Positions 1 through 50,637 of a stretch of 50,637 nucleotides of DNA are shown here, in pieces. Below the pieces are notes generated by a model. It was not told the DNA's origin and did not search any database. It saw only the letters and a program-made list of their open reading frames with translations. Origin of the DNA: a bacterium (GTDB lineage: Bacteria; Joyebacterota; Joyebacteria; Joyebacterales; Joyebacteraceae); contig JALGVU010000019.1 of NCBI GenBank assembly GCA_025774545.1, positions 1-50,637 on the forward strand. The letters are read 5' to 3'. How positions within the stretch are numbered: the first letter of the stretch is position 1; each line of letters starts with the position of its first letter. Position numbers and translations under genes: made by a program.

Positions 1-590
1 CCGAGGCTCTCGACCTCGGCCTGAAGCACGCGCGCACCCGCGCGGTCGAGCTGCCTCGGCAGAAGCCACGGGAGCGCCTCGAGCACCTCGACCTCGAGGC
101 CGGCGGTCGTCAGGCCCTTCGCCGTCTCGAGACCGAGCAGCCCGCCCCCGATCACGACCGCGCGCGCACAACCTCTCGCCGAGTCGCGGATGGCGAGCGC
201 GTCGCCCGCCGTCCTGAGCGCGAAGACGCCCGGCCGATCGGCCCCCTCGACCGGAGGGATGAACGGATCGGACCCGCTCGCGATGAGGAGGTGATCGCAG
301 CCTCTGCGTCGCCCGTCCTCGAGCACGATCTCACTTCGCTCAGGGTCGATCGAAGCCACGGTGGCGCCGAGGTGAACCTCGATGCCGCGGGACTCGTACC
401 AGGCAGGCCCGTACGCGACGATGTCATCGATCTCGAGTTCCCCGGCCACGACCTCCGGGAGCCTCGGCCGGTAGTAGTAGTGGTAGGACTCCCTGCCGTA
501 GATCTCGATCCGGCAGTCGGGGTCGCGCTCGCGGATCGCCCGCGCCGCCGTCACGCCCGTCACACCGTTCCCGATGATGATCACGTTCAT
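1..590 (-). CDS. FAD/NAD(P)-dependent oxidoreductase (rubredoxin/nitrite reductase type), N-terminal part
   Basis: Open from an ATG at 590 to the left edge, so about 196 residues are visible and the C-terminus is missing. The N-terminus has the FAD-binding Rossmann motif GNGVTG (residues 7-12). LLIASGSDPF (101-110) is the usual second flavin-contacting strand, and GGGLLGLETA (148-157) is the NAD(P)H-binding motif. This is the pyridine nucleotide-disulphide oxidoreductase superfamily without a redox CxxxxC near the N-terminus, as in NADH:rubredoxin reductases and nitrite reductase FAD domains. It is the last visible gene of a minus-strand cluster with rubredoxin and two diiron ferritin-like proteins. 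The inferred job is to pass electrons from NAD(P)H to the rubredoxin. The ATG has no clear ribosome site and follows a 13-bp hairpin (604-641). Confidence 0.8.
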   Translation of the reverse strand, partial: MNVIIIGNGVTGVTAARAIRERDPDCRIEIYGRESYHYYYRPRLPEVVAGELEIDDIVAYGPAWYESRGIEVHLGATVASIDPERSEIVLEDGRRRGCDHLLIASGSDPFIPPVEGADRPGVFALRTAGDALAIRDSARGCARAVVIGGGLLGLETAKGLTTAGLEVEVLEALPWLLPRQLDRAGARVLQAEVESL

Positions 591-603
591 GGTTCGATAC
601 CAT

Positions 604-641
604 CGCGGGGTTGTCCCACCGCCTCGGAGGACAACCCCGCG
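604..641. terminator. Perfect 13-bp hairpin between rubredoxin and oxidoreductase genes
   Basis: Arms 604-616 and 629-641 are perfectly complementary, with a 12-base loop. The right side on the minus strand ends 13 bases before the oxidoreductase ATG (590). No T-run follows on either strand. It could be an attenuator or RNA-processing hairpin that lowers expression of the distal gene, and its loop holds the only purine-rich ribosome-site-like bases. The role is inference. Confidence 0.4.
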
Positions 642-698
642 TTCCCTGTTCGTCCCACCCGGCGGGATCGAAACTCCTCAGACTGATCCCTTCGGGAT

Positions 699-857
699 CT
701 AGACCTCTTCGAACTGGTCCTTCGTGGCTCCGCAGATGGGGCAGACCCACTCCTCCGGCAGATCCTCGAACGCCGTGTTCGGTTCGACGCCGTGGTCGGG
801 ATCACCGGCCGCGGGGTCGTAGAGATATCCGCACACCATGCATCTGTACTGCCTCAC
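699..857 (-). CDS. Rubredoxin
   Basis: A 52-residue protein starting at GTG (857), with GGAGG just upstream on the minus strand. It is the complete rubredoxin fold. The two knuckles are [10 protein letters not shown] (Cys6, Cys9) and [11 protein letters not shown] (Cys39, Cys42), which bind one iron. In between are the expected acidic and aromatic residues ([19 protein letters not shown]). It is a small cytoplasmic one-electron carrier. The position between a diiron ferritin-like gene (17 bases upstream) and a flavin oxidoreductase indicates an NAD(P)H to flavoprotein to rubredoxin to rubrerythrin chain. It was too short for a standard ORF cutoff but its four cysteines make it secure. Confidence 0.95.
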
Positions 858-874
858 TCTCTGCCTCCGATTGG

Positions 875-1396
875 CTACTTGATCTTCTTCGCGGCCGCAG
901 CCCGCGCCTTCCTCAGATTCGCCAGGCGCTTGGAGATCTCGACCACGTGGCCCTTCTCCTCGTCGATCAGCCGCTTGAGCGCTTCCCGCGGCCGCTTCCT
1001 CTTGTTCGCGTGATAGGCCTCGGTGTAATAGAGGACCGCGTCCTTCTCCACCTGGAGCGCGAGCTCCAGAGCCCTCTCGGAGTTGAACTTCGCCCGCGCC
1101 ACCTTCTGCATCTGCGAGATGCTCGCGAAGATCCCGCCGTCGACGAGCGAGCAGACGTACTTCGACAGCTCCGCGTCGTGCGCGGCAGGTCGCGATCCCA
1201 TTCCGCCGGCCGTCTTGAGATCGAGCGACTCGAAGAAGGCGAGGTGCTGCTCTTCGTCACGGGCGAGCCTACGGAAGACCCTCTTGGTCGCCTGATCGTC
1301 CGCCTTCTCCGCCATCTTCGTGTAGAACTCCAGGCCGGCCTCTTCGATGCAGATGCCGACCCGATAGACCTCGTCCTCGTTCAGGTACTGGATCAT
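875..1396 (-). CDS. Ferritin-like diiron protein (rubrerythrin family, no rubredoxin domain)
   Basis: 173 residues, ATG at 1396 preceded by GGGAGG. The diiron ligand pattern of a four-helix bundle is visible: a glutamate-rich first helix (IEEAGLEFY, 17-25), DEEQH (47-51), a third helix with EKDAVLYY (117-124) and DEEKGH (145-150). The rubrerythrin C-terminal rubredoxin domain is missing, but a separate rubredoxin gene lies 17 bases downstream, so the two could work as a split rubrerythrin. Known rubrerythrins reduce hydrogen peroxide to water in anaerobes and microaerobes. Substrate here is inferred from family and operon. Confidence 0.85.
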
Positions 1397-1432
1397 GAAC
1401 CGCCTCCCGTAGCGTACGGACCTCGTCCTCGA

Positions 1433-1885
1433 CTAGTTGTCCGTCAGAACGTGCTCGTCGTATTCCCTCTCGAGCGAGAGCTTGTGTTTCGCTTCCTCCT
1501 GGGCGAGGAACTCGAAGAGCTTCCGAAGCTCCGGTTCCTCCGTGTGTGATGCGAGAGTCGTGTACAGGTTGTGCGCCTTCTCCTCCCTCTTCATGGCCAC
1601 CGCGAGCAGGTCCTGGTAGTCCATGGACGGCGTGACCTCGACCGTGTCGGTGTAGTCGGCGATCCTGAGATCGGGCACCTTCGCGATGTGGGCCCGCTCG
1701 ACCTTCGCCCGATCGATGTTCGTGAGCTTGATCCTGTGCCCCTCCTCCTGCTTCGCCATGGCGAGGAGCATCTCCCTCACGTTCGATCGTTTGACCATCT
1801 CGGCGGCCATGGTGTAGCCATCGACGGCCTCCCGCTCCTTCTGAATGGCGAAGTCGAGGATCTCATCGAAACTGCGCTTCTCCAT
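1433..1885 (-). CDS. Ferritin-like diiron protein (rubrerythrin family)
   Basis: 150 residues from ATG 1885; a longer frame to 1996 has no good start. Ligand motifs for a diiron four-helix bundle are EREAVDGY (17-24), QEEGH (46-50), KREEKAH (99-105) and QEEAKH (129-134). It is a paralogue of the next gene, 36 bases downstream, and also lacks a rubredoxin domain. It is the first gene of the operon, behind a sigma-70-like promoter at 1934-1962. The likely role is peroxide or iron handling in the cytoplasm, with electrons from the rubredoxin encoded two genes on. Confidence 0.85.
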   Translation of the reverse strand: MEKRSFDEILDFAIQKEREAVDGYTMAAEMVKRSNVREMLLAMAKQEEGHRIKLTNIDRAKVERAHIAKVPDLRIADYTDTVEVTPSMDYQDLLAVAMKREEKAHNLYTTLASHTEEPELRKLFEFLAQEEAKHKLSLEREYDEHVLTDN

Positions 1886-1933
1886 GCGAATCTCCCGTAC
1901 CCTCGTGCGATTCCACACCCGGTCGGTCCGTTC

Positions 1934-1962
1934 AGGATAGCCAAGCGCTGACCGAAGATCAA
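1934..1962 (-). promoter_or_regulatory. Sigma-70-like promoter of the rubrerythrin/rubredoxin operon
   Basis: On the minus strand TTGATC, 17 bases, TATCCT, ending about 50 bases before ATG 1885. Spacing is ideal and the -10 matches four of six. Confidence 0.5.
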
Positions 1963-2015
1963 CAGCAAAGGGCCGTCTCCTGGCGCTGCGCGCCATGCCC
2001 GGCGCACCACCGAGA

Positions 2016-2044
2016 GAAGCGGAGGGCGCGACGCCCTCCGCTTC
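2016..2044. terminator. 13-bp GC-rich hairpin
   Basis: Arms 2016-2028 and 2032-2044 are perfect complements with a 3-base loop (cga). It lies in the 899-base gene-free stretch 1886-2784. No T-run follows, so it may be a terminator-like or insulating hairpin rather than a classic intrinsic terminator. Confidence 0.45.
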
Positions 2045-2691
2045 GTGTTCCGTTCCGTCCGCGGGTTCACCCGCGCTGTCCGTCGAAGATAGGACTCCGG
2101 GGGCACGGTCAAGGGTAGGAGCTGGGCTGCGGCTGACGCTAGCTTGGCACCTTTAGTCTAGCCCGTCTTCTCTCGACGTACCCCCAGAGATAGCTGAGTC
2201 TATTGCTCCGCGGCCGATGGCGATCACCATCGGCCGTGTGTGTCTTCCGGTTCGGATTCGTACGCGACGGCGATCGCTGCGTCGCCGAGCGGACACGACG
2301 ATCGACGGCGACGCCACGGCGGCGCGGAGGCTGGCACTGTTGGATGGAGATGATCCGAAGGTCGGCATGCCGCCCGGATGATCGCCTCTGAATGAAGCAT
2401 CTGCGGTGTCGCGCTCATTGCTGCGTGCCCGTCACAGATCCCGTGTCTGGGGGGGCTTCATTGGGGTCCGGACGCTTCCTTCCTTGGAGAGTGAGGACAA
2501 CTATGTGTACCACACCGCGCCGGGCGGGTCAAGACCTTTCCGGCGCTCCCGTCTGATCCTCGAGACCCGCTCGCGGACGGCACCCGTCGCCATTGATGAC
2601 CCAAACTCACAGCCCGGCCGCGCCCGTTTGCGCGCCGTTCTCGTCCCATTCCTCCTCTTGGCCGAGCCCTCCTCGTCCTGACGCTGCGGCC
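2045..2691. other. Gene-free stretch between divergent operons
   Basis: No reading frame here has a convincing start, codon pattern or recognisable protein. The only structures I see are a perfect 10-bp inverted repeat (2211-2220 and 2227-2236, loop 6) and a T/C-mixed run before the promoter at 2692. No tRNA or known RNA was recognised. Confidence 0.4.
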
Positions 2692-2720
2692 TTGACGACT
2701 CCGTTCCCTTCATGTATATA
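2692..2720 (+). promoter_or_regulatory. Sigma-70 promoter of the Gld-like ABC operon
   Basis: TTGACG, 17 bases, TATATA. Predicted transcription start is near 2727, giving a leader of about 58 bases before ATG 2785. Confidence 0.65.
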
Positions 2721-2784
2721 GATGCGCGGGCAGCCCCCGTGGTTCGCATCGTGGAGTTCCTCAAGAGCGCTTGGAGACCGGGTC

Positions 2785-3765
2785 ATGGAATCCCGACAGG
2801 CGACCCCCGTGATCGACATCCGGGGTGTGACGAAGAGGTTCGGTGAAACCGTCGCCGTCGACGACGTGTCGTTCCAGGTGCACCGCGGCGAGGTGCTCGG
2901 TTTCCTCGGACCGAACGCGGCCGGGAAGACGACGACGATGCGAATCTTGACCTGCTACCTCGCACCCGACGAGGGAACCGCCGCGGTCGCCGGGTTCGAC
3001 ATCTTCGAGAACCCCGTCGAGGTGCGCAGGCGCATCGGGTATCTGCCCGAGAGCGCTCCGCTCTACCTCGACATGGGCGTGCTCGATCACCTGCGCTTCG
3101 TCGCCGAGGTGCGCGGCATTTCACAGAACGACATCGAGTCTCGCGTCGACGACATGATCGACGTGTGCGGGCTTCAAGCGGTGCTCTCGAAGGACGTCGG
3201 TGAGCTGTCGAAGGGGTTCCGCCAGCGCGTCGGCCTCGCGATCACGATGATCCACGACCCCGACATCCTGATTCTCGACGAGCCGACGACCGGGCTCGAC
3301 CCGTCGCAGATCATCGAGATCCGGGAGCTCATCCGAACGATCGGATCCGAGAAGACCGTGATCCTCTCGACGCACATCCTCCCCGAGGTCGAGGCCACGT
3401 CGACGCGCGTCCTCATCATCAACGAGGGCAGGCTCGTTGCGAGCGGCACGCCGGGGGAGCTCGCGAGCATGGCGATGGGCGACGACCGCGTCGTCGTGAC
3501 GCTACGGGGACCGGCCGCCGACCTCGAGGCCGCGCTCCTCGCCCTCCCCCACGCGACCGGCGTGGAGGTGACGGGCGCAGAGCCGGACGGCTTCGTGCGA
3601 TTCGGTCTCCTGAGCGACGACGCCACCGGCCTCGCCGACGCCGTGTTCGATCTGGCCCGCGACCGCGGCCTCCGGCTGCGCGAGCTGAGGCGTGAGACGG
3701 CGAGCCTCGAGGACATCTTCCTGAAACTCACGAGGATGGACGACAGCGACGAGGTGACGGAGTGA
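2785..3765 (+). CDS. ABC transporter ATP-binding protein, GldA-like (ABC-2 family)
   Basis: 326 residues from ATG 2785; an upstream in-frame ATG at 2722 lies in the promoter region and is unlikely. It has a complete nucleotide-binding domain: Walker A GPNAAGKTT (42-50), ABC signature LSKGFRQRVG and Walker B ILILDEPTTGLDP, followed by the H-loop STHILPEVE. The C-terminal 90 residues are the regulatory extension typical of GldA/CcmA-type ATPases. Its stop overlaps the GTG of the permease (GTGA at 3762-3765), so the two are translationally coupled. With the next three genes it forms the Gld-like exporter cassette seen in many bacteria whose substrate is unknown; in Bacteroidetes GldAFG is needed for gliding. 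Confidence 0.9.
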   Translation: MESRQATPVIDIRGVTKRFGETVAVDDVSFQVHRGEVLGFLGPNAAGKTTTMRILTCYLAPDEGTAAVAGFDIFENPVEVRRRIGYLPESAPLYLDMGVLDHLRFVAEVRGISQNDIESRVDDMIDVCGLQAVLSKDVGELSKGFRQRVGLAITMIHDPDILILDEPTTGLDPSQIIEIRELIRTIGSEKTVILSTHILPEVEATSTRVLIINEGRLVASGTPGELASMAMGDDRVVVTLRGPAADLEAALLALPHATGVEVTGAEPDGFVRFGLLSDDATGLADAVFDLARDRGLRLRELRRETASLEDIFLKLTRMDDSDEVTE

Positions 3766-4478
3766 GCGCGACGGCATCGATCTTCAGGAAGGAGTTCAAG
3801 AGCTACTTCAGCTCGCCCTCTGGGTTCGTCTTCCTGACGGCCTTCCTGGTGCTCTCGGCGTGGCTCTTCTTCCGCGTCTTCTTCCTGATCGGCCAGGCAT
3901 CGCTCCGTCCGTTCTTCTCGATCATGCCGTGGCTCTACCTCTTCTTCGTGCCCGCCGCGGCGATGCGGATGTGGGCCGAGGAAAGGAAGCTCGGAACCGA
4001 CGAGATGCTCCTCACGCTTCCCGTCCGCGAGGCCGAGGCCGTCGCGGGGAAGTTCCTGGCGGCGCTCTCGTTCCTCGCGCTCGCCATCGCGCTGACGCTC
4101 CCTCTGCCGATCGCGGTGTCCGCTCTGGGCGATCCCGATCCGGGCCCCATCGTCGGAGGCTACGTCGGCCTTCTCCTGATGGGGGCGGCCTACCTGGCCA
4201 TTGCGCTCTTCGCGTCCTCGCTCACCGAGAACCAGATCGTGGCGTTCATCGTGGGCATCACGATCTCGTTCGCGCTCTTCATCATCGGAGAGGACATCGT
4301 TCTGATCGCGGCCCCGAAGTGGGCGGCGCCGGTGCTCCGCTATCTCGGGCTCGGTCAGCACTTCGCGAGCATCGCGCGTGGCGTCATCGACTCCCGGGAC
4401 ATCGTCTACTACTTCTCCGTCATCGGTTTCTTCCTCTACCTGAACGTCAGGGTCATCGAGAGCAGGAAGTGGAGGTAG
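3762..4478 (+). CDS. ABC-2 permease, GldF-like
   Basis: 238 residues from GTG 3762, overlapping the ATPase stop by four bases. The protein starts with the amphipathic FRKEFKSYFSSPSGF typical of this family and has about six hydrophobic segments. Between segments two and three sits the conserved cytoplasmic loop MRMWAEERKLGTDEMLLTLP. It is the membrane half of the ABC-2 transporter with the upstream ATPase. Substrate is unknown. Confidence 0.9.
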   Translation: MSATASIFRKEFKSYFSSPSGFVFLTAFLVLSAWLFFRVFFLIGQASLRPFFSIMPWLYLFFVPAAAMRMWAEERKLGTDEMLLTLPVREAEAVAGKFLAALSFLALAIALTLPLPIAVSALGDPDPGPIVGGYVGLLLMGAAYLAIALFASSLTENQIVAFIVGITISFALFIIGEDIVLIAAPKWAAPVLRYLGLGQHFASIARGVIDSRDIVYYFSVIGFFLYLNVRVIESRKWR

Positions 4479-4484
4479 GCTGAC

Positions 4485-6110
4485 GTGAGGACGACCCGAT
4501 CGCAGGAGATGAGGGCGCGCGCGGCGACGAGGATCGTCATCGTCGCCGCCATCCTCGTCGTCGTATCGCTGCTGTCGGTCAACTACTTCCTCCGCGCGGA
4601 CCTCACCGCCAGGAAGGAGTACACGATCTCCGATTCGTCGCGGAGGCTCCTCGCGGAGCTGCCCGACGTCGTGAACATCACGGTCTACATGAGCGAGAAC
4701 CTCCCCCAACACATGACGGGATTCAGGACGCGCGTCGAGGACATCCTCGACGAGTACCGCGCGTACGGAGGAGACCGCCTGCGCGCCAGCTTCATCGACC
4801 CCGGATCGGACCCGGAGCGGGAGCGCGAGGCGCAGCTCCTCGGAATCGCGCCGGTGCAGCTCCAGGCGCTCGAGCGTGACCGGGCCGAGGTCGTGAACGC
4901 GTACCTCGGCATGGCGGTGCGGTACGAGGACAGGCAGGAGGTCGTCCCGCTCCTGCTCGACGCGGAGCGACTCGAGTACGAGCTCACGTCGTCGATCGTG
5001 AAGGTCATGACGACGAGCCTCCCGGTGGTCGGTTTCCTGACCGGGCACGGTGAGCGCGGGATCGACAGCAACTACCGATCCGTCGCGCAGGGGCTCAGGC
5101 AGAACTACGACGTGAGAGAGGTGAACCTCACCGAGGATCCGGCGGCGCTCGATGGCGTCACGACGCTCGTCGTCGCCGGGTCGCCTCACATCCTCGACAC
5201 CGAGCTCTACGAGATCGACCAGTTCATCATGCGGGGCGGGAGGGCCGTCTTCCTCCTCGACGGCGTCGACGTCCCGCCCGGCAACATGACCGCGAGCCCG
5301 TCCGGCGGTACGCTCTTCGACTACGTCTCGAGGTACGGCGCGACGGTGAACGCCGACCTCGTCGTCGACAGGATCAACACGAGCGCGGCGTTCCAGAGCG
5401 GCTTCATGACGCTCTCGATGCCCTACCCCTACTGGCCGAAGGCGGTCGCCCCCGGCCTCTCGCGGGAGAACCCCGTGGTCTCCGATCTCGATGCGGTCAC
5501 CTTCCCCTGGACCTCCTCGATCACGCTCGCGGAGGAGCTTCCCGAGGGAGTCACGGCGGCGGAGCTCGCACGGTCGTCGGGATACTCGTGGATCGTCCCG
5601 CCCGACTCCAACCTGAATCCCCGGCAGCGGTTCGTGCCGAGCGGCCCGGACGTCCAGGCGATCGGTGAGGGCCGGGGCGAGGGGCATCTCCTCGCGGTCG
5701 CCCTCACGGGCGAGCTCACGAGCGCGTTCGCGGGGAAGCCGCTCATCCTCGAGGAGGGAGGCACGCCGCAGCTGACGGAGCCCGAGGGGAAGCTCTCGAG
5801 GAGCGTGCCCACACAGATCATCGTGATCGGGAACGCGCGGATGTTCGAGGACGCGTTCATGCAGCAGCTCCCGAGCAACTTCATCGTCTTCCTGAACGCG
5901 GTCGACTGGCTCACGCTGGGCGACGTGTTGATCGGAATCCGCTCGCGGGCCGTCGTCGACCGTCCGATCGCGGAGGTCACCGACGCCCGGAAGGCGACCG
6001 TCAAGTCGCTCGCGACGTTCGCGGTTCCGGCGGGGCTCATCGCGTTCGGGCTCGTGCGGGCGGCCACGAAGAAGAAGCGGCGCGCGCGCGCCCTCCGTCT
6101 CGCGCGCTAG
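4485..6110 (+). CDS. GldG-like ABC transporter auxiliary protein
   Basis: 541 residues from GTG 4485, six bases after the permease stop. One membrane segment lies near the N-terminus (residues about 17-37), then a large periplasmic domain, then a second segment near 513-531 followed by a basic tail (TKKKRRARALR). The periplasmic part has the GldG-family features VNYFLRADLTARKEYTISD and VGFLTGHGERG, the latter typical of ABC-type uncharacterised transport system domains. The start could alternatively be ATG 4509. It should work with the ATPase and permease just upstream as one complex. Confidence 0.85.
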   Translation: MRTTRSQEMRARAATRIVIVAAILVVVSLLSVNYFLRADLTARKEYTISDSSRRLLAELPDVVNITVYMSENLPQHMTGFRTRVEDILDEYRAYGGDRLRASFIDPGSDPEREREAQLLGIAPVQLQALERDRAEVVNAYLGMAVRYEDRQEVVPLLLDAERLEYELTSSIVKVMTTSLPVVGFLTGHGERGIDSNYRSVAQGLRQNYDVREVNLTEDPAALDGVTTLVVAGSPHILDTELYEIDQFIMRGGRAVFLLDGVDVPPGNMTASPSGGTLFDYVSRYGATVNADLVVDRINTSAAFQSGFMTLSMPYPYWPKAVAPGLSRENPVVSDLDAVTFPWTSSITLAEELPEGVTAAELARSSGYSWIVPPDSNLNPRQRFVPSGPDVQAIGEGRGEGHLLAVALTGELTSAFAGKPLILEEGGTPQLTEPEGKLSRSVPTQIIVIGNARMFEDAFMQQLPSNFIVFLNAVDWLTLGDVLIGIRSRAVVDRPIAEVTDARKATVKSLATFAVPAGLIAFGLVRAATKKKRRARALRLAR

Positions 6111-6143
6111 AACGAATCCCCACTTCACAGGAGCCATGAAGCC

Positions 6144-7106
6144 ATGTTCCGGCGCGACGTAGCGATCCTCCTCGGCGTCCTCCTGGTGCTTCTCCTCCTC
6201 TTTCTCGTCCTCGTGCGTCCCTACGGATCGGGCGACCGCGAGGACGTTGCGCCGGGCGACCTGCTCGCGCCCGACCTCGCACCCGAGGACGCCCACCGCG
6301 TGGCGATCGCAGGACCCGCCGGGTCGGTCGCGCTCGTTCGCGGGGGCAGCGGCTGGACCATCGAGGGCGACCAAGTCCGCCACGCGAACCCCGAGAGGGT
6401 GGCCGAGGCGCTCCGGCTCCTCGGCCGGACCACGAGGACCGAGCTCGTGTCGGTCGTGCCTGGCAAACACGCGGTCTTCGAGGTGGACGAAGCGGGCACG
6501 AGGGTGACCGTGACGGGCGGAGGCGCCACGCTCGCCGACGTCGTGATCGGCAAGCGCGGCCCCGACTTCCTCTCGGCGTACGTCCGTGCCGCCGACGAGG
6601 ACGAGGTCTACCTTTCGCCCGGCGGGCTCGCCTCGGCGCTGCCGGTCCGGGCCGACCAGTGGCGAGACCGCGGCCTGATCTCGTTCGAGCCGGGGACCGC
6701 GACGAGGTTCACGATCGCGGGCGAGGAGGGCCGCGTCGTCCTCGCGAGCGGAGGCGAGGGCGTCTGGATGATGGAGGAACCGAGGGCGGGGGCGGCCAAC
6801 GCCAAGGCGGTCGAGCGCGCTCTCTTCTCGCTCGCGCGACTCACGGCGTCGGGCTTCGCCGACGATCTGACGCCGGCCGAGTGCGGCCTCGATCCCGAGG
6901 CGGGCGCGATACCTGCGGCGACCGTCACGGTCGAGCTCTCGAGCGGAGAGACGCGATCGCTCTGGATCGGGGATCGGGAGGAGAAGTCCTACTGCGTGCG
7001 GAGGCCGGATCGAGCGACCGTCTACAGGCTTCCCGCGTCACTGGTCGAACGCTTCCTCGTCGCGCCCGGCGACCTCCTCCCGGAGCTCGCCGCCGACGGC
7101 CGGTGA
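6144..7106 (+). CDS. DUF4340 domain protein, membrane-anchored
   Basis: 320 residues, ATG 6144, 33 bases after the GldG-like gene. It has an N-terminal membrane anchor (residues about 6-24: ILLGVLLVLLLLFLVLV) and then a periplasmic domain made of two similar halves, as in DUF4340 proteins that regularly follow gldG-like genes (for example GWTIEGDQVRHANPE, then GVWMMEEPRAGAANAK). The function of the family is not established; the operon position makes it a partner of the exporter. Its last 69 bases overlap the 3' end of the convergent symporter gene. Confidence 0.8.
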   Translation: MFRRDVAILLGVLLVLLLLFLVLVRPYGSGDREDVAPGDLLAPDLAPEDAHRVAIAGPAGSVALVRGGSGWTIEGDQVRHANPERVAEALRLLGRTTRTELVSVVPGKHAVFEVDEAGTRVTVTGGGATLADVVIGKRGPDFLSAYVRAADEDEVYLSPGGLASALPVRADQWRDRGLISFEPGTATRFTIAGEEGRVVLASGGEGVWMMEEPRAGAANAKAVERALFSLARLTASGFADDLTPAECGLDPEAGAIPAATVTVELSSGETRSLWIGDREEKSYCVRRPDRATVYRLPASLVERFLVAPGDLLPELAADGR

Positions 7107-8801
7107 GCGAGCGGGATCCTCGCCGTCCCGAGCGAGGGCCCGGCCGAAGAACACGAGCGCGACCGAGAGCAAGACCCCCAACACCGCGAAGTACCCCACC
7201 CACGACGGGATGCCCCCGAGAAGACGGGGGAGCCTCCCGAACCTCCACCAGTCGATCGAGAGCACGAGGAAGAGAAGGAAGAGGATCATCCATCCGACCC
7301 TCGCGCGCAGACTCATGCGGAGGTCGGTGAGTTCGCGCCATCCCGGCGGGCGGGTGTCGGAATCCCCAGCGCGCGCGAAACCGACCGCGAGGAGCGCCGC
7401 GCCCGCCACGGCGGTCGCGGGGATCGCGGGCAGGAGCCCGAACGTCGGAAGGAGCTTGAAGTGGTAGAGGACGACGATGATCTCCCCGAGCGCGATCGAG
7501 ACGATCGATCCCGCCGCGGTCGCCCGCGGCCAGTAGAGCGCCGCCACGACCGCCGGGAAGAGCACCGCGAGACCGGCGAACGTCTCCGTCGCGATCGCGA
7601 GGATCGTCGCCGGCGGCCGGAGGGCGAGGAGGAACCCGGCGACGGCGAGAAGCGCGAGGGCGATCCGCGTCGTGCCCAAGGCCCTCGTTCTTGAGCGCGC
7701 AGGCTCGTCGGGGGCATCGGCCTCGGTGCCGCGAGCGCGCCCGCGTCCGAGGAGATCCCGCTCCACGATCGAGCCGAGCGTCAGGAGCTGCGAGTCCATC
7801 GTCGACATGATGGCGGCGATGAGCCCGGCGCTCGCGAGGGCCGCGAGCCAGTTCCCCCCGAAACGCTCCATCAGGAGCGGAAGGATGCGATCGGTCTCCT
7901 TCCCGGTGAGCCCGGGGAAGTGCAGCCTCCCGAGGACCCCGATGGCGACCGGGAAGAAGAAGAGCACCGTGGTCACGATCGGGTAGAGGACCATCGTCCG
8001 AACGATCGACCGCGCACTTCGCGCCGCGTAGAACCGCTGGAAGAGCTGAGGGAACATCGGATCGGCCAGGAACCAGAGCAGCATGTAGCTGGCCCAGATC
8101 CCGAGGAGGAGTCCCCCGCCGGCGCCGGGCCTCATGAAGAGCGCGGGCGTCTCGCGAGCCAGAAGACCGTACGCCTCGCCGGGACCGCCAGAGCGCGCCG
8201 CGACGACCACGAACCCGACGACGAGGAGCGCGAGCATCATGAACCCCTGGAGCACGTCGGTCCAGGCAACGGAGCGTAGGCCCCCGACGAGCACGTAGGC
8301 GAGCACCAGCGCCGTGACGAGCCCCGCGCCCGCAGCGTACGGGATCCCCAGGAGTCCCTGGAGCGCGTAGCCGGCGGCCATCGGCTGGATCGCAAGGTAC
8401 GGCAGCGTGAAGACCGCCATCGCGGCCGCGAAGAGGATCGTGAGGGGGCGCGAGCGATGCCGCGCCGTCAGGAGCTCCGGCGGGGTGATGAGCCCGTAGC
8501 GCTTCCCGAGCCGGTAGACCGGGAGACCGATCAGCCCGAACGTGAGGGCCATGAAACCCGTTCCGAACGCCATCACGGGGTAGAAGGCGAATCCGAGGCG
8601 GTAGCCGGCGCCGGAAAACCCGACGACCGTGAAGCCGCTGAAGTTGGTCGCCGCCATGGTCGCCACGAGCACGAGCGGGCCGAGCGATCGGCCGGCGAGG
8701 AAGAAGTCCTCGACGCCGGGCCGACGCGCCCGCCTGCCCGCCACGCCGATGGCGATCACCGCGGCGAGATAGCCCACAAGAACGAAGAGCCTAACGTGCA
8801 T
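7038..8801 (-). CDS. Sodium:solute symporter (SSS family)
   Basis: 587 residues from ATG 8801; the frame is open to 9152 but the upstream part is not protein-like and overlaps the promoter. About 13 hydrophobic segments are visible. The N-terminus (VEDFFLAGRSLGPLVL, then ATNFSGFTVVGFSGAGY) is the classic SSS TM1 region, and LASAGLIAAIMSTMDSQLL is the conserved TM8 sodium-site region. It resembles the pantothenate/proline-type branch; the substrate cannot be read. The 3' end overlaps the DUF4340 gene by 69 bases in convergent orientation. Confidence 0.9.
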   Translation of the reverse strand: MHVRLFVLVGYLAAVIAIGVAGRRARRPGVEDFFLAGRSLGPLVLVATMAATNFSGFTVVGFSGAGYRLGFAFYPVMAFGTGFMALTFGLIGLPVYRLGKRYGLITPPELLTARHRSRPLTILFAAAMAVFTLPYLAIQPMAAGYALQGLLGIPYAAGAGLVTALVLAYVLVGGLRSVAWTDVLQGFMMLALLVVGFVVVAARSGGPGEAYGLLARETPALFMRPGAGGGLLLGIWASYMLLWFLADPMFPQLFQRFYAARSARSIVRTMVLYPIVTTVLFFFPVAIGVLGRLHFPGLTGKETDRILPLLMERFGGNWLAALASAGLIAAIMSTMDSQLLTLGSIVERDLLGRGRARGTEADAPDEPARSRTRALGTTRIALALLAVAGFLLALRPPATILAIATETFAGLAVLFPAVVAALYWPRATAAGSIVSIALGEIIVVLYHFKLLPTFGLLPAIPATAVAGAALLAVGFARAGDSDTRPPGWRELTDLRMSLRARVGWMILFLLFLVLSIDWWRFGRLPRLLGGIPSWVGYFAVLGVLLSVALVFFGRALARDGEDPARSPAVGGELREEVAGRDEEAFDQ

Positions 8802-8885
8802 CGGTGTCCCCGATCTCACGCGAGGAGAAACGACGACCGGCCATCCCGAGTCTGGATGGCCGGCGGCCTGACATAACTCGCGAGC

Positions 8886-8914
8886 AGTATAGGACGACTC
8901 GATCGAGCGGTCAA
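8886..8914 (-). promoter_or_regulatory. Sigma-70 promoter of the symporter gene
   Basis: Minus strand TTGACC, 17 bases, TATACT. Leader of about 78 bases to ATG 8801. Confidence 0.65.
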
Positions 8915-9002
8915 GCCGGGAGCTCGGCGGACCCCGCTCCCTGCCGCTTGGCCGGCACGCGCCGGCCTTCCCCCTCCCAGTTCTCGGCCCGATGCCCCTG
9001 GC

Positions 9003-9031
9003 TTGACTCCCCTCCCGACGAGGAATACGCT
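9003..9031 (+). promoter_or_regulatory. Possible sigma-70 promoter of the hydrolase gene
   Basis: TTGACT, 17 bases, TACGCT. The -35 is good and the -10 is weak. Divergent from the symporter promoter about 90 bases away. Confidence 0.4.
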
Positions 9032-9078
9032 GGCCGTGGCGGCCCCGCGCCTCTCGGCCGGGCCGCGGGAGGTCGACG

Positions 9079-10320
9079 ATGCGGGACGACGAAGGACGGG
9101 ATTCGGCGAACGCGGAGCGAGAGGCGGGCGACGGGACGGCCGCGAGCGACAAGACCGCGGCGGACGGCGGAGCGGCCGCGAGCGGCGGGACCGCGGCGGG
9201 CGACGGGACGGCCGCGGGCAGCGGGATCGCGGAGGGCAGCGGCGCCCACGACCGCGCCGTCGACCGGGAGCGCTTCCAGACTCATCTCTCGAGGGACCGC
9301 TTCTACCCGTATCCGGGCCCGCCCGCCCGTTACGAGACCACCGAGGAAACGCGTCCGGGAGGGGTGCGCGTGACCCGCGTCCGGTACGCAAGCCCGCTCC
9401 CGTCCGGCCTCGCCGCCAACGACACGGTGACGGCGAGGCTCTTCACCTCCGACGCTCCCTCGTCCGGACGCCCCGTCGTCTTCCTCCACGGGTTCGGACC
9501 GAGCCTCCTGTGGCAGTGGCGCGCGCGCGCCGCCGACGTCGCCCGCCTCGGGCACCCGACGCTCCTCGTGAGCCTCCCCTACCTGTGCGATCGCCGGATG
9601 CCCGGGTTCCGTCGTGGGCTTCCCTACACGAGCACGGACGCCGCCCTCGCGCTCCCGGCGTACGAGCAGGCCGTCGCGGACACGCGCGCCGCGCTCGATT
9701 GGCTGCTCACGGAGAGGGCGCGGTGGCAGGGCTCGAACGGCGAGGAGGCACCCCGCGCGACGATCCTGGGCGTCAGCCTCGGCGCGCTCGTCGCGGTCAT
9801 CGCCGCGGCGATCGAGCCCCGATTCGAGGCGGCCGTCCTCCTGCTCGGCGGCGGCGACCTCGACACGATCGTCTTCCAGGGCGGCTGCCGGACGCTCGTT
9901 CAGAGGGAGCTCGACCGGGCCGGCGTGCGGCTCGAGAACCGCCGGCGCGCGCACAGGATGTACGGCGAGTACCTCGAGGCGGTCCGAAGGGCTCCGCACC
10001 CGCTCGACGTCTCCCCTTCCTTCCACTACTACCTCTTCGACCCCCTCACGTTCGCCTGGCACCTGCGCGAGCGGCCCATCCTCATGGTCAACGCGAGGAT
10101 CGACCCGATCATCCCGCGGCATGCGACCGAGCAGCTCTGGAACGAACTCGGCAGACCCGAGATCCGGTGGTTCTGGGGAACGCACTGGACCGGCGGTCCG
10201 TGGAGGCCCTTCGTCCTCCGGAGGATCGCCCGGTTCCTGAGCGGCCTGGCGCCGGGGGCGCCCAGGACCCCGGCGGACTCCGCCGCCGCGCTCCCGCCGG
10301 ACGAGGACGCAGGTCGCTGA
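9079..10320 (+). CDS. Alpha/beta hydrolase family protein
   Basis: 413 residues, ATG 9079. Residues about 14-58 are a low-complexity Ala/Gly/Asp tract made of repeated GDGTAA/SGGTAA-like units, probably disordered. The hydrolase domain follows: oxyanion motif FLHGFGPS, nucleophile elbow GVSLG with Ser233, acid Asp342 (NARIDPIIP) and His369 (GTHWTG). The triad order and spacing fit the fold, closest to ABHD18-like proteins as far as I can tell. No signal peptide is seen, so it is likely cytoplasmic. Substrate unknown. Confidence 0.75.
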   Translation: MRDDEGRDSANAEREAGDGTAASDKTAADGGAAASGGTAAGDGTAAGSGIAEGSGAHDRAVDRERFQTHLSRDRFYPYPGPPARYETTEETRPGGVRVTRVRYASPLPSGLAANDTVTARLFTSDAPSSGRPVVFLHGFGPSLLWQWRARAADVARLGHPTLLVSLPYLCDRRMPGFRRGLPYTSTDAALALPAYEQAVADTRAALDWLLTERARWQGSNGEEAPRATILGVSLGALVAVIAAAIEPRFEAAVLLLGGGDLDTIVFQGGCRTLVQRELDRAGVRLENRRRAHRMYGEYLEAVRRAPHPLDVSPSFHYYLFDPLTFAWHLRERPILMVNARIDPIIPRHATEQLWNELGRPEIRWFWGTHWTGGPWRPFVLRRIARFLSGLAPGAPRTPADSAAALPPDEDAGR

Positions 10321-10462
10321 GGCCTCATTCAGGTGCCCCTTCAAACTGGAGCGTGTCCCCCATAGCGCCTGTTCCGGACCGGGCATCCTGCCAACTCACC
10401 GGCGCGGTACCCGCCTACCCACGTGATCAGGCCCAGCCCCTGGGCGCTTTTTGTGCCGTGTT

Positions 10463-10478
10463 CGGCACGCTCCTTGCA
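10463..10478 (+). promoter_or_regulatory. Sigma-54 (RpoN) promoter
   Basis: CGGCACGCTCCTTGCA: GG at 10464-10465 and GC at 10476-10477, exactly ten bases apart, matching the -24/-12 consensus TGGCACG-N4-TTGCA except one base. It lies 75 bases before ATG 10554. The element overlaps a short inverted repeat (gtgccg/cggcac, 10453-10468). Confidence 0.65.
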
Positions 10479-10553
10479 TTTCTTCCCTGACGACCGAGCG
10501 AACCAGGGCTTTTTGGGTGCTGGGACGGGAGGCTCCCCCAGGGAGGTTCTAGC

Positions 10554-11252
10554 ATGTCCGTGGTTAGGCACATTCTCATTGCGGACCGCGACCCGCAGAC
10601 GCTGAGCCAGGTCTCACACGCCCTGAGGGCGGCCGGCTACGCGACGTGGGAAGCACAGAGCGGAAGGGAGGCGCTCCGCTTCGTTCAGATGGAGCCGCCG
10701 GATCTTGCCGTCGTGAGTCTGGTATTGCCGGACATCCGCGGCAAAGACCTGGCACGCATCCTTGAAACGAACGGTGACAAGGAACCGATCCGCACGATCG
10801 TCGTCACCGGGCCCGGGATCGCGATGGAGGATTGCGTCCTGACCGAGGAGCACCAGGAACGCCCGATCGTTCGCTGGGCACACATCGACGAGATCGTCAC
10901 GATGGTCAACGAGGTGTTCGACGTCTCCGAGGGGAAAGACCCGGAGCGGTTCGCGAAGACTCTCACGCGCGGGGAGGTGACGATCGATCCGCGCTCCATG
11001 ACGGTCGACGTGGAGGGGACGTGCGTTGAGCTGACCCAGAAGGAGTTCCGCTTCCTTCAGATCCTCGCGATGAACGAGGAGAGAACCTGCACGAGGGATG
11101 AGCTCAAGCGCCTGGTGTGGGGACAGGACGCCGACGTGATCGGGAGAACCGTCGACGTCCTCGTGAGCAGACTCCGCTCGAAGCTGGCCGAGGCCACGGG
11201 ACGCGAGCTCGTCTCCACCGTCCGAGGCATCGGATACCGATTCACGCTCTGA
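10554..11252 (+). CDS. OmpR/PhoB-type transcription regulator with degenerate receiver domain
   Basis: 232 residues, ATG 10554. The N-terminal half has a receiver fold (HILIADRDPQTL; acidic pair Asp11/Asp13). The phospho-acceptor position is serine (PDLAVVSLVLPD, Ser55), and the usual Lys-Pro near the end of the domain is missing. The C-terminal half (about 140-232) is a complete winged helix with ELTQKEFRFLQIL, TRDELKRLVWG, RTVDVLVSRLRSKL and VRGIGYRF. It should bind DNA, but not be switched by ordinary aspartate phosphorylation. No histidine kinase is next to it. A sigma-54 promoter precedes it. Confidence 0.85.
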   Translation: MSVVRHILIADRDPQTLSQVSHALRAAGYATWEAQSGREALRFVQMEPPDLAVVSLVLPDIRGKDLARILETNGDKEPIRTIVVTGPGIAMEDCVLTEEHQERPIVRWAHIDEIVTMVNEVFDVSEGKDPERFAKTLTRGEVTIDPRSMTVDVEGTCVELTQKEFRFLQILAMNEERTCTRDELKRLVWGQDADVIGRTVDVLVSRLRSKLAEATGRELVSTVRGIGYRFTL

Positions 11253-11281
11253 CAACGAGCGACGGGCCGCCGCGCGGCTGG

Positions 11282-11337
11282 CCCGCAAGACAGAGCCGGG
11301 CCCCGGATCGACGTCCGGGGCCCAGTCTCATTGCGGG
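11282..11337. terminator. Bidirectional terminator-like hairpin between convergent genes
   Basis: The core arms 11298-11307 and 11314-11323 are perfect (10 bp, loop 6). Outer arms cccgcaa (11282-11288) and ttgcggg (11331-11337) extend it. It sits between the regulator stop (11252) and the convergent gene end (11368). Confidence 0.6.
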
Positions 11338-11367
11338 TCGTATCACCGACTCCGGCGGGGACGCTCC

Positions 11368-11847
11368 CTACTCGTAGAGCGCCTTGATCACGCCCCAGCT
11401 CGCCACCGTCTCTGGCGCGCCTGTCTCTGCACAAGGGACGTAGCTCGCGATCACGGACGGTTGCGCGTTGCCCTCCACGCGGACCGTCCACGTGCCGGCG
11501 GAGATGAACTCCCAGGACCCATCGAAGTTGTTGTAGGTCTTCCACACGGTGACGGTGTAGTCCCCGGGATCGAGCCCGGCGATCGTCACCTCCGAATCGA
11601 AGCAGCAGAGGCAGTAGCACGGCCCGGCCTCGAACCGCTCCCACTCGATCACGTCGATCGTGTACCCGTCCTGCACGACCTCGATGTCGAGCCACGCGCA
11701 GCAGTTGTACCGCGCCTGGATGTGGTGGATCTCGATCGTACCGTCGTAGACGTCGATGTGGACGCTCTCCTCGCACTCCTGTGCGGAAGCGATCGACGCG
11801 ATGGCGACGAGGATCACCGCCAAGACGATCACAGCCGACGACCTCAT
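11368..11847 (-). CDS. Secreted Cys-rich protein with C-terminal SWGxIKALY tag (paralogue 1)
   Basis: 159 residues from ATG 11847, which has GGAGGTGATC upstream; the longer frame to 11898 starts before this ribosome site. A signal peptide (residues 1-22, ending IASIASA) is followed by a beta-rich domain with paired cysteines: NCCAW, then PCYCLCCFD. It next has VTIAGLDPGDYTVTVWKT, similar to carboxypeptidase-regulatory or transthyretin-like folds. The C-terminus is ASWGVIKALYE, a variant of the tag shared with five other exported proteins of this window. It is a paralogue of the gene just upstream (11933-12400) and probably cotranscribed. No enzymatic motif is seen. Confidence 0.8.
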   Translation of the reverse strand: MRSSAVIVLAVILVAIASIASAQECEESVHIDVYDGTIEIHHIQARYNCCAWLDIEVVQDGYTIDVIEWERFEAGPCYCLCCFDSEVTIAGLDPGDYTVTVWKTYNNFDGSWEFISAGTWTVRVEGNAQPSVIASYVPCAETGAPETVASWGVIKALYE

Positions 11848-11932
11848 CACGATCACCTCCCTCCTCTCGGGGCCTCGAGTGCCCCCACTTCGAGTCACGT
11901 TCGACAGGGCGCCCCGATCACGCCCCCGACTC

Positions 11933-12400
11933 TCACGGTCGATAGAGCGCCTTGATCGCGCCCCAACTCGCCCCCTCCTCGATCGAGGTCTCGGCGCACG
12001 GCAGATAGGCCGCCGTCAGCGCCGGCGGAGACGTCCCGCCGACTCCCACGATCCACTCGCCGACGAACTCGGTCCCGCCGAAGTCCGACGTCTTCCAGAT
12101 GGAGACGAAGTAGGCGCCCGGCGTCAGCCCGCCGATCGTGACCGAGACGTCGAAGCAGCAGAGGCAGTCACACGGCGCCGCCAGGAACTCCTCGTGTTCC
12201 CAGATCTCGATCGACGAGCCTTCCTGGATGATCTCGAAGTCGATCCAGGCGCAGCAGTTGAAGAGGGTCTGGTTGTGATGGAGAACGATGGTGCCGGGGT
12301 GGGTGACGAAGATCACGGACTCGTCGCACACCTGCGCCGATCCGATCGATGCGATGAGGAGAGCGGCGACCACCGCCGCCACAGGAACCCTGAACGTCAT
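11933..12400 (-). CDS. Secreted Cys-rich protein with C-terminal SWGxIKALYR tag (paralogue 2)
   Basis: 155 residues from ATG 12400 with GGAGG eight bases upstream; a GTG at 12409 overlaps the ribosome site. A signal peptide (to about residue 22, SIGSA) precedes the same domain as the next gene: NCCAWIDFEIIQEG, then PCDCLCCFDVSVTIGGL and FVSIWKT. It ends GASWGAIKALYRP. The cysteine clusters are conserved between the two copies, suggesting disulphides or metal binding in the periplasm or outside. An 85-base gap to the downstream paralogue suggests one transcript. Function unknown. Confidence 0.8.
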   Translation of the reverse strand: MTFRVPVAAVVAALLIASIGSAQVCDESVIFVTHPGTIVLHHNQTLFNCCAWIDFEIIQEGSSIEIWEHEEFLAAPCDCLCCFDVSVTIGGLTPGAYFVSIWKTSDFGGTEFVGEWIVGVGGTSPPALTAAYLPCAETSIEEGASWGAIKALYRP

Positions 12401-12488
12401 GCGGCTCACCTCCTCCCGCCCCGCGGCCCGTCAGGCCGTGGGCGTTCCGTTGGCCGTCCGGCGCCGGCCGATCGGGAGGCGAAGCCCG

Positions 12489-12518
12489 ACTATCGGAGGG
12501 TGATCGGTGGGTCGTCAG
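12489..12518 (-). promoter_or_regulatory. Weak possible promoter for the paralogous secreted-protein pair
   Basis: Minus strand CTGACG, 18 bases, GATAGT, about 89 bases before ATG 12400. The -35 overlaps the end of the nucleotidyltransferase gene. Confidence 0.25.
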
Positions 12519-13237
12519 GGCTCCCGCTTGAGCTCCCGGTCCGCCGCCGCGAGATCCTCAGGCGTTCCGACGTCGCGCCAGTACGAGTGGAGGCGATGCG
12601 GCCTCACCACCCGTTCGTCGGCGATCATCATCCGGAACGCGTCCGGCAGCTCGTACTCGCCCCGCGGGGAGAGATCGAGCTTCGCCGTGTACTCGAAGAA
12701 CACCGGGTCGGCGAGGAAGATCCCGGCGTTCACCCAGTTCGATGGGGCCGTGCCCGGCGCCGGCTTCTCGACGATTCGCAGGATCCGATCGCAATCGGCC
12801 TCCACCACTCCGAACGCGTAGGGATCCTCGACCCATCGTACCGCCAGGAGGAGATCGGTCGGCTCGTCTTCGAAGCGCTCGACCATCTCCACGTACGCCT
12901 TGGGCTCGGTGAGGATGTCACCGAAGGAGAAGAAGAACGGACCGTCCGCGAGAAACTCGCGCGCGGGCTCCGCCGCCTTCCCCGTCCCGTCCTGGACCTT
13001 CTGCACGAAGTAGCGCACGTCGAGCCCGACCTCTGCGCCGTCGCCGAAGTAGGATTCGATCGTCTCGCGCTTGTACCCGACGATGACGGCGACCTCCGTC
13101 GCGCCGGCGCCCTTGAGCGCGCGCAGCACGTGCCACAGCATCGGGCGGCCTCCGACCTCGACCATGGGCTTGGGGATCGTGTCGGTGATCTCGCGCATCC
13201 GCGTTCCCTTGCCCGCGGCAAGGACGACGGCCTTCAC
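12515..13237 (-). CDS. Sugar nucleotidyltransferase
   Basis: 240 residues, GTG 13237 chosen because GGAGG lies eight bases upstream; a GTG at 13246 overlaps it. The N-terminal VKAVVLAAGKGTRM is the nucleotide-binding signature GxGTRx(n)PK of the glucose-1-phosphate thymidylyl/mannose-1-phosphate guanylyltransferase family, with IPKPMVEVGGRPML following. FSFGDILTEP carries the metal-binding aspartate, and EKPAPG and VNAGIFL are family motifs. It makes an NDP-sugar for surface polysaccharide or cofactor synthesis; the exact sugar cannot be read. Cytoplasmic. Confidence 0.85.
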   Translation of the reverse strand: MKAVVLAAGKGTRMREITDTIPKPMVEVGGRPMLWHVLRALKGAGATEVAVIVGYKRETIESYFGDGAEVGLDVRYFVQKVQDGTGKAAEPAREFLADGPFFFSFGDILTEPKAYVEMVERFEDEPTDLLLAVRWVEDPYAFGVVEADCDRILRIVEKPAPGTAPSNWVNAGIFLADPVFFEYTAKLDLSPRGEYELPDAFRMMIADERVVRPHRLHSYWRDVGTPEDLAAADRELKREP

Positions 13238-13282
13238 CCAGCGCACCTCCGAGAGAGCCGTGGCAACAAGGTTCGTGCCCGC

Positions 13283-13312
13283 ATTATAGCAGGATTACTG
13301 ACGGATGCGCAA
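13283..13312 (-). promoter_or_regulatory. Sigma-70 promoter of the nucleotidyltransferase gene
   Basis: Minus strand TTGCGC, 18 bases, TATAAT (perfect -10). Leader of about 40 bases to GTG 13237. Confidence 0.6.
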
Positions 13313-13335
13313 GGGGGCTGGGCGCGGATCGACGG

Positions 13336-14412
13336 TCAGGGGACGGCGCGCCCGACGATCGTCCCTCCACCGAGGACGCGGTCACCGTCGTAGAACACGA
13401 CCGCCTGACCGGGAGCGACGGCGCGCTGCGGCGCGTCGAAGGTGACTCGCGCCTCACCGTCCGAGAGCGACACGGCGGCGGGCGCCGGCGGGGCGGCGGA
13501 GCGGATCTGCGCGGCCGCGCGGAAGTCGGCGCCGGGCGGGCGCCCCGCGATCCACGTGAGGTCACAGGCGCTGAGGGACGTCGCGAGGAGATCGGCGTCG
13601 TCTCCGACGACGATCGTGTTGGTCTCGGCATCGATCCGTACGACGTAGGTCGGCCGCGGCCGGGCGAGGCCGAGCCCGCTGCGCTGTCCGACGGTGTAGA
13701 GCGGGACTCCACGATGCCGGCCGAGAACGCTCCCCTCGAGATCGACGATCGGCCCCGGCCGGACAGCTCCCGGCAACCGCTCGGACAGGAACCCGGCGAT
13801 GCCGCCCCGCGGCGCGAAGCAGACGTCCTGGCTCTCTGGGCGCTCCGCGATGTGCAACCCCGCCGAGCGGGCGCGGTCCCGGACCTCGCCCTTCGTGAGC
13901 GTTCCCACGGGCATGACGACGCTCGCGAGCTGCTCCTGCGTCAGCGCGTAGAGGAAGTACGACTGGTCCTTCGCTCGGTCCCGGCCCGCGCGAAGCGCGT
14001 GGCCTCCGTCCGGAGACGCCTCGATGACCGCGTGATGGCCGGTCGCGAGGTGCGTCGCTCCGACCGCCCTCGCCTTCGAGAGGAGCGCCTCGAACTTCAC
14101 GAGCCGGTTGCAGCGGACACAGGGATTCGGGGTTCGCCCGCGCGCGTACTCAGAGAGGAAGTGGTCGACGATCGTCTCCCGGAAGATGTCGCGCATGTCG
14201 ATGACGTAGTGCCGGATCCCGAGATGCGACGCGACGCGGCGCGCGTCCGCGACCGCACCCGGCCCGCAGCAGACCTTCGGATCGACCTCCTCGCCTTCCC
14301 CGCACGGCCAGATCCGCATCGTCAGGCCGAAGACGTCGTGCCCCTGCCCCTCAAGAATGAGAGCAGCGACGGAGCTGTCGACCCCGCCGCTCATGGCAAC
14401 TGCTATCTTCAT
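13336..14412 (-). CDS. mnmA: tRNA-specific 2-thiouridylase MnmA
   Basis: 358 residues from ATG 14412. MKIAVAMSGGVDSSVAALIL is the PP-loop ATPase motif. The catalytic cysteines are in GRTPNPCVRCNRLVKF and SQDVCFAP. The C-terminal RNA-binding barrel is present (LGRHRGVPLYTVGQRSGLGL). MnmA adds the 2-thio group to U34 of tRNA Lys/Glu/Gln. The length matches the family. The outer-membrane protein gene ends 82 bases upstream. Confidence 0.95.
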   Translation of the reverse strand: MKIAVAMSGGVDSSVAALILEGQGHDVFGLTMRIWPCGEGEEVDPKVCCGPGAVADARRVASHLGIRHYVIDMRDIFRETIVDHFLSEYARGRTPNPCVRCNRLVKFEALLSKARAVGATHLATGHHAVIEASPDGGHALRAGRDRAKDQSYFLYALTQEQLASVVMPVGTLTKGEVRDRARSAGLHIAERPESQDVCFAPRGGIAGFLSERLPGAVRPGPIVDLEGSVLGRHRGVPLYTVGQRSGLGLARPRPTYVVRIDAETNTIVVGDDADLLATSLSACDLTWIAGRPPGADFRAAAQIRSAAPPAPAAVSLSDGEARVTFDAPQRAVAPGQAVVFYDGDRVLGGGTIVGRAVP

Positions 14413-14494
14413 GTCGCTGCTCGGTCTCGCTCTGCGCCGGCCCCGCGGCGACTCGCCTGAGCGCGCTCCGCCGCGGGATCGCCGCGTGCCGTTG

Positions 14495-15637
14495 CTAGAA
14501 CTCGTACCCCACGGACGCACAGAGGCCGAGGGTGCTCGCGTCGTCGCTTCCTCCGTGAACCTCGAACTGCTCTCGCACGAAGCCCGCGTCCACGAAGTAC
14601 TGCACGAAGTGCACCGTCAGACCTCCCCCGAGCGCGTAGTCCGGAACGATGGCCTGAGACAGGCCGTCTTCGAGCTGCTTCGAGGCGCCGATGCGGAGAG
14701 TGAGCCTGCCGTCCCAGACGACGCCCGCGGCGCCCAACGCGATCGTCCGGATCGCGTCGCCGAACTCGTTGCGCTTCCCGCCGTCGTCAGGGTAGGCCGC
14801 GGCCTTGTCGGAAGCCCTCGCCTTGTTCCAGCCCTCGTGGATGTAGCTCGCGTAGAGCGTGTAGTTCGTCCCCAGGCGGTAGCTCAGGCCGCCGACCGCC
14901 GTCGGCTGCGTCTCCGAGGTTCCCGTGACGTCGTCCTCGCCGTACCATTCCCCGCTGACGTCGATCTTGGAGCCGAACCGGTACCCGAGACCGAAGGTCA
15001 GGTCGTCCGTCGAATCGAACACGAACCCGATCGCGATCGAGGCCGCCGTCCCGTCGAGCGACGCCTGGCCGAGACTGCTTCCACCGAGCGTCTCGTCGGC
15101 CGACTCGCCGATGCCGACGAGTCCCGCCGCGATGCCGATCCCGCCCTGGCCGTTCGTCCCGATCCTCGAGCCGAAGAGCACCTCGAAGAACCGGAGCGAG
15201 CCTGAGAACTCGCCGCGGTAGAGTCCGCCGGGCATGCCGCGCTGGAGGACGAGGTTCCGGTAGGCCGGGCTCGAGTAGCCGAATCCGAGCGTCCACGAGT
15301 CGGTCGTCTTGGCGGCAACGGCCTGCGACACCAGGAACTCGCTCTCGTCGACCCCGTATGTGTCCGGCGCGTCCGCGAGGTAGGAACGACTCGTGGCGCC
15401 GAAGCGGACCGTCGCCTGGCCGGAGACACCGGTGACGGTCGCCACGCAGCCGGGATTCAGGAAGTACGCCTCGATGCCGCCCGTCGCCGCGTTCGCGCGG
15501 CAGAGTGCGGCCTCCTGCGCATTGAGGTAGTGGTTGTACGTACGGGGAATGTCCCCCATCGCGAGCCTGGCCTCATCGGCCTGCGAGACGCAGGCGACGA
15601 CCAGGACGACCGCGACGGGGAGAAGAACGAAGCGCAT
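14495..15637 (-). CDS. Outer-membrane beta-barrel protein (FadL/OmpP1-like or related)
   Basis: 380 residues, ATG 15637 with GGGGAGG upstream. It has a signal peptide (1-20, ending VSQA). The protein then has alternating hydrophobic beta-strands with Gly/aromatic residues (SWTLGFGYSSP, DLTFGLGYRFGSK, LSYRLGTNYTLYASYIHEG) and ends GLCASVGYEF. The terminal Phe is the usual outer-membrane insertion signal. An asparagine-proline-rich early region (AYFLNPGCVATV) resembles FadL-type proteins. It lies 51 bases after the SWG-tagged gene, possibly one operon. Ligand unknown. Confidence 0.7.
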   Translation of the reverse strand: MRFVLLPVAVVLVVACVSQADEARLAMGDIPRTYNHYLNAQEAALCRANAATGGIEAYFLNPGCVATVTGVSGQATVRFGATSRSYLADAPDTYGVDESEFLVSQAVAAKTTDSWTLGFGYSSPAYRNLVLQRGMPGGLYRGEFSGSLRFFEVLFGSRIGTNGQGGIGIAAGLVGIGESADETLGGSSLGQASLDGTAASIAIGFVFDSTDDLTFGLGYRFGSKIDVSGEWYGEDDVTGTSETQPTAVGGLSYRLGTNYTLYASYIHEGWNKARASDKAAAYPDDGGKRNEFGDAIRTIALGAAGVVWDGRLTLRIGASKQLEDGLSQAIVPDYALGGGLTVHFVQYFVDAGFVREQFEVHGGSDDASTLGLCASVGYEF

Positions 15638-15688
15638 AGAGCCTCCCCGATGGCGCGGAACGAATCCGCTCGGCCATGTATCGTTCGT

Positions 15689-16270
15689 CTACCGGTACCG
15701 GTCCTTGATCGAGCCCCAGCTCTTCGACTCGACGGGACTTTCCTGCAAGACGAATTCTACATAGTCGACGGCCGATCGGCCACCGGAGATGTGCTCCACG
15801 GTAAAGAAATAGGTTCCTTGCTCAACGTAGATGACGGTGCTCCCGGCACACGAAGAGAAGGGACCTCACCCAAAGCCGTAGCCTTCCGACAGCGTGAACC
15901 GAGACGTGGTGGTCTCCCCTTCCTCCGGGCAGTCCTCTATCCTCACATCGAGTTCCACCGGGTCGCCGTAGAAGGACTGGTAGTCCATGATGAGCTCGTA
16001 GTACCCCGTGAACGGGATCGTGACCTCGAGCTTGATCCACTCACCGTCGACGTCGAGGCCGTCGGCCGCGTAGTACTCACTCGCGGCCGCGCAGAACTCG
16101 CGCGTGAGTGGGTTTCCGCCGATGTTGTGCGAGCCGTAGACCGGGTAGAGCTCTCCCTCGACCCGAACACCGTCGCTCGCCTGAACACTTGCCGCCGTCC
16201 CGAGTAGCACGACCATCGCGGCCAGGATGTGCACGGCATCCCCCCACGTCCTCGCTCCCAGCACTCTCAT
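15689..16270 (-). pseudogene. Secreted SWG-tagged protein interrupted by an in-frame TGA
   Basis: From ATG 16270 the frame encodes a signal peptide (to about residue 30) and a beta-rich domain (GYYELIMDYQSFYGDP). It reaches TGA at codon 135 (15868-15866), after SEGYGFG. The same frame stays open for 58 further codons that look authentic (GPFSSCAGSTVIYVEQGTY, then ISGG) and ends SKSWGSIKDRYR at the stop 15689. The C-terminal tag shared with other secreted proteins shows that the read-on is the original frame. TGA is used as a normal stop elsewhere here. Explanations are a nonsense mutation (from Trp, Cys, Gly or Arg codons), a base error, or recoding. I see no convincing SECIS hairpin after this TGA. 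Confidence 0.75.
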
Positions 16271-16351
16271 GATGCACTCCCTCGATGATGTAGCTGCACG
16301 CGTACACACCACCACGGGCGGCCCCCGGCCGGTCCCGTTTCGGGTCCTAGT

Positions 16352-16379
16352 CGCATACTCTGTGCCTGTTTGGATGCAA
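16352..16379 (-). promoter_or_regulatory. Weak possible promoter of the interrupted secreted-protein gene
   Basis: Minus strand TTGCAT, 16 bases, TATGCG, about 80 bases before ATG 16270. Confidence 0.25.
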
Positions 16380-16410
16380 CAAAGGAAGGAAGGTCGCGCG
16401 AGGGAATTAA

Positions 16411-19056
16411 CTATTGATAGAGATCTCTCATTATTCCGAACTCGATCGCCCGCCCGGACTGCGGAAAACCGATCTCATCCTCATAGAGAACGTCGAAGAG
16501 GTTCTCGACGCCGGCGAAGAGGCTGCCCCACCTCGTGTCGAGAATCCCCCTGAGATCCACGAGGACGTGCGGCGGCAGACCGGTGCCGTCGCCGTTGCTC
16601 CTGGGACCCACGCGGGCCAGGCGCGCGATGTAGCGCTGCGCCCCCCTGGAGTAGGTGGTCGTGAGGATGCTCATCGTCTTCGGAACGAGCGGAACGTCAC
16701 GGTTCGTCTCGCCGTCGCGCGCGGACGTCATCGCGAGACTGAGGTCGATGTCGAGGCTCGGCGAGAGGCTGTGCTCGACGCCCAGCTCCGCACCCCAGGA
16801 GTTGACTGCCCCGAGATTCTCGGCGGGATCACCCCACCCGCTCGAGACGATCATGTCCTTGACCCACTGCTCGTAGACGGTGAGCGAGAGCGTCGACCCC
16901 GCGAGCGTCCGCTTCGAGATCTCGGCCTCGATGGCGGTGCACCGCTCGGGTTCGAGATCCGGGTTGCCGATCTCGGGACTGAACCACTCCTTGAGCGTCG
17001 GGAAGCGCGTCTTCAGTCCCCCGAGGAGCCGGAGCGACATGCCGGCCGGAAGCCGCCTCGTCCAGGCGGCCTGCGGGCTGACGCTCACGAGGAACCGGTC
17101 CTCCCCCGCCATGAGGTCGGTGTTCACGGCCAGGGCGACGCGGTCGTCGTCGCCGATCCGGACCACGTCCTGCCCGAAAAGCGACATCGTGGTCGACTCG
17201 TACCGGCGCCATTCCTGGCCGACGTCGCTCTGGAGACCCGCGACGTCCTCGCGGACGTTCAGTCCGGCGGAGAGCTTGTGTCCGTCCACACCTCTGAACT
17301 CCGAGTAGACGTACCCGCCGTAGGCGTGGTTCGAAACGCTCGAGAGCCACCGCCGGTGGGTGCGCTCCGGATCAGAGTAGGACGCAAGCTGGTTCTTGCT
17401 GGTGCCGTAGAAGAGCTTCCCCTCGACGAGCATACGCTCGTCGGGGCGCCAATTCAGCGAGCCGACGGTTCGCACCTCCCGCCAGAACGGGAAGCGCCAG
17501 AACCTCGGACGATCGGAGCTCGTCGAGGCCGGCACGTCGCGCCTGCCGTCGGCTACTTGGACCGCGACCGACGCGTCGGTGTGCTCGTCGACCTCCCAGG
17601 AGGCGTGCCCCCAGGCGAAGAGCTCGTTCCGTCCCGAGTAGTCGCGCCTGCCGCCGTCCTCCCACGTTTCGTTCGCGTAGGAACCCGGAAGGGAGAAGTC
17701 CGAGCGCGAGTTCGCCGCGACGCCACCCGCGAGATGGACCGGTCCGATGCGTCCGCCTCCCGTGACGAATCCGGAGTGCGAACCGTCGCTTCCGGTCGCA
17801 AGCCGGTAGCCGAGTCCCGTCCGCCCGCGACCCGCGGTCGTCACTTCGATGACGCCCCCGAGCGAATTCGCCCCGTAGACGCTCGCGACGGGCCCCTTCG
17901 TGACGCGGACCGCCTCGAGCGCGCCGGACAGCACCATCCCCGAGCTGACCGAGCCGGTGTACGAATCGGAGATCGGGACACCGTCGACCAAGACCACCAT
18001 CTCCCTCTCGGTGAGTCCGCGCGTCGAGAGCCGCTGCTCTCCGCGCGCGTCGGTCCGAACGACCATCCCCGGCACCATCTCGAGCGCCTCGCCGAGGTCC
18101 TCGGCTCCCGATTCGTGGATCTCCCCCGCGTCGATGGTGAAGACCGAGTAGGGACCGAAGAGCCGCGATCCGAACACCGTGATCTCCGGGAGCGCATAGA
18201 GCGGCTTCGGAGGCGCGTCCGACGTGTCCCCCGTTCCCGTCCCCCCACCGTCGTTCGTGTCGCCGAGTCCCGGCCCGTCCCCGCCGTCGCCCGCCGCCGC
18301 GCCGAGCGGCCCGACGGCCAGTGCAAGAGCGACCGCCAGAACGAGCGCGGTCGACGTCGGCCCGTCACCCATGGACTTCGGACGCGGTCCGCGGCGGCCG
18401 CCCTTCCCTCGATCCGCGATCCCTCGTGCGCGCGCCGAGGGCGCGAGCAGAATCCTGTCGACGAAAAGCACGGCGCTCACCCCCAGTGCAATGTGAACGA
18501 CAACGAGGAAGAAGATGACCAGAATCGCCTGGCCGGTGCCCATGGGCTCGTGCCCGGCGATGAGACCGATGGTGAAGCTGTAGACCCTCGAGGGTCCGAG
18601 GCCGGCGAGATACCCCTGAACCAGGAACGGATGCGCGAGGGCCCAGAGCACGGCCAGAATGCCCGCGAGCATTCTCGAGCGCTGCCGCGGAAGCGGCCAG
18701 AGACTCAGAACCACCTCGACGATGACCGCCTCGGCGACGATGCCGATGGCGGCGAACATCGCGCCGCCGAACCCCGACGCGAGCCGGATCCCGGCCGCCA
18801 CGATGCCCACCAGGAGCGACGACCACCGGCCGGGCACACTCGCCCGAGCCGTGAGCAGGATGACGACACCGAAGGTGGAGAGGAACGATCCGCCGAACGG
18901 CACGTGCCAGCTCTTGATCATGCCCCCGACGGTGATCTCGATGACGCCCCAGAGAGCGGCCATGAGCCCGAGGAGAGCTATCTCCCGGCTCGTGAACCGC
19001 GTGCGCCCCCGCCCGTCCACCCGATCTGCTCCGGTCCCGGTTCCGCCGGCAGACAC
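16411..19056 (-). CDS. Fused ORF: S-component-like membrane domain plus TonB-dependent receptor
   Basis: 881 codons without a stop, from GTG 19056 (GGGAGG seven bases upstream). Residues about 30-215 form five or six hydrophobic segments (EIALLGLMAALWGVIEITVG, then VLWALAHPFLVQGYL) resembling ECF transporter S components. From Met229 (ATG 18372) a second signal peptide begins (TALVLAVALALAVGPLGAAA). It is followed by a Gly/Asp linker, a TonB-box-like PEITVFGSR (290-298), a plug domain (ALEMVPGMVVRTDARG, then VVLVDGVPISDS, VTKGPVASVYGANSLGG) and a beta-barrel ending FGIMRDLYQ. The 653 residues from Met229 are the length of a complete receptor. So these are probably two genes for vitamin or metal uptake whose intervening stop is missing; Met229 has no clear ribosome site. 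Confidence 0.75.
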   Translation of the reverse strand: MSAGGTGTGADRVDGRGRTRFTSREIALLGLMAALWGVIEITVGGMIKSWHVPFGGSFLSTFGVVILLTARASVPGRWSSLLVGIVAAGIRLASGFGGAMFAAIGIVAEAVIVEVVLSLWPLPRQRSRMLAGILAVLWALAHPFLVQGYLAGLGPSRVYSFTIGLIAGHEPMGTGQAILVIFFLVVVHIALGVSAVLFVDRILLAPSARARGIADRGKGGRRGPRPKSMGDGPTSTALVLAVALALAVGPLGAAAGDGGDGPGLGDTNDGGGTGTGDTSDAPPKPLYALPEITVFGSRLFGPYSVFTIDAGEIHESGAEDLGEALEMVPGMVVRTDARGEQRLSTRGLTEREMVVLVDGVPISDSYTGSVSSGMVLSGALEAVRVTKGPVASVYGANSLGGVIEVTTAGRGRTGLGYRLATGSDGSHSGFVTGGGRIGPVHLAGGVAANSRSDFSLPGSYANETWEDGGRRDYSGRNELFAWGHASWEVDEHTDASVAVQVADGRRDVPASTSSDRPRFWRFPFWREVRTVGSLNWRPDERMLVEGKLFYGTSKNQLASYSDPERTHRRWLSSVSNHAYGGYVYSEFRGVDGHKLSAGLNVREDVAGLQSDVGQEWRRYESTTMSLFGQDVVRIGDDDRVALAVNTDLMAGEDRFLVSVSPQAAWTRRLPAGMSLRLLGGLKTRFPTLKEWFSPEIGNPDLEPERCTAIEAEISKRTLAGSTLSLTVYEQWVKDMIVSSGWGDPAENLGAVNSWGAELGVEHSLSPSLDIDLSLAMTSARDGETNRDVPLVPKTMSILTTTYSRGAQRYIARLARVGPRSNGDGTGLPPHVLVDLRGILDTRWGSLFAGVENLFDVLYEDEIGFPQSGRAIEFGIMRDLYQ

Positions 19057-19147
19057 TGACCGTCCTCCCGATTCCAGCGACGCCGGCGGGCACGAGAACC
19101 CCGCGGGACGTCTGGAGCATCGACGCCTCCGGTCGTTCGACGCCACG

Positions 19148-19176
19148 ATACTACACAACCGGGTCCTGTTTGGCAA
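19148..19176 (-). promoter_or_regulatory. Sigma-70 promoter of the S-component/TonB receptor ORF
   Basis: Minus strand TTGCCA, 17 bases, TAGTAT, about 92 bases before GTG 19056. It supports initiation of the long ORF at that GTG. Confidence 0.5.
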
Positions 19177-19258
19177 CAGCCCGCCTGCACCTTCGCCGGC
19201 CCGTGCCGGCGGCGGCGCGCCCCCTCGCGTCCGGGCCGCGGCGGTGGGTGTGAGGGGT

Positions 19259-19740
19259 TCACTCCGTTCGCACGCGCAGCTGCTCCGCCCGGACGCTGTC
19301 CCCCGCCGCGCTCTCCATGTCGCTCCACGCCGCCCAGAAAACGGGGCCCCCGGCGCCCTGCTCCTCGGCGACGTGGAAGTGCTCGCGGGCCTCGGCGTAC
19401 CGGCCGAGGTCGCCCAGGAGCGTCGCCTTGAGGACCCGCCCGCGCAGCATCCCCGGCAGGATCGCGAGCGCATCATCGACGAGCCTGAGAGCCTCTGCAA
19501 ACTGCCCGGAGCGCCTGAGCATCACGGCCAGGTCGCACTTGATTCCGGGATTGCGGGGCTGGAGCTTCACCGACCGCCTGAGGGCCGCCACGACGCGCTC
19601 CGCGTCGCCGAAGCACTGCTCGCCGCCGTCCGCTCGGCGCGGAACGGCGGGATCGAGCGTCTCCGCGCGCGCGTACGCGGCGACGGCCTCGGAGTAGCGG
19701 TGCTGGCGCGAGAGGAAATCGCATCGTGGCGAACGGCCGC
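19259..19740 (-). pseudogene. Out-of-frame C-terminal TPR tail of the DUF2723 protein
   Basis: This frame continues the tetratricopeptide repeats of the preceding ORF after a frame shift near 19720-19735. It reads DFLSRQHRYSEAVAAYARAE, then VVAALRRSVKLQPRNPGIK, FAEALRLVDDALAILPGML and YAEAREHFHVAEEQGAGG, ending AEQLRVRTE at 19259. Each unit has the helix pattern of a TPR. In the other frame the same DNA gives Arg/Ser-rich nonsense. One base gained or lost would restore a single protein of about 840 residues. Confidence 0.7.
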
Positions 19741-21783
19741 GATCAGATCGGCTCTGGCCTGGTCGAGCTCCCCGAGTTCGGTGAAGAGCAGGTGGATGTT
19801 GTATCGCGGAGACGCCAGCCCGGGCGCCTCCCGCAGAGCGGCGTGGAACGAGGCGAGCGCCTCGTCGAGGCGCCCGGCCCTGAGATACGCGACGCCAAGA
19901 CGGTCGTGTATCTCTGCCACGCCGGGAGCGAGGTCGCGTCCGGTCTCGAAGGCGCTCACCGCCTCCCCGAGCGCGTCTCTGGCGAGAGCGAGCTCGCCGT
20001 ACCCTGCCAGCACCCCGGCGTACGCTTCCCTCTCCGCACGCGGAACGCGGTCGCCGGCGAGACCCCAGAGGTAATCGTCCCACCGCTCCTCTTCGAAGAT
20101 CGGCTCGGCAGGCACCCCGGCCCCGAACCCGGCGGGATCAATCTCGACGAGGAGCCCGCGCGGAACGACCCTGTCCGCGAAGATGTCGGCCGCGAGCGCG
20201 GCGTCGGCGAAGATCGGGCGCTCCGTGGCGTTCATGTACACCAGGAGCGGAGCGTACTCTCTGATCGGCAGAACCCATCTGGCCGGAGGATCGCACGGTG
20301 GCGCGTTGATCTGTCCGAAGTAGACGGCGATCTCGTCCTCGGAGGGGAAGTCGACGTCGTCGTGCCACGACTCAAGGTGCGGCGCGTAGCCCCGGACATC
20401 GAGAACGTCGAGATCCGGCCGCCGACCAGCGGCGACGAGCGCGTACGTGAGCGGGTCGATCGTCGCGTCGGCCTCGGCGAGGAGCACGGCGTCGCGGTCG
20501 AGCGACGCGAGCATGCGCTCGACGTGGAGCGACGCCCCGCGGCGGGGCCGGCGATCCTGCTCCTCCCAGAGGTCGCTCACCTGTGCGACGATGACCGCCG
20601 AAATGAGCGCGACCGGCACGCAGGCGAGGACGATCCGCCCCGGCTCGAGGCGCGGGGGAACGAAACGAACGAGCGCGACCAACCCGACCGCCCCGACGAG
20701 CGCGATCGCGACGTACGCCGGAATGAGGAACCCCGAGGCGTCGTCCATGCGGAAGCTCGCCGCGTGCGCGAAGAGGAGCACCGCGTGAAGAACGAGGAGC
20801 CCCAGCAGGATCCTGCGTCTCCTACAGAGCGACCACGCGCCCAGGGCGGAGAGGGCCAGCACGGACCAGTGGATCTCCCGCGGGATCCCCCGCACGAGAT
20901 CGGCGAACCTGAGCGCGGCCTCGACGATCGGAACCGCGAGGACACTCGAGACGTACGGCGCACGGCCGATGTGCTCGACGACGCCTCGCCAAGTGTCCGG
21001 CCTCGCCGCGAGGACCGCGGGGTCGGACGCCGCCCGGAGCGGCAGGTAGACATAGAAGGAGAGTCCGAGCGCGAGGAGGACGAGGGAGACGCCGATCGCC
21101 TTCGCCCCGGGGCGCGCCCGGAGGCCCGCGAACAGCCCGACGAGGACGGACGGAAGAACGAGCGCGGCGCTCACGACGTGCGAGAGCGAGAGCCCGAGGA
21201 CGAACCACAGCATGAAGAGCGCCGGCGCGCCCGCGTCCGGGTCGGCGGGCCCCGTGACGACGGGCAGCGGAGAGAGCATCGTCCCGGCCCGGATCCAGAC
21301 CACCAGCAGCGCCAGGGTCGCGGCGGCGAGAAGAGCCCCCAGAGCGTGCACGTCTGGGATCGTCGACTGGGACCAGAGCGAGGGGGAGACCGCCACGATC
21401 AGGCCGGTGAGCGCCGCCGCGGAGGCTCTGGACACCAGGGCCGAGGTGGAGGAGTCGGAGTCGAACACGTGCGCGAGGAGCTCCCACGCGAGGAGAACGA
21501 CGACGCCTGCCGCCGCGGCCCCGAAGAGGGCCGAGAGCACGGAGAGCCGGAAGAACGGTGCCCCGAAGGGAACGCGGACAGCGATGGCCGAGAGCAGCGT
21601 GAAGAGCGGATAGCCGGGCGGGCGCGCCACACCGAGCGAATGCGCCACGGCGGCGTAGTGCGGGGGGTCGCCCCACGTCACCTCGCGCGCGGCCGTCAGA
21701 ACGTAGATCGTCGCCGCGGCCGCCGCGACGGACAGCGCGAGCACGATGCTGAGCTTCGGCCGACGCCCAAGGACCACGGTCAC
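19567..21783 (-). CDS. DUF2723 membrane protein with C-terminal TPRs (frame disrupted at 3' end)
   Basis: Start taken as GTG 21783 (VTVVLGRRPKLSIV); a GTG two codons later has the better-placed GAGGTG. The N-terminus has a hydrophobic segment followed by VTWGDPPHYAAVAHSLGVARPPGYPLF, the DUF2723 signature (shown here in part). About ten membrane segments follow, similar to GT-C glycosyltransferases. After these comes a soluble region with TPR units (AEIHDRLGVAYLRAGRLDEA, then LASFHAALREAPG). From about 19725 the frame turns into low-complexity Arg/Ser sequence and stops at 19567; the true continuation is in another frame to 19259. The family is thought to act in cell-surface glycosylation; this is by similarity only. 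Confidence 0.8.
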   Translation of the reverse strand: MTVVLGRRPKLSIVLALSVAAAAATIYVLTAAREVTWGDPPHYAAVAHSLGVARPPGYPLFTLLSAIAVRVPFGAPFFRLSVLSALFGAAAAGVVVLLAWELLAHVFDSDSSTSALVSRASAAALTGLIVAVSPSLWSQSTIPDVHALGALLAAATLALLVVWIRAGTMLSPLPVVTGPADPDAGAPALFMLWFVLGLSLSHVVSAALVLPSVLVGLFAGLRARPGAKAIGVSLVLLALGLSFYVYLPLRAASDPAVLAARPDTWRGVVEHIGRAPYVSSVLAVPIVEAALRFADLVRGIPREIHWSVLALSALGAWSLCRRRRILLGLLVLHAVLLFAHAASFRMDDASGFLIPAYVAIALVGAVGLVALVRFVPPRLEPGRIVLACVPVALISAVIVAQVSDLWEEQDRRPRRGASLHVERMLASLDRDAVLLAEADATIDPLTYALVAAGRRPDLDVLDVRGYAPHLESWHDDVDFPSEDEIAVYFGQINAPPCDPPARWVLPIREYAPLLVYMNATERPIFADAALAADIFADRVVPRGLLVEIDPAGFGAGVPAEPIFEEERWDDYLWGLAGDRVPRAEREAYAGVLAGYGELALARDALGEAVSAFETGRDLAPGVAEIHDRLGVAYLRAGRLDEALASFHAALREAPGLASPRYNIHLLFTELGELDQARADLIAAVRHDAISSRASTATPRPSPRTRARRRSIPPFRAERTAASSASATRSASWRPSGGR

Positions 21784-22041
21784 CTCGCCTGGCTCGGTTC
21801 TCGACGCCGGGACGTTGGCGCCCGCCCATACAGCCGATCGGCACGACGGACGGGTGACGGACGCCGCGGGACTTCGTACCGCGAGCGCCCCGGCTCGGAT
21901 GCTCGTTCGTGGATGCGCGGTCAATCGATGTTACCACACGAGAGCGGCAGCGTCGAGACTCCCTCCGGGCGGCTGCGGAGGAGACACCGCGCCACCGTCG
22001 CCGGCGGGGGCCGCGCGCTGGCCGAAGCGCGGATTCCGGGG
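21784..22041. other. Gene-free stretch between divergent genes
   Basis: Between the DUF2723 start and the thioesterase promoter. A minus-strand TTGACC (21918-21923) could be a -35 element but no matching -10 is evident. No gene or RNA recognised. Confidence 0.3.
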
Positions 22042-22047
22042 TATACT
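22019..22047 (+). promoter_or_regulatory. Possible promoter of the thioesterase operon
   Basis: A good -10 (TATACT, 22042-22047) with a weak -35 (TGGCCG) 17 bases upstream; leader of about 95 bases to ATG 22149. Confidence 0.4.
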
Positions 22048-22148
22048 GTTCCCTGAGAAGAGGAGCGAGGCCTCACGCGCAGAAGCGCGGTGTCTTCGCG
22101 CGCCGGGGCGCGCCCGGGCGGTCCCACCACACGAAGCGAGGAGACGGA

Positions 22149-22877
22149 ATGCCCACACACGATGGCGGACCGGTGGAAGACAGCCGCGAGGAGTACGCGA
22201 AGGTCGTGACGGCCAACGGGGAGTCCGAGGCGAGCGCGATCAAGTCGGCGCTCGAGGCGGCCGGGATTCCGGTCGAGCTCGGACTCGAGGCGATCACGCG
22301 GCTCCTCCCGGTGACGGTCGACGGTCTCGGCGCGGTCAGGATCATGGTCCCCGCGGACCGGCTCGAGGAGGCGAGGATCATCGTGAACACGCCCGCCGAG
22401 GCGATCGGGACCATGGACGCTGCACCCGACGACGACCTCGACGTCGGGACGTCCGAGTCCTCGCTGTCGCCGGGCGAGCTTCGGGACGACCGGATGTGCT
22501 TCGCGTGCGGCGCGGACAATCCCGACGGCCTGGGTCTCGAGTTCCGCGACGAGGACGGGGAGGTCGTCACGTCCTACTCCTTCCCCAAGAAGTTCCAGGG
22601 CTACCGGAGCGTCGTTCACGGCGGCCTCATCAGCACGGTGCTCGACGAGGCGATGGTCACGGTGGTGAACCGCCGAGGCCGCTTCGCGGTCACCGGCGAG
22701 CTCCAGGTGAAGTTCATCCAACCTCTCCACGTGGACGAGAGGTTCGAGGTGAGAGCGCACCTCGTGGAGGCCCGCGGGCGCATCTACCGTCTCGCCGCCG
22801 TCGCGGCGCTCTCGGATGGCAGGGAGATCGCGGCCGCCACGTCCACCTGCATCGACATGGGACCGATCCCCGAGTGA
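22149..22877 (+). CDS. DUF2007-like domain fused to PaaI/4HBT hotdog thioesterase
   Basis: 242 residues from ATG 22149 (GAGGAGAC upstream); an upstream frame from 21909 is not protein-like. Residues about 15-85 resemble the putative signal-transducing DUF2007 domain (VVTANGESEASAIKSALEAA, then VRIMVPADRLEEAR). Residues about 115-242 are a hotdog-fold thioesterase with CFACGADNPDGLGL and VVHGGLISTVLDEAM, the HGG motif being the usual active-site loop. It would hydrolyse an acyl-CoA in the cytoplasm; the N-terminal domain may bind a partner or ligand. The next gene starts 13 bases after its stop. Confidence 0.8.
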   Translation: MPTHDGGPVEDSREEYAKVVTANGESEASAIKSALEAAGIPVELGLEAITRLLPVTVDGLGAVRIMVPADRLEEARIIVNTPAEAIGTMDAAPDDDLDVGTSESSLSPGELRDDRMCFACGADNPDGLGLEFRDEDGEVVTSYSFPKKFQGYRSVVHGGLISTVLDEAMVTVVNRRGRFAVTGELQVKFIQPLHVDERFEVRAHLVEARGRIYRLAAVAALSDGREIAAATSTCIDMGPIPE

Positions 22878-22890
22878 GCGGAGGACGACC

Positions 22891-23787
22891 ATGAAGGTCT
22901 CGTTCAGCGCGTTCGTCGTTCTCGTGATGCTCGCCCTCGCGCCGTCCGGCCAAGGAAGCTCGCGCGACGGGCGGCGGACGTTGCGCCCGGCCGCACTGTT
23001 CCCGCGCGGGCCCACTCTCGATCGGGCCGACGTCCTCGTCTGCATCGACATCAATGATCACGTCGGCTTCGCGGACCTCACGATGCGCTACGTCGACGCC
23101 TTCGTCGGCGCGGGGGCGCAATCGATCGCAACGTGCGGGGTAGAGGAGCCGTACGGCCTCATCGAGTTCCCGCCCGAGGTCACGGCGGACAACTACCCCA
23201 TCGTGGTGGTCCTGACGAGCGAGAACTGGTGGGCCGAGGCCGGCTCGAACATCGACCCGGAGGACGAGGCCGTCCTCGCAGACTACCTCGAGACCGGCGG
23301 CAACCTGCTCCTCGTCGGCCAGGATTACATGCGCGGCGCGCACCCTGACATGAACGGCGACGCGCACCCGTGTTACGGGTTCCCTCGCGAGTTCCTCGGC
23401 CTCGACGTCTGCTACCAGGACGTCGCGTACAACCCCCCGGACCCAGCGCCCGAGACCGCCACGATCACGGGCTCGGACGGATGGCTGTTTGAGAGTGAGA
23501 GCGTGTCGCTCGACGCGTCCTCGGTCTTCCTGGACAACAACTTCTACGCGGACTGCGCCGTCCCCGTCGAGACGGGAGGGTGCGCCTTCGCCTACAAGGA
23601 AGCCGAGATCGACGGCGCGGTCGTCTACAACGAGGCGCGCGGCTTCAGGACGGTGTGGGCCGGGATAGAGATATCGGCCGCGCCCGTCGAGGACTTCCAC
23701 CGAATCGTCGCGTCGATCTGCGAGTGGTTCGGACCGTGTCCCGTCGAGGAGGCCTCGTGGGGACGCATCAAGTCGCTCTTCCGCTAG
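22891..23787 (+). CDS. Secreted protein with C-terminal SWGRIKSLFR tag
   Basis: 298 residues, ATG 22891 with GGAGGACGACC upstream. A signal peptide ends about residue 22 (APSGQGSS). The body contains ADVLVCIDINDH, YPIVVVLTSENWW and VLADYLETGGNLLLVGQDY, a pattern like the flavodoxin/glutamine-amidotransferase-like domains next to C25 peptidases. Several cysteines are present (DVCYQDV, CGVEEP). It ends EEASWGRIKSLFR, the tag shared with five other exported proteins. It is 13 bases behind the thioesterase and just upstream of the C25-family genes. No catalytic residues can be assigned. Confidence 0.75.
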   Translation: MKVSFSAFVVLVMLALAPSGQGSSRDGRRTLRPAALFPRGPTLDRADVLVCIDINDHVGFADLTMRYVDAFVGAGAQSIATCGVEEPYGLIEFPPEVTADNYPIVVVLTSENWWAEAGSNIDPEDEAVLADYLETGGNLLLVGQDYMRGAHPDMNGDAHPCYGFPREFLGLDVCYQDVAYNPPDPAPETATITGSDGWLFESESVSLDASSVFLDNNFYADCAVPVETGGCAFAYKEAEIDGAVVYNEARGFRTVWAGIEISAAPVEDFHRIVASICEWFGPCPVEEASWGRIKSLFR

Positions 23788-23865
23788 TCTCCCCCGCCCA
23801 CCCGGCCACGAGGGTCGGAGCGGCAGTCGCCAACACCGCGCGTCGCGCGATGGGGACACGAGCGG

Positions 23866-23894
23866 TTGACGAACGGTAAAATATGTGGTATTAT
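23866..23894 (+). promoter_or_regulatory. Sigma-70 promoter of the first C25-family gene
   Basis: TTGACG, 17 bases, TATTAT in a locally AT-rich patch. Transcription start near 23901, leader about 55 bases to GTG 23956. Confidence 0.7.
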
Positions 23895-23955
23895 GGAATG
23901 TCTGTGGACCGGAAAGGGGCTCCCCCGACCCATCGTGACTGACGAGGAGGACAGG

Positions 23956-26900
23956 GTGGGAACGAATGACCGCTCAGCTTTGAGACACGCGTTCGTGATC
24001 GCGGCCGCCGCGGTGTGTGCGGCGACCCTGGTGAGCACCGGTGCCGCCTTCGCGGCGACCGTCGCGCCGCGCGACGCCGCAACCGCGTACGCGGCGGAGA
24101 CGGTGCTTCACGTTGACGGCGGCCCGACGGGCGAAACGACCCTCCGCTTCGAGCTCGTCTCGCCGACGGACGCGTTCGCCGCGGGCGCGGCGACGGGGGA
24201 CGAGCGCTCATCGCTGCCGACCGTGCGGTACGCGCGTGCGGCCGAGGACGGCGCGACGTGGAGGGCGAGGGCGATGGGGCCCGCCTCGTTCACGACGCTC
24301 ATCCGCGTTCCCGACACGGGTGCCGTCGAGTACGAGATCCTGTCCGGGGAGCTGGCGTCAAGCGCCGGTACGCCGTCGCGCGCTCCCGCGATCGACGACG
24401 CAGGGCTCGAGGGCGCGATCGAGGTCTCGGAGCCGGCGATCATGCGCGACCTCCGCGTCGTGCGGGTGACGTTCTCGCCGCTCTCGCAGAGCGGCACCGC
24501 GGATGTCCTGGTCCGCTCGGTCACCGTATCGATCCGCACGACGGCGGGCGCCGGCGTGAACGAGAAGACCCGCAGTCGCGCGACCGTGTCGCAGGCCTTC
24601 CTCCCTCTCTACGAGAGCAAGGTGGCGAACTACCGGCACGAGGAGGCGGTCGACGGTACCCCGGGACGTGGCTCGGGCAGGGACGATCCCTTCGGGGCCC
24701 GCTATCTCATCATCACGAGGGACTCCTACGAGTTCTACGTCCAGCCTCTCGCCGAATGGAAGCGCACCAAGGGAATCCAGACCATGGTCGTGAGGATCTC
24801 GACGATCGGCTCGACCCCTTCGGCCATCCGCTCCTACATCGAGGACGCCTACTACGGGTGGGAGGTGCCACCCGAGTACGTGCTCCTCGTGGGCGACACG
24901 GAGGCCGTTCCGACCTACTACGACCTCGCCCCGACGGACAACTACTACGCGGCGATCGACGGTTCGGACTACCTGTCCGACATCATGATCGGGCGCATCT
25001 CGGCGGACACCAGCACTCACTGCAGCACGCAGGTGAACAAGATCCTCTCCTACGAGCGGACGCCGCTCGAGGACCATCCCGAGTGGCCGGCGACCGCGAC
25101 CCTCATGGTGGCGGACGACTTCGACGCCGGCGACTGGGTCTACTACATGAACACGTGGTTCATCTACGACCTCATGGAGGACGCCGGCTTCGCGCGGATC
25201 GACACGCTCTTCCGGAGAAACGACATCGACCACTCCGACGTCTACGACTCGGTCAACGACGGCAAGGGCTTTCTGAACTTCAGGGGCCAGGCGTATCACG
25301 AGTGGAATCCTCCCTTCGACATCAACCCGGGCCAGACGACCAACTACTGGAAGTACCCGATCATCATGTCGGCCACGTGCGGCACAGGAGACTTCAGCGT
25401 CGACAACTTCATGTGCGAGAACTGGATGCGCGCGGGGTCGCCGTCGGCCCCTGAAGGGTCGGTCGCCTTCTTCGGGACGAACACCGCGCTCCCGGGAAGC
25501 GGGCAGCTCTCCCGGCGGAGGGGCTACATCGACATGGGCTTCTTCGAGGACGCGTTCGTCACCGGCGACGGGACGCTGGGCGCGGCGTGCCTCGCCGGCA
25601 AACTGAACCTCTTCGTGATCGACCCAGACGAGATGGAGTACCAGGGCTGGAACCTCCTCGGCGATCCCGCGATGAGCATGTGGACGGCGGTGCCGAGGCA
25701 CCTCTCGGTCGCCTACGACGAGGCGATCCAGGTGGGGCCGTCGACCTTCAGCGCGACGGTCACGTCCGAGGGCGCGCCGCTTCCGGGCGCCGTCGTCGCG
25801 TGCACGAAGGGCGACGAGGTCTTCGCCTGGGGAACGACCGACGCGTCGGGCCAGTTGACGCTCGACGTCGAGGCCGAGACCGCCGGTGAGCTGGCCGTGA
25901 CGATCACCGCAAGGAACTGCTACCCGTTCGAGGGAACGACGCCCGTGCTCGAGTCCGGGCCGTTCGTGATGTACTCCGACCTCTCGATCGACGACGCCGA
26001 GGGGGGCAACGACGACGGGTACTTGAGCCCCGGAGAGACGGCCGCGATCGCGATCGAGCTTCTGAACGTCGGCGACGCAGACAGCGGTCCGACGACGGGG
26101 ACCGTGCGGAGTTCGGATCCCTTCGTCACCATCGTCGACAGCCTGGCGAGCTACGGCGTCATCGCGCCCGACGCGACGGCCTGGGGCGAGGACGACTACG
26201 AGATCTCGCTGTCGGCGGCGTGTCCGGTCGGCCACGAGATCTCCTACACCCTGGTCGTCGACTTCGGCGGAGAACCGATCACCTGGACCCCGCCGCCGAT
26301 CCCGGTCTCGACGGGACGCCTCGCGCACGACGCGAGCATCGTTCTGGACGAGGCGCCGGGAGGCGACGGCAGCGGAACGGCGGGACCCGGCGAGTCGGTC
26401 GGCCTCACGCTCGTGCTTCAGAATGAGGGCGCGTGCGGGGTCACGGACATCGAGGGAACGCTCGGGAGCCGGCACCCGCTCGTCGCGGTGACGTCTTCCC
26501 ACGCTCCCTTCGGCGACGCCGGCCCGGGAGCGATCGCGCAGAACGATGAGGTGCCGTTCATCGTCTCGGTGATGCCGGGCGCCCCGACCGGGACCCTCGT
26601 GACCCTCGAGCTCGTCCTTGCGGGCGCAGGCCACTCGTACGCCTACGCCGAGACCGTGAGCCTCGATCTCGAGATCTCGGGATCGTCCGCGTTCTACCCG
26701 ACTGGGCCGGACTCGCACGGCTACTACGCGTACGACGCGAACGACTCGCTCTACGCGGCCGCTCCCGCGTACGAATGGGTCGACATCGCCCCGCCGGGAC
26801 CGGGCATCATCATCAGCGAGATCACCGACGAGGACGCGGCCATCACGACGATCCCGCTGCCGTTCCCCTTCAACTACTACGGAGAGACCTACCTCCAGGT

Positions 26901-27999
26901 GTCGGTCTCGTCGAACGGTTTCATCACGATGGACATGAACGACTACCTCTTCGGCGACAACTCCCCCATTCCCAGTCTCCATGGTCCGACGAGGATGATC
27001 GCCCCGTTCTGGGACGATCTCGACCCGTCGGCCGGGGGCGACATCTACAAGTGGTACGACGAGGCGGAGCACCGCTTCATCATCCAGTACGACGAGGTGG
27101 CCCGCTGGGGCGCGGCCGAGACCGAGACGTTCCAGGTGATCTTCAAGAACGAGCCGACGCCGACGGGCGACGGGATCATCACGTTCCAGTACGAGAGCGT
27201 GGCGGGAACCGACCTGTGTACGGTGGGCATCGAGAACAGGGCCCAGACCGACGGCGTCCAGTACCTCTTCGACGGCGCCTACGGGACGCACGCGTCCCCG
27301 CTCCGGGGCGGCCTCGCGATCGCGTTCACGACGGAGGAGCCCGGTAGTCCCGAGGCGCCTTGGCTCGTGCTCACGGACGTCTCGATCGACGACTCTGCCG
27401 ACGGGAACGGCAACGGCCTGCCCGAGCCCGGCGAGACGATCACGCTCTCCCTCGAGTTCGCGAACGAGGGGGTAGACGACGCGAACGGCATCTCGCTCGC
27501 GCTGTCGTCGCCGCACGCCTACGTCTCGCTCGTCGACAGCACGGCCGTGCTGCCCAACATCCCGTCCGGCGGATCCGCGGAGACCGGCGCGGGCGAGCTC
27601 GTGCTCTCCCTGTCCCACGCGATCGACGACACCGTGGCCACGATCTACGCGTCGCTCCAGGCGAACGGCGGCGCCTACGCGGCGAGCGCACGTCACAACC
27701 TGCACGTCGGGCTGCCGGCCACCGGGATCGACACCGATCAGGAGGTGTTGGCCTTCCGGCTCTTCCCCTGCGCCCCGAATCCGTTCACGGAAGGCACGCG
27801 CGTGCGCCTCGCCCTGCCCAACCCCGAGCGCGTCGCGCTGCGTGTGTACAACACGGCGGGCAGGCTCGTCGCCACGGTGCACGACGCGCCGCTCGAGCGC
27901 GGCCTGCACACGATCACGTGGGACGGAAGCGGCGTCTATCTGATGCGGGTCGAGGCGGGACGCCACGAGGCGTCACGCAAGGTCGTCCTTCTGAAATAG
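23956..27999 (+). CDS. Gingipain-type (C25) protease-like secreted protein with FlgD-like C-terminal domain
   Basis: 1347 residues from GTG 23956 (GAGGAGGACAGG upstream); earlier in-frame starts lie inside the promoter. It has a signal peptide (to about residue 36), then a C25-type propeptide. The peptidase-like domain runs from about 248 (ARYLIITRDSYEFYVQPL, then VPPEYVLLVGDTEAVP, NYYAAIDG). Cys475 sits in IIMSATCGTGDF, like the gingipain nucleophile. The usual GHG is RGQAYHEW, with His448 three residues further on. Downstream are CARDB-like repeats beginning DDAEGGNDDGYLSPGETA, a sandwich domain (FPFNYYGETY) and a terminal FlgD/type-A-sorting-like domain (CAPNPFTEGTRVRL to KVVLLK). Activity is uncertain given the altered His motif. 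Confidence 0.85.
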   Translation: MGTNDRSALRHAFVIAAAAVCAATLVSTGAAFAATVAPRDAATAYAAETVLHVDGGPTGETTLRFELVSPTDAFAAGAATGDERSSLPTVRYARAAEDGATWRARAMGPASFTTLIRVPDTGAVEYEILSGELASSAGTPSRAPAIDDAGLEGAIEVSEPAIMRDLRVVRVTFSPLSQSGTADVLVRSVTVSIRTTAGAGVNEKTRSRATVSQAFLPLYESKVANYRHEEAVDGTPGRGSGRDDPFGARYLIITRDSYEFYVQPLAEWKRTKGIQTMVVRISTIGSTPSAIRSYIEDAYYGWEVPPEYVLLVGDTEAVPTYYDLAPTDNYYAAIDGSDYLSDIMIGRISADTSTHCSTQVNKILSYERTPLEDHPEWPATATLMVADDFDAGDWVYYMNTWFIYDLMEDAGFARIDTLFRRNDIDHSDVYDSVNDGKGFLNFRGQAYHEWNPPFDINPGQTTNYWKYPIIMSATCGTGDFSVDNFMCENWMRAGSPSAPEGSVAFFGTNTALPGSGQLSRRRGYIDMGFFEDAFVTGDGTLGAACLAGKLNLFVIDPDEMEYQGWNLLGDPAMSMWTAVPRHLSVAYDEAIQVGPSTFSATVTSEGAPLPGAVVACTKGDEVFAWGTTDASGQLTLDVEAETAGELAVTITARNCYPFEGTTPVLESGPFVMYSDLSIDDAEGGNDDGYLSPGETAAIAIELLNVGDADSGPTTGTVRSSDPFVTIVDSLASYGVIAPDATAWGEDDYEISLSAACPVGHEISYTLVVDFGGEPITWTPPPIPVSTGRLAHDASIVLDEAPGGDGSGTAGPGESVGLTLVLQNEGACGVTDIEGTLGSRHPLVAVTSSHAPFGDAGPGAIAQNDEVPFIVSVMPGAPTGTLVTLELVLAGAGHSYAYAETVSLDLEISGSSAFYPTGPDSHGYYAYDANDSLYAAAPAYEWVDIAPPGPGIIISEITDEDAAITTIPLPFPFNYYGETYLQVSVSSNGFITMDMNDYLFGDNSPIPSLHGPTRMIAPFWDDLDPSAGGDIYKWYDEAEHRFIIQYDEVARWGAAETETFQVIFKNEPTPTGDGIITFQYESVAGTDLCTVGIENRAQTDGVQYLFDGAYGTHASPLRGGLAIAFTTEEPGSPEAPWLVLTDVSIDDSADGNGNGLPEPGETITLSLEFANEGVDDANGISLALSSPHAYVSLVDSTAVLPNIPSGGSAETGAGELVLSLSHAIDDTVATIYASLQANGGAYAASARHNLHVGLPATGIDTDQEVLAFRLFPCAPNPFTEGTRVRLALPNPERVALRVYNTAGRLVATVHDAPLERGLHTITWDGSGVYLMRVEAGRHEASRKVVLLK

Positions 28000-28023
28000 C
28001 CGCTCGAAGACACGATCCGACCG

Positions 28024-28061
28024 AAGGGCCCTCGCGAGACATCGCGGGGGCCCTCGCTTTT
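28024..28061 (+). terminator. Rho-independent terminator after the first C25-family gene
   Basis: Arms 28025-28037 and 28042-28054 form a 13-bp stem (one G-T pair) with a 4-base loop, followed by cgcTTTT. It is 25 bases after the stop. Confidence 0.8.
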
Positions 28062-28241
28062 GGGCGCGAACCACGACTGGCGGGGGCCGGGCTCCCCGAC
28101 TATCTTGGAGGGAGTGTCCCGGAGGGGCCGTCGACCGCCGCAACTCACGGCCGCGGACCCCGATTGACAGACGTCCGCGCCAACGACCCCTGCGAGCCGG
28201 ACGCTTGAATCCCCCCAAGAAACCGGAGTCCGGAGGAACTC

Positions 28242-31200
28242 GTGTCGCATCGCTTCCCGATCGCATCCGCCGTGGCGGCCCTCGCCGCGGTTCTCGTTCT
28301 GACTCACGCGCCGTCCGTCATCCCGCTCGCGTCGAGCGACGCCGGCGCGCTTCCGCCGTCCGTCACCCCCTACGAATCGACGGCGAGGGTCCTCTCGACC
28401 GCGACCCAGAGCGTGACGCTTCGCTTCGAGATCGACGGGACGCCGGGCGAACCACCGAGCGCCGTCGCGAACCAGGACGCACCGCTCACCGTCGTTCGGT
28501 ACGCGGGACACGCGGAGCCAGGCTCTTCCTCCGAAGGCCGCACGTGGCGCGCGACGTCGTCCGCGCCCGGGCCGTTCACGGTCCTCGTACGCGTTCCGGA
28601 TCGAGGAGCGATCGAGTGGGACGTCGAGAGGGAGAGCGTGGATGGGGCCGACCCAGTCGGCTCCCCTTCGGACGCGGCGGCAGCGGACCAGAGGAGTCTC
28701 GTCGAGGTGTCGGAACCTGCGATCATGAGGGACATCCGCGTCGTTCGGGTGACCTTCCTTCCCTCGGGGACGGCGTCGGAGCGTCGCGAGACCCGTGCGC
28801 TCACGCTCACGCTCCGGGCGACGGGCCGGGCGGGCGCGAACGAGAAGGACGGACGACATCCCTGCGCGTCGGCGCCGTTCGGGCGTCTCTACCGCTCCTC
28901 CGTAATCAACTACGTGGATGACGGGGCGCCCGTCGCCTCCGTCCCCGCGGCCGGGGAGCGCGAGGAACCGACGGGAGCGCGCTACCTCATCGTCACCGAC
29001 CACATCTACGAGGACTCGCTCGAGCCGCTCGTCGCCTGGAAGGACACGAAGGGGCTCCGCCCGAAGGTCGTCAACCTCTTCGAGACCGGGATGACGGCCG
29101 ACGACATCCGCCTCTACATCCAGAACGCGTACGACACGTGGGACGTCCCCCCCGAGTACGTGCTCCTCGTGGGCGACACCGAGGTGCTTCCCCCCTTCCA
29201 CGCCCTCGCGGTGACCGACAACTACTTCGCCACGGTCGAGGGAACCGACTACGTGGCCGACCTCTTCGTCGGCAGGCTCCCCGCGGACAGCGTCTCCGAG
29301 TGCGAGACGATGATCGCGAAGATCCTCGCGTACGAGAGGCCGTGGACGTCGGACGATCCGGCCTGGCCGATGAGCGCGTCGCTCCTCCTCCGTGACGACT
29401 TCGACATGGGCGACATGATCTACTACGACAACACGTGGTTCATCCACGACCTGATGGAGGCGCACGGATTCGATCCGATCGACCTGCTCTTCCACGCCGA
29501 CGGCATCACCAACGGCGACACCTACGCGTCCCTGAACACGAGCAAGGGGTTCGTCAACTACCGCGGCATCGCGGGCGACTTCTGGCCCGAGCCGTTCAGC
29601 ATCGCGCCGACCTCTCTCACGAACGGCATCAACGGGCCCATCGTCGTCTCCGCGACCTGTCTCACGGGGGCGTACGACGACGACGTGCGCCTCTCGGAGT
29701 GGTGGCTCAGGGCCGGCACGCCGGCCGACCCGACCGGAGGTGTCGCGTTCTTCGGAACGAGCACGCACGGCCAGGGTCCCGAGCTGTCGCGGAAGAGGGG
29801 CTACATCGATGAGGCCTTCTTCGCCAACGCCATGGGACCGGGCCGGACCCTCGGCGAGGCGTGTCTCGCGGGGAAGCTCGAGGTCTTCACCGTGACGGGA
29901 GACCAGTGGGAGTACGAGGGATGGAACCTGCTGGGGGATCCCGATCTCAGCATCTGGACCGCCGTCCCGGAGTCGCTCGCGGCATCGCGTGAGCTCGTGA
30001 TGCACGACGACCACCTCGAACTGACCGTGACCGTGTCGAACGATCGTGAGGCGGTCGCGGGCGCGTTCGTGACGTGCCAGAAACCGCACGCCTTCTACCT
30101 GTCCAGCGAGACCGACGGCGCAGGCGGGGCCACCTTCGTCTTCGACGCCGCCCTCCCCTGCACCCTCAGGCTGACCGCAACGGGCAAGAACGCTGTGCCC
30201 CTCGACGAGACGGTCGTCGTCGCGCCGCAGGGACCGTACCCGACGTTCGCCGAGGCGACGATCGACGACTCCGAGGGAGGAAACGGCGACGGTTTCCTGA
30301 GCCCCGGCGAATCGGCCTCGGTCTCGATCTGCCTCACGAACATCGGCTCCGCGGGAAGCGCCGGCGTCCAGGCCGTGCTCCGGTCGCTCGATCCCTACGC
30401 CTCGGTGACCGACAGCGTGGCGAGCTTCGGGGACATGGCCTCCGGCGCCACCGAGTGCGGCGACGTGTCCTACGGAATCTCGGTCGCGGACGACTGGCCG
30501 GGCGGGTACCACCTGCCCATCGCGCTCGCGATCGCGCACGACGGGTCGCTGGGCCTCTGCCGCCCGACGCCCCTCCCGACGGTGAGCGGCGCCCTCACGG
30601 CCGGCGCCGCGTCGTTCGACGACGGAGGCCCGGGAGGAGACGGGGACGGCCGCATCGAGCCCGGCGAATCGGCCGGCATGATCCTCGAGCTCAGGAACGC
30701 GAGCGGCGCGGCCCTCTCGTCGATCACCGGGACCCTCTCGAGCGCCGACCCGTACGTCTCGGTGGTGAACGACCTCGTCCTCTACGCCGATGCCCCGGCG
30801 GGATCGCTCATCCAGAACGCGAGCGAGCCGTTCGTCGTCTCCGTCTCGCCCGGGATCCCCCCCGACCACGAGGTGACGCTCTCGCTCCGCGTCGACGGCG
30901 AGGCGCCGACGTACGCGTACGCTGAATCGCTCGACATCGCGCTCGATGTGTCGACAGCGCTCACGTCGCTCCCGTCGGGCCCGGACGCGTACGGCTACTA
31001 CGCCTACGACTCGACCGACACGCTCTATCGCGAGGCGCCCATCTTCGAGTGGATCGACATCGCACCGCCTGGGCCGGGCGGCCGCATTCCCCGCGTGAGC
31101 GACGCGGACGACGACGTGAAGCTCCTGCCGACCGGCTTCACCGTGGGGTACTACGGCCTGCCGGTGACCTGGATGGTGCTCTGCACGAACGGTTTCGTGT

Positions 31201-32291
31201 CGCTCGAGATGACCAACTTCGTCTACGGAACGAACTCACCGATCCCGTCGATCCTCGGTCCGCCCAACATGATCGCGCCCTTCTGGGGCGAGCTCGACCC
31301 GTCGGCCGGCGGCGACGTTTACGTCTGGCAGGACGTCACCGGCGGCCGCATCGTCATACAGTACGAGAACGTCCGCCACAAGAACTCCTCCGACGCCGAG
31401 ACGTTCCAGGTCGTCATCTACGACCCCTTCATCTTCCCCACGCCGTCGGGCGACAGCAAGATCCTCTTCCAGTACGAGTCCGTCTCGCAGTCGGACAGCT
31501 GCACCGTCGGAATCGAGAGCCCGTCGCAGCTCGAGGGCGTTGGCTACCTCTACGACGGGGGCTACGACCCGCGCGGCGCACCGCTGGACGACGGCCTGGC
31601 GATTCTCTTCACCACGGCCGCGCCGGAGACCCTCGCACTTCCGTGGATCGTTCTGCGCGATGTCACCGTCGACGATTCCGAGGGCGGGAACGGGAACGCG
31701 GTGGCGGAGCCGGGTGAGACCGTGGCGCTCGTCGTGGAACTCGCGAACGACGGACTGGGCGCCGCCACCGATGTCGTGCTCGCGCTCGCCACGAGCGACT
31801 CGTCGATCGCGCTCGCCGACACGACGGCGAGCCTGCCGGACATGGAGCCGGGCGGATCGGCGACGAACGGAGCGAGCCCCTTCACGCTCACGGTGTCGGA
31901 GGAGCTCGACGACTCGTCCGCGACGCTCTGGCTCCGCGTGGGAGGGAGCGCGGGCGCGCACCAGCGAGCACTCAGACTCGATCTCGACCTCGTGAGGCCC
32001 ACCCCCGTCGCTTCACGCCTCGCCCTCTCGCCGTGCTACCCGAACCCGTTCAACGACGGAACGCGCGTGCGTCTCACGCTCCCGGAGCGGCGAGATGTGA
32101 CGCTTCGGGTCTACGACGTCGCGGGGAGGCTCGTCCGAACCGTGTGGGACGCTCCTCTCGATGCCGGGCCGCGGGAGCTCGACTGGGACGGCCGGGACGC
32201 GGACGGGCGGCAGACGGCGAGCGGCGTCTACTTCGTGCGGCTCAGGGCCGGAGACGACACGAGAACGCGCAAGGTCGTCGTGCTGCGCTGA
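28242..32291 (+). CDS. Second gingipain-type (C25) protein, tandem paralogue
   Basis: 1349 residues, GTG 28242 with GGAGG upstream. It has the same architecture as the gene before: signal peptide (to about residue 30), propeptide (VEVSEPAIMRDIRVVRVTF is shared almost word for word) and a C25-like domain (ARYLIVTDHIYEDSLEPLVA, then PPEYVLLVGDTEVLP). Repeats follow (DDSEGGNGDGFLSPGESA), and it ends in a FlgD-like domain (LSPCYPNPFNDGTRVRLTLP to KVVVLR). Cys473 (VVSATCLTG) is kept, but the histidine motif is RGIAGDFW with no histidine, so it is probably not an active C25 peptidase. It may be a structural or binding paralogue. A weak -10 (TATCTT, 28101-28106) lies upstream. Confidence 0.85.
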   Translation: MSHRFPIASAVAALAAVLVLTHAPSVIPLASSDAGALPPSVTPYESTARVLSTATQSVTLRFEIDGTPGEPPSAVANQDAPLTVVRYAGHAEPGSSSEGRTWRATSSAPGPFTVLVRVPDRGAIEWDVERESVDGADPVGSPSDAAAADQRSLVEVSEPAIMRDIRVVRVTFLPSGTASERRETRALTLTLRATGRAGANEKDGRHPCASAPFGRLYRSSVINYVDDGAPVASVPAAGEREEPTGARYLIVTDHIYEDSLEPLVAWKDTKGLRPKVVNLFETGMTADDIRLYIQNAYDTWDVPPEYVLLVGDTEVLPPFHALAVTDNYFATVEGTDYVADLFVGRLPADSVSECETMIAKILAYERPWTSDDPAWPMSASLLLRDDFDMGDMIYYDNTWFIHDLMEAHGFDPIDLLFHADGITNGDTYASLNTSKGFVNYRGIAGDFWPEPFSIAPTSLTNGINGPIVVSATCLTGAYDDDVRLSEWWLRAGTPADPTGGVAFFGTSTHGQGPELSRKRGYIDEAFFANAMGPGRTLGEACLAGKLEVFTVTGDQWEYEGWNLLGDPDLSIWTAVPESLAASRELVMHDDHLELTVTVSNDREAVAGAFVTCQKPHAFYLSSETDGAGGATFVFDAALPCTLRLTATGKNAVPLDETVVVAPQGPYPTFAEATIDDSEGGNGDGFLSPGESASVSICLTNIGSAGSAGVQAVLRSLDPYASVTDSVASFGDMASGATECGDVSYGISVADDWPGGYHLPIALAIAHDGSLGLCRPTPLPTVSGALTAGAASFDDGGPGGDGDGRIEPGESAGMILELRNASGAALSSITGTLSSADPYVSVVNDLVLYADAPAGSLIQNASEPFVVSVSPGIPPDHEVTLSLRVDGEAPTYAYAESLDIALDVSTALTSLPSGPDAYGYYAYDSTDTLYREAPIFEWIDIAPPGPGGRIPRVSDADDDVKLLPTGFTVGYYGLPVTWMVLCTNGFVSLEMTNFVYGTNSPIPSILGPPNMIAPFWGELDPSAGGDVYVWQDVTGGRIVIQYENVRHKNSSDAETFQVVIYDPFIFPTPSGDSKILFQYESVSQSDSCTVGIESPSQLEGVGYLYDGGYDPRGAPLDDGLAILFTTAAPETLALPWIVLRDVTVDDSEGGNGNAVAEPGETVALVVELANDGLGAATDVVLALATSDSSIALADTTASLPDMEPGGSATNGASPFTLTVSEELDDSSATLWLRVGGSAGAHQRALRLDLDLVRPTPVASRLALSPCYPNPFNDGTRVRLTLPERRDVTLRVYDVAGRLVRTVWDAPLDAGPRELDWDGRDADGRQTASGVYFVRLRAGDDTRTRKVVVLR

Positions 32292-32532
32292 GAACACACG
32301 TCCTCCCACTTGCGGTTGAGGGCGGTCGATGACGGTTCCATGGTGATGGTCGTCGCACCGCGGTGGCCCCGACCGTCATCCTCCCGGTGCCTCGAGCCCC
32401 TCCCGACCACGGCGCCACGACCGACCGCCCGCCGGCGGCGCGCGTGAGCAGGCATCACGATCCCGAAAACCCCGTCTGCACCTCCCGATCCGGGCGAAGC
32501 TCGGCCGGCGGGACCGTGGCTCGGCATTTCTG
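32292..32532. other. Gene-free stretch after the second C25-family gene
   Basis: No supported gene, terminator or RNA seen; small frames here overlap on both strands without starts or recognisable sequence. Confidence 0.3.
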
Positions 32533-32561
32533 TGGCATCACACTCCCTGATGTGTTATGAT
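32533..32561 (+). promoter_or_regulatory. Possible promoter of a secreted SWG-tagged protein gene
   Basis: A -10 TATGAT (32556-32561) in an AT-rich island, with a poor -35 (TGGCAT) 17 bases upstream; leader about 105 bases to GTG 32671. Confidence 0.3.
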
Positions 32562-32670
32562 AACTGTGAACATCGAGTGAAGGCGTGCCGCCCGGAGGCG
32601 GCGGGGACGGAGCGAGTGAATCCCCACTCAGTGTATGTACGGGGCGCTCCAAGGGACCAGGAGAGACACC

Positions 32671-33240
32671 GTGAGAATCCTAGGACCGATCCTCCTCATT
32701 CTCGTGACAGCGGTCGCGGCGCCGGCCGACCTCTCCCCGTGCTACATCGAGCTCCTCTCCGGCTCCTACTACGAGCCCGGCACGCCGGACACGCTCGTCT
32801 TCAAGATCTACAACCACGCGACCGACGGCGAGGCGATCAAGGACGTCATCATCCAGATCGAGAGCTACTGGGTGCTGTGGGTCGAGGAGGAGACGCTCGG
32901 ATACGACGAGATCGAACCGGGCCGTCCCAGTTGGGAGACGTCGGTCCACTACGCGACGGGCTGCCCCGACTACTGCATCGCCATCATCGGCGCGAACGAC
33001 AACAACGGAAACCCGGGAGAGATCTTCCCCGGCGAGAGCACGACGCTACGCGTCGGCTGCGAGGCGAGCGTGGAGCACTGCCCCACCGAGATCGATGTCT
33101 ACTGGTGGCTCTTCGGGGACGTGTTCAAGGACGGCGTGCGTTCGAACACGAGCGGCCTCTTCAGCGTGGGCTGCGTGGAGCCGTCACCCGTCGCGTCCGG
33201 GAGCTGGGGCGCGATCAAGGCGCTCTACCGGCAGCCGTAG
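32671..33240 (+). CDS. Secreted protein with C-terminal SWGAIKALYR tag
   Basis: 189 residues from GTG 32671 (AGGAGAGACACC upstream). A signal peptide (VRILGPILLILVTAVAAPA) is followed by a beta-sandwich-like domain (LVFKIYNHATDGEAIKDVII, then GNPGEIFPGESTTLRVGC) resembling CARDB/Ig-like adhesion or scaffold domains. Five cysteines are present (including GCPDYC, GCEASVEHC). It ends SGSWGAIKALYRQP. It has no recognisable enzyme motif. A perfect bidirectional hairpin separates it from the convergent tagged gene. Confidence 0.75.
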   Translation: MRILGPILLILVTAVAAPADLSPCYIELLSGSYYEPGTPDTLVFKIYNHATDGEAIKDVIIQIESYWVLWVEEETLGYDEIEPGRPSWETSVHYATGCPDYCIAIIGANDNNGNPGEIFPGESTTLRVGCEASVEHCPTEIDVYWWLFGDVFKDGVRSNTSGLFSVGCVEPSPVASGSWGAIKALYRQP

Positions 33241-33322
33241 CGAGCGAGTAGGCAACGCCCGGCCGAGGGCTCCGTTCGACACCGAGCGATAGTCGACTCC
33301 GCGATACCGCCACACAACGAAT

Positions 33323-33352
33323 CGGCCCCCGCCGCATCCGCGGCGGGGGCCG
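33323..33352. terminator. Bidirectional terminator between two convergent SWG-tagged genes
   Basis: A perfect 13-bp stem (33323-33335 with 33340-33352) with loop atcc, followed on the plus strand by agcgTTTc. Confidence 0.75.
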
Positions 33353-33405
33353 AGCGTTTCGAGAGCCCGAGGCGTCGATCGCGGCCGAGGCCGCTCGCGC
33401 CGGGA

Positions 33406-34242
33406 CTACCTGTAGAGAGCCTTGATGCTACCCCACGTGGACTCCTCGACGGCGGTCACCTCCTGGAACTCGATCTGGGCCGCGCCGGAGTTGTTGCCCA
33501 TCGTGAAGATGCTGTCATCGACGAAGAAGGCGTAGACCCAGCCCGTCACGTGGATCGTGAACTCGATCTCCTCGCCGTACTCCAGGAACTTCAGGATCGG
33601 ATGGGTCGGCCGCGTCGGGTCCTCGTCGACCCTGCGGTAGAACATGCAGACGCCGTCGAACGCCCCCTCGGGGTACCCGTTCGTCGCCCCATCGCCCGTG
33701 ACCGAGGCCACGTAGTGCGTATACGGAACGAGCACGATCTTCGCCGCGCCCTGATCCTCGAGGCCGACGCAGTTGAAGACCGCGTTGACGTTGATCTCAA
33801 CGGGCGTGCCCGACGCCGGCTCGCAGAGCACGGTCAGGCTGCCGGTGTTGTCGGCGACGTCCTTCAGGGTCTTGTCCACGAGGAACGCCCAGAACGGCGA
33901 GCCGCTCGCGACGATGGTGATTTCCTCTCCCTTCGGGAGGAAACGGATGACGGGGTGGTTCGGACTGACGAAGTCGTAGTAGTAGAGGAAGAGACCATCG
34001 AACTCGCCGTGCGGCATCGGATTCGCGCGCGCGTTGCCGTCGCAGGAGACCGTGTAGATCATCCCGGGCTCGAGGCTGGCGCTGATGCCGCCCATCTGCA
34101 TCAGTGCGAGGCAGTTCCCGTTGTACGGCAGGCCCGGAATCTTCGTGCTCACCGTCAGGTACTCCGTCGCCTGCGCGGCGGCCGAGTACGCCGTCATCCA
34201 CACGACGATCATGAAGAGCACCAGCAGATAGCTCCGTCTCAT
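33406..34242 (-). CDS. Secreted two-repeat protein with C-terminal TWGSIKALYR tag
   Basis: 278 residues, ATG 34242. A signal peptide (to about residue 25, AAAQA) precedes two related halves. The first carries HGEFDGLFLYYYDF, HPVIRFLPKGEEI and WAFLVDKTL; the second carries EGAFDGVCMFYRRV, HPILKFLEYGEEI and YAFFVDDSI. So the body is an internal duplication of a beta-domain of about 110 residues. It ends EESTWGSIKALYR. A strong promoter lies 106 bases upstream. No enzyme motif is seen; a surface or envelope structural role is only a guess. Confidence 0.8.
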   Translation of the reverse strand: MRRSYLLVLFMIVVWMTAYSAAAQATEYLTVSTKIPGLPYNGNCLALMQMGGISASLEPGMIYTVSCDGNARANPMPHGEFDGLFLYYYDFVSPNHPVIRFLPKGEEITIVASGSPFWAFLVDKTLKDVADNTGSLTVLCEPASGTPVEINVNAVFNCVGLEDQGAAKIVLVPYTHYVASVTGDGATNGYPEGAFDGVCMFYRRVDEDPTRPTHPILKFLEYGEEIEFTIHVTGWVYAFFVDDSIFTMGNNSGAAQIEFQEVTAVEESTWGSIKALYR

Positions 34243-34347
34243 ACCGCTTCCCTCCTTGGTCGGGTCGCCCGCGGGTCCGGCCGCGTGACAGACATAGGCG
34301 TGACCCGCGTGGCCGCGGGCCGCGTCACGTGATAGATCGCTAGTTCG

Positions 34348-34376
34348 AATATACCATACTTCCTGCGTCCGGTCAA
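34348..34376 (-). promoter_or_regulatory. Sigma-70 promoter of the two-repeat tagged-protein gene
   Basis: Minus strand TTGACC, 17 bases, TATATT. Start near 34341, leader about 100 bases. Confidence 0.7.
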
Positions 34377-34436
34377 GTTCTCCTGCGAGCCTCTCTGAGA
34401 CCCCCGAGCGCCGGCCCGGCGCGGGCCGAGCGCACG

Positions 34437-34465
34437 TTGCCGAACGGCGCCGACGATGGTATCAT
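34437..34465 (+). promoter_or_regulatory. Sigma-70 promoter of plsY
   Basis: TTGCCG, 17 bases, TATCAT. Leader about 75 bases to ATG 34547. Divergent from the neighbouring promoter at 34348-34376. Confidence 0.6.
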
Positions 34466-34546
34466 CCCCCGAACGCCAACGTGCGCCCCCTGGTGGCTCC
34501 GCCTCCCGGACGCCGTCCTCGCGCGCACCATCGACGAGAGGAGCCG

Positions 34547-35137
34547 ATGCCCGCCCACCACGCCGCCACCCTCCTCATCGCCGCCTACCTGATGGGCGCG
34601 ATCTCACCCTCGTATCATCTCGGACGGGCGATCCGCGGCGTCGATCTCCGCGATGTGGGAAGCCACAACCTGGGAGCGCGGAACGCCGGACGTGTTCTCG
34701 GGAGGCGGATCGGCATCACGGTGTGGGCCCTCGATGCTGCCAAGGGCGCCCTCGCGACGGGGCTCGCGCTCGCGACCGGTGGAGGCACGCTCCTCGCGAT
34801 CGGTTGCGGCGCAGCCGCGGTCGTCGGACACAACTGGCCCGCTTACTACGGCTTCCGCGGCGGACGAGGCGCATCGTGCGCGCTCGGGGCAAGCCTCGTG
34901 CTCCTTCCGATCGAGATGTCGGTCGGGTTCGGTCTCTGGGGCGCCGTGTGGCACGTCTCTGGGAGCCTCTACCTGGGGGGACTCATCGCGTTTCCCGCGG
35001 CGACGGTCCTTGCCTTCGTCCTGGGCGGTTCGGGGCTCAGGGCCTTGAGTCCTCTTCTCGTCGCAGTTCCGCTCATGCTGCGGCACGTGCCGGCCATGGT
35101 CGAGATGATCCGTCGGAGGACGTTGAGGTTCCCGTGA
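34547..35137 (+). CDS. plsY: Glycerol-3-phosphate acyltransferase PlsY family
   Basis: 196 residues from ATG 34547 (GAGAGGAG upstream). It has about five membrane segments. The catalytic motifs are recognisable though diverged: GSHNLGARNAGRVLG for the usual GSGNIGATNxxR, and GHNWPAYYGFRGGRGAS for GHxxPvFLxFkGGKGVAT. PlsY uses acyl-phosphate to make lysophosphatidate in the inner membrane. The Lys-to-Arg and Val-to-Ala changes in the GGKGVA motif suggest a divergent paralogue rather than the main enzyme. Confidence 0.8.
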   Translation: MPAHHAATLLIAAYLMGAISPSYHLGRAIRGVDLRDVGSHNLGARNAGRVLGRRIGITVWALDAAKGALATGLALATGGGTLLAIGCGAAAVVGHNWPAYYGFRGGRGASCALGASLVLLPIEMSVGFGLWGAVWHVSGSLYLGGLIAFPAATVLAFVLGGSGLRALSPLLVAVPLMLRHVPAMVEMIRRRTLRFP

Positions 35138-35153
35138 CCGGGACCGACGGGCG

Positions 35154-35276
35154 GAGGCGGGATCAGCGCGATGAGGCGCGGCCGACGCGCGGAATCGGGG
35201 CCGACGCAGAGAGGCGGGATCAGCGCGATGAGGTGCGGCCGACGCGCGGAATCGGGACCGACGCAAGGAGGCGGGG
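35154..35276. repeat. 57-bp tandem repeat, about 2.2 copies
   Basis: Units start at 35154, 35211 and 35268 (partial). Units one and two differ at only a few bases; a weaker partial copy precedes them inside the end of plsY. The last copy contributes the left arm of the terminator hairpin at 35268-35293. Confidence 0.75.
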
Positions 35277-35293
35277 CCGTGAGACCCCGCCTC
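35268..35293. terminator. Hairpin between plsY and the convergent PEP-CTERM gene
   Basis: Perfect 9-bp arms gaggcgggg (35268-35276) and ccccgcctc (35285-35293), loop of 8. No long T-run. Confidence 0.5.
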
Positions 35294-35324
35294 GCGCTTC
35301 ATCTGTCGCGGTCGCTCCGCGCTC

Positions 35325-35648
35325 CTAGTCGCACAACCTCCGGCGCAGAATCACCCCGATCCCCACGAGCCCGCTGCTCAGGAGCAGCAGCGTCGCCGGC
35401 TCCGGCACGGGCGGGAGGTTGTTGTGCATCTTCGCCTGCCCTGTCTGCCACGGTTCCCCACTACCGACCGCCAGATCACGGCTCTCGTACTCGTAGCCGG
35501 ATCGCACCCGCATCGACTCGAGCTGGCCGAGCATGACCTGCGTCTCGTCCCCGCGCGCGAGCTCCTCGTGAAGGAAGAGCGTCGCGGACGCGCCCGTCGA
35601 CAGCGCGAGCAGAACGATGAGCGCTCCAATGATCGCAAGCTTGGTCAC
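35325..35648 (-). CDS. Small PEP-CTERM exported protein
   Basis: 107 residues, GTG 35648 (GGGGAGG upstream). Signal peptide 1-22 (VTKLAIIGALIVLLALSTGA). A short polar body of about 55 residues follows. It ends with a textbook PEP-CTERM signal: VPEPATLLLLSSG from residue 81, a hydrophobic segment, then RRRLCD. Such tails are recognised by an exosortase in the inner membrane, which cuts at the PEP motif. No exosortase is in the window, but its presence elsewhere in the genome is implied. Confidence 0.85.
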   Translation of the reverse strand: MTKLAIIGALIVLLALSTGASATLFLHEELARGDETQVMLGQLESMRVRSGYEYESRDLAVGSGEPWQTGQAKMHNNLPPVPEPATLLLLSSGLVGIGVILRRRLCD

Positions 35649-35797
35649 TGCGCCATACCTCCCCGGGGACTCCCCGGAACTTGGGCTCTCGTCTCGGACC
35701 ACTCCAGCGTGCGTCGGCGTGCCCAGCGAATGACGGCTCATTCAGACCGTGAGAGCGTCGCCCGCGGCCACGCCAAGTCAACGTCTTACCATGTACA

Positions 35798-35827
35798 AGA
35801 ATAACACAGACTTCTCAGTGTTGTCAA
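35798..35827 (-). promoter_or_regulatory. Sigma-70 promoter of the PEP-CTERM gene
   Basis: Minus strand TTGACA (perfect), 18 bases, TATTCT, about 150 bases before GTG 35648, in an AT-rich patch. Confidence 0.55.
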
Positions 35828-36045
35828 GTTCAATGATCAGGGGCCACATCCTCGTCCGGCTCCACGAGTTCCTCGGACTTCTTGGGGCGTCTGGGAGCCT
35901 GCAAGGCCGCTCCTGGCCCTTGTGGGCGCTCTGCGTGCACGCCCCAGAGTCCCGCAGGACGTTCGAGGGCCCGCGTCGCGACTCGGACGAGCGGCGCCGC
36001 CCCCGGATCCGCCCGCGAACCTGCGCCCAAAGACCGCTCCGGCGG
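35828..36045. other. Gene-free stretch
   Basis: Between the PEP-CTERM promoter and the selenoprotein terminator. Small overlapping frames on both strands show no recognisable protein. Nothing else seen. Confidence 0.3.
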
Positions 36046-36081
36046 AAAGAACAAGGCGGGCGCCGTGGAAGGACGCCCGCC
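36046..36081 (-). terminator. Rho-independent terminator of the selenoprotein candidate gene
   Basis: Arms 36055-36062 and 36074-36081 form an 8-bp GC stem; on the minus strand it is followed by TTGTTCTTT. It begins about 25 bases after the stop codon at 36107. Confidence 0.65.
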
Positions 36082-36106
36082 CTGGATCTCCTGAGTCCCT
36101 ACTCAC

Positions 36107-37135
36107 CTACCTGAGCTTCACGAGCTTGCTGCCGGTGATCTCCTCCTGGCCGTGCATCAACCGGACGAAGTAGATCCCCGCGGCGACCTCGTGGCCCGAG
36201 GCGTCGCGTCCGTCCCACGATACCTCGTGCTCGCCTCCGGGAAGCCTGCCCTGGAAGACGGCCGTGACGCGGCGGCCCGCGGCGTCGTAGAGCTCGATCG
36301 AGACGTCGCCCGCAGCCGGCAACGCGAAGGCGATGCGCGTCCGCCCTGCGAACGGGTTCGGGCTCGCCGGTGACAGTGCAAGCGCGGTGACCGCGGTCTC
36401 GTCGGGCACCGACGTGGTGTTCGTCTCACTGAAGCAGGCCTGAAGCACGCCGTAGGTGTGCGTGAGGTCGGCGTACGGGCACGGGCTCGGGTTGAACCCG
36501 CCGGCCTTCTGCACCCAGCAGGCCACGCCCATCGTGTCGTAATCCCACGCCGCCTGCACGGTGAAGGTCTTCTGAATGTCGATACTCTGACCTGTGAGGA
36601 GCTCGAACGCGTCGCCCGTGGTGCTCGTCAGATACTCGACGACGTGATAGGGCATGTGCGAACGGCCCCCGCCGTAGCAGGGCACCATGTCGTCGTGCGT
36701 CGCGACCATGCAGAAGAGGGCGCCCGTCACGTCCTCCTCGGCCTCGATGTGCGCCGTGAAGTCCCCGATGCCGTTCTCCGTCAGCGTGATCGTCAGCGGG
36801 GACGGCAACGCTGCGTGCGCCTGAAAGTCGGCCTCGAGCCACGAGGTCGGCCACACGTCCTGGAGGCCGTTCCCGGCGATCGTCGGCATCGCGGTGATTC
36901 CGTAGAAGCTCGTCCTGTCAGGCCAGAGGGGGATATCGATGTCGTTGTGCTGGACGAGCACCATCTCCTCGTGGCTGTGCGTCTGCTGCCAGCCGTCGAC
37001 CGCAACTGCGGCCGCAGGACACGTGCTTCACCACGTCGCGCTGAAGTGCTCGTAGAGCACCGTTCTGTCAGCGCCGGTCGCCATCGAGACGAGAATCAGA
37101 ATGGAACAGAGGGCAATCAGACAAGCCCTGAGCAT
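36107..37135 (-). CDS. Probable secreted selenoprotein: thioredoxin-fold (Omp28-like) domain with FlgD-like tail
   Basis: From ATG 37135 (AAGGAGG upstream) the frame encodes a signal peptide (1-22). It continues VLYEHFSATW, TGA at codon 36 (37030-37028) and STCPAAAVAVDGW. With selenocysteine the active site is U36-S-T-C39, the position of CxxC in thioredoxin/Omp28-type proteins (EEFTGTWCGxCP-like). The cis-proline expected in that fold is present (AMPT, Pro84). An 8-bp hairpin with apex about 22 bases after TGA fits a bacterial SECIS. Residues about 251-342 are a FlgD-like domain (SPASPNPFAGRTRIAFALP to SKLVKLR). Conventional calling would start at 36964 and lose signal peptide and active site. 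A nonsense mutation of Cys36 cannot be excluded. Confidence 0.75.
36997..37014 (-). promoter_or_regulatory. Candidate bacterial SECIS hairpin
   Basis: On the minus strand, bases 14-31 after the TGA form an 8-bp stem (one G-T pair). The apical loop is GU, or AGUU if the closing A-T opens. It begins 21-22 bases after the UGA and has a G among its first two bases, as the bacterial SECIS model requires. Confidence 0.5.
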
Positions 37136-37244
37136 AGCTCCCCTCCTTCGCGCGCGCGTGCTACCTCCCCAATCTCTGCTACGCGCTGCAAAGGCGCTTG
37201 GGCAGCCCGTCCCAGGACATTACGGCGGGATCGATACTGGCTTG

Positions 37245-37273
37245 AGAGTACCACATCCCGAGCCGCCAGTCAA
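37245..37273 (-). promoter_or_regulatory. Sigma-70-like promoter of the selenoprotein candidate gene
   Basis: Minus strand TTGACT, 17 bases, TACTCT, about 110 bases before ATG 37135, upstream of the TGA-containing 5' part. It supports transcription of the whole long frame. Confidence 0.5.
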
Positions 37274-37323
37274 GATCGGACCCCCCCCCTCGCGCGCCGG
37301 CCGGATTCGGCGCCGCTTGCCCG

Positions 37324-37352
37324 TTGCATCTCCCCCGCCGCCCGGATACTAT
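37324..37352 (+). promoter_or_regulatory. Sigma-70 promoter of hflKC
   Basis: TTGCAT, 17 bases, TACTAT; leader of about 115 bases to ATG 37474. Confidence 0.5.
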
Positions 37353-37473
37353 AGGCTCCGTTTGCACGACCGCCCGCTTCGGGCGCCGGGCCGGATGCAC
37401 CGTTCCCGGCACTCCGGACGCCCGGCGCGCCGGTCCATCGCTCGCTCCCAGGAGCAACAGGAAAGGAGACCCC

Positions 37474-38466
37474 ATGGAGTACGACCCTGAGATGATGCTC
37501 CGACAGCTCCCGCGCCTGAGGATCCCGGACCTCCGCGGGAACCTCGGCCGGTGGGTCGCGATCGGCATCGTCGCGATCATCTTCCTCTCCACGACGTTCT
37601 ACTCGGTTGCCACCGATGAGGTGGCTGTCGTGAAGCGTCTCGGCGCCTACGTCCGAACGGTCCCGAGCGGGCTTCACTTCAAGCTCCCCTTCGCGCTCGA
37701 GAAGGTGCAGAAGGTCCGAGTGAAGCACGTCTTCAAGGAGGAGTTCGGGTTCGCCACCGCGCGGGCCGGGATCCGCACGGTGTACCAGCGGGGCGACTTC
37801 TCGGGCGAGTCGCTCATGCTCACCGGCGACCTGAACGCGGCGGTCGTCGAGTGGATCGTGCAGTACCGAGTCAACGACCCGGTCAAGTTCCTCTTCGAGG
37901 TGCGTGAGGTGCTGGACACCCTGAGGGACGTCTCGGAGGCGGCGATGCGCCAGATCGTCGGCGACCGGAGCGTCACGGAGGTTCTGACCGTGGGACGGCG
38001 CGAGGTGGCGGACGAATCGCAGCAGGCAATGCAGAGGATCCTCGACGACTACGAGACCGGGATCCAGATCGTCGCCGTGAACCTCAAGGACGTGAACCCG
38101 CCCAACCCGGTGAAGCCCTCGTTCAACGAGGTGAACGAGGCCAAGCAGGAGAAGGAGCGCCTGATCAACGAGGGATGGGCGGAGTACAACAAGGCGATTC
38201 CGGCGGCCGAGGGCGAGGCGCAGCGCGCGATCCGGGACGCCGAGGGCTACGCGCTCGGGAGGGTGAACCGCGCCGAGGGCGACGCCGAGCGCTTCGTGGC
38301 GGTCTGGCGGGAATACTCGCGGGCCAAGGACGTCACGAAGAGGCGTCTCTACCTCGAGACCATGAGCGAGGTTCTGCCGGGGATCCCCAACAAGTACATC
38401 GTCGACGCCCAGCTTGAGAGCTTCCTCCCCCTCCTTCAGCTCAGCAAGAAGGGAGGGACGCCATGA
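37474..38466 (+). CDS. hflK: SPFH/band-7 protein HflK, FtsH protease modulator
   Basis: 330 residues from ATG 37474 (AAAGGAGACCCC upstream). One membrane segment (about 27-45) is followed by the band-7 domain (DEVAVVKRLGAYVRTVPSGL, then VEWIVQYRVNDPVKFLF) and a coiled-coil region rich in Ala/Glu (NEVNEAKQEKERLIN, then EGEAQRAIRDAEGYAL). HflK and HflC form a large ring complex around FtsH in the inner membrane and limit its proteolysis. Its stop overlaps the hflC start (ATGA, 38463-38466). Confidence 0.9.
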   Translation: MEYDPEMMLRQLPRLRIPDLRGNLGRWVAIGIVAIIFLSTTFYSVATDEVAVVKRLGAYVRTVPSGLHFKLPFALEKVQKVRVKHVFKEEFGFATARAGIRTVYQRGDFSGESLMLTGDLNAAVVEWIVQYRVNDPVKFLFEVREVLDTLRDVSEAAMRQIVGDRSVTEVLTVGRREVADESQQAMQRILDDYETGIQIVAVNLKDVNPPNPVKPSFNEVNEAKQEKERLINEGWAEYNKAIPAAEGEAQRAIRDAEGYALGRVNRAEGDAERFVAVWREYSRAKDVTKRRLYLETMSEVLPGIPNKYIVDAQLESFLPLLQLSKKGGTP

Positions 38467-39398
38467 GCGTGAGCAGAATCACGGTCGCCGTCATCCTCGG
38501 CTTCGTGGCGCTCATCATCCTCTCGAGCGCGATCTACGTCGTCGACATGACCCAGCAGATCGTCCTGACGCAGTTCGGCCGCCCGATCGGCGAGCCGATC
38601 ACGAGCCCTGGCCTCAAGATGAAGATCCCGTTCATCCAGAAGGCCAACGTGTTCGAGAAGCGGATTCTCGAGTGGGACGGAAACCCGAGCCAGATTCCGA
38701 CCAAGGACAAGAAGTACATCTGGGTCGACACGTTCGCCCGGTGGCGGATCGCCGATCCCCTCAAGTTCATGCAGTCGGTCTCGAACGAGCTCGGGGCGCA
38801 GGCGCGATTGGACGACGTGATCGACGCCGTGACGCGCGACCTCATCACGAGTCACGACCTCATCGAGGTCGTTCGCAGCTCGAACCGGGAAATGGCCGGG
38901 GCGGAGCTCGACGTGCAGACGCGGGACGTCGAGCCAGTCGAGATAGGACGATTCGCGATCACCCGCCAGATCTTCCAGAGGGCGTCCGAGCAGATGCCGC
39001 GCTACGGCATCGAGCTCGTGGACGTCGAGATCAAACGCATCAACTACGTCGAGGAGGTACGCCAGAAGGTCTACGAACGGATGATCTCCGAGCGGAGGAG
39101 GATCGCCGAGCAGTACCGTTCCGAGGGACGCGGACAGAGCGCGGAGATCCGCGGCCAGAAGGAGAAGGAGCTCGAACGCATCACGTCGGAGGCCTACCGC
39201 ATCGCCGAGGAGATCAGAGGAACCGCCGACGCGGAGGCGACGGGCATCTACGCCGCCGCGTACGGGCGCGATCCCGAGTTCTACTCCTTCCTGCGGACGC
39301 TCGAGAGCTACAAGCACACGATCGGCGAGGACAGCTCCGTGATCCTCACGACCGACAGCGACTACTTCAAGTACCTGAAGCGGATGTCAGGAAGGTAG
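38463..39398 (+). CDS. hflC: SPFH/band-7 protein HflC, FtsH protease modulator
   Basis: 311 residues, ATG 38463 overlapping the hflK stop, so translationally coupled. It has an N-terminal membrane segment (about 9-25), then band-7 motifs VLTQFGRPIGEPITSPGLKM and WVDTFARWRIADPLKFM. The HflC-type helix follows (IEVVRSSNREMAG, then YEEV-like VEEVRQKVYERMISERRRIA), ending SDYFKYLKRMSGR. Length and order match the HflKC pair of other bacteria. Confidence 0.9.
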   Translation: MSVSRITVAVILGFVALIILSSAIYVVDMTQQIVLTQFGRPIGEPITSPGLKMKIPFIQKANVFEKRILEWDGNPSQIPTKDKKYIWVDTFARWRIADPLKFMQSVSNELGAQARLDDVIDAVTRDLITSHDLIEVVRSSNREMAGAELDVQTRDVEPVEIGRFAITRQIFQRASEQMPRYGIELVDVEIKRINYVEEVRQKVYERMISERRRIAEQYRSEGRGQSAEIRGQKEKELERITSEAYRIAEEIRGTADAEATGIYAAAYGRDPEFYSFLRTLESYKHTIGEDSSVILTTDSDYFKYLKRMSGR

Positions 39399-39420
39399 GC
39401 GCACGGAGGGAATCGAACCG

Positions 39421-39452
39421 AGGCGGCGGCCCGGCTTGCCGGGCCGCCGCCT
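39421..39452. terminator. Bidirectional terminator hairpin after hflC
   Basis: Perfect 14-bp stem, 39421-39434 with 39439-39452, loop cttg. It separates hflC from the convergent methyltransferase gene. Confidence 0.7.
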
Positions 39453-39469
39453 CGTGAGCACGGGGTGTC

Positions 39470-40234
39470 TCAGCGGTTCGGGCGGCCGCCCCGCGACCGC
39501 GGCCTCCGCGCGATCGTCGTCATTCGGCGGCTTCCGCGAGTGAAGTCCGAGCCGTCCGTGCAATCGCAGAACCGCTCGACCTCGAGCCCGGCGCGCTCGA
39601 CCAGACGGGTCATCTGGCGAGGCGTGTAGAGCCGGATGGAGCTGTGCCGGCGGACGCGCCGCCCGCCGCGCTGGAAGATCCAGACGCCGTCGATCCGCTG
39701 GGCCTCCGGGTCCCAGCGATTCACGGTGCTGATCCGCACGGGCCCGTAGTCGGTCGTGAAGCGCTCGCGGAACTCCCTCAGGATCCGTTCGCGGTTCGCC
39801 TGGTCGATGAGCACCCGCCCACCGGGCCGGAGGAGCCTCGCGAACCCCTCGAGGACCTCGAGGTTCGTCTCGTCGTCGAAGTAGCCGAAGCTCCCCCACC
39901 AGTTGACGACGGCGTTGAAACCCGCGTCGAGCCTGAGCCTTCGCATGTCGCCCACGTGGAACTCGCCCGCGAGCCCGGCCTCACGGAAACGTCGCCGCGC
40001 GCGGCGGATGCTCGTCTGACACCGGTCGACGCCGACGACCTCGCACCCGGCCCTCGCCAACTCGAACGAGATCCGGCCGTCGCCGCACGGGACGTCGGCG
40101 ACCCGGGAGCCCTTCCGGAGCCGGAGCGCCCGCCGCACGTTGCGCGCCTCCTTCGGCGCGACGTCTCTCATGGCGGGCGCGCGCTGGAGCGCGCTCCAGG
40201 CGCCGGTGAAGAAGGTGTCGGTCCAGTGCGTCAC
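39470..40234 (-). CDS. Class I SAM-dependent methyltransferase
   Basis: 254 residues, ATG 40234. Motif I is RVADVPCGDGRISFELARAG (SAM glycine loop), the acidic residue ending strand two is in VVGVDRC, GDMRRLRL is motif II and FARLLRPGGRVLID is motif III. The aromatic FNAVVNWWGSFGYF resembles small-molecule methyltransferases. No signal peptide; cytoplasmic. Target unknown. It ends near a shared terminator with hflC and has its own promoter. Confidence 0.8.
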   Translation of the reverse strand: MTHWTDTFFTGAWSALQRAPAMRDVAPKEARNVRRALRLRKGSRVADVPCGDGRISFELARAGCEVVGVDRCQTSIRRARRRFREAGLAGEFHVGDMRRLRLDAGFNAVVNWWGSFGYFDDETNLEVLEGFARLLRPGGRVLIDQANRERILREFRERFTTDYGPVRISTVNRWDPEAQRIDGVWIFQRGGRRVRRHSSIRLYTPRQMTRLVERAGLEVERFCDCTDGSDFTRGSRRMTTIARRPRSRGGRPNR

Positions 40235-40338
40235 GCCGTGCTCCTCTCGTCGACGCCGACAGACCCGCCGTCGCGCACCCGCTCCTCCGCTCGACGCGGC
40301 GGGGCGAACGGCGCAACCCTCGCGTCATCGCTCGCCCC

Positions 40339-40368
40339 ACACTAGCAGCACCAATCGTCTCGATTCAA
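40339..40368 (-). promoter_or_regulatory. Possible promoter of the methyltransferase gene
   Basis: Minus strand TTGAAT, 18 bases, TAGTGT, about 105 bases before ATG 40234. Confidence 0.35.
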
Positions 40369-40558
40369 GCGGGATGCCCGCGGGCATGTTCGCGGTCGCA
40401 ACCCGCCCCCGGGATCGCGACCCGCTCCTGCGCTCGCAACCCGAGCCCGGGAGCGCTGCTGCCCGCAGTCGCGCGCTCGGACACCGCCCGCGGGACTCCC
40501 CCGGGGACGCAGCCCGTGCCCGGAGCGGCCGCAGGCAGCGCCGAGCGCTGGAGCGCCC
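40369..40558. other. Gene-free, extremely GC-rich stretch
   Basis: Contains short degenerate repeats of the type cgcaacccg / cgcgacccg and a 14-base palindrome atgcccgcgggcat (40374-40387). No gene, tRNA or terminator with T-run recognised. Confidence 0.3.
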
Positions 40559-41965
40559 CTACTGCTCGAAGTAGCCGTCGGGGTTCGGCAGCGTGATCTC
40601 CCGGTCCTCTTCGTCCGAGCGCAGGAGGGCCGCGAAATCGACCCCGCTGTCCTCGGCCATGGCGAACGCGTCTCCGAGGAACCGAGCCCACGCAATCTCG
40701 TCGCCCGTCTTCTCGGCGTGGTGTGGGAACTCCATGCCGCTCGACGCGAGCGACCGCCCGAGAAGCCACTCGACCGCCGCCCGCGACACGTCGGTGTAGC
40801 TCGTGCCGGCCGGCTTCCTCACGACGACGACCCCATCGTCCCGAACTCGCACGGCCTCGGCCTCGCCGATCAGGTCCGCCACGAGCGCGGCCGCCCCCTC
40901 GTACTGCGCGCCCGGAGAGAGGCCCTCCGCCTCGGCCAGAAGCCCGCGCGCCTCCCTGAGCGAAGCGACGAGCTCCCCGTACTGAGAGGTTCTCGACAGC
41001 CCGCGGGATGACGTTGCGAGATCGTACGCCCGAGCAACGAGATCGACCTCGCGCGCGGCGCGCGCCGCCGCAACGGCCGCCTGAAGCCCGGGATCGGCAC
41101 CGAGCCGCGTCGCTGCGACTGCCAGGCTCTCGGCCCGAACGAAGTCGAACCCCCCCGCCGCGGTCAGGGTCTCGACGGTCAGCGCCCGCGCGTTCTCGGC
41201 ATCGACCGCGCGGCCGAGCGCCTCGTGCAAGGCGCGGAACGCCTCCGTCGTGAGCGCGAACTCGCCTGCGATCTCCTCACTGACCCGTCTCGCCGTGTCG
41301 AGGTCGCCGGCGTCGAGGGCCACCCGCGCGTGCTCGATCCTCTCGAGATCCCGGTGGTTCGCGTCCGCGATCGCCGCCGCCTCTTCATCCGTGAGCGCGA
41401 GCCTCACCAGCTCCCCCACCTCGAGCTCGCGCACGCCGTTCAGGTCGGTGAGAGAATCCCACGCGCGGTGGACGTCGCGGCTCGGCTCCGGGAGCTCGGA
41501 CGGAAGCACGCCGCGCTCGGCCGCGGCGGCGGCCTCAGCGAGACTCCAGAGGCTCTCACCGGGCAGCACGACGGCGACGCGATAGCCGAGGAGCACGCCC
41601 CCGGCAGCGTCGCACTCGACGTGCTCGATCTCGCTCTCGATGAGGCGCGTCCTCGCCCGGACGATCTGTCTCGATCTCCACCTCGCGGTCCTGATCGCGG
41701 CGAGGTCCTCCGCGTACTGCGTGCCCGCCTCGACGCTCTCAGCGGTCTTGATGTACCCGAGCGCTCGCCGATACCTGCCGCTCTCGAGGGAGGCGGCCGC
41801 GAGCTCCCGCCAATCGCCCGCGGTCCTCCCGCGAACCCGCCTCTCCGCAACCTCCTCGCCGGGAGGCGGAGCCACGCCGCCGCTGCGCGCGAGGATAGGA
41901 ATGAGCGCGCCCAGGAGCAGGATGACGATCGGGAGCGCCCGTGTCGCCTTCGCCGGTAGTCTCAT
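40559..41965 (-). CDS. Exported or membrane-anchored protein with LysM-like region
   Basis: 468 residues from ATG 41965; the frame is open to 42115 but that part is not protein-like. An N-terminal hydrophobic segment (ALPIVILLLGALIPILA) is a signal peptide or anchor. TPR-like helical text follows (DWRELAAASLESGRYRRALG). Residues about 140-205 are LysM-like, with YRVAVVLPGESLWSLAEAA, then SLTDLNGVRELEVGELVRLA, split by an insert. The rest is an Ala/Glu-rich helical region and an acidic C-terminus (NPDGYFEQ). It may bind peptidoglycan in the periplasm. LysM assignment is by pattern only. Confidence 0.6.
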   Translation of the reverse strand: MRLPAKATRALPIVILLLGALIPILARSGGVAPPPGEEVAERRVRGRTAGDWRELAAASLESGRYRRALGYIKTAESVEAGTQYAEDLAAIRTARWRSRQIVRARTRLIESEIEHVECDAAGGVLLGYRVAVVLPGESLWSLAEAAAAAERGVLPSELPEPSRDVHRAWDSLTDLNGVRELEVGELVRLALTDEEAAAIADANHRDLERIEHARVALDAGDLDTARRVSEEIAGEFALTTEAFRALHEALGRAVDAENARALTVETLTAAGGFDFVRAESLAVAATRLGADPGLQAAVAAARAAREVDLVARAYDLATSSRGLSRTSQYGELVASLREARGLLAEAEGLSPGAQYEGAAALVADLIGEAEAVRVRDDGVVVVRKPAGTSYTDVSRAAVEWLLGRSLASSGMEFPHHAEKTGDEIAWARFLGDAFAMAEDSGVDFAALLRSDEEDREITLPNPDGYFEQ

Positions 41966-42220
41966 CGTCGGTCCCCCTTTCCGTGGAGCCGAATCCACCG
42001 TCGCGGTCGTCGCGTCGCGTGTGCGCCCGCGCCCTCGCGGGCGTCGCGGCCCCCGTTCATCCGTCTCACCAGACGGCTGGGACGGGGGGATTCTTCCTGA
42101 TCGAGGGACGTGCATCGAGGAGCGTGCGTCGCGGTTGCGGCGTCTGAGGTGTGCGCGGATCGGGTCCGTGGGAGCAGGCGCCGTCGTCGGTGGCGGCGTG
42201 GGCCGATCGGTTCCGGAGGA

Positions 42221-43156
42221 TCAGGCGCCGTCGCCCACGGAGGCGTGGGCGTGAGCGGTCTCTTCCTCGGTCGACCGGCTGTAGAAGCGATGAGTCGGGT
42301 AGGCGAGAGCGATGTTCGGTTCGTCCGCAAACGCGTGCAGGATGTCCTCCCAGATGGCCTGCTCAGTGCTCCTCCGGCTTCTGGGCTTGCACAGGTACCG
42401 AATCGCCAGGAGGACGCCGCTGTCGCGCACGCTCGTGTAGACGGTCGGGGTGAGCTTCGAGTAGAAGATCATGAACTGCTTGCTGGCTTCCTTGAGCCTC
42501 TGCTCCGCGCCGCGGCTCAGGCTCTCCCCGCGCTTCGTCGCGATCTCGCTCAGGATCCCCTTGGCCCTCTCCCAGTCGCTCTCGAAGGTCACGAGGACGG
42601 GGATCTCGTTCCAGATGTGCTGGAAACCGCGGGTGTAGTTCGCGAGGGGCTGCGTGATGACCACGCCGTTGGGCACGTGCAGGACGCGCCCGGTGCTCTG
42701 ATCGGCCTCGACCCAGTTCGCGATCTCCATGAGCGAGAACTGGAAGGCGCGGATGTCGATGACGTCTCCGGCGTGCTCGCCGACCTGAATGCGGTCACCC
42801 ACGACGAACGGCCTGCGCAGAACGATGAAGATCCACGCCGCGAGATTGGCGATCATGTCGCGGAGGGCGATCGCGAGACCGGCCGACGCGAGACCGGCGA
42901 AGGTGGCGAACGACTGGAAGCCCGTGAGCCAGATCCGTCCGATCACGAGGACCCCGAACAGAACGGCGAGGTAGCCGGTCGCCTTCCGCCAGCCGTATCT
43001 GACCTTCACGTCCTCGCTTCGCCGGTTGACAATGGCGAGGGTGAGCCTGCGAATCAGCCAGAGCACGAGCACGACGGCGGCCGTGTGGATCAGGCTCGTG
43101 ACCACCTCGGGACGGAGGCCCGTGAGCGACGCGATCCGTTCAGCCAACTCGATCAC
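42221..43156 (-). CDS. MscS-family mechanosensitive channel
   Basis: 311 residues, ATG 43156. Three membrane segments are visible; the pore-lining helix is Gly/Ala-rich (FATFAGLASAGLAIALRDMI), followed by the beta-domain with RRPFVVGDRIQVGEHAGDVI and VLHVPNGVVITQPLANYTR. These are the key MscS motifs. It acts as an inner-membrane osmotic safety valve. A good sigma-70 promoter lies upstream at 43282-43309. Confidence 0.9.
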   Translation of the reverse strand: MIELAERIASLTGLRPEVVTSLIHTAAVVLVLWLIRRLTLAIVNRRSEDVKVRYGWRKATGYLAVLFGVLVIGRIWLTGFQSFATFAGLASAGLAIALRDMIANLAAWIFIVLRRPFVVGDRIQVGEHAGDVIDIRAFQFSLMEIANWVEADQSTGRVLHVPNGVVITQPLANYTRGFQHIWNEIPVLVTFESDWERAKGILSEIATKRGESLSRGAEQRLKEASKQFMIFYSKLTPTVYTSVRDSGVLLAIRYLCKPRSRRSTEQAIWEDILHAFADEPNIALAYPTHRFYSRSTEEETAHAHASVGDGA

Positions 43157-43281
43157 TGGGTTCCCTCACGGTTCGGGCCGGCGGCGAGACATCGAGCCTC
43201 GTCGGCTGGCGCCTCGGGAATCGGGTCTTCGGACGCCGGCGTCGGCTCGGTCAATGCGGGCTAAGCACCCGGACGCGCACG

Positions 43282-43309
43282 ACGATAGCAGACAGGGGAG
43301 CGTTGTCAA
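43282..43309 (-). promoter_or_regulatory. Sigma-70 promoter of the mscS-like gene
   Basis: Minus strand TTGACA (perfect), 16 bases, TATCGT; leader about 120 bases. Confidence 0.6.
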
Positions 43310-43376
43310 GTGGGCTCGGCGGCGATCAGCGCCCGTGGCCGGCGCGGTTCACGGACCCCGCTCCGGGACCTTTCGC

Positions 43377-43406
43377 TTGACTCGGTCTCTCCCCCCGCCG
43401 TATACT
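43377..43406 (+). promoter_or_regulatory. Sigma-70 promoter of the cold-shock gene
   Basis: TTGACT, 18 bases, TATACT. Start near 43413, giving a leader of about 115 bases, long as is common for cold-shock mRNAs. Confidence 0.65.
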
Positions 43407-43526
43407 CCGCGGCGGCCCGAACGCGCATTGCCGGACATCGGGTGCAAGGAGTTCTTGGCGATGACGAGACGACTGTCATCCCCGTTTCGTTGGGGCCCCG
43501 CGACGCGTGAGAGGGGGTAGTTCAGA

Positions 43527-43754
43527 GTGCCAGTCGGACGAATCAAGTGGTTCAACGTCTCGAAGGGCTACGGCTTCATCGAGATCGAAGGGAGCGAGGA
43601 CGTCTTCGTCCATTACTCGGCCATTCAGATGGACGGCTTCAAGGCGCTCCAGGAGGGCGACGCCGTCGAGTTCGAGGTGGCGAACGACGGGAAGGGCCCG
43701 AAGGCCGCGAACGTCGTCGTGACGGCCAGGACCGAGGAGCAACCCAGCTACTAG
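43527..43754 (+). CDS. Cold-shock domain protein (CspA family)
   Basis: 75 residues from GTG 43527 (GAGGGGGTAG upstream). It is the full cold-shock fold: [19 protein letters not shown] carries RNP-1 (KGYGFI, 13-18) and DVFVHYSAI (25-33) is RNP-2. The rest ends in the usual [17 protein letters not shown]. It binds single-stranded RNA/DNA as a chaperone in the cytoplasm. It is a single-gene transcript with its own promoter and terminator. Confidence 0.95.
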
Positions 43755-43789
43755 CTGGAACGAGAGCGCGGTGCGAGCTTCAGACAGCG

Positions 43790-43820
43790 GGGGCCCGTCT
43801 TGAGAGACGGGCCCCTGTTT
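43790..43820 (+). terminator. Rho-independent terminator of the cold-shock gene
   Basis: Perfect 11-bp stem (43790-43800 with 43805-43815), loop tgag, followed by TGTTT. Confidence 0.75.
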
Positions 43821-43890
43821 CACGTGTCTCGCGTCCGATTCGGCTCACCGATCCGAGGGCCGGCGACTCACGGCTCCTCGAACCGGCGGC

Positions 43891-45249
43891 TCACCGATCC
43901 CCGAGCCAGTCGATCGGGAACTTGGGATCGAGTCTGACCACGTCGAGGAGCGTCGCGATGAGATGGCCGTCGTCCCCCGAGCGCATCGGATTCAGGTACT
44001 CCCAGACGAGCGTCCCGTCCGGCGTCACCTCGAAGGCGCGCCCGTAGTCTGACTCCGTGATGAGCGTGTTGCCGTTGGGCAGCCTGTGGCTGGCGCCGCA
44101 CATCTTGCTGTAGAAGTCCGCCGCTGGTTTGCCCTCGTATTTCCAGACGATGTCCTGCGAGAGCGGGTCGATCTCGATCACGCGGGACTTCCCGTGGTTT
44201 CCGTTGTTGTCGAAGACGAGGATGTTGCCGTTGTCCAGCAGCCTCGGATCGTGCTGTGCCTGCCAGAGGCCGAAGAGCACCCACACGACCTGCTCGAGAT
44301 CCATGTCGATCACGGCGATGATGTCGTAGGTTCTGAGCGAGACGAGGACGTTGCCTTCCCTGAAGACGGGGATCCTGTCGGCGTGCCTGCCGTCGAGAAG
44401 CCGGATCGAGTTCGTGTGGAAGATGTCACCGGCGCGGTTCGTCCCGAGGATCTTGAGGATGTTCGAGAAGTCGGATTGCTCGAACGCCTTGAGCACCGAG
44501 AAGCTCTTGATCTCGTTGCCCTGCTCCGCGTCGAGCACCGTCACGAAGTCCTCGAGGACGTCCTTCCGGGCGTTGATGCGCGGCAGGACGTGGTTCGTCC
44601 TCGTCAGAACGTAGATCCGGCCGTCGGTCACGTGGAAGTCGTGATGCTCGCCGCCGAGGCGCTTCCAGAGGAGGTTCGAGTCCCTGTCGACCTTCACCAT
44701 CCCCAATCCCTCGTAGAGCGCCAGCACATCGCCGTTCTCGAAGACGTAGGCGCGCCGCCAGTACTCGGAGCTGTCCCGGCCCTCTTCCTCCGCCCTCTCG
44801 CCCTCATCGGGCCACGCCTTCAGAAAGTCGTAACGCCACTCGTGGAGCACGTTCCCCTCCATGTCCATGAGCGTCGCACTCGGCGCGTGTCCCGACGTGA
44901 AGAAGTTGAGACCGCGGTACGCGAGCGAGCTGTCGTAGGTCGTCACGCCTGACCACGACGGCGCTGGGTAGTAGCCGCCGAGATAGCCGATCGACTTGAG
45001 CTTCTCGAGCTCCTGGCGCTGCTCCTCGTGGAGACGTCCCCGCTTCTGCCAATCCCGCGCGGTCCGCCACCGGCCGTCCGGTCCCTTCTCCTCCTTCTCG
45101 GTCTCCTCACCCTCGTCGTCGGTCGCCCACGCGTTGCCGAACGGCAGCCCCGCGTGCCCGAGCACGACAAACGCGGCCAGGAGACACGCGATCCCCCAAA
45201 GGGCCTTGCGTCGCCGCGCGGTCCCTCTCACAAGCGTTACGTCAGACAA
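43891..45249 (-). CDS. Arylsulfotransferase-like (ASST) beta-propeller protein
   Basis: 452 residues. The start is taken as TTG 45249 because AAGGAGG lies five bases upstream; GTG 45231 is an alternative. An N-terminal signal or anchor (ALWGIACLLAAFVVLGHAGL) precedes an acidic region. Propeller repeats follow: SGHAPSATLMDMEGNVLHEW, then LALYEGLGMVKVDRDSNLLW, GGEHHDFHVTDGRIYVL, RAGDIFHTNSIRLLDGR and LPNGNTLITESDYGRAF. This is the arylsulfotransferase_2 pattern; catalytic histidines may be in GEHHDF and IFHTNS. It is probably exported. A partial paralogue is encoded at the right edge of the window. Confidence 0.75.
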   Translation of the reverse strand: MSDVTLVRGTARRRKALWGIACLLAAFVVLGHAGLPFGNAWATDDEGEETEKEEKGPDGRWRTARDWQKRGRLHEEQRQELEKLKSIGYLGGYYPAPSWSGVTTYDSSLAYRGLNFFTSGHAPSATLMDMEGNVLHEWRYDFLKAWPDEGERAEEEGRDSSEYWRRAYVFENGDVLALYEGLGMVKVDRDSNLLWKRLGGEHHDFHVTDGRIYVLTRTNHVLPRINARKDVLEDFVTVLDAEQGNEIKSFSVLKAFEQSDFSNILKILGTNRAGDIFHTNSIRLLDGRHADRIPVFREGNVLVSLRTYDIIAVIDMDLEQVVWVLFGLWQAQHDPRLLDNGNILVFDNNGNHGKSRVIEIDPLSQDIVWKYEGKPAADFYSKMCGASHRLPNGNTLITESDYGRAFEVTPDGTLVWEYLNPMRSGDDGHLIATLLDVVRLDPKFPIDWLGDR

Positions 45250-45331
45250 CGTCGCCTCCTTGTACGCGTCCACGCGAGCGTCTCGAGCGCCTTCGTTCCC
45301 TCGCGCGACTCGGCGATCGCACTCTGTGCCC

Positions 45332-45360
45332 ACTATAGCACGTCGGCCGCGCGGCCGGAA
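45332..45360 (-). promoter_or_regulatory. Possible promoter of the ASST-like gene
   Basis: Minus strand TTCCGG (weak), 17 bases, TATAGT; about 80 bases before the TTG start. Confidence 0.4.
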
Positions 45361-45386
45361 GCGCTCCTGCCGGTCATCCATGGGCG

Positions 45387-45415
45387 TTGACATCACACCC
45401 GCGCGGCCGTAGGAT
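45387..45415 (+). promoter_or_regulatory. Sigma-70 promoter of the Kelch-like lipoprotein gene
   Basis: TTGACA (perfect), 17 bases, TAGGAT; leader about 58 bases to ATG 45480. Confidence 0.6.
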
Positions 45416-45479
45416 GGGCCCGCTCCGGTGATCGGAGCCTGAGAGGACACCAAACGTACCGTAACCAAGGAGGTGCAGG

Positions 45480-46403
45480 ATGCGCAGGACCATGACGATG
45501 CTCGCGCTCGCCTCGATGGTCGCCGCCCTGATCCTGGCAGGGTGCGAGGACAAGTCGACGGACCCCCAGGACGCGACCTGGCAGTCCCTCACCGATTCGC
45601 CGCACGATGTCTACTGGGGCGGCGCCATGTTCTGGGACGGCGGCGACGGAATCTACGCGCTCGAAGGAGACACCGATCTCGGCGCGGCGGCCCGCGATGA
45701 GAGCAAGGGCTTCGCACGCTACGACATCTCCACAAACGGGTGGACCGATCTCGCCGAGACACTCCAGGATCCAGGGTGGTCCGCGTCGCTCACCGGCCCC
45801 GGCTCCGGCCCCATCTACTGCCTGGTGGGGAACGGTTCCAACAACCTCCTCGCTTACGACGTCGGTGACGACTCGTGGTCGCTCCTCGCTGAGCCGGGCG
45901 GGATGGAGTTCCGCCACTGCGGGAACGCGCTGGTCTGGCCGGGGGGAGGCGACTACCTCTACGCCGTCCAGGGAGACGGCACGGACGACTTCCTGAGGTA
46001 CGACGTCACGATGGACGCGTGGGAGATGCTCGATCCGGTCCCGACCGAGCTCGACTGGGGGAACTCGATCGCGTGGGGTGGGGGCGATCTCGTCTTCGCA
46101 ACCGGCACAGACACCACCTTCTGGTGCTACGACTACGGCGACACCACGTGGACCGAGAAGGCACGGTGCCCCGACGGATTCGCCGCGGGCGGCTGGCTCT
46201 GCTTCGACGGCGATTCGTCGCTCTACGCGATCCTCGGGGGCGGCCGGCCCGACCTCTGGCGGTACGACATCGCCGAGGATGCGTGGGAGCAGCTCGAGGA
46301 CGCGCCGACCGCGTTCGAGGGCGGCGCCGCGATCGTCTCCGACGGAGACGCCATCTACGCGAGGCCCGGCGGCGGCTCACCGGAGTTCTGGGTCTTCAAG
46401 TAG
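45480..46403 (+). CDS. Kelch-like beta-propeller lipoprotein
   Basis: 307 residues, ATG 45480 with AAGGAGG upstream. The signal peptide ends in a lipobox (LILAGC, Cys about 22), so it should be lipid-anchored. The body has five or six Kelch-like blades, each with a diglycine/aromatic rhythm and a xYDxxxxxW motif: FARYDISTNGWTDLAE, LLAYDVGDDSWSLLAE, FLRYDVTMDAWEMLD, FWCYDYGDTTWTEKA and LWRYDIAEDAWEQLED. It probably binds protein or carbohydrate at the envelope. The sugar ABC operon starts 71 bases downstream; a link is possible but unproven. Confidence 0.8.
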   Translation: MRRTMTMLALASMVAALILAGCEDKSTDPQDATWQSLTDSPHDVYWGGAMFWDGGDGIYALEGDTDLGAAARDESKGFARYDISTNGWTDLAETLQDPGWSASLTGPGSGPIYCLVGNGSNNLLAYDVGDDSWSLLAEPGGMEFRHCGNALVWPGGGDYLYAVQGDGTDDFLRYDVTMDAWEMLDPVPTELDWGNSIAWGGGDLVFATGTDTTFWCYDYGDTTWTEKARCPDGFAAGGWLCFDGDSSLYAILGGGRPDLWRYDIAEDAWEQLEDAPTAFEGGAAIVSDGDAIYARPGGGSPEFWVFK

Positions 46404-46474
46404 AACGCCAGAGGAAGTAGACCCGGGTAGGCTCTGCAAGCAGAACGCGACGGAAGAACGGCGAGGGAGAGACG

Positions 46475-47719
<1,245 letters not shown>

Positions 47720-47743
47720 GCTCTGTCCCTGCGTGGAGAGCCC

Positions 47744-48619
47744 ATGAACCGAAGGCAGGAGACCCGCCTCGCGGCGTGGCTCGTCGCGCCGTCGCTCGTC
47801 TTCGTCGCCGTGCTCGGGGCCTTCCCGGTCCTCTCCCAGTTCGTCCTCTCCCTGACGGAGTTCAACCTGAAGTTCACCGACGAACGGAGCTTCGTCGGAC
47901 TCGCGAACTTCGCGAAGCTCCTCCGAGACGACGTCTTCTGGCGTGACCTGGGCCAGACGTTCCAGTTCACCGTCGTCTCTGTCGGCCTCGAGCTGCTCCT
48001 GGGACTCGCGGTCGCGCTCCTCCTGAACAGGATCGGCCGCGGGCGCGCGGCGACCAATGCCTCGGTGATCATGCCGTGGGCGCTCCCGACCGTCGTCGCG
48101 GCCACGATGTGGTCGCTGATCCTGAACGACCGGATCGGGCTCGTGAACTCGGTCCTCGAGAGGATCGGACTCGCCCGCGAGCCGATCGTCTGGCTGGGAC
48201 CCAAGCTCGCGATGACCTCGGTGATCCTCGCGGACGTCTGGAAAACGACGCCGTTCGTCGCGATCATCCTCCTCGCTGGCCTGAAATCGATACCGCGGCA
48301 CTACTACGAGGCCGCCGAGCTCGACGGCGCGGGACGGTGGGGCACCTTCCGCGCCATCACGCTGCCGCTCTTGAAGCCCTTCATCGCGGTGGCGGTGCTC
48401 TTCCGGGCGATGGACGCGTTCCGGATCTTCGATCTCATCTGGGTCCTGACCGGCGGGGCGTCGAAGACGGAGACGGTCTCCGTCTACATCTACAGAGTGC
48501 TGTTCCGGTACTCGGATCTGGGGTACGGATCGGCGATGACGGTCGCGCTCTTCGCGATCGTCTTCGGCATGAGCCTCGCGCTCATCAGGTTCATGCGGAT
48601 CGCAGACGACGCGCGGTAG
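47744..48619 (+). CDS. Sugar ABC transporter permease, MalF/UgpA type
   Basis: 291 residues from ATG 47744, 24 bases after the binding-protein gene. Six membrane segments and the EAA loop (YYEAAELDGAGRWGTFRAIT), which contacts the ATPase. It pairs with the second permease (48794-49621). No ATPase gene lies in the window; such systems often use a shared MsmX/MalK-like ATPase encoded elsewhere. Its last codons fall inside a 33-bp tandem repeat. Confidence 0.9.
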   Translation: MNRRQETRLAAWLVAPSLVFVAVLGAFPVLSQFVLSLTEFNLKFTDERSFVGLANFAKLLRDDVFWRDLGQTFQFTVVSVGLELLLGLAVALLLNRIGRGRAATNASVIMPWALPTVVAATMWSLILNDRIGLVNSVLERIGLAREPIVWLGPKLAMTSVILADVWKTTPFVAIILLAGLKSIPRHYYEAAELDGAGRWGTFRAITLPLLKPFIAVAVLFRAMDAFRIFDLIWVLTGGASKTETVSVYIYRVLFRYSDLGYGSAMTVALFAIVFGMSLALIRFMRIADDAR

Positions 48620-48707
48620 CGCTGTGTGCACGACCGCAGCGACGCGCGGTAGCGCTGTGTGCACGACCGCAGCGGCGCGCGGTAGCGCTTGTGTGCACGA
48701 CCGCAGG
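48608..48707. repeat. 33-bp tandem repeat spanning a gene end, three copies
   Basis: Units 48608-48640 and 48641-48673 are near-identical; the third (48674-48707) is 34 bp with small changes. The first unit includes the last codons and stop of the permease gene, so the stop-codon context has been copied twice downstream. Each unit contains the palindrome tgtgcaca-like core gtgtgcac. Confidence 0.8.
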
Positions 48708-48793
48708 CGGCGCGCGCGGGCCGCGACCGCGCCCGGCTGAGGCGGAAGGCGGAGCCGGGATCTCCGAGACGACGAACGACGTGGAGGTAGGAA

Positions 48794-49621
48794 GTGGCGC
48801 GAGTTCGGCACACGAGGATCTGGCTGTGGCTGGCGAGGGCGGGAGTGATCGTCTTCTGCCTCCTCCCGCTCTACTGGATCGCGAACGTGAGCCTCTCGAC
48901 GTCCAGCGCCCTGTACAAGACGCCGCTCGATTACTTCCCTCGCCCGCCCGTCCTCGAGAACTACCGGGCGGTGTTCGCCGTGAACCAGTTCCCGCGAAAC
49001 GTCCTCAACAGCTTCGTCGTCGCGTCGCTGACGACGCTCCTGACGCTCGCGCTCGGCTCTCCTGCCGCCTACGCCCTGTCGCGGCTCCGCCTCAAGAGGA
49101 AGAACCTCATCATGGCGCTCTTCCTCGGCGTCGCCATCTTCCCGGCGATCGGGATGGTCGGTCCGCTGTACGTGGCCCTGGCGCGCCTCCACCTCATCAA
49201 CACGTACGCCGCGCTCGTCCTCCCCTACACGCTCCTCTCGCTGCCGCTGGCGGTGTGGATCCTCACGCACTTCTTCTCGACGCTGCCGACGAGCCTCGAG
49301 GACGCCGCGCTCGTCGACGGATGCACGCCGCCCCAGGCGTTCCTGCGGATCATCCTGCCGCTCGCCGCGCCCGGGCTCTTCACGTCGGCGGTCCTCATCT
49401 TCATCTTCGCGTGGAACGAGTTCCTCTTCGCCCTCATCCTGACGTCGACGCCGGAGTCGAGGACGGTGCCGGTCGCACTGGCGCTCTTCGCCGGTCTCCA
49501 CGAGCTGCCGTGGGCAACGATCGCCGCTGCGACGGTCGTGAGCGTCGTGCCCGTGCTCGCGCTGGTCGCGCTCTTCCAGAGGAGGATCGTGGAGGGACTC
49601 ACGAGCGGAGTGGAGCGGTAG
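48794..49621 (+). CDS. Sugar ABC transporter permease, MalG/UgpE type
   Basis: 275 residues from GTG 48794 (GGAGGTAGGAA upstream). Six membrane segments and the EAA loop (LEDAALVDGCTPPQAFLRII). It ends FQRRIVEGLTSGVER, the usual MalG-like C-terminus. It is separated from the first permease by 174 bases that hold a tandem repeat, unusual for two genes whose products must pair. Confidence 0.9.
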   Translation: MARVRHTRIWLWLARAGVIVFCLLPLYWIANVSLSTSSALYKTPLDYFPRPPVLENYRAVFAVNQFPRNVLNSFVVASLTTLLTLALGSPAAYALSRLRLKRKNLIMALFLGVAIFPAIGMVGPLYVALARLHLINTYAALVLPYTLLSLPLAVWILTHFFSTLPTSLEDAALVDGCTPPQAFLRIILPLAAPGLFTSAVLIFIFAWNEFLFALILTSTPESRTVPVALALFAGLHELPWATIAAATVVSVVPVLALVALFQRRIVEGLTSGVER

Positions 49622-49692
49622 GTCTCCGACCGCTCACGCGTCGGTCGAAGGGAGGGACCCGCCCGCCGCGCCGCGGCGGCCGAGCCCGCTAC

Positions 49693-50637
49693 TCAGTGGG
49701 TTCGAGCCAGTCGAGAGGGAAGTCCGACGGGAGCCGCACGACATCGAAGAGCGCGGCCGTTGTCGGATTCCGTGATGAGCGTGTTGCCGTTGGCGAGCCT
49801 CTGGTTCGATCCGCACGTCGCGCTGAAGAACGGCGTGTCCGGGCTTCCCCGATAGGACCAAACGACCTCCTGCGTGAACGGATCGAACTCGATGACCTCC
49901 GAGATGTCGTCGCCCGCCTCGCCCGCCCGGTTGTTGAAGAGCAGCATGTGCCCGTTCTCGATCACCGTCGGCTGGTGCTGCGCTTTCCAACGCCCCATCA
50001 GTGCCCACGCGATCGTCTCCTCCTCGAGATCGACGACGGCGATCGTGTCGAGCTCGCGGACCGACACGAGCACGTTCCCGGCCCTGAAGGCGGGCGAGAC
50101 GCCCTCGAGGCTCCCGTCCAAGACCTCGATCGTGTTCGTGTGGAAGATGTCGCCTGCCTCGGGCATGCGCTCGAGGAGCATCGCGTAGGGCGATCGTTCG
50201 AAGGCCTCGAGGAGAGAGACACGCTTCGTGACCTCGCCGTCGGGCGTGAGGATTGTGATGAACTCCTCGAGGACGTGACGCCGGGGATCGATCCGCGGAA
50301 TGATCACCGCCTCCATGTCGAGCACGTAGACGGTGCCGTCGGCGGCGACGAAGAGATCGTGGTGGCTCGAGCCCGGGTAGCTCCAGAGCAGGTTCGAGTC
50401 CTTGTCGAGCCTGACCATCCCGAGCCAGTCGAAGATCGCCAGGAGGTCGCCGTTCTCGAAGACGTGCGCGCGCCGCCAGAACTGCGCGTCGAGCCTGTCC
50501 TCCCTCGCGCGCGAGTCGGGCCAGACGTCCCGGAACCCGTAGCGCCACCTGTGGAGCACCTCACCCATCATCGTCGTGAGGACGGCCTCCGGGCCGTGCC
50601 CCGAGACCACCAGGTTGTACCCATCGTGCGCACGCTC
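49693..50637 (-). pseudogene. Arylsulfotransferase-like protein, partial and with a 3' deletion
   Basis: It runs in from the right edge (N-terminus missing). The visible part matches the protein at 43891-45249: SGHGPEAVLTTMMGEVLHRW, RRAHVFENGDLLAIFDWLGM, SSHHDLFVAADGTVYVL, EAGDIFHTNTIEVLDG and LANGNTLITESDNGRA. After that the paralogue continues with about 28 residues that are absent here. The reading frame moves into ALRCRAAPVGL and stops at 49693. In the shifted frame the same DNA reads LFDVVRLPSDFPLDWLEPTE, which matches the paralogue's C-terminus. So an internal deletion of roughly 85 bases plus frame change has occurred, or the assembly dropped bases. Confidence 0.7.

Follow-up and report, generated by a model that had tools for sequence, protein, structure and literature searches.

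The 50.6 kb window examined in this work (by which we mean the whole stretch of DNA that was analysed) contains six genes for proteins with a signal peptide, one of them if read across an in-frame TGA codon, that share a short tag at the C-terminus, together with two C25 peptidases and a further protein that end in a FlgD_ig/Por_Secre_tail-type domain and have no tag (Table 1). A first-pass annotation made from the sequence had placed copies of the motif at these six protein ends. All six are present, and the W-G-x-I-K-x-[LMIR]-[YF] DNA pattern matches exactly 6 times in the window, compared with 0.00 on average when its sequence was shuffled 100 times with dinucleotides preserved. The bodies bearing the tag had been described as six unrelated proteins; five body types are found rather than six, because the first two carriers in Table 1 are paralogs. 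The tag is retained in the homologs of the last carrier, L154 (60% identity) and L060 (46%). The window also encodes a TMEM260-like O-mannosyltransferase with TPRs, homologs of which occur in 12 collected loci.

Table 1. Tagged genes and other features of the 50.6 kb window.
Feature	Position	Strand	Basis
Tag SWGVIKALYE, ending directly at the stop codon (11368-11370)	11371-11400	-	pattern search
Carrier ORF, small and Cys-rich, signal peptide MRSSAVIVLAVILVAIASIASAQ; paralog of the carrier at 11933; no family match	11368-11898	-	
Tag SWGAIKALYRP, C-terminus	11936-11968	-	pattern search
Carrier ORF with signal peptide; paralog of the carrier at 11368	11933-12409	-	
FadL-like beta-barrel gene, directly downstream of the tagged candidate selenoprotein gene	14495-15637	-	
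Tag SWGSIKDRYR, C-terminus	15692-15721	-	pattern search
Carrier frame through TGA (15866-15868), candidate exported selenoprotein with tag	15689-16315	-	
TMEM260-like O-mannosyltransferase with TPRs	19567-21924	-	
Carrier ORF, signal peptide start MKVSFSAFVVLVMLALA	22816-23787	+	
Tag SWGRIKSLFR, C-terminus	23755-23784	+	pattern search
C25 peptidase, C-terminal FlgD_ig/Por_Secre_tail-like domain (alternative tail), no tag	23866-27999	+	
C25 peptidase, C-terminal FlgD_ig/Por_Secre_tail domain, no tag	28242-32291	+	
Carrier ORF with signal peptide	32635-33240	+	
Tag SWGAIKALYRQP, C-terminus	33202-33237	+	pattern search
Tag TWGSIKALYR, C-terminus; predicted lone helix, low confidence	33409-33438	-	pattern search
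Carrier ORF, signal peptide and duplicated all-beta body	33406-34242	-	
Protein with terminal FlgD_ig/Por_Secre_tail domain, no tag	36107-36964	-	

The core of the tag is [ST]WGx[IV]Kx[LMI][YF]R, about 10 residues that follow a "PVE" linker, and in this and related genomes the full conserved unit reads [ST]-P-V-E-[ED]-x-[ST]-W-G-x-I-K-[AGS]-[LMI]-[YF]-R. The signature first proposed, [ST]WGxIK[AS]L[YF]R, is thus real but incomplete, since the unit extends into the [ST]-P-V-E-[ED] linker. With the other positions fixed, W and K never vary, I is replaced by V twice and G by S, A or T seven times, counts that flatter W, G, I and K, as most of the loci were gathered by the WGxIK pattern; WGxLK and WGxMK are also seen as rare forms of the tag. 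Every synonymous codon is used for its Gly, Ile and Lys, and conservation is therefore at the level of the protein. The aromatic Y/F is usually followed by R, sometimes by Q, E, K or nothing, and 0-6 variable residues then lead to the stop, so that the carboxylate is unlikely to be decisive for recognition. Signals that are read at the C-terminal carboxylate (PDZ or tail-specific protease ligands, the OMP beta-signal) require a fixed terminal residue that the tag does not have, and internal copies of the tag exist.

In the genome from which the window derives (Candidatus Effluviviacota; 4.11 Mb in 512 contigs) there are 65 matches to the pattern and 0 to its reversed form, with 62 copies lying 9-15 residues before a stop (52 of these exactly nine residues from it) and the remaining 3 lying internally. 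The motif had been described as close to the stop in all six window proteins; in the whole collection 296 of 308 tagged ORFs have it within 15 residues of the stop and 12 have it farther away, and two tags in one ORF were found in none of the 308. All 20 Candidatus Effluviviacota genomes contain the pattern, at 15-66 copies each (792 matches versus 4 for the control), as do 67 of 80 genomes in a set of Krumholzibacteriota and UBP1 and every genome of two further phylum sets (5/5 for the G036/G027 set, 8/8 for the G048/G029 set). In a set containing Latescibacterota the pattern occurs in 41/64 genomes, mostly as stray single matches; genuine tags make up only a subset and often take the form WGxIKxxF. 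Krumholzibacteriota loci fetched with no requirement for a stop have their matches 8-11 residues from one. Tags are present as well in the closed chromosome CP070702.1. A search of GTDB contigs for the VE...R-stop form returned at least 112 stretches, with Effluviviaceae, Eisenbacteria, Krumholzibacteriia, Latescibacterota, UBP1 and a few labelled Gemmatimonadota among the matches listed. The tag spans at least five little-known bacterial phyla and dozens of otherwise unrelated exported proteins.

Export of the carriers, proposed at the outset from the window alone, extends to the collection as a whole: scored with a home-made predictor, 157 of 170 complete tagged proteins (~92%) have a signal peptide, compared to 164 of 408 other proteins from the same loci. 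A transmembrane-like segment after the signal peptide is present in 1/157 tagged and 43/164 other proteins, in keeping with the earlier observation that no hydrophobic segment follows the motif. The full-length tagged proteins fall into 71 body clusters, most of them with no Pfam match at all; the few that could be assigned include beta-helix, InhA-like MAM, FG-GAP, nidogen-like, PKD, lamin-tail, starch-binding and sorbosone-dehydrogenase bodies. The first-pass annotation had named two outcomes that would speak against a tag, namely occurrence in cytoplasmic proteins or away from C-termini, and descent of all carriers from one domain family; neither was observed. An unselected 400-kb stretch of genome G003, in which 336 proteins were called, contains two copies of WGxIK, each at a C-terminus, and 0 of the reversed motif. 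That the tag is the product of chance, or the terminal strand common to a single homologous domain family, has next to no probability and is already refuted: two of the six window carriers are indeed paralogs, but no match arises in shuffled or reversed controls, the bodies form about 70 clusters, and the tag relocates as a module, as described below.

The third carrier in Table 1 is a candidate for a new exported selenoprotein bearing the tag. Its frame is broken by an in-frame TGA, upstream of which the continuation reaches a signal peptide, and this TGA is kept in a G-[FI]-G-U-G-[PV] context in five loci (the window, L042, L057, L180 and L181). Within this family protein similarity runs across the TGA into the tag, a hairpin of -12 to -19 kcal/mol is predicted no more than 47 nt after the TGA, and tRNA-Sec is encoded in 20/20 genomes of the phylum. 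A second tagged short ORF with an in-frame TGA ahead of it was observed at L206 in Krumholzibacteriota (genome G063), reading ...AACGPA[TGA]GLMCVQ....

Relocation of the tag is best seen in one family of MAM-like proteins, to which eight of the 12 copies far from a stop belong. In these eight of its 19 members the tag is internal, ~300-337 residues before the end, and in L131, an apparent member among the 19, it lies 329 residues from the end. The internal tag occupies an insertion of ~25-40 residues between ...LPP[IV] and P[VI]LT[FY], into which the linker has moved along with it (VEEISWGAIKALYRDG...); members with a C-terminal tag have no such insertion, and the two positions are never used together. 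At L131 the internal tag is intact and the C-terminus, ...SSSWQLIKEIAR, looks like a decayed second tag. Since one family bears the tag in an internal loop, the tag is not the strictly C-terminal sorting signal that had first been envisaged. Furthermore, because linker and tag stand either in the loop or at the end, the tag can probably work without a free C-terminus, and this speaks against a signal that is cut off. Usable at the end or in a loop, and once per protein, it has the behaviour of a docking motif and not of a signal removed by cleavage. An Arg-specific protease cutting internal copies after ...LYR could nevertheless recreate a C-terminal tag, and the internal copies are thus no strict proof that a free end is unnecessary.

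We consider it improbable that the tag is a processing signal, at which a putative transpeptidase would cut at or near IK or YR and attach the protein to a surface polymer. The position and shortness of the tag, its invariant Lys and its common terminal Arg would suit such a role, as would the many C25 peptidases (30 matches in the genome of the window), C25 being the peptidase family of gingipains and PorU. Against it, the tag has neither the transmembrane segment nor the basic cluster of LPXTG, PEP-, GlyGly- and MYXO-CTERM signals, is internal in one family, and is borne by genomes in which the number of C25 peptidases does not follow the tag count: tag-rich genomes have 2-4, and genomes lacking the pattern up to 19. 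C25 (gingipain-like) peptidases are also very numerous in four other Effluviviacota, with 12-26 matches each.

Many exported proteins in tag-bearing genomes end, like the three in the window, in a FlgD_ig/Por_Secre_tail domain. No protein among the collected loci (217 tagged, 74 with tails) has both, in line with the original view that the tag is distinct from the FlgD-like domain, and homologous bodies bear one or the other, the clearest pair being L081 (tag) and L049 (tail), with 53% identity over 452 aa. A search of the 13 Krumholzibacteriota genomes lacking the pattern for homologs of a tagged beta-helix protein gave 20 closed frames, one of them a fragment; of the 19 complete homologs, 15 end in a T9SS-type domain. 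L273, a homolog with no such domain, ends in ...VPTEKQSMGDVRALYR, which looks like a decayed tag. The tag therefore replaces the T9SS/FlgD C-terminal domain on relatives of the same proteins. Neither TIGR04183/PF18962 nor TIGR04131/PF13585 matched the tagged window proteins or 70 body representatives. A simple V[ED] linker is not enriched before FlgD tails (28/74 versus 392/1035), and a specific acidic linker pattern precedes 21/74 FlgD/T9SS tails versus 42/4140 random segments, an enrichment that may in part be general linker composition. SprA, the T9SS translocon, is encoded in 53/53 genomes tested, tag-rich and patternless, and in 0/14 control genomes; these include all tested Effluviviacota, Krumholzibacteriota and Latescibacterota genomes (for example G000:C185:12627-17246), and some T9SS papers describe the system as exclusive to Bacteroidota. 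As genomes with no tag pattern also encode SprA, its presence does not discriminate, and it was rejected, together with C25 number, as the gene tracking the tag. No protease, porin or transpeptidase of the kind predicted to track the tag was found.

The main rival to our preferred reading, unlikely in our estimation but serious, is that the tag is a minimal T9SS secretion signal of a new type, read by a shuttle barrel other than PorV that would extract the cargo from SprA. The universal presence of SprA, tag-rich genomes included, favours this, as do the interchange with T9SS-type domains on homologous bodies and the similar acidic linker common to tag and tails. Like the tag, T9SS domains of type A (TIGR04183/PF18962) and type B (TIGR04131/PF13585) are C-terminal on Sec-exported proteins of the same body families, and which shuttle barrel reads a domain differs with the type of domain (PMC12618676, PMC10202324). 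A possible shuttle lies in the window, where the FadL-like barrel gene follows the tagged candidate selenoprotein gene, and it is kept beside the homologs of that gene in L057, L180 and L181 (44-48% identity); however, its structure model is poor (pLDDT 40) and a comparison with the PDB matched no PorV-like chain. The known domains, moreover, are beta folds of ~40-235 residues in the cited literature, the shortest having 40-55 residues and three beta-strands (PMC11969387), whereas the tag has about 10, shares no sequence match with them and is probably a helix. SprA is present in patternless genomes as well, and the internal copies misfit a signal known only at the C-terminus.

A helical tag is suggested by an AlphaFold2 model of the last carrier in Table 1, built with two homologs, in which the residues of the tag (267-277) form a helix set apart from an all-beta body, with pLDDT <50. 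Judging from the residues, the S/T before W would cap the helix, and W, I, L and Y would fall on one face. Trp and Tyr/Phe together with Lys/Arg are typical of interfacial helices, and the consensus has this composition, so that an amphipathic helix could sit in the outer-membrane surface with no receptor at all. We regard this as quite improbable, as the near-invariance of W, G, I and K across phyla exceeds what binding to lipid would require, and exchanges for other hydrophobic residues are rare.

Our best explanation, to which we assign about an even chance of being right, is that the tag is an uncleaved docking motif on Sec-exported proteins, bound by a putative envelope receptor and probably serving surface delivery or retention. 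The acidic PVE linker would bear a short amphipathic helix, one face lined by W, I, L/M and Y/F and the opposite face by K/R, and a conserved envelope receptor in these FCB-group phyla would bind this helix. Binding would most likely bring the carrier to the cell surface or keep it in place there, the tag thereby doing the job of the T9SS-type C-terminal domain on relatives of the same proteins, and the tag would probably stay uncut. We infer the surface destination from the swap with T9SS-type domains and from the kinds of body that bear the tag (beta-helix, FG-GAP, CBM, nidogen-like). A Pfam scan of 131 neighbours of tagged genes returned scattered families only, with no dedicated partner family and no candidate for the receptor.

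LPXTG, PEP-, GlyGly- and MYXO-CTERM signals resemble the tag in being short C-terminal motifs on dozens of unrelated exported proteins per genome, but in tripartite sorting tags the motif is followed by a hydrophobic transmembrane helix and then a basic cluster (PMC11980579). The tag has no transmembrane helix, basic cluster or Cys and is not strictly C-terminal; nearly all copies have just the 0-6 residues after the aromatic, and the single transmembrane-like segment among 157 proteins likewise departs from the tripartite architecture. By analogy, the tag may work as dockerin-type modules do, these being small portable modules that hold secreted proteins on a receptor, although it has only about 10 residues, no Ca-binding repeats and no cohesin-like partner identified. 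Encapsulin and microcompartment cargo peptides are also short C-terminal amphipathic targeting helices on a flexible linker, but they act in the cytoplasm, whereas nearly all complete tagged proteins have a signal peptide. NCBIfam returned no match for five window carriers (threshold E<=1) or for four tails (E<=10), no Pfam or PDB model matches the tag, a literature search on the motif found no paper in the library searched, and the term 'C-terminal' is absent from the paper describing Effluviviacota, all of which agrees with the initial statement that no described family with this signature was known. Lacking the parts that define each sorting-tag family tested, the tag fits no described protein-sorting signal. 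Short sorting tags are already a known kind of signal; there is a real chance that this one is categorically new.

We hold more tentatively, as a possibility that could well fail, the wider proposal of a categorically new FCB-group surface-display system, in which a ten-residue docking motif, C-terminal or in a loop, would be read by a dedicated receptor and, in at least five phyla, would have traded places with T9SS-type domains on dozens of protein families. If true, this would reveal how extracellular proteins are directed in a large and barely cultured share of bacterial diversity. The tag would also provide a sequence handle by which hundreds of otherwise unannotatable proteins are marked as sharing one destination, and it raises the question of what reads WGxIK and why WGxIK can replace a T9SS-type domain.
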